This document shows, in pieces, positions 1 to 38,410 of a DNA stretch of 38,410 bases. Made by a program: the position numbers and the translations under genes. Origin of the DNA: Saccoglossus kowalevskii (taxonomy: Eukaryota; Hemichordata; Enteropneusta; Harrimaniidae); the NCBI RefSeq assembly GCF_000003605.2, contig NW_003105208.1:1-38410 (forward strand), in the 5' to 3' direction. The notes beneath the pieces were generated by a model. It was not told the DNA's origin. It did no database searches and saw nothing but the letters and a program-made list of their open reading frames with translations. The stretch's first letter is position 1, and the number at the start of each line of letters is the position of its first letter.

Positions 1-796
1 GGTATGAGGAGAAACTACACAAGTCTAGTGCGTATTAAACAAATAAATCAATTTAATCAACAGAATATCGATATCATAACACGTCTTGGATATATACTTA
101 TGCGCACAAGTTAAAGCCCCAACACTACTAAATGTAACTTTTGGTAATGAATATAGCAGTACAATTAATTTATATAATATCAGTTCTGGTAACAAGTACA
201 GCAGTACAATGTTCACTCTCTATGACTAGTGGTTACTGTTAACGCAATGCAGATATGTCACTTAGCTATGTATCACATTCACGGCGAAACAGTTTCAATG
301 CAGATCAAACTCCTATACAGATTGACGTAGACTCGACGATCCAGAGCATATGACGAGTTCCGTACAGGGTAGTCTGGGAACTGTAGTCTTCTTACATCCA
401 GGGAGTCAACAATACCGGACTTTAAGTCTCTGGCTGGTTAGTTGGAAGTCTTTAATGGCTGGATAAGGAAATCAACAAAAGTGACTAGAGATGACAGTTT
501 GGCGACTATACAAACGCCGACAGTCCTCATTTGAAAATATAATTACCTTGTCACAAGTACAATAATAAAACTAGAAACTACATAGTATTACAATCGTCTT
601 GTTTAACAGATTACGAAATATAACTTATGAAATGCTGCCTCTCAGTCTTAATATGTACAAAATTATATGGTTACCATACAAGTAGCACAGCAATACACTT
701 GTTCACACTCGACAACTGGCCGCGAAAAGAATCGCATTTGACAATCTTTTACGTGCGACTAAATTTACACAAAATATATGCACAATATGAAATTAA
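1..796. other. AT-rich non-satellite flank without a supported gene
   Basis: This stretch shows no copy of the 70-bp satellite and no convincing coding region. The longest open frames are a 63-codon minus-strand frame at 25-216 and a 79-codon plus-strand frame starting at 627. Both are short, have no recognisable domain, and are of a length expected by chance in about 800 bases of AT-rich DNA. The first is partly made of the small repeat at 132-210, which explains its repeated leucine-rich look. I see no tRNA fold, no CpG island and no terminal inverted repeats of a transposon. It reads as intergenic eukaryotic DNA next to a satellite array. An exon of a split gene cannot be excluded by eye. 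Confidence 0.7.
132..210. repeat. Imperfect two-copy repeat, 45-bp spacing
   Basis: Bases 132-165 and 177-210 match with an offset of 45 bases. The last 24 bases of each (142-165 and 187-210) agree at about 20 of 24 positions and share GCAGTACAAT at the end. The spacer is AT-rich. It looks like an old local tandem duplication in the flank. It is unrelated in sequence to the 70-bp satellite. Confidence 0.6.
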
Positions 797-1039
797 TTAC
801 TTACACGAGAATTCTTTCACACACTTCACGCTCAGCAACGGAGGGTCTAGAGGCCGGTCCCACTGAACCCCGCCTCGAGTTATCCCCAGCAACACCACAC
901 CACCACGCCGGTCACACCCAGTACTCAGCCACGCTGCCTGTGTCAAATTGACACAATACTGCTTTTTGGAAGTACCGAACTTACTTCCACTTGAATAGCA
1001 GAAAACTGGCTCAGAGAGCACTAGAGCGCAATACACCAA
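797..1039 (-). other. GC-richer patch with an unrecognised 80-codon open frame
   Basis: An open frame of 80 codons runs on the minus strand, inside a patch that is clearly richer in G and C than the surrounding flank, mainly 840-930 (contains CCGCCTCGAG and CACGCCGGTCAC). I do not recognise the predicted peptide. It has no signal peptide, membrane segment or catalytic motif, and no polyadenylation or splice context decides for it. The base-composition jump suggests a fragment of a dispersed repeat or an exon remnant inserted in AT-rich DNA. This is inference. I do not call it a gene. Confidence 0.25.
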
Positions 1040-1271
1040 TATATGGATACATCGACTGCCTAGAAAAGCTATGGTGCGGAATTTCTTTTAACCCACTGAG
1101 CAGAGTAACCTGACTTGTTGCTCCTTCACAGTCCAAAACGAAGTGTGCTTCTAACAGCACTACACTGTACTGGCTAAAACAAAGCCCTACTCATTAGCAT
1201 AACAATGCCTAATACAGCTTCCACCTCAGCTATGTGGGCACCTGTAATTCCAGTGCCACCCATAATATGAC
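1040..1271. other. Non-coding junction segment next to the array
   Basis: This segment lies between the GC-richer patch and the first satellite monomer. It holds no open frame of note, no RNA gene and no clear transposon end. The last 45 bases contain short matches to the satellite in inverted orientation (see 1228-1257). The change from this sequence to a consensus-type monomer happens within one or two bases at 1271/1272. Confidence 0.6.
1228..1257 (-). repeat. Possible degenerate inverted satellite fragment
   Basis: AGCTATGTGG at 1228-1237 is identical to the reverse complement of monomer positions 55-64. It is followed, in the same order and at about the right distance, by ACCT, TAAT and AGTGCC, which also occur in the reverse complement of the monomer. 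The spacing is about three bases shorter than in the monomer and several bases between the matches disagree. A 10-base chance match somewhere in the flank is not very unlikely; its position within 45 bases of the array edge makes an inverted relic more plausible but does not prove it. Confidence 0.3.
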
Positions 1272-1341
1272 AATGTTGAACGGATCAAAATCTGCTCACA
1301 CTGGCACTCATTATGGAGGTAGACACCACATAGCTTGTCGG
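1272..1341 (+). repeat. Reference monomer of the 70-bp satellite
   Basis: This first copy equals the consensus as far as I can judge by eye, so it serves as the coordinate frame used here: position 1 is the first A of AATGTTGAAC and position 70 the last G of TTGTCGG. Landmarks are CpG at 10-11 and 68-69, GATC at 12-15, the variable segment CATTATGG at 38-45, GAGGTAGACACC at 45-56 and AGCT at 61-64. Positions 55-70 form an imperfect dyad: CCACA can pair with TGT(C)GG around the loop TAGCT, with one bulged C. AluI (AGCT) and MboI (GATC) sites recur once per monomer, so digestion should give a 70-bp ladder. Confidence 0.9.
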
Positions 1342-2601
1342 AATGTTGAACGGATCAAAATCTGCTCACACTGGCACGCATTATGGAGTTAGACACCACA
1401 TAGCTTGTCGGAATGTTGAACGGATCAAAATCTGCTCACACTGGCACTCATTATGGAGGTAGACACCACATAGCTTGTCATAATGTTGAACGGATCAAAA
1501 TCTGCTCACACTGGCACTCATTATGGAGGTAGACACCACATAGCTTGTCGGAATGTTGAATGGATCAAAATCTGCTCACACTGGCACTCATTATGGAGGT
1601 AGACACCACATAGCTTGTCGGAATGTTGAATGGATCAAAATCTGCTCACACTGGCACTCATTATGGAGGTAGACACCACATAGCTTGTCAGAATGTTGAA
1701 CGGATCAAAATCTGCTCACACTGGCACTCATTATGGAGGTAGACACCACATAGCTTGTCGGAATGTTGAACGGATCAAAATCTGCTCACACTGGCACTCA
1801 TTATGGAGGTAGACACCACATAGCTTGTCGGAACGTTGAACGGATCAAAATCTGCTCACCCTGGCACTCATTATGGAGGTAGACACCACATAGCTTGTCG
1901 AAATGTTGAACGGATCAAAATCTGCTCACACTGGCACTCATTATGGAGGTAGACACCACATAGCTTGTCGGAATGTTGAACGGATGAAAATCTGCTCACA
2001 CTGGCACTCATTATGGAGGTAGACACCACATAGCTTGTCAGAATGTTGAACGGATCAAAATCTGCTCACACTGGCACTCATTATGGAGGTAGACACCACA
2101 TAGCTTGTCGGAATGTTGAACGGATCAAAATCTGCTCACACTGGCACTCATTATGGAGGTAGACACCACATAGCTTGTCGGAATGTTGAACGGATCAAAA
2201 TCTGCTCACATTGGCACTCATTATGGAGGTAGACACCACAAAGCTTGTCGGAATGTTGAACGGATCAAAATCTGCTCACACTGGCACTCATTATGGAGGT
2301 AGACACCGCATAGCTTGTCATAATGTTGAACGGATCAAAATCTGCTCACACTGGCACTCATTATGGAGGTAGACACCACAAAGCTTGTCGGAATGTTGAA
2401 CGGATCAAAATCTGCTCACCCTGGCACTCATTATGGAGGTAGACACCACATAGCTTGTCGGAATGTAGAATGGATCAAAATCTGCTCACACTGGCACTCA
2501 TTATGGAGGTAGACACCACATAGCTTGTCGGAATGTTGAACGGATCAAAATCTGCTCACACTGGCACTCATTATGGAGGTAGACACCACATAGCTTGTCG
2601 G

Positions 2602-3231
2602 AATGTTGAACGGATCAAAATCTGCTCACAATGGCACTCATCAGGGAGGTAGACACCACATAGCTTGTCGGAATGTTGAACGAATCAAAATCTACTCACA
2701 CTGGCACTCATTATGCAGGTAGAGACCACATAGCTTGTCGGAATGTTGAACGGATCAAAATCTGCTCACACTGACACTCGTTATGGAGGTAGACACCACA
2801 TAGCTTGTCGGAATGTTGAACGGATCAAAATCTGCTCTCACTGGCACTCCTTATGGAGGTAGACACCACATAGCTTGTCGGAATGTTGAAGGGATCAAAA
2901 TCTGCTCACACTGGCACTCATTATGGAGGTAGACACCACATAGCTTGTCGGAATGTTGAACGGATCAAAATCTGCTCACACTGGCACTCATTATGGAGGT
3001 AGACATCATATAGCTTGTCGGAATGTTGAACGGATGAAAATCTGCTCACACTGGCACTCATTATGGAGGTAGACACCACATAGCTTGTCGTAATGTTGAA
3101 CGGATCAAAATCTGCTCACACTGGCACTCATTATCGAGGTAGATACCACATAGCTTGTCGTAATGTTGAACGGATCAAAATCTGCTCACACTGGCAATCT
3201 TTATGGAAGTAGACACCACATAGCTTGTCGG
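2602..3231 (+). repeat. Higher-order module P, copy 1 (9 monomers)
   Basis: This block is a string of marked monomers in fixed order: CAATGG with CATCAGGG, then CTACTC with TGCAGGTAGAG, CTGACACTCG, CTCTCACTGG, GAAGGGATC, GACATCATATAG, GGATGAAAAT, TTATCGAGG, and GGCAATCTTTATGGAAG. The same order returns at 28589-29288, where one extra monomer (GAATGG with TATAGAGG) lies between the seventh and eighth markers. The shared markers are too many and too ordered for independent mutation. The two copies therefore derive from one segment, now about 26 kb apart. Confidence 0.9.
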
Positions 3232-3302
3232 AATGTAGAATGGATCAAAATCTGCTCACACTGGCACTCATTATGTGAGGTAGACACCACATAGCTTGTC
3301 GG

Positions 3303-3792
3303 AATGTTGAACGGATCAAAATCTGCTCACACTGGCACTCATTATGGAGGTAGACACCACATAGCATGTCGGAATGTTGAACGGATCAAAATCTGCTCAC
3401 ACTGGCACTCATCATGGAGGTAGACACCACATAGCTTGTCGGAATGTTGAACGGATCAAAATCTGCTCACACTGGCACTCATCATGGAGGTAGACACCAC
3501 ATAGCTTGTCGGAATGTTGAACGGATCAAAATCTGCTCACACTGGCACTCATCATGGAGGTAGACACCACATAGCTTGTCGGAATGTTGAAGGGATCAAA
3601 ATCTGCTCACACTGGCACTCATTATCGAGGTAGACACCACATAGCTTGTCGAAATGTTGAACGGATCAAAATCAGCTCACACTGGCACTCATTATGGAGG
3701 TAGACACCACATAGCATGTTGGAATGTTGAACGGATCAAAATCTGCTCACACTGGCACTCATTATGGAGGTAGACACCACATAGCTTGTCGG
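3303..3792 (+). repeat. Module S, copy 1 (7 monomers)
   Basis: Three consecutive monomers carry CATCATGG, followed by one with GAAGGGATC and TTATCGAGG, one starting after TCGA and ending AGCATGTTGG, and a plain one. The same series recurs at 20324-20813, an offset of 17,021 bases. In the part checked I noted one clear difference (CAGCTC near 3673 against CTGCTC). A shorter relative with GAAGGGATC and TTATCGAGG is near 35.87 kb. Confidence 0.85.
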
Positions 3793-4143
3793 AATGTTGA
3801 ACGGATCAAAATCTGCTCACACTGGCAATCATTATGGAGGTAGACACCACATAGCTTGTTGGAATGTTGAACGGATCAAAATCTGCTCACACTGGCACTC
3901 GTTATGTAGGTAGACAACACATAGCTTGTTGGAATGTTGAACGGATCAAATCTGCTCACACTGGCACTCATTATGGAGGTAGACACCACATAGCATGTGT
4001 GGGAATGTTGAATGGATCAAAATCTGCTCACACTGGCACTCGTTTTGGAGGTAGACACCACATAGCTTGTCGGAATGTTGAACGGATCAAAATCTGCTCA
4101 CACTGGCACTCCTTATGGAGGTAGACACCACATAGCTTGTCGG

Positions 4144-4773
4144 AATGTTGAACGGATCAAAATCTGCTCACACTGGCACTCGTTTTGGAGGTAGACACCA
4201 CATAGCTTGTCGGAATGTTGAACGGATCAAAATCTGCTAACACTGGCACTCCTTATGGAGGTAGACACCACATAGCTTGTCGGAATGTTGAACGGATCAA
4301 AATCTGCTCACACTGGCACTCATTATGGAGGTAGACACCACATAGCTTGTCGGAATATTGAACGGATCAAAATCTGCTCACACTGGCACTCATTATGGAG
4401 GTAGACACCACACAGCTTGTCGGAATGTTGAACGGATCAAAATCTGCTCACACTGGCACTCATTATGGAGGTAGACACCATATAGCTTGTCGAAATGTTG
4501 AACGGATCAAAATCCGCTCACACTGGCACTCATCATGGAGGTAGACACCACATAGATTGTCGGAATGTTGAACGGATCAAAATCTGCTCACACTGGCATT
4601 CATTATAGAGGTAGACACCACATAGCTTGTCGGAATGTTGAACGGATCAAAATCTGCTCACACTGGCACTCATTATAGAGGTAGACACCACATACCTTGT
4701 CGGAATGTTGAATGGATCAAAATCTGCTTACACTGGCACTCATCATGGAGGTAGACACCACATAGCTTGTGGG
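4144..4773 (+). repeat. Module A-J, diverged copy 1
   Basis: The copy has the order GTTTTGG, CTAACACTGG with CCTTATGG, plain, AATATTG, CATATAGC, AAATCCGCTC, CATTCATTATAG, TATAG with CATACC, and CTTACAC with CATCATGG. It differs from the best copies by CACAGC in the fourth monomer, CATCATGG and AGATTG in the sixth, and CTGCTC instead of CGGCTC in the eighth. A partial version (last four monomers) follows at about 5125-5404. Confidence 0.85.
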
Positions 4774-5404
4774 AATGTTGAACGGATCAAAATCTGCTCA
4801 CACTGGCACTCATTATGGAGGTAGACACCACATAGCTTGTCGGAATGTTGAACGGATCAAAATCTGCTCACACTGGCACTTCTTTATGGAGGTAGACACC
4901 ACATAGCTTGTCGGAATGTTGAACGGATCAAAATCTGCTCACACTGGCACTCATTATGGAGGAAGACACCATATAGCTTGTCGGAATGTTGAACGGATCA
5001 AAATCCGCTCACACTGGCACTCATTATGGAGGTAGACACCACATAGCTTGTCGGAATGTTGAACGTATCAAAATCTGCTCACACTGGCACTCTTTATGGA
5101 GGTAGACACCACATAGCTTGTCGAAATGTTGAACGGATCAAAATCTGCTCACACTGGCATTCATTATAGAGGTAGACACCACATAGCTTGTCGGAATGTT
5201 GAACGGATCAAAATCGGCTCACACTGGCACTCATTATAGAGGTAGACACCACATACCTTGTCGGAATGTTGAATGGATCAAAATCTGCTTACACTGGCAC
5301 TCATCATGGAGGTAGACACCACATAGCTTGTCCGAATGTTGAACGAATCAAAATCTTCTCACACTGGCACTCATTATAGAGGTAGACACCACATAACTTG
5401 TCGG

Positions 5405-6104
5405 AATGTTGAACGGATCAAAATCTGCTCACACTGGCACTCGTTTTGGAGGTAGACACCACATAGCTTGTCGGAATGTTGAACGGATCAAAATCTGCTA
5501 ACACTGGCACTCCTTATGGAGGTAGACACCACATAGCTTGTCGGAATGTTGAACGGATCAAAATCTGCTCACACTGGCACTCATTATGGAGGTAGACACC
5601 ACATAGCTTGTCGGAATATTGAACGGATCAAAATCTGCTCACACTGGCACTCATTATGGAGGTAGACACCACATAGCTTGTCGGAATGTTGAACGGATCA
5701 AAATCTGCTCACACTGGCACTCATTATGGAGGTAGACACCATATAGCTTGTCGGAATGTTGAACGGATCAAAATCCGCTCACACTGGCACTCTTTATGGA
5801 GGTAGACACCACATAGCTTGTCGAAATGTTGAACGGATCAAAATCTGCTCACACTGGCATTCATTATAGAGGTAGACACCACATAGCTTGTCGGAATGTT
5901 GAACGGATCAAAATCGGCTCACACTGGCACTCATTATAGAGGTAGACACCACATACCTTGTCGGAATGTTGAATGGATCAAAATCTGCTTACACTGGCAC
6001 TCATCATGGAGGTAGACACCACATAGCTTGTCCGAATGTTGAACGGATCAAAATCTTCTCACACTGGCACTCATTATAGAGGTAGACACCACATAACTTG
6101 TCGG
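5405..6104 (+). repeat. Module A-J, full copy 2 (10 monomers, 700 bp)
   Basis: Ten monomers in the order: A GTTTTGG; B CTAACAC with CCTTATGG; C plain; D AATATTG; E CATATAGC; F AAATCCGCTC with CTTTATGG; G CATTCATTATAG; H AAATCGGCTC with CATACC; I GAATGG with CTTACAC and CATCATGG; J TCCG before it, AAATCTTCTC and CATAAC within. Comparing monomer by monomer with 32089-32788 I found a single difference (GAATGG against GAATAG in I). This is the best-defined higher-order unit in the window. Confidence 0.93.
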
Positions 6105-6734
6105 AATGTTGAACGGATCAAAATCTGCTCACACTGGCACTCTTTATGGAGGTAGACACCACATAGCTTGTCGGAATGTTGAACGGATCAAAATCTGCTC
6201 ACACTGGCACTCATCATGGAGGTAGACACCACATAGATTGTCGGAATATTGAACGGATCAAAATCTGCTCACATTGGCACTCATTATGGAGGTAGACACC
6301 ACATAGCTTGTCGGAATGTTGAACGGATCAAAATCTGCTCACACTGGCACTCCTTATGGAGGTAGACACCACATAGCTTGTCGGAATGTTGAACGGATCA
6401 AAATCTGCTCACACTGGCACTCATCATGGAGGTAGACACCACATAGCTTGTCGGAATGTTGAATGGATCAAAATCTGCTCACACTGGCACTCATCATGGA
6501 GGTAGACACCACATAGCTTGTCGGAATGTTGAACGGATCAAAATCTGCTCACACTGGCACACATTATGGAGGTAGACACCACATAGCTGTCGGAATGTTG
6601 AACGGAACAAAATCTGCTCACACTGGCACTCATTATCGAAGGTAGACACCACATAGCTTGTCGAAAATTTGAACGGATCAAAATCTGCTCACACTGGCAC
6701 TCATTGTGAAGGTAGACACCACATAGCATGTTGG

Positions 6735-7364
6735 AATGTTGAATGGATCAAAATCTGCTCACACTGGCACTCGTTTTGGAGGTAGACACCACATAGCTTG
6801 TCGGAATGTTGAACGGATCAAAATCTGCTAACACTGGCACTCCTTATGGAGGTAGACACCACATAGCTTGTCGGAATGTTGAACGGATCAAAATCTGCTC
6901 ACACTGGCACTCTTTATGGAGGTAGACACCACATAGCTTGTCGGAATATTGAACGGATCAAAATCTGCTCACACTGGCACTCATTATGGAGGTAGACACC
7001 ACATAGCTTGTCGGAATGTTGAACGGATCAAAATCTGCTCACACTGGCACTCATTATGGAGGTAGACACCATATAGCTTGTCGGAATGTTGAACGGATCA
7101 AAATCCGCTCACACTGGCACTCTTTATGGAGGTAGACACCACATAGCTTGTCGAAATGTTGAACGGATCAAAATCTGCTCACACTGGCATTCATTATAGA
7201 GGTAGACACCACATAGCTTGTCGGAATGTTGAACGGATCAAAATCGGCTCACACTGGCACTCATTATAGAGGTAGACACCACATACCTTGTCGGAATGTT
7301 GAATAGATCAAAATCTGCTTACACTGGCACTCATCATGGAGGTAGACACCACATAGATTGTCGG
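6735..7364 (+). repeat. Module A-I, copy 3 (9 monomers)
   Basis: The copy lies 1330 bases (19 monomers) after copy 2 and repeats markers A to I. Differences noted are CTTTATGG in the third monomer, GAATAG in I, and AGATTG with TCGG at the end of I in place of AGCTTGTCCG. After 7364 the order breaks off into near-consensus monomers. It is preceded by TGAAGG with AGCATGTTGG, the same lead-in found before A copies near 17.9, 27.1, 31.9 and 34.0 kb. Confidence 0.9.
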
Positions 7365-7434
7365 AATGTTGAACGGATCAAAATCTGCTCACATCTGGCA
7401 CTCATTATGGAGGTAGACACCACATAGCTTGTCG

Positions 7435-10400
7435 GAATGTTGAACGGATCAAAATCTGCTCACACTGGCACTCATTATGGAGGTAGACACCACAAAGCTT
7501 GTCGGAATGTTGAACGGATCAAAATCTGCTCACACTGGCACTCATTATGGAGGTAGACACCACATAGCTTGTCGGAATGTTGAACGGATCAAAATCTGCT
7601 CACACTGGCACTCATTATGGAGGTAGACACCACATAGCTTGTCGGAATGTTGAACGGATCAAAATCTGCTCACACTGGTACTCATTATGGAGGTAGACAC
7701 CACATAGCTTGTCGGAATGTTGAACGGATCAAAATCCGCTCACACTGGCACTCATTATGGAGGTAGACACCACATAGCTTGTCGGAATGTTGAACGGATC
7801 AAAATCTGCTCACACTGGCACTCATTATGGAGGTAGACACCACATAGCTTGTCGGAATGTTGAACGGATCAAAATCTGCTCACACTGGCACTCATTATGG
7901 AGGTAGACACCACATAGCTTGTCGGAATGTTGAACGGATCAAAATCTGCTCACACTGGCACTCATTATGGAGGTAGACACCACATAAGCTTGTCGGAATG
8001 TTGAACGGATCAAAATCCGCTCACACTGGCACTCATTATGGAGGTAGACACCACATAGCTTGTCGGAATGTTGAACGGATCAAAATCCGCTCACACTGGC
8101 ACTCATTATGGAGGTAGACACCACATAGCTTGTCGGAATGTTGAACTAATCAAAATCTGCTCACACTGGCACTCATTATGGAGGTAGACACCACATAGCT
8201 TGTCGGAATGTTGAACGGATCAAAATCTGCCCACACTGGCACTCATTATGGAGTTAGACACCACAAAGCTTGTCGGAATGTTGAACGGATCAAAATCTGC
8301 TCACACTGGCACTCATTATGGAGGTAGACACCACAAAGCTTGTTGGAATGTTGAATGGATCAAAATCTGCTCACCCTGGCACTCATTATGGAGGTAGACA
8401 CCACATAGCTTGTAGGAATGTTGAACGGATCAAAATCTGCTCACACTGGCACTCATTATGGAGGTAGACACCACATAGCTTGTCGGAATGTTGAACGGAT
8501 CAAAATCTGCTCACACTGGCACTCATTATGGAGGTAGACACCACATAGCTTTTCGAATGTTGTACGGATCAAAATCTGCTCACACTGGCACTCATTATGG
8601 AGGTAGACACCACATAGCTTGTCGGAATGTTGAACGGATCAAAATCCGCTCACACTGGCACTCATTATGGAGGTAGACACCACATAAGCTTGTCGGAATG
8701 TTGAACGGATCAAAATCTGCTCACACTGGCACTCATTATGGAGGTAGACACCACATAGCTTGTCGGAATGTTGAACGGATCAAAGTCCGCTCACACTGGC
8801 ACTCATTATGGAGGTAGACACCACATAGCTTGTCGGAATGTTGAACGGATCAAAATCTGCTCACACTGGCACTCATTATGGAGGTAGACACCACATAGCT
8901 TTTCGGAATGTTGTACGGATCAAAATCTGCTCACACTGGCACTCATTATGGAGGTAGACACCACATAGCTTGTCGGAATGTTGAACGGATCAAAATCTGC
9001 TCACACTGGCACTCATTATGGAGGTAGACACCACATAGCTTGTCGGAATGTTGAACGGATCAAAATCTGCTGACACTGGCACTCATTATGGAGGTAGACA
9101 CCACATAAGCTTGTCGGAATGTTGAACGGATCAAAATCCGCTCACACTGGCACTCATTATGGAGGTAGACACCACATAGCTTGTCGGAATGTTGAACGGA
9201 TCAAAATCTGCTCACACTGGTACTCATTATGGAGGTAGACACCACATAGCTTGTCGGAATGTTGAACGGATCAAAATCCGCTCACACTGGCACTCATTAT
9301 GGAGGTAGACACCACATAGCTTGTCGGAATGTTGAACGGATCAAAATCTGCTCACACTGGCACTCATTATGGAGGTAGACACCACATAGCTTGTCGGAAT
9401 GTTGAACGGATCAAAATCTGCTCACACTGGCACTCATTATGGAGGTAGACACCACAAAGCTTGTCGGAATGTTGAACGGATCAAAATCTGCTCACACTGG
9501 CACTCATTATGGAGGTAGACACCACATAGCTTGTCGGAATGTTGAACGGATCAAAATCCGCTCACACTGGCACTCATTATGGAGGTAGACACCACATAGC
9601 TTGTCGGAATGTTGAACGGATCAAAATCTGCTCACACTGGCACTCATTATGGAGGTAGACACCACATAGCTTGTCGGAATGTTGAATGGATCAAAATCTG
9701 CTGACACTGGCACTCATTATGGAGGTAGACACCACATAAGCTTGTCGGAATGTTGAACGGATCAAAATCCGCTCACACTGGCACTCATTATGGAGGTAGA
9801 CACCACATAGCTTGTCGGAATGTTGAACGGATCAAAATCTGCTCACACTGGCACTCATTATGGAGGTAGACACCACATAGCTTGTCGGAATGTTGAACGG
9901 ATCAAAATCCGCTCACACTGGCACTCATTATGGAGGTAGACACCACATAGCTTGTCGGAATGTTGAACGGATCAAAATCTGCTCACACTGGCACTCATTA
10001 TGGAGGTAGACACCACATAGCTTGTCGGAATGTTGAACGGATCAAAATCTGCTCACACTGGCACTCATTATGGAGGTAGACACCACAAAGCTTGTCGGAA
10101 TGTTGAACGGATCAAAATCTGCTCACACTGGCACTCATTATGGAGGTAGACACCACATAGCTTGTCGGAATGTTGAACGGATCAAAATCCGCTCACACTG
10201 GCACTCATTATGGAGGTAGACACCACATAGCTTGTCGGAATGTAGAATAGATCAAAATCTGCTCACACTGGCACTCATTATGGAGGTAGACACCACATAG
10301 CTTGTCATAATGTTGAACGGATCAAAATCTGCTCACACTGGCACTCATTATGGAGGTAGACACCACATAGCTTGTCGGAATGTTGAAAGGATCAAAATCT

Positions 10401-12830
10401 GCTCACACTGGCACTCATTATGGAGGTAGACACCACATAGCTTGTCAGAATGTTGAACGGATCAAAATCTGCTCACACTGGCACTCATTATGGAGGTAGA
10501 CACCACATAGCTTGTCGGAATGTTGAATGGATCAAAATCTGCTCACACTGGCACTCATTATGGAGGTAGACACCACATAGCTTGTCAGAATGTTGAACGG
10601 ATCAAAATCTGCTCACACTGGCACTTATTATGGAGGTAGACACCACATAGCTTGTCGGAATGTTGAACGGATCAAAATCTGCTCACACTGGCACTCATTA
10701 TGGAGGTAGACACCACATAGCTTGTCGGAATGTTGAACGGATCAAAATCTGCTCACACTGGCACTCAGTATGGAGGTAGACACCACATAGCTTGTCGAAA
10801 TGTTGAACGGATCAAAATCTGCTCACACTGGCACTCATTATGGAGGTAGACTCCACATAAGCTTGTCGGAATGTTGAATGGATCAAAATCTGCTCACACT
10901 GGCACTCATTATGGAGGTAGACACCACATACCTTGTCGGAATGTAGAATGGATCAAAATCTGCTCACACTGGCACTCATTATGGAGGTAGACACCACATA
11001 GCTTGTCATAATGTTGAACGGATCAAAATCTGCTCACACTGGCACTCATTATGGAGGTAGACACCACATAGCTTGTCGGAATGTTGAATGGATCAAAATC
11101 TGCTCACACTGGCACTCATTATGGAGGTAGACACCACATAGCTTTTCGGAATGTTGTACGGATCAAAATCTGCTCACACTGGCACTCATTATGGAGGTAG
11201 ACACCACATAGCTTGTCGGAATGTTGAACGGATCAAAATCTGCTCACACTGGCACTCATTATGGAGGTAGACACCACATAGCTTGTCGGAATGTTGAACG
11301 GATCAAAATCTGCTGACACTGGCACTCATTATGGAGGTAGACACCACATAAGCTTGTCGGAATGTTGAACGGATCAAAATCCGCTCACACTGGCACTCAT
11401 TATGGAGGTAGACACCACATAGCTTGTCGGAATGTTGAACGGATCAAAATCTGCTCACACTGGTACTCATTATGGAGGTAGACACCACATAGCTTGTCGG
11501 AATGTTGAACGGATCAAAATCCGCTCACACTGGCACTCATTATGGAGGTAGACACCACATAGATTGTCGGAATGTTGAACGGATCAAAATCTGCTCACAC
11601 TGGCACTCATTATGGAGGTAGACACCACATAGCTTGTCGGAATGTTGAACGGATCAAAATCTGCTCACACTGGCACTCATTATGGAGGTAGACACCACAA
11701 AGCTTGTCGGAATGTTGAACGGATCAAAATCTGCTCACACTGGCACTCATTATGGAGGTAGACACCACATAGCTTGTCGGAATGTTGAACGGATCAAAAT
11801 CCGCTCACACTGGCACTCATTATGGAGGTAGACACCACATAGCTTGTCGGAATGTTGAACGGATGAAAATCTGCTCACACTGGCACTCATTATGGAGGTA
11901 GACACCACATAGCTTGTCGGAATGTTGAATGGATCAAAATCTGCTCACACTGGCACTCATTATGGAGGTAGACACCACATAGCTTGTCGGAATGTTGAAC
12001 GGATCAAAATCTGCTCACCCTGGCACTCATTATGGAGGTAGACACCACATAGCTTGTCGAAATGTTGAACGGATCAAAATCTGCTCACACTGGCACTCAT
12101 TATGGAGGTAGACACCACATAGCTTGTCGGAATGTTGAACGGATCAAAATCTGCTCACACTGGCACTCATTATGGAGGTAGACACCACATAGCTTGTCAG
12201 AATGTTGAACGGATCAAAATCTGCTCACACTGGCACTCATTATGGAGGTAGACACCACATAGCTTGTCGGAATGTTGAACGGATCAAAATCTGCTCACAC
12301 TGGCACTCATTATGGAGGTAGACACCACATAGCTTGTCGGAATGTTGAACGGATCAAAATCTGCTCACACTGGCACTCATTATGGAGGTAGACACCACAA
12401 AGCTTGTCGGAATGTTGAACGGATCAAAATCTGCTCACACTGGCACTCATTATGGAGGTAGACACCACATAGTTTGTCGGAATGTTGAACGGATCAAAAT
12501 CTGCTCACACTGGCACTCATTATGGAGGTAGACACCACATAGCTTGTCGGAATGTTGAACGGATCAAAATCTGCTCACACTGGTACTCATTATGGAGGTA
12601 GACACCACATAGCTTGTCGGAATGTTGAACGGATCAAAATCTGCTCACACTGGCACTCATTATGGAGGTAGACACCACATAGCTTGTCGGAATGTTGAAT
12701 GGATCAAAATCTGCTCACACTGGCACTCATTATGGAGGTAGACACCACATAGCTTGTCGGAATGTTGAACGGATCAAAATCTGCTCACACTGGCACTCAT
12801 TATGGAGGTAGACACCACAAAGATTGTTGG
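7435..12830 (+). repeat. Homogenised domain of near-consensus monomers
   Basis: Most monomers here differ from the consensus at zero to two positions. The recurring variants are few: CACAAAGC and CACATAAGC (both create HindIII AAGCTT), AAATCCGCTC, CTGGTACTC and GAATGG. This contrasts with the flanking 3.3-7.4 and 13-19 kb stretches, which carry many variants. CACATAAGC is a 1-base insertion that makes a 71-bp monomer; it is copied many times, so it spread by duplication. Confidence 0.75.
9047..10308 (+). repeat. Tandem pair of a 9-monomer unit (631 bp)
   Basis: Unit 1 is 9047-9677 and unit 2 is 9678-10308. Each begins with CTGACAC and the 71-bp CACATAAGC monomer and then shows AAATCCGCTC monomers and one CACAAAGC monomer at the same places. 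Differences include GAATGG at the start of unit 2, CTGGTACTC only in unit 1, and the last monomer, which in unit 2 is GTAGAATAG ending in GTCAT. A further copy is at 11290-11850. The longer stretch 8907-9607 matches 11150-11850, with AGATTG near 11571 as the only difference I noted. Confidence 0.88.
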
Positions 12831-13459
12831 AATGTTGAACGGATCAACATCTGCTCACACTGGCACTCATTATGGAGGTAGACACCACATAGAATGTCGG
12901 AATGATGAACGGATCAAAATCTGCTCACACTGGCACTCATTATGGAGGTAGACACCACATAGCTTGTCGGAATGCTGAACGGATCAAAATCTGCTCACAC
13001 TGGCACTCATCATGGAGGTAGACACCACATAGCTTGTCGGAATGTTGAACGGATCAAAATCTGCTCACATTGGCACTCATTATGGAGGTAGACACCACAT
13101 AGCTTGTCGGAATGTTGAACGGATCAAAATCTGCTCACACTGGCACTCATTATGGAGGTAGACACCACATAGCTTGTCGGAATGTTGAACGGATCAAAAT
13201 CTGCTCACACTGGCACTCATTATGGAGGTAGACACCATATAGCTTGTCGGAATGTTGAACGGATCAAAATCTGCTCACACTGGCACTCATTATGGAGGTA
13301 GACACCACATAGCTTGTCGGAATGTTGAACGGATCAAAATCTGCTCACACTGGCACTCATTATGGAGGTAGACACCATATAGCTTATCGGAATGTTGAAC
13401 GGATCAAAATCCGCTCACACTGGCACTCATTATGGAGGTAGACACCACATAGCTTGTCG

Positions 13460-13800
13460 AAATGTTGAACGGACAAAATCTGCTCACACTGGCACTCATT
13501 ATGGAGGTAGACACCACATAGCTTGTCGGAATGTTGAACGGATCAAAATCTGCTCACACTGGCACTCATTATGGAGGTAGACACCATATAGCTTGTCGGA
13601 ATGTTGAACGGATCAAAATCTGCTCACACTGGCACTCATTATGGAGGTAGACACACATAACTTGTCGGAAATGTTGAACGGATCAAAAATCTGCTCACAC
13701 TGGCACTCATTATAGAGGTAGACACCACATACCTTGTCGGAAATGTTGAATGGAATCAAAAATCTGCTCACACTGGCACTCGTTTTGGAGGGTAGACACC
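13460..13800. repeat. Indel-rich monomers, probable sequence error
   Basis: About seven 1-2 base indels fall in five monomers, mostly in or beside short runs: GGACAAAATC (loss of T), GACACACATAAC (loss of C), CGGAAATG twice, CAAAAATC twice, TGGAATC, and GGAGGGTAG. The array elsewhere shows roughly one indel per kilobase or fewer. The pattern resembles residual long-read homopolymer error or a poorly polished join more than real mutation. I infer this from the pattern only. Confidence 0.65.
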
Positions 13801-14654
13801 ACATAGCTTGTCGGAATGTTGAACGGATCAAAATCTGCTCACATTGGCACTCATTATGGAGGTAGACACCACATAGCTTGTCGGAATGTTGAACGGATCA
13901 AAATCTGCTCACACTGGCACTCACTATGGAGGTAGACACCACATCGCTTGTCGGAATGTTGAACGGATCAAAATCTGCTCACACTGGCACTCATTATGGA
14001 GGTAGACACCACATAGCTTGTCGGAATGTTGAACGGATCAAAATCTGCTCACACTGGCACTCATTATGGAGGTAGACACCACATAGCATGTCGGAATGTT
14101 GAACGTATCAAAATCTGCTCACACTGGCACTCATTATGGAGGTAGACACCACATAGCTTGTCGGAATGTTGAACGGATCAAAATCTGCTCACACTGGCAC
14201 TCATCATGGAGGTAGACACCACATAGCATGTCGGAATGTTGAACGTATCAAAATCTGCTCACACTGGCACTCATTATGGAGGTAGACACCACATAGCTTG
14301 TCGGAATGTTGAACGGATCAAAATCTGCTCACACTGGCACTCCTTATGGAGGTAGACACCACATAGCTTGTCGGAATGTTGAACGGATCAAAATCTGCTC
14401 ACACTGGCACTCATCATGGAGGTAGACACCACATAGCTTGTCGGAATGTTGAATGGATCAAAATCTGCTCACACTGGCACTCATCATGGAGGTAGACACC
14501 ACATAGCTTGTCGGAATGTTGAACGGATCAAAATCTGCTCACACTGGCACACATTATCGAGGTAGACACCACATAGCTTGTCTGAATGTTGAACGGATCA
14601 AAATCTGCTCACACTGGCACTAATTATGGAGGTAGACACCACATAGCTTGTCGG

Positions 14655-15494
14655 AATGTTCAACGGATCAAAATCTGCTCACACTGGCACTCATTATGGA
14701 GGTAGACACCACATAGCATGTCGGAATGTTGAACGGATCAAAATCTGCTCACACTGGCATTCATTATGGAGGTATACACCACATAGCTTGTCGGAATGTT
14801 GAACGGATCAAAATCTGCTCACACTGGCCCTCATTATGGAGGTAGACACCACATAGCTTGACTGAATGTTGAACGGATCAAAATCTGCTGACACTGGCAC
14901 TCCTTGTCGAGGTAGACACCACATAGCTTGTCTGAATGTTGAACGGATCAAAATCTGCTCACACTGGCACTCATTATGGAGGTAGACACCACATAGCTTG
15001 TCGGAATGTTCAACGGATCAAAATCTGCTCACACTGGCACTCATTATGGAGGTAGACACCACATAGCATGTCGGAATGTTGAACGGATCAAAATCTGCTC
15101 ACACTGGCACTCCTTATCGAGGTAGACACCACATAGCTTGTCTGAATGTTGAACGGATCAAAATCTGCTCACACTGGCACTCATTATGGAGGTATACACC
15201 ACATAGCTTGTCGGAATGTTGAACGGATCAAAATCTGCTCACACTGGCACTCATTATGGAGGTAGACACCACATAGCTTGTCGGAATGTTCAACGGATCA
15301 AAATCTGCTCACACTGGCACTCATTATGGAGGTAGACACCACATAGCATGTCGGAATGTTGAACGGATCAAAATCTGCTCACACTGGCACTCATTATGGA
15401 GGTATACACCACATAGCTTGTCGGAATGTTGAACGGATCAAAATCTGCTCACACTGGCACTCATTATGGAGGTAGACACCACATAGCTTGACGG
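14655..15494 (+). repeat. Short-period modules of 4-5 monomers
   Basis: Monomers with GTTCAACGG ending in AGCATG start at 14655, 15005 and 15285, that is 350 and 280 bases apart. Between them monomers with GGTATACACC and with CCTTRTCGAGG followed by GTCTG recur in similar order. The unequal spacing shows duplication followed by loss or gain of single monomers. Confidence 0.75.
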
Positions 15495-16334
15495 AATGTT
15501 GAACGGATCAAAATCTGCTCACATTGGCATTCATTATAGAGGTAGACACCACATAGCTTGTCTGAATGTTGAACGGATCAAAATCGGCTCACATTGGCAC
15601 TCATTATGGAGGTAGACACCACATAGCTTGTCGGAATGTTGAACGGATCAAAATCTGCTCACACTGGCATTCATTATAGAGGTAGACACCACATAGCTTG
15701 TTGGAATGTTGAATGGATCAAAATCTGCTCACATTGGCACTCGTTTTGGAGGTAGACACCACATAGTTTGTCGGAATGTTGAACGGATCAAAATCTGGTA
15801 ACACTGGCACTCCTTATGGAGGTAGACACCACATAGCTTGTCGGAATGTTGAACGGATCAAAATCTGCTCAAACTGGCACTCATTATGGAGGTAGACACC
15901 ACATAGCTTGTCGGAATATTGAACGGATCAAAATCTGCTCACACTGGCACTCATTATGGAGGTATACACCACATAGCTTGTCGGAATGTTGAACGGATCA
16001 AAATCTGCTCACACTGGCACTCATTATGGAGGTAGACACCACATAGCTTGTCGAAATGTTGAACGGATCAAAATCTGCTCACACTGGCACTCATTATGGA
16101 GGTAGACACCACATAGCTTGTCGGAATGTTGAACGGATCAAAATCTGCTCACACTGGCACTCATTATAGAGGTAGACACCACATACCTTGTCGGAATGTT
16201 GAATGGATCAAAATCTGCTCACACTGGCACTCGTTTTGGGGGTAGACACCACATAGCTTGTCGGAATATTGAACGGATCAAAATCTGCTCACACTGGCAC
16301 TCCTTATGGAGCTAGACACCACATAGCTTATCTG

Positions 16335-16754
16335 AATGTTGAACGGATCAAAATCTGCTCACACTGGCACTCATCATGGAGGTAGACACCGCATAGCTTG
16401 TCGGAATGTTGAACGGATCAAAATCTGCTCACACTGGCACTCATTATGGAGGTAGACACCACAAAGCTTGTCGGAATGTTGAACGGATCAAAATCTGCTC
16501 ACACTGGCACTCATTATGGAGGAAGACACCACATAGCATGTCGGAATGTTGAACGGATCAAAATCTGCTCACACTGGCACTCATCATGGAGGTAGACACC
16601 GCATAGCTTGTCGGAATGTTGAACGGATCAAAATCTGCTCACACTGGCACTCATTATGGAGGTAGACACCACAAAGCTTGTCGGAATGTTGAACGGATCA
16701 AAATCTGCTCACACTGGCACTCATTATGGAGGAAGACACCACATAGCATGTCGG
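16335..16754 (+). repeat. Tandem duplication of a 3-monomer unit (210 bp)
   Basis: Unit 1 (16335-16544) and unit 2 (16545-16754) have the same three monomers in order: CATCATGG with ACCGCATAG, CACAAAGC, and GGAAGACACC with AGCATG. I saw no difference between the units. Two perfect copies side by side suggest a very recent duplication. Confidence 0.88.
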
Positions 16755-18298
16755 AATGTTGAACGGATCAAAATCTGCTCACACTGGCACTCATTATGGA
16801 GGTAGACACCACATAGCTTGTCGGAATGTTGAACGGATCAAAATCTGCTCACACTGGCACTCATCATGGAGGTAGACACCACATAGCTTGTCGGAATGTT
16901 GAACGGATCAAAATCTGCTCACATTGGCACTCATTATGGAGGTAGACACCACATAGCTTGTCGGAATGTTGAACGGATCAAAATCTGCTCACACTGGCAC
17001 TCACTATGGAGGTAGACACCACATAGCTTGTCGGAATGTTGAACGGATCAAAATCTGCACACACTTGTCACTCATTATGGAGGTAGACACCACATAGCTT
17101 GTCGGAATGTTGAACGGATCAAAATCTGCTCACACTGGCACTCATCATGGAGGTAGACACCACATAGCTTGTCGGAATGTTGAACGGATCAAAATCTGCT
17201 CACACTGGCACTCATTATGGAGGTAGACACCACATAGCATGTCGGAATGTTGAACGGATCAAAATCTGCTCACACTGGCACTCATTATGGAGGTAGACAC
17301 CACATAGCTTGTCGGAATGTTGAACGGATCAAAATCTGCTCACACTGGCACTCATCATGGAGGTAGACACCACATAGATTGTCGGAATGTTGAACGGATC
17401 AAAATCTGCTCACATCGGCACTCATTATGGAGGTAGACACCACATAGCTTGTCGGAATGTTGAACGGATCAAAATCTGCTCACACTGGCACTCATTATGG
17501 AGGTGGACACCACATAGATTGTCGGAATGTTGAACGGATCAAAATCTGCTCACACTGGCACTCCTTATGGAGGTAGACACCACATAGCTTGTCGGAATGT
17601 TGAACGGATCAAAATCTGCTCACACTGGCACTCATCATGGAGGTAGACACCACATAGCTTGTCGGAATGTTGAATGGATCAAAATCTGCTCACACTGGCA
17701 CTCATCATGGAGGTAGACACCACATAGCTTGTCGGAATGTTGAACGGATCAAAATCTGCTCACACTGGCACACATTATGGAGGTAGACACCACATAGCTT
17801 GTCGGAATGTTGAACGGAACAAAATCTGCTCACACTGGCACTCATTATCGAGGTAGACACCACATAGCTTGTCGAAATATTGAACGGATCAAAATCTGCT
17901 CACACTGGCACTCATTATGAAGGTAGACACCACATAGCATGTTGGAATGTTGAATGGATCAAAATCTGCTCACACTGGCACTCGTTTTGGAGGTACACAC
18001 CACATAGCTTGTCGGAATGTTGAACGGATCAAAATCTGATAACACTGGCACTCCTTATGGAGGTAGACACCACATAGCTTGTCGGAATGTTGAACGGATC
18101 AAAATCTGCTCACATTGGCACTCATTATGGAGGTAGACACCACATAGCTTGTCGGAATGTTGAACGGATCAAAAATCTGCTCACACTGGCACTCATTATG
18201 GAGGTAGACACCACATAGCTTGTCGGAATGTTGACGGATCAAAATCTGCTCACACTGGCACTCATTATGGAGGTAGACACCACATAGCTTGTCGGAAT

Positions 18299-19130
18299 GT
18301 TGAACGGATCAAAATATGCTCACACTGGCACTCAGTATGGAGGTATACACCACATAGCTTGTCGGAATGTTGAACGGATCAAAATATGCTCACACTGGCA
18401 TTCATTATAGAGGTAGACACCACATAGCTTGACGGAATGTTGAACAGATCAAAATATGCTCACACTGGCACTCGTTTTGGAGGTAGACACCACATAGCTT
18501 GTCGGAATGTTGAACGGATCAAAATCTGATCACACTGGCACTCCTTATGGAGGTAGACACCACATAGCTTGTCGGAATGTTGAACGGATCAAAATATGCT
18601 CACATTGGCACTCATTATGGAGGTAGACAACACATGGCTTGTTGGAATGTTGAACGGATCAAAATATGATCACATTGGCACTCATTATGGAGGTAGACAC
18701 CACATAGCTTGTCGGAATGTTGAACGGATCAAAGTATGCTCACACTGGCACTCGTTATGGAGGTAGACACCACATAGCTTGTCGGAATGTTGAACGGATC
18801 AAAATATGCTCACACTAGCACTCATTATGGAGGTAGACACCACATAGCTTGTCGGAATGTTGAACGGATCAAAATATGCTCACACTGGCACTCATTATGG
18901 AGGTAGACACCACATAGCTGTCGGAATGTAGAATGGATCAAAATCTGCTCACACTGGCACTGATTATGGAGATAGACACCACATAGCTGTCGGAATGTTG
19001 AACGGATCAAAATCTGCTCACACTGGCACTTATTATGGAGGTAGACACCACATAGCTTGTTGGAATGTTGAACGGATCAAAATATGCTCACACTGGCACT
19101 TATTATGGAGATAGACACCACATAGCTTGT
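18299..19130 (+). repeat. Local subfamily with AAATATGCTC
   Basis: At monomer position 21 the consensus C is replaced by A (AAATATGCTC, or close variants such as AAATATGATC and AAGTATGCTC) in about nine of some twelve successive monomers. The change is almost absent elsewhere; one isolated case is near 23.08 kb. The clustering shows local spread of one variant. The domain also contains two copies that lack a T in AGCTGTCGG, near 18.92 and 18.99 kb. Confidence 0.8.
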
Positions 19131-19763
19131 CAGAATGTTGAACAGATCAAAATCTGCTCACACTGGCACTCATTATGGAGGTAGACACCACATAGCTTGT
19201 TGGAATGTTGAACGGATCAAAATCTGCTCACACTGGCACTCATTATGGAGGTAGACACCACATAGCTTGTCGGAATGTTCAACGGATCAAAATCTGCTCA
19301 CACTGGCACTCATTATGGAGGTAGACACCACATAGCTTGTCGGAATGTTGAACGGATCAAAATCTGCTCACACTGGCACTTATTATGGAGGTAGACACCA
19401 CATAGCATGTTGGAATGTTGAACGGATCAAAATCTGCTCACACTGGCACACATTATGGAGGTAGACACCACACAGCTTGTCGGCATGTTGAACGGATCAA
19501 AATCTGCTCACACTGGCACTCATTATGGAGGTAGACACCACACAGCTTGTCGGAATGTTGAATGGATCAAAATCTGCTCACACTGGGACTCATTATGGAG
19601 GTAGACACCACATAGCTTGTCGGAATGTTGAACGGATCAAAATCTGCTCACAATGGGACTCATTATGGAGGTAGACACCACATAGCTTGTCGGAATGTTG
19701 AACGGATCAAAATCTGCTCACACTGGCACTCCTTATGGAGGTAGACACCACATAGCTTGTCGG

Positions 19764-20183
19764 AATGTTGAACGGATCAAAATCTGCTCACACTGGCACT
19801 CATTATGGAGGTAGACACCACATAGCTTGTCGGAATGTTGAACGGATCAAAATCTGCTCACACTGGCACTCATTATGGAGGTAGACACCACATAGCTTGT
19901 CGGAATGTTGAACGGATCAAAATCTGCTCACACTGGCACTCATTATGGAGGTAGACACCACATAGCTTGTCGGAATGTTGAACGGATCAAAATCTGCTCA
20001 CACTGGCACTCATTATGGAGGTAGACACCACATAGCTTGTCGGAATGTTGAACGGATCAAAATCTGCTCACACTGGCACTCATTATGGAGGTAGACACCA
20101 CATAGCTTGTCGGAATGTTGAACGGATCAAAATCTGCTCACACTGGCACTCATTATGGAGGTAGACACCACATAGCTTGTCGG
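19764..20183 (+). repeat. Six consecutive consensus monomers
   Basis: Six monomers in a row show no difference from the reference copy at 1272-1341. The next copy, at 20184, has GAACGAATCACAATC. Runs of perfect consensus indicate recent local amplification or conversion. Confidence 0.8.
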
Positions 20184-20323
20184 AATGTTGAACGAATCAC
20201 AATCTGCTCACACTGGCACTCCTTATGGAGGTAGACACCACATAGCTTGTCCGAAAGTTGAAAGGATCAAAATCTGCTCACACTGGCACTCATTATGGAG
20301 GTAGACACCACATAGCTTGTCGG

Positions 20324-20813
20324 AATGTTGAACGGATCAAAATCTGCTCACACTGGCACTCATTATGGAGGTAGACACCACATAGCATGTCGGAATGTTG
20401 AACGGATCAAAATCTGCTCACACTGGCACTCATCATGGAGGTAGACACCACATAGCTTGTCGGAATGTTGAACGGATCAAAATCTGCTCACACTGGCACT
20501 CATCATGGAGGTAGACACCACATAGCTTGTCGGAATGTTGAACGGATCAAAATCTGCTCACACTGGCACTCATCATGGAGGTAGACACCACATAGCTTGT
20601 CGGAATGTTGAAGGGATCAAAATCTGCTCACACTGGCACTCATTATCGAGGTAGACACCACATAGCTTGTCGAAATGTTGAACGGATCAAAATCTGCTCA
20701 CACTGGCACTCATTATGGAGGTAGACACCACATAGCATGTTGGAATGTTGAACGGATCAAAATCTGCTCACACTGGCACTCATTATGGAGGTAGACACCA
20801 CATAGCTTGTCGG
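20324..20813 (+). repeat. Module S, copy 2 (7 monomers)
   Basis: This is the second copy of the series at 3303-3792: AGCATG, three CATCATGG monomers, GAAGGGATC with TTATCGAGG, then AGCATGTTGG and a plain monomer. Past 20813 the two loci differ (CATATTGG with AGTTTG here, GGCAATCATT there). Confidence 0.85.
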
Positions 20814-21023
20814 AATGTTGAACGGATCAAAATCTGCTCACACTGGCACTCATATTGGAGGTAGACACCACATAGTTTGTTGGAATGTTGAACGGATCAA
20901 AATCTGCTCACACTGGCACTCATTATGGAGGTAGACACCACATAGCTTGTCGGAATGTTGAACGGATCAAAATCTGCTCACACTGGCACTCATTATGGAG
21001 GTAGACACCACATAGCTTGTCGA

Positions 21024-21583
21024 AATGTTGAACGGATCAAAATCTGCTCACACTGGCACTCATTATGGAGGTAGACACCACATAGCTTGTCGGAATGTTG
21101 AACGGATCAAAATCTGCACACACTGGCACTCATTATGGAGGTAGACACCACATAGCTTGTCGGAATGTTGAACGGATCAAAATCTGCTCACACTGGCACT
21201 CATTATGGAGGTAGACAACACATAGCTTGTCGGAATGTTGAACGGATCAAAATCTGCTCACACTGGCACTCATTATGGAGGTAGACACTACATAGCTTGT
21301 CGGAATGTTGAACGGATCAAAATCTGCTCACACTGGCACTCATTATGGAGGTAGACACCACATAGCTTTTCGGAATGTTGTACGGATCAAAATCTGCTCA
21401 CACTGGTACTCATTATGGAGGTAGACACCACATAGCTTGTCGGAATGTTGAACGGATCAAAATCTGCTCACACTGGCACTCATTATGGAGGTAGACACCA
21501 CATAGCTTGTCGGAATGTTGAACGGATCAAAATCCGCTCACACTGGCACTCATTATGGAGGTAGACACCACATAGCTTGTCGG
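21024..21583 (+). repeat. Module T, copy 1 (8 monomers, 560 bp)
   Basis: Eight monomers in the order plain, GCACACACTGG, GTAGACAACAC, GACACTACAT, AGCTTTTCGG at the end of the fifth, GTTGTACGG with CTGGTACTC, plain, and AAATCCGCTC. The same eight follow at 24459-25018, an offset of 3435 bases, and I found no difference between the copies by eye. Confidence 0.92.
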
Positions 21584-21779
21584 AATGTTGAACGGATCAA
21601 AATCTGCTCACACTGGCACTCATTATGGAGGTAGACACCACAAAGCTTGTTGGAATGTTGAACGGATCAAAATCTGCTCACACTGGCACTCATTATGGAG
21701 GTAGACACCACATAGCTTGTCGGAATGTTGAACGGATCAAAATCTGCTCACACTGGCACTCATTATGGAGGTAGACACC

Positions 21780-21876
21780 ACAATAAGCTTGTTGTAATGT
21801 TGAACGGATCAAAATTTGCTCACACTGGCACTCATAATGGAGGTAGACACCATCATAGCTTGTCGGATGTTGAAAC
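21780..21876. repeat. Second indel cluster
   Basis: Within 100 bases there are CACAATAAGC (two extra bases), ACCATCATAGC (one extra), CGGATGTTG (one missing) and GAAACGG (one extra). The rest of this neighbourhood keeps strict 70-bp spacing. Sequencing or polishing error is the simplest reading. Confidence 0.55.
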
Positions 21877-22146
21877 GGATCAAAATCTGCTCACACTGGC
21901 ACTCATTATGGAGGTAGACACCACATAGCTTGTCGGAATGTTGAATGGATCAAAATCTGCTAACACTGGCACTCATTATGGAGTTAGACACCACATAGCT
22001 TGTCAGAATGTTGAACGGATCAAAATCTGCTCACACTGGCACTCATTATGGAGGCAGACACCACATAGCTTGTCGGAATGTAGAATGGATCAAAATCTGC
22101 TCACACTGGCACTCATTATGGAGGTAGACACCACATAGCTTGTCAT

Positions 22147-22496
22147 AATGTTGAACGGATCAAAATCTGCTCACACTGGCACTCATTATGGAGGTAGACA
22201 CCACATAGCTTGTCGGAATGTTGAATGGATCAAAATCTGCTCACACTGGCACTCATTATGGAGGTAGACACCACATAGCTTGTCAGAATGTTGAACGGAT
22301 CAAAATCTGCTCACACTGGCACTCATTATGGAGGTAGACACCACATAGCTTGTCGGAATGTTGAACGGATCAAAATCTGCTCACACTGGCACTCATTATG
22401 GAGGTAGACACCACATAGCTTGTCGGAATGTTGAACGGATCAAAATCTGCTCACCCTGGCACTCATTATGGAGGTAGACACCACATAGCTTGTCGA
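22147..22496 (+). repeat. Module M, copy (5 monomers, 350 bp)
   Basis: After a monomer ending in GTCAT come a plain copy, GAATGG ending GTCAG, two plain copies, and CACCCTGG ending TCGA. The same five are at 25508-25857 without a difference that I could see. A version with one extra GAATGG monomer is at 1482-1901, next to the array edge, where the lead-in CACGCATT with GAGTTAG (about 1375) also matches 25401. Confidence 0.85.
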
Positions 22497-23196
22497 AATG
22501 TTGAACGGATCAAAGTCTGCTCACACTGGCACTCATTATGGAGGTAGACACCACATAGCTTGTCGGAATGTTGAACGGATCAAAATCTGCTCACACTGGC
22601 ACTCATTATGGAGGTAGACACCACATAGCTTGTCAGAATGTTGAACGGATCAAAATCTGCTCACACTGGCACTCATTATGGAGGTAGACACCACATAGCT
22701 TGTCGGAATGTTGAACGGATCAAAATCTGCTCACACTGGCACTCATTATGGAGGTAGACACCACATAGCTTGTCGGAATGTTGAACGGATCAAAATCTGC
22801 TCACACTGGCACTCATTATGGAGGTAGACACCACATAGCTTGTCAGAATGTTGAACGGATCAAAATCTGCTCACACTGGCACTCATTATGGAGGTAGACA
22901 CCACATAGCTTGTCGGAATGTTGAACGGATCAAAATCTGCTCACACTGGCACTCATTATGGAGGTAGACACCACATAGCTTGTCGGAATGTTGAACGGAT
23001 CAAAATCTGCTCACACTGGCACTCATTATGGAGGTAGACACCACATAGCTTGTCGGAATGTTGAACGGATCAAAATATGCTCACAATGGCACTCATTATG
23101 GAGGAAGACACCACATAGCTTGTCGGAATGTTGAACGGATCAAAATCTGCTCACAATGGCACTCATTATGGAGGTAGACTCCACATAGCTTGTGGA

Positions 23197-24318
23197 AATG
23201 TTGAACGGATCAAAATCTGCTCACACTGGCACTCATTATGGAGGTAGACTCCACATAAGCTTGTCGGAACGTTGAATGGATCAAAATCTGCTCACACTGG
23301 CACTCATTATTGAGGTAGACACCACATAGCTTGTCGGAATGTTGAACGTATCAAAATCTGCTCACACTGGCACTCATTATGGAGGTAGACACCACATAGC
23401 TTTTCGGGATGTTGAACGGATCAAAATCTGCTCACACTGGCATTCATTATAGAGGTAGACACCACATAGCTTGTCGGAATGTTGAACGGATCAAAATCTG
23501 CTCACACTGGCACTCATTATGGAGGTAGACACCACATAGCTTGTCGGAATGTTGAACGGATCAAATTCGGCTCACACTGGCACTCATTATGGAGGTAGAC
23601 ACCACATAGCTCGTCGGAATGTTGAACGGATCAAAATCTGCTCACACTGGCACTCTTTATGGAGGTAGACTCCACATAGCTTGTCGGAATGTTGAACGGA
23701 TCAAAATCTGCTCACACTGGCACTCATTATGGAGGTAGACACCACATAGCTTGTCGGAATGTTGAACGAATCAAAATCTGCTCACACTGGCACTCATTAT
23801 GGAGGTAGACTCCACATAAGCTTGTCGGAATGTTGAATGGATCAAAATCTGCTTACACTGGCACTCATTATTGAGGTAGACACCACATAGCTTGTCGGAA
23901 TGTTGAACGTATCAAAATCTGCTCACACTGGCACTCATTATGGAGGTAGACACCACATAGCTTTTCGGGATGTTGAACGGATCAAAATCTGCTCACACTG
24001 GCATTCATTATAGAGGTAGACACCACATAGCTTGTCGGAATGTTGAACGGATCAAAATCTGCTCACACTGGCACTCATTATGGAGGTAGACACCACATAG
24101 CTTGTCGGAATGTTGAACGGATCAAATTCGGCTCACACTGGCACTCATTATGGAGGTAGACACCACATAGCTCGTCGGAATGTTGAACGGATCAAAATCT
24201 GCTCACACTGGCACTCTTTATGGAGGTAGACTCCACATAGCTTGTCGGAATGTTGAACGGATCAAAATCTGCTCACACTGGCACTCATTATGGAGGTAGA
24301 CACCACATAGCTTGTCGG
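23197..24318 (+). repeat. Tandem pair of an 8-monomer unit (561 bp)
   Basis: Unit 1 is 23197-23757 and unit 2 is 23758-24318. Shared markers in order are GACTCCACATAAGC (71-bp monomer), TTATTGAGG, GAACGTATC with TTTTCGGG, CATTCATTATAG, plain, AAATTCGGC with AGCTCGTCGG, CTTTATGG with GACTCC, and plain. I count three differences in 561 positions (GAACGG/GAACGA, AACG/AATG, CTCACAC/CTTACAC). This is a clear recent tandem duplication of a higher-order unit. Confidence 0.93.
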
Positions 24319-24458
24319 AATGTTGAACGGATCAATATCTGCTCACACTGGCTTTCATTATTGAGGAAGACACCGCATAGCTTGTCATAATGTTGAACGG
24401 ATCAAAATCTGCTCACACTGGCACTCTTTATGGAGGTAGACACCACATAGCTTGTCGA

Positions 24459-25018
24459 AATGTTGAACGGATCAAAATCTGCTCACACTGGCACTCATTA
24501 TGGAGGTAGACACCACATAGCTTGTCGGAATGTTGAACGGATCAAAATCTGCACACACTGGCACTCATTATGGAGGTAGACACCACATAGCTTGTCGGAA
24601 TGTTGAACGGATCAAAATCTGCTCACACTGGCACTCATTATGGAGGTAGACAACACATAGCTTGTCGGAATGTTGAACGGATCAAAATCTGCTCACACTG
24701 GCACTCATTATGGAGGTAGACACTACATAGCTTGTCGGAATGTTGAACGGATCAAAATCTGCTCACACTGGCACTCATTATGGAGGTAGACACCACATAG
24801 CTTTTCGGAATGTTGTACGGATCAAAATCTGCTCACACTGGTACTCATTATGGAGGTAGACACCACATAGCTTGTCGGAATGTTGAACGGATCAAAATCT
24901 GCTCACACTGGCACTCATTATGGAGGTAGACACCACATAGCTTGTCGGAATGTTGAACGGATCAAAATCCGCTCACACTGGCACTCATTATGGAGGTAGA
25001 CACCACATAGCTTGTCGG
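24459..25018 (+). repeat. Module T, copy 2 (8 monomers, 560 bp)
   Basis: This copy matches 21024-21583 monomer for monomer. It follows directly on the 561-bp pair, with two heavily changed monomers in between (GGCTTTCATTATTGAGGAAG near 24.35 kb). After 25018 the match is disturbed by a base lost in ATCAAATCTG near 25.03 kb. Confidence 0.92.
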
Positions 25019-25507
25019 AATGTTGAACGGATCAAATCTGCTCACACTGGCACTCATTATGGAGGTAGACACCACATAGCTTGTCGGAATGTTGAACGGA
25101 TCAAAATCTGCTCACACTGGCACTCATTATGGAGGTAGACACCACAAAGCTTGTCGGAATGTTGAACGGATCAAAATCTGCTCACACTGGCACTCATTAT
25201 GGAGGTAGACACCACATAGCTTGTCGGAATGTTGAACGGATCAAAATCTGCTCACACTGGCACTCATTATGGAGGTAGACACCACAAAGCTTGTCGGAAT
25301 GTTGAACGGATCAAAATCTGCTCACCCTGGCACTCATTATGGAGGTAGACACCACATAGCTTGTCGGAATGTTGAACGGATCAAAATCTGCTCACACTGG
25401 CACGCATTATGGAGTTAGACACCACATAGCTTGTCGGAATGTTGAACGGATCAAAATCTGCTCACACTGGCACTCATTATGGAGGTAGACACCACATAGC
25501 TTGTCAT

Positions 25508-25857
25508 AATGTTGAACGGATCAAAATCTGCTCACACTGGCACTCATTATGGAGGTAGACACCACATAGCTTGTCGGAATGTTGAATGGATCAAAATCTG
25601 CTCACACTGGCACTCATTATGGAGGTAGACACCACATAGCTTGTCAGAATGTTGAACGGATCAAAATCTGCTCACACTGGCACTCATTATGGAGGTAGAC
25701 ACCACATAGCTTGTCGGAATGTTGAACGGATCAAAATCTGCTCACACTGGCACTCATTATGGAGGTAGACACCACATAGCTTGTCGGAATGTTGAACGGA
25801 TCAAAATCTGCTCACCCTGGCACTCATTATGGAGGTAGACACCACATAGCTTGTCGA
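25508..25857 (+). repeat. Module M, copy at 25.5 kb
   Basis: This block equals 22147-22496 and, apart from one monomer, 1482-1901. It places sequence from the left end of the array again in the middle of the array, 24,026 bases away. Confidence 0.85.
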
Positions 25858-26768
25858 AATGTTGAACGGATCAAAATCTGCTCACACTGGCACTCATTAT
25901 GGAGGTAGACACCACATAGCTTGTCGAAATGTTGAACGGATCAAAATCTGCTCACACTGGCACTCATTATGGAGGTAGACACCACATAGCTTGTCGGAAT
26001 GTTGAACGGATCAAAATCTGTTCACACTGGCACTCATATTGGAGGTAGACACCACATAGCTTGTTGGAATGTTGAACGGATCAAAATCTGCTCACACTGG
26101 CACTCATTATGGAGGTAGACACCACATAGCTTGTCGGAATGTTGAACGGATCAAAATCTGCTCACACTGGCACTCATTATGGAGGTAGACACCACATAGC
26201 TTGTCGAAATGTTGAACGGATCAAAATCTGCTCACACTGGCACTCATTATAGAGGTAGACACCACATAGCTTGTCGGAATGTTGAACGGATCAAAATCGG
26301 CTCACACTGGCACTCATTATAGAGGTAGACACCACATACCTTGTCGGAATGTTGAATGGATCAAAATCTGCTTACACTGGCACTCATCATGGAGGTAGAC
26401 ACCACATAGCTTGTCCGAATGTTGAACGGATCAAAATCTTCTCACACTGGCACTCATTATAGAGGTAGACACCACATAACTTGTCGGAATGTTGAACGGA
26501 TCAAAATCTGCTCACACTGGCACTTCTTTATGGAGGTAGACACCACATAGCTTGTCGGAATGTTGAACGGATCAAAATCTGCTCACACTGGCACTCATTA
26601 TGGAGGTAGACACCATATAGCTTATCGGAATGTTGAACGGATCAAAATCTGCTCACACTGGCACTCATCATGGAGGTAGACACCACATAGATTGTCGGAA
26701 TGTTGAACGGATCAAAATCTGCTCACATCGGCACTCATTATGGAGGTAGACACCACATAGCTTGTCGG

Positions 26769-27468
26769 AATGTTGAACGGATCAAAATCTGCACACACTG
26801 TCACTCATTATCGAGGTACACACCACATAGCTTGTTGGAATGTTGAACGGATCAAAATCTGCTCACACTGGCACTCATCATGGAGGTAGACACCACATAG
26901 CTTGTCGGAATGTTGAACGGATCAAAATCTGCTCACTCCGGCACTCATTGTGGATGTAGACACCACATAGCTTGTCGGAATGTTGAACGGAACAAAATCT
27001 GCTCACACTGGCACTCATTATCGAGGTAGACACCACATAGCTTGTCGAAATGTTGAACGGATCAAAATCTGCTCACACTGGCACTCATTATGAAGGTAGA
27101 CACCACATAGCATGTTGGAATGTTGAATGGATCAAAATCTGCTCACACTGGCACTCGTTTTGGAGGTAGACACCACATAGCTTGTCGGAATGTTGAACGG
27201 ATCAAAATCTGCTCACACTGGCATGCCTTATGGAGGTAGACACCACATAGCTTGTCGGAATGTTGAACGGATCAAAATCTGCTCACACTGGCACTCGTTT
27301 TGGAGGTAGACACCACATAGCTTGTCGGAATGTTGAACGGATCAAAATCTGCTAACACTGGCACTCCTTATGGAGGTAGACACCACATAGCTTGTCGGAA
27401 TGTTGAACGGATCAAAATCTGCTCACACTGGCACTCATTATGGAGGTAGACACCACATAGCTTGTCGG
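26769..27468 (+). repeat. Module R, copy 1 (10 monomers, 700 bp)
   Basis: The order is GCACACACTGTCACTC with GGTACACACC, CATCATGG, CTCACTCCGG with TTGTGGATG, GGAACAAAATC with TTATCGAGG, TGAAGG with AGCATGTTGG, GAATGG with GTTTTGG, CATGCCTT, GTTTTGG, CTAACAC with CCTTATGG, and plain. It returns at 33699-34398, exactly 6930 bases (99 monomers) later, with about four differences that I could find, two of them in CATGCC against CACTCC. Confidence 0.9.
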
Positions 27469-27958
27469 AATGCTGAACGGATCAAAATCTGCTCACACTG
27501 GCACTCATTATGGAGGTAGACACCACATAGCTTGTCGGAATGTTGAACGGATCAAAATCTGCTCACACGGGCACTCATTATGGACATAGACACCACATAG
27601 CTTGTCGGAATGTTGAACGGATCAAAATCTGCTCACACTGGCACTCATTATGGAGGTAGACACCACATAGCTTGTTGGAATGTTGAACGGATCAAAATCT
27701 GCTCACACTGGCACTCATTATGGAGGTAGACACCACACAGCTTGTCGGCATGTTGAACGGATCAAAATCTGCTCACACTGGCACTCATTATGGAGGTAGA
27801 CACCACACAGCTTGTCGGAATGTTGAATGGATCAAAATCTGCTCACACTGGGACTCATTATGGAGGTAGACACCACACAGCTTGTCGGAATGTTGAATGG
27901 ATCAAAATCTGCTCACACTGGGACTCATTATGGAGGTAGACACCACATAGCTTGTCGG

Positions 27959-30900
27959 AATGTTGAACGGATGAAAATCTGCTCACACTGGCACTCATTA
28001 TGGAGGTAGACACCACATAGCTTGTCGGAATGTTGAATGGATCAAAATCTGCTCACACTGGCACTCATTATAGAGGTAGACACCACATAGCTTGTCGTAA
28101 TGTTGAACGGATCAAAATCTGCTCACACTGGCACTCATTATCGAGGTAGACACCACATAGCTTGTCGTAATGTTGAACAGATCAAAATCTGCTCACACTG
28201 GCAATCTTTATGGAAGTAGACACCACATAGCTTGTCGGAATGTAGAATGGATCAAAATCTGCTCACACTGGCACTCATCATGGATGTAGACACCACATAG
28301 CTTGTCGGAATGTAGAATGGATCAAAATCTGCTCACACTGGCACTCATTATGGAGGTAGACACCACATAGCTTGTCGGAATGTTGAACGGATCAAAATCT
28401 GCTCACACTGGCACTCATTATGGAGGTAGACACCACATAGCTTGTCGGAATGTTGAATGGATCAAAATCTGCTCACACTGGCACTCATTATGGAGGTAGA
28501 CACCACATAGCTTGTCGGAATGTTGAACGGATCAAAATCTGCTCACACTGGCACTCATTATGGAGGTAGACACCACATAGCTTGTTGGAATGTTGAACGG
28601 ATCAAAATCTGCTCACAATGGCACTCATCAGGGAGGTAGACACCACATAGCTTGTCGGAATGTTGAACGAATCAAAATCTACTCACACTGGCACTCATTA
28701 TGCAGGTAGAGACCACATAGCTTGTCGGAATGTTGAACGGATCAAAATCTGCTCACACTGACACTCGTTATGGAGGTAGACACCACATAGCTTGTCGGAA
28801 TGTTGAACGGATCAAAATCTGCTCTCACTGGCACTCCTTATGGAGGTAGACACCACATAGCTTGTCGGAATGTTGAAGGGATCAAAATCTGCTCACACTG
28901 GCACTCATTATGGAGGTAGACACCACATAGCTTGTCGGAATGTTGAACGGATCAAAATCTGCTCACACTGGCACTCATTATGGAGGTAGACATCATATAG
29001 CTTGTCGGAATGTTGAACGGATGAAAATCTGCTCACACTGGCACTCATTATGGAGGTAGACACCACATAGCTTGTCGGAATGTTGAATGGATCAAAATCT
29101 GCTCACACTGGCACTCATTATAGAGGTAGACACCACATAGCTTGTCGTAATGTTGAACGGATCAAAATCTGCTCACACTGGCACTCATTATCGAGGTAGA
29201 CACCACATAGCTTGTCGTAATGTTGAACGGATCAAAATCTGCTCACACTGGCAATCTTTATGGAAGTAGACACCACATAGCTTGTCGGAATGTAGAATGG
29301 ATCAAAATCTGCTCACACTGGCACTCATCATGGATGTAGACACCACATAGCTTGTCGGAATGTAGAATGGATCAAAATCTGCTCACACTGGCACTCATTA
29401 TGGAGGTAGACACCACATAGCTTGTCGGAATGTTGAACGGATCAAAATCTGCTCACACTGGCACTCATTATGGAGGTAGACACCACATACCTTGTCGGAA
29501 TGTTGAATGGATCAAAATCTGCTCACACTGACACTCATTATGGAGGTAGACACCACATAGCTTGTCGGAATGTTGAATGGATCAAAATCTGCTCACACTG
29601 GCACTCATTATGGAGGTAGACACCACATAGCTTGTCGGAATGTTGAATGGATCAAAATCTGCTCACACTGGCATTCATTAAAGAGGTAGACACCACATAG
29701 CTTGTCGGAATGTTGAACGGATCAAAATCTGCTCACACTGGCATTCATTATAGAGGTAGACACCACATAGCTTGTCGGAATGTTGAACGGATCAAAATCG
29801 GCTCACACTGGCACTCATTATGGAGGTAGACACCACATAGCTTGTCGGAATGTTGAACGGATCAAAATCTGCTCACACTGGCATTAATTATGGAGGTAGA
29901 CACCACATAGCTTTTCGGAATGTTGAACGGATCAAAATCTGCTCACACTGGCACTCATTATGGAGGTAGACACCACATAGCTTGTTGGAATGTTGAACGG
30001 ATCAAAATCTGCTCACAATGGCACTCATCAGGGAGGTAGACACCACATAGCTTGTCGGAATGTTGAACGAATCAAAATCTACTCACACTGGCACTCATTA
30101 TGCAGGTAGAGACCACATAGCTTGTCGGAATGTTGAACGGATCAAAATCTGCTCACACTGGCACTCGTTATGGAGGTAGACACCACATAGATTGTCGGAA
30201 TGTTGAACGGATCATAATCTGCTCACACTGGCACTTATTATGGAGGTAGACACCGCATAGCTTGTCAGAATGTTGAACGGATCAAAATCTGCTCACACTG
30301 GCACTCATTATTGAGGTAGACACCGCATAGCTTGTCGGAATGTTGAACGGATCAAAATCTGCTCACACTGGCACTCATTATGGAGGTAGACACCGCATAG
30401 CTTGTCGAAATGTTGAACGGATCAAAATCTGCTCACACTGGCACTCATTATGGAGGTAGACACCACATAGCTTGTCGGAATGTTGAACGGATCAAAATCT
30501 GCTCACACTGGTACTCATTATGGAGGTAGACACCACATAGCTTGTCGGAATGTTGAATGGATCAAAATCTGCTCACACTGGCACTCATTATGGAGGTAGA
30601 CACCATATAGCTTGTCGGAATGTTGAACGGATCAAAATCTGCTCACACTGGCACTCATTATGGAGGTAGACATCATATAGCTTGTCGGAATGTTGAACGG
30701 ATGAAAATCTGCTCACACTGGCACTCATTATGGAGGTAGACACCACATAGCTTGTCGGAATGTTGAATGGATCAAAATCTGCTCACACTGGCACTCATTA
30801 TAGAGGTAGACACCACATAGCTTGTCGTAATGTTGAACGGATCAAAATCTGCTCACACTGGCACTCATTATCGAGGTAGACACCACATAGCTTGTCGTAA

Positions 30901-31178
30901 TGTTGAACGGATCAAAATCTGCTCACACTGGCAATCTTTATGGAAGTAGACACCACATAGCTTGTCGGAATGTAGAATGGATCAAAATCTGCTCACACTG
31001 GCACTCATCATGGATGTAGACACCACATAACTTGTCGGAATGTAGAATGGATCAAAATCTGCTCACACTGGCACTCATTATGGAGGTCGACACCACATAG
31101 CTTGTCGGAATGTTGAACGGATCAAAATCTGCTCACACTGGCACTCATTATGGAGGTAGACACCACATACCTTGTCGG
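27959..31178 (+). repeat. Nested copies of module P
   Basis: Markers of module P occur three times here. The stretch 27959-28378 matches 29009-29428 (offset 1050, 15 monomers). The stretch 28939-29498 matches 30619-31178 (offset 1680, 24 monomers). The first three P monomers at 28589-28798 match 29989-30198 (offset 1400, 20 monomers). The offsets are exact multiples of 70 but differ from each other, so the region grew by several overlapping duplications, not by repetition of one fixed unit. Confidence 0.88.
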
Positions 31179-32088
31179 AATGTTGAATGGATCAAAATCT
31201 GCTCACACTGGCACTCATTATGGAGGTAGACACCATATAGCTTGTCGGAATGTTGAACGGATCAAAATCCGCTCACACTGGCACTCATTTATGGAGGTAG
31301 ACACCACATAGCTTGTCGAAATGTTGAACGGACAAAATCTGCTCACACTCGCATTCATTATAGAGGTAGACACCACATAGCTTGTCGGAATGTTGAACGG
31401 ATCAAAATCGGCTCACACTGGCACTCATTATAGAGGTAGACACCACATACCTTGTCGGAATGTTGAATGGATCAAAATCTGCTTACACTGGCACTCATTA
31501 TGGAGGTAGACACCACATAGCTTGTCCGAATGTTGAACGGATCAAAATCTGCTCACACTGGCACTCATTATAGAGGTAGACACCACATAACTTGTCAGAA
31601 TGTTGAACGGATCAAAATCTGCTCACACTGGCACTCTTTATGGAGGTAGACACCACATAGATTGTCGGAATGTTGAACGGATCAAAATCTGCTCACACTG
31701 GCACTCATTATGGAGGTAGACACCACATAGCTTGTCGGAATGTTGAACGGATCAAAATCTGCTCACACTGGCACACATTATGGAGGTAGACACCACATAG
31801 CTTGTCGGAAAGTTGAACGGAACAAAATCTGCTCACACTGGCACTCATTATCGAGGTAGACACCACATAGCTTGTCGAAATGTTGAACGGATCAAAATCT
31901 GCTCACACTGGCACTCATTATGAAGGTAGACACCACATAGCATGTTGGAATGTTGAATGGATCAAAATCTGCTCACACTGGCACTCGTTTTGGAGGTAGA
32001 CACCACATAGCTTGTCGGAATGTTGAACGGATCAAAATCGGCTCACACTGGCACTCATTATAGAGGTAGACACCACATACCTTGTCGG

Positions 32089-32788
32089 AATGTTGAACGG
32101 ATCAAAATCTGCTCACACTGGCACTCGTTTTGGAGGTAGACACCACATAGCTTGTCGGAATGTTGAACGGATCAAAATCTGCTAACACTGGCACTCCTTA
32201 TGGAGGTAGACACCACATAGCTTGTCGGAATGTTGAACGGATCAAAATCTGCTCACACTGGCACTCATTATGGAGGTAGACACCACATAGCTTGTCGGAA
32301 TATTGAACGGATCAAAATCTGCTCACACTGGCACTCATTATGGAGGTAGACACCACATAGCTTGTCGGAATGTTGAACGGATCAAAATCTGCTCACACTG
32401 GCACTCATTATGGAGGTAGACACCATATAGCTTGTCGGAATGTTGAACGGATCAAAATCCGCTCACACTGGCACTCTTTATGGAGGTAGACACCACATAG
32501 CTTGTCGAAATGTTGAACGGATCAAAATCTGCTCACACTGGCATTCATTATAGAGGTAGACACCACATAGCTTGTCGGAATGTTGAACGGATCAAAATCG
32601 GCTCACACTGGCACTCATTATAGAGGTAGACACCACATACCTTGTCGGAATGTTGAATAGATCAAAATCTGCTTACACTGGCACTCATCATGGAGGTAGA
32701 CACCACATAGCTTGTCCGAATGTTGAACGGATCAAAATCTTCTCACACTGGCACTCATTATAGAGGTAGACACCACATAACTTGTCGG
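32089..32788 (+). repeat. Module A-J, full copy 4 (10 monomers, 700 bp)
   Basis: All ten markers A to J are present in the order given for 5405-6104, with one difference (GAATAG in I). A partial H-I-J string lies just upstream at 31389-31598, and another G-H-I-J string at 26208-26487. The near identity across 26.7 kb implies recent transfer between distant parts of the array. Confidence 0.93.
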
Positions 32789-33698
32789 AATGTTGAACGG
32801 ATCAAAATCTGCTCACACTGGCACTCTTTATGGAGGTAGACACCACATAGATTGTCGGAATGTTGAACGGATCAAAATCTGCTCACACTGGCACTCATTA
32901 TGGAGGTAGACACCACATAGCTTGTCGGAATGTTGAACGGATCAAAATCTGCTCACACTGGCACTCATTATGGAGGTAGACACCACATAGCTTGTCAGAA
33001 TGTTGAACGGATCAAAGTCTGCTCACACTGGCACTCGTTACGGAGGTAGACACCACATAGCTTGTCGGAATGTTGAACGGATCAAAATCTGCTCACACTA
33101 GCACTCATTATGGAGGTAGACACCACATAGCTTGTCGGAATGTTGAACGGATCAAAATCTGCTCACACTGGCACTCACTATGGAGGTAGACACCACATAG
33201 CTTGTCAGAATGTTGAACGGATCAAAATCTGCTCACACTGGCACTTATTATGGAGGTAGACACCACATAGCTTGTCGGAATGTTGAACGGATCAAAATCT
33301 GCTCACACTGGCACTCCTTATGGAGGTAGACACCACATAGCTTGTCAGAATGTTGAACGGATCAAAATCTGCTCACACTGTCACTCATTATGGACGTAGA
33401 CACCACATAGCTTGTCGGAATGTTGAACGGATCAAAATCTGCTCGCACTGGCACTCATTATGCAGGTACACACCACATAGCTTGTCGGAATGTTGAACGG
33501 ATCAAAATCTGCTCACACTGGCACTCATTATGGAGTTAGACACCACATAGCTTGTCGGAATGTTGAACGGATCAAAATCTGCTCACACTGGCACTCATTA
33601 TGGAGGTAGACACCACATAGCTTGTCGGAATGTTGAACGGATCAAAATCTGCTCAAACTGGCAATCGTTATGGAGGTAGACACCACATAGCTTGTTGG

Positions 33699-34398
33699 AA
33701 TGTTGAACGGATCAAAATCTGCACACACTGTCACTCATTATCGAGGTACACACCACATAGCTTGTTTGAATGTTGAACGGATCAAAATCTGCTCACACTC
33801 GCACTCATCATGGAGGTAGACACCACATAGCTTGTCGGAATGTTGAACGGATCAAAATCTGCTCACTCCGGCACTCATTGTGGATGTAGACACCACATAG
33901 CTTGTCGGAATGTTGAACGGAACAAAATCTGCTCACACTGGCACTCATTATCGAGGTAGACACCACATAGCTTGTCGAAATGTTGAACGGATCAAAATCT
34001 GCTCACACTGGCACTCATTATGAAGGTAGACACCACATAGCATGTTGGAATGTTGAATGGATCAAAATCTGCTCACACTGGCACTCGTTTTGGAGGTAGA
34101 CACCACATAGCTTGTCGGAATGTTGAACGGATCAAAATCTGCTCACACTGGCACTCCTTATGGAGGTAGACACCACATAGCTTGTCGGAATGTTGAACGG
34201 ATCAAAATCTGCTCACACTGGCACTCGTTTTGGAGGTAGACACCACATAGCTTGTCGGAATGTTGAACGGATCAAAATCTGCTAACACTGGCACTCCTTA
34301 TGGAGGTAGACACCACATAGCTTGTCGGAATGTTGAACGGATCAAAATCTGCTCACACTGGCACTCATTATGGAGGTAGACACCACATAGCTTGTCGG
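33699..34398 (+). repeat. Module R, copy 2 (10 monomers, 700 bp)
   Basis: This is the second copy of 26769-27468. It runs directly into the start of another A-J copy at 34189, so modules R and A-J overlap: the last monomers of R are A, B and C of the next module. Confidence 0.9.
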
Positions 34399-34677
34399 AA
34401 TATTGAACGGATCAAAATCTGCTCACACTGGCACTCATTATGGAGGTAGACACCACACAGCTTGTCGGAATGTTGAACGGATCAAAATCTGCTCACACTG
34501 GCACTCATTATGGAGGTAGACACCATATAGCTTGTCGAAATGTTGAACGGATCAAAATCCGCTCACACTGGCACTCTTTATGGAGGTAGACACCACATAG
34601 CTTGTCGAAATGTTGAACGGATCAAATCTGCTCACACTGGCATTCATTATGGAGTAGACACCACATAGCTGTCGGAA
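34189..34677 (+). repeat. Module A-G, partial copy 5
   Basis: Markers A to F are present. The fourth monomer has CACAGC and the fifth ends TCGA, as in copy 1 at 4144 and unlike copies 2-4, so this copy groups with copy 1. The seventh monomer (from 34609) carries three single-base losses: ATCAAATCTG, GGAGTAGAC and AGCTGTCGG. Confidence 0.85.
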
Positions 34678-34885
34678 TGTTGAACGGATCAAAATCTGCT
34701 CACACTGGCATTCATTATAGAGGTAGACACCACATAGCTTGTCGGAATGTTGAACGGATCAAAATCGGCTCACACTGGCACTCATGATGGAGGTAGACAC
34801 CACATAGCTTGTCGGAATGTTGAACGGATCAAAATCTGCTCACACTGGCACTCATTATGGAGGTAGACACCACATAGCTTGTCGG

Positions 34886-35515
34886 AATGTTGAACGGATC
34901 AAAATCTGCTCACACTGGCACTCCTTATGGAGGTAGACACCACATAGCTTGTCGGAATGTTGAACGGATCAAAATCTGCTCACACTGCCACTCATTATGG
35001 AGGTAGACACCACATAGCTTGTCGGAATGTTGAACGGATCAAAATCTGCTCACACTGCCACTCATTATGGAGGTAGACACCACATAGCTTGTCGGAATGT
35101 TGAACGGATCAAAATCTGCTCACACTGGCACTCATTATGGAGGTAGATACCACATAGCTTGTCGGAATGTTGAACGGATCAAAATCTGCTCACACTGGCA
35201 CTCATTATGGAGGTAGACACCACATAGCTTGTCGGAATGTTGAACGGATCAAAATCTGCTCACACTGGCACTCCTTATGGAGGTAGACACCACATAGCTT
35301 GTCGGAATGTTGAACGGATCAAAATCTGCTCACACTGCCACTCATTATGGAGGTAGACACCACATAGCTTGTCGGAATGTTGAACGGATCAAAATCTGCT
35401 CACACTGCCACTCATTATGGAGGTAGACACCACATAGCTTGTCGGAATGTTGAACGGATCAAAATCTGCTCACACTGGCACTCATTATGGAGGTAGACAC
35501 CACATAGCTTGTCGG
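34886..35515 (+). repeat. Tandem duplication of a 5-monomer unit (350 bp)
   Basis: The order CCTTATGG, CTGCCACTC, CTGCCACTC, near-plain begins at 34886 and again at 35236. CTGCCACTC is not seen elsewhere in the window as far as I noticed. The second unit lacks the TAGATACC change and breaks off at 35516, where a GAACAGATC with GTTTTGG monomer follows. Confidence 0.87.
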
Positions 35516-37309
35516 AATGTTGAACAGATCAAAATCTGCTCACACTGGCACTCGTTTTGGAGGTAGACACCACATAGCTTGTCGGAATGTTGAACGGATC
35601 AAAATCTGCTCACACTGGCACTCCTTATGGAGGTAGACACCACATAGCTTGTCGGAATGTTGAACGGATCATAATCTGCTCACACTGGCACTCATTATGG
35701 AGGTAGACAACACATAGCTTGTCGGAATGTTGAACGGATCAAAATCTGCTCACACTGGCACTCATTATGGAGGTAGACACCACATAGCTTGTCGGAATGT
35801 TGAACGGATCAAAGTCTGCTCACACTGGCACTCATCATGGAGGTAGACACCACATAGCTTGTCGGAATGTTGAAGGGATCAAAATTTGCTCACACTGGCA
35901 CTCATTATCGAGGTAGACACCACATAGCTTGTCGAAATGTTGAACGGATCAAAATCTGCTCACACTGGCACTCATTATGGAGGTAGACACCACATAGCCT
36001 GTCGGAATGTTGAACGGATCAAAATCTGCTCACACTGGCACTCATTATGGAGGTAGACATCACATAGCCTGTCGGAATGTTGAACGGATCAAAATCTGCT
36101 CACACTGGCTCTCATTATGGAGGTAGACACCACATAGCTTGTCGGAATGTTGAACGGATCAAAATCTGCTCACACTGGCACTCATTATGGAGGTAGACAC
36201 CACATAGCTTGTCGGAATGTAGAATGGATCAAAATCTGCTCACACTGGCACTCATTATGGAGGTAGACACCACATAGCTTGTCATAATGTTGAACGGATC
36301 AAAATCTGCTCACACTGGCACTCATTATGGAGGTAGACACCACATAGCTTGTCGGAATGTTGAATGGATCAAAATCTGCTCACACTGGCACTCATTATGG
36401 AGGTAGACACCACATAGCTTGTCATAATGTTGAACGGATCAAAATCTGCTCACACTGGCACTCATTATGGAGGTAGACACCGCATAGCTTGTCGGAATGT
36501 TGAACGGATCAAAATCTGCTCACACTGGCACTCATTATGGAGGTAGACACCGCATAGCTTGTCAGAATGTTGAACGGATCAAAATCTGCTCACACTGGCA
36601 CTCATTATGGAGGTAGACTACACATAAGCTTGTCGGAATGTTGAATGGATCAAAATCTGCTCACACTGGCACTCATTATGGAGGTAGACACCACATAGCT
36701 TGTCGGAATGTAGAATGGATCAAAATCTGCTCACACTGGCACTCATTATGGAGGTAGACACCACATAGCTTGTCATAATGTTGAACGGATCAAAATCTGC
36801 TCACACTGGCACTCATTATGGAGGTAGACACCACATAGCTTGTCGGAATGTTGAATGGAGCAAAATCTGCTCACACTGGCACTCATTATGGAGGTAGACA
36901 CCACATAGCTTGTCATAATGTTGAACGGATCAAAATCTGCTCACACTGGCACTCATTATGGAGGTAGACTCCACATAAGCTTGTCGGAATGTTGAATGGA
37001 TCAAAATCTGCTCACACTGGCACACATTATGGAGGTAGACACCACATAGCTTGTCAGAATGTTGAACGGATCAAAATCTGCTCACACTGGCACTCATTAT
37101 GGAGGTAGACACCACATAGCTTGTCGGAATGTTGAACGGATCAAAATCTGCTCACACTGGCTCTCATTATGGAGGTAGACACCGCATAGCTTGTCGGAAT
37201 GTTGAACGGATCAAAATCTGCTCACACTGGCACTCATTATGGAGGTAGACACCGCATAGCTTGTCGGAATGTTGAACGGATCAAAATCTGCTCACACTGG
37301 CACTCATTA

Positions 37310-37475
37310 TGAAGTAGACACCACATAGCTTGTCGGAATGTTGAATGGATCAAAATCTGCTCACACTGGCACTCATTATGGAGGTAGACACCACATAGCT
37401 GTGGAATGTTGAACGGATCAAATCTGCTCACACTAGCACTCATTATGGAAGTAGACACCACATAGCTGTCGGAAT
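37310..37475. repeat. Third indel cluster
   Basis: Base losses fall close together: GAAGTAGAC, AGCTGTGGAATG (two bases), ATCAAATCTG and AGCTGTCGG. They are all losses in or next to short runs, unlike the substitutions that dominate the rest of the array. Error in the assembled sequence is likely. Confidence 0.55.
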
Positions 37476-38383
37476 GTTGAACGGATCAAAATCTACTCAC
37501 AATGGCACTCATCATGGAGGTAGACACTACATAGCTTGTCGGAATGTTGAACGAATCAAAATCTGCTCACACTGGCGCTCATTATGGAGGTAGACACCAC
37601 ATAGCTTGTCGGAATGTTGAACGAATCAAAATCTGCTCACACTGGCACTCATTATGGAGGTAGACACCACAAAGCTTTTCGGAATGTTGTACGGATCAAA
37701 ATCTGCTCACACTGGCACTCATGATGGAGGTTGACACCACATAGCTTGTCGGAATGTTGAACGAATCAAAATCTGCTCACACTGGTACTCATTATGGAGG
37801 TAGACACCACATAGCTTGTCGGAATGTTGAACGAATCAAAATCTGCTCACACAGGCACTCATTATGGAGGTAGACACCACATAGCTTTTCGGAATGTTGT
37901 ACGGATCAAAATCTGCTCACACTGGCACTCATTATGGAGGTAGACACCACATAGCTTGTCGGAAAGTTGAACGGATCTAAATCTGCTCACACTGGCACTC
38001 TTTATGGAAGTAGACACCACATAGCTTTTCGGAATGTTGTACGGATCAAAATCTGCTCACACTGGCACTCATTATGGAGGTAGATACCACATAGCTTGTC
38101 GGAATGTTGAACGGATCAAAATCTGCTCACACTGGCACGCATTATGGAGGTAGACACCACATAGCTTGTCGGAATGTTGAACGGATCAAAATCTGCCCAC
38201 ACTGGCACTCATTATGGAGGTAGACACCACATAGCTTGTCGGAATGTTGAACGGATCAAAATCTGCTCACACTGGCACTCATTATGGAGGTAGACTCCAC
38301 ATAAGCTTGTCGGAATGTTGAACGGATCAAAATCTTCTCACACTGGCACTCATTATAGAGGTAGACATCACATATCTTGTCGG

Positions 38384-38410
38384 AATGTTGAACGGATCAA
38401 AATCTGCTCA
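38384..38410 (+). repeat. Partial monomer at the right edge
   Basis: The last copy is cut after 27 bases by the end of the window. The array therefore has no right boundary here and its full length is unknown. The copy before it has TTCTCACAC, TATAGAGG and CATATCTTG, close to marker J of module A-J. Confidence 0.95.

Follow-up and report, generated by a model that had tools for sequence, protein, structure and literature searches.

A 37-kb satellite array with a 70-bp unit and a mosaic of repeated multi-monomer blocks

The window, by which we mean the whole stretch of DNA analysed, is an entire contig (C36) of 38,410 bp in an assembly of 572 Mb and 4,830 contigs. It begins within a dispersed repeat and then runs as tandem repeats to its last base, with no open reading frame of at least 100 amino acids starting at ATG, GTG or TTG (table 11) anywhere in the window and no Rfam family at the gathering threshold in positions 1-3000. 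The main features are:

1..1272, strand not assigned: sequence identified from its copies as the LTR of a dispersed LTR-type element; about 80 bp are missing at the far end, where the contig starts, and the last bases are GACA
1272..38410, forward strand: 70-bp satellite array, from TRF and unit alignment; base 1272 can be read as the last base of the LTR or the first of a unit
1273..1277, forward strand: ATGTT, matching positions 2-6 of the monomer and probably the site targeted by the LTR element, read directly; the partner duplication would fall off the contig

TRF reports a single array in the window, at 1272-38410, with a period of 70, 530.4 copies and 95% matches, and wrap-around alignment resolves it into 530 full units and a terminal 27-bp piece, unbroken and head to tail over 37 kb; none of the internal units is partial. 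This bears out the sequence-only reading of the locus, which had counted about 530 copies, and such a long run of similar, non-coding units in one direction is satellite DNA. Units differ from the consensus by 1.74 positions on average (2.5%, insertions excluded); when insertions are counted, 93 of the 530 are exact consensus and 252 distinct types occur, compared to 96 and 243 if insertions are ignored. Single-base indels, one to three each, are found in 38 of the 530 units, and 12 are 71-bp units with an extra A that has been propagated along with copied blocks. Of 954 variant events, just 49 occur a single time, which fits strong homogenisation. A two-monomer stretch folds as DNA no better than its shuffles (z 0.67), and the RNA fold of two consensus units has a raw value, taken without a shuffle baseline, of -34.2 kcal/mol.

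The left flank is repeated elsewhere. Bases 1-1271 match the genome in 35 rows spread over 24 places, the window among them, and 13 of the 35 rows, its own included, end at base 1271. Across the compared copies the repeat ends in TGTC...(G/T)ACA, and three of the four two-ended copies carry exact 5-bp target duplications (L003 ATGTC, L005 GCATG, L007 ATGTT), with an inexact one in L004. Judged from these TG...CA ends and flanking duplications, the flank is an LTR, some 1.4 kb in length, an assignment drawn from the copies since the window holds one end only; it may stand alone as a solo LTR or belong to a longer element. What looked like a possible inverted, diverged unit within the flank was taken to be a chance likeness, and is part of the LTR. 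With the last base of the LTR at position 1272 and the end of the contig at 38410, the array has no observed natural edge, so that the extent of 1272 to 38410 proposed earlier is accurate for the unbroken run but marks no demonstrated array boundary.

Searches of the 572-Mb assembly found close copies of the unit on this contig only, in one orientation. An exact 37-base core has 190 forward-strand copies in the assembly and 190 in the window, a 21-base core allowing two mismatches at most has 513 and 513, and no reverse-strand copy was found; the reach of these searches is close relatives in assembled sequence. Exact cores of 37 and 43 bases found no match in prokaryote or viral contigs, which are unlikely places for an animal satellite, and six monomer pieces, three per strand, found none in the text of a set of papers. 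The earlier remark, that the monomer was not recognised as a named satellite family, holds within these collections, which are distinct from a eukaryotic satellite library.

A separate contig, C4830 (17,037 bp), carries cox1, identified by family search, and a reading of its translated frames gives an order that includes atp6, cox3, nd3, nd4L, nd4, nd5, cob and an inverted nd6, with nd1 and cox2 sharing one strand and cox1 on the other. When the alignment of cox1 to its best PDB chain (7o37_a) is read by eye, the nine ATA codons of the aligned part fall on isoleucine five times, valine twice, and leucine and methionine once each, and 17 of 19 ATG codons fall on methionine; judging by this alignment, ATA probably encodes isoleucine in this gene. 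For hemichordates, nd5 beside cob and ATA as isoleucine are described in PMC2697986, and the host is probably hemichordate-like. A lancelet source, suggested at first by mitochondrial gene order, was rejected: the order of the lancelet Asymmetron, as given in PMC2034537, differs from that of C4830, and ATA sits mainly at isoleucine sites.

Neighbouring units recur together in blocks more than a shuffled order would give. The longest run of identical units shared by two places is eight, compared to at most four across 30 shuffles of unit order, and the richest run holds 14 variant sites compared to at most six. Block pairs with a log-odds score of at least 12 number 55, not mutually independent, and 28 of them exceed the highest score from 20 shuffles (19.8), as anticipated by the sequence-only reading, which had set repeated blocks of high identity against randomly scattered variants. 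All seven modules that it had named, of 210, 350, 560, 561, 631 and twice 700 bp, were recovered (forward strand throughout):

26769..27468: 700-bp module, copy at 33699-34398 (99.4%)
5405..6104: 700-bp module, copy at 32089-32788 (99.9%), part copy at 6735-7294
28939..29498: 560-bp module, copy at 30619-31178 (99.6%)
23197..24318: adjacent tandem pair of 561-bp modules (99.5%)
8977..10238: adjacent tandem pair of 631-bp modules (99.7%), related third copy at 11220-11850
34816..35515: adjacent pair of 350-bp (five-unit) modules, one difference
16335..16754: adjacent pair of 210-bp modules (100%)

Five of these, namely 560 (28939/30619), 561 (23197/23758), 631 (8977/9608) and both 700s (26769/33699 and 5405/32089), had no equal in 60 shuffles, whatever the lag. 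The 350-bp module (34816/35166) was equalled in 3 of 60, and the 210-bp module (16335/16545) in 55 of 60 at some lag and in 4 of 500 at its own, and taken alone the latter is statistically weak. The log-odds scores of the 210, 350 and 631 pairs (17.5, 13.3 and 16.4) all lie under the shuffle maximum. Module sizes that are not multiples of 70 arise because the 71-bp units carry their extra A, and adjacent pairs in which length equals spacing (561 and 631 bp, and probably 350) represent simple tandem duplications. The lags of block pairs span 3 to 429 units. Modules do recur both side by side and up to 30 kb apart beyond chance, as had been claimed, and the array as a whole is a mosaic of many high-identity block pairs of varied length and lag.

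No single multi-monomer period dominates the array. Among 199 lags, the z-scores that stand out are -8.7 (1 unit), -6.8 (2), -4.5 (7), -4.1 (24) and -3.9 (39), all small effects, and since these statistics are weak beyond neighbours, no constant higher-order unit can be said to dominate; with overlapping blocks at many lags, the array is unlike a simple higher-order satellite, in agreement with the earlier reading. That reading's statement that offsets follow no single fixed period is right in this sense but incomplete, owing to a broad peak of distances at 23-31 kb. When considering unit types with at least two variants that occur at least twice, of which there are 50 (143 copies, 172 pairs), 39 pairs lie 0-29 units apart compared to 18.4 expected, and 63 of the 172 lie 330-449 units apart compared to about 20 (20.6) expected. 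The latter count was reached in none of 2000 shuffles for each block size of 10, 20 and 30 units, where the range was picked after viewing the histogram and units shared within a block are not independent. Five left clusters of such pairs (positions at most 6 units apart, pairs more than 250 units apart) follow the rank order of their distant partners exactly, an arrangement given by 1 of 120 permutations. The far peak and this coarse collinearity suggest that the distant copies are best explained by a duplication of about 25 kb that has since decayed, with the following putative members:

1342..11079 (monomers 1-139), forward strand: left member of the inferred large duplication, coarsely collinear with 25368-38313
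25368..38313 (monomers 344-528), forward strand: right member, coarsely collinear with the left, with further local duplications

Toy simulations speak to the scale of the events. Small tandem duplications alone gave a median of 0-4 far pairs, and 5 of 100 runs reached the observed 77 (lag above 250); when 2% of larger duplications, of 150-449 units, were included, 42 of 50 did. These simulations are unfitted, and their pair totals overshoot, with medians of 315-1756 compared to 172 observed. The same approach lends some weight to another explanation of the distant copies, namely transfer of blocks to random sites in the array, by gene conversion over long tracts or by excised circles that re-insert, in place of a large duplication. 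When copied blocks were inserted at random, dispersed positions, 35 of 50 runs reached the far-pair count, and there are pairs that lie off the main diagonal, such as block 3303-3792 matching 20324-20813. However, random transfer does not lead one to expect that pairs concentrate at 330-449 units in collinear order, and it yields a smaller share of near pairs (median 0.10-0.11) than the 39 of 172 observed. We consider it possible but unlikely.

Part of the mosaic could be an artefact of assembly, from satellite reads that were mis-joined or collapsed, which would be compatible with the large-duplication reading. The array runs off the end of the contig, and homopolymer-type indels cluster at monomers 176-178, 292-294 and 514-516, runs that suggest patches of low consensus quality. 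Yet the blocks have rare substitutions in common and are 99-100% alike in many places, and the adjacent duplications of 350-631 bp would fit well inside one long read, and we hold this reading unlikely. There is a slimmer chance that the satellite occurs at just one chromosomal locus in a hemichordate-like animal, such as a single centromere or a region of a sex or supernumerary chromosome, and that the mosaic is a decayed 25-kb super-repeat recording several rounds of block duplication there.

Least credible is an origin of the satellite by expansion of a tandem repeat from the inside or end of the flanking LTR element: the array does start exactly at the LTR end, and such births have been reported for Lathyrus sativus satellites (in the account of PMC7004042), but the monomer has no match (E up to 0.01) in or beside the element's relatives at the 11 loci L003-L013, which makes this origin unlikely. 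That scan covered each match with about 1.5 kb on either side, where L007 and L008 overlap, the flanks of L012 and L013 hold N, and the insides of full-length elements lie beyond its range. The two-ended copies among these loci end in flanking duplications followed by unrelated sequence, and the similarity between flank and monomer is weak, with a plus-strand score of 39 that 39 of 200 base shuffles also reached and a minus-strand score of 45 that 3 of 200 reached.

The explanation that we favour, and hold to be probable, is that the array is a non-coding animal satellite whose growth and homogenisation came from in-register recombination among its own units, with local block duplications and a duplication of about 25 kb. 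The duplicated blocks would have measured about 3 to 10 units and, in the clear cases, lain head to tail beside their source (561 and 631 bp, and probably 350), and at least one larger event, of roughly 25 kb, would probably have duplicated the array's left third. Local duplications and deletions that followed would have blurred the large copy, so that matching blocks now lie 23-31 kb apart with their order broadly kept. An LTR element would also have inserted into a satellite unit, with the assembly now breaking inside the LTR. That all units are in register over 37 kb, without a partial unit, is as homologous exchange predicts, and the likely mechanism is duplication of blocks in register through homologous recombination; the route, we infer, was unequal exchange, conversion or break-induced replication. 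The earlier proposal of "ongoing overlapping segmental duplication" survives as overlapping block duplication, while the word "ongoing" goes beyond what one sequence can say.

The array bears on how satellite arrays grow, as an animal case in which a short-unit satellite keeps a readable record of block duplication at two scales, and a single text search of the literature listed no satellite study for its lineage. Mosaic block duplication is a kind of structure already described, nothing here demonstrates a new mechanism, and the accepted picture is unchanged.

The arrays of the centromere satellite CEN178 of Arabidopsis are not known to have one fixed period. There, many multi-monomer duplications were catalogued rather than one higher-order string, as given in the TRASH account (PMC10199239), and the 70-bp array is likewise a mosaic of multi-monomer duplications. 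ATHILA retrotransposon positions and CENH3 enrichment have been plotted along the CEN178 arrays (in PMC10804481). The likeness is one of architecture: CEN178 has a unit of 178 bp and arrays of 1-3 Mb, in the figures given by PMC8122249, whereas here the unit is 70 bp and the array 37 kb on one contig. In unit size, an animal parallel comes from the short satellites of beetles, such as the 72-bp satellite of Palorus subdepressus, which is listed as lying on all 20 chromosomes and making up 20% of the genome (PMC8122249), in contrast to a 70-bp unit found on one contig. Human alpha satellite has characteristic higher-order periods for each chromosome, as summarised in PMC10199239, and no such period is seen in the 70-bp array. 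What the two have in common is the proposed driver of array change, recombination, for which unequal crossover, conversion and break-induced replication are put forward for alpha satellite in PMC11034957.

When variants, the differences of individual 70-bp units from the array consensus, are averaged in 30-unit bins, the stretch at 7576-13884 of the window is poorer in them, with 1.03-1.37 per unit compared to 1.27-2.47 in most other bins, and this part of the satellite array has perhaps been homogenised more recently. Single-base indels of homopolymer type fall in runs across adjoining units at window positions ~13600-13814, 21724-21937 and 37268-37472, and these runs are probably patches of low consensus quality.

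The array is flanked on its left by the following feature:

1-1272: LTR of a dispersed element, cut by the contig start ~80 bp short of its other end

Matches to this LTR are found at 24 places in the genome, that in the window included, and ATG occurs within the flanking 5-mers in 5 of the 10 other copies with printed ends.

Elsewhere in the assembly, locus L045 holds a 225-residue open stretch (6993-7670) that is pentraxin/laminin-G-like. The mitochondrial contig C4830 (loci L046 and L047) carries nd1 and cox2 on one strand and cox1 on the opposite one, a layout that is unusual unless it stems from an error in the assembly.
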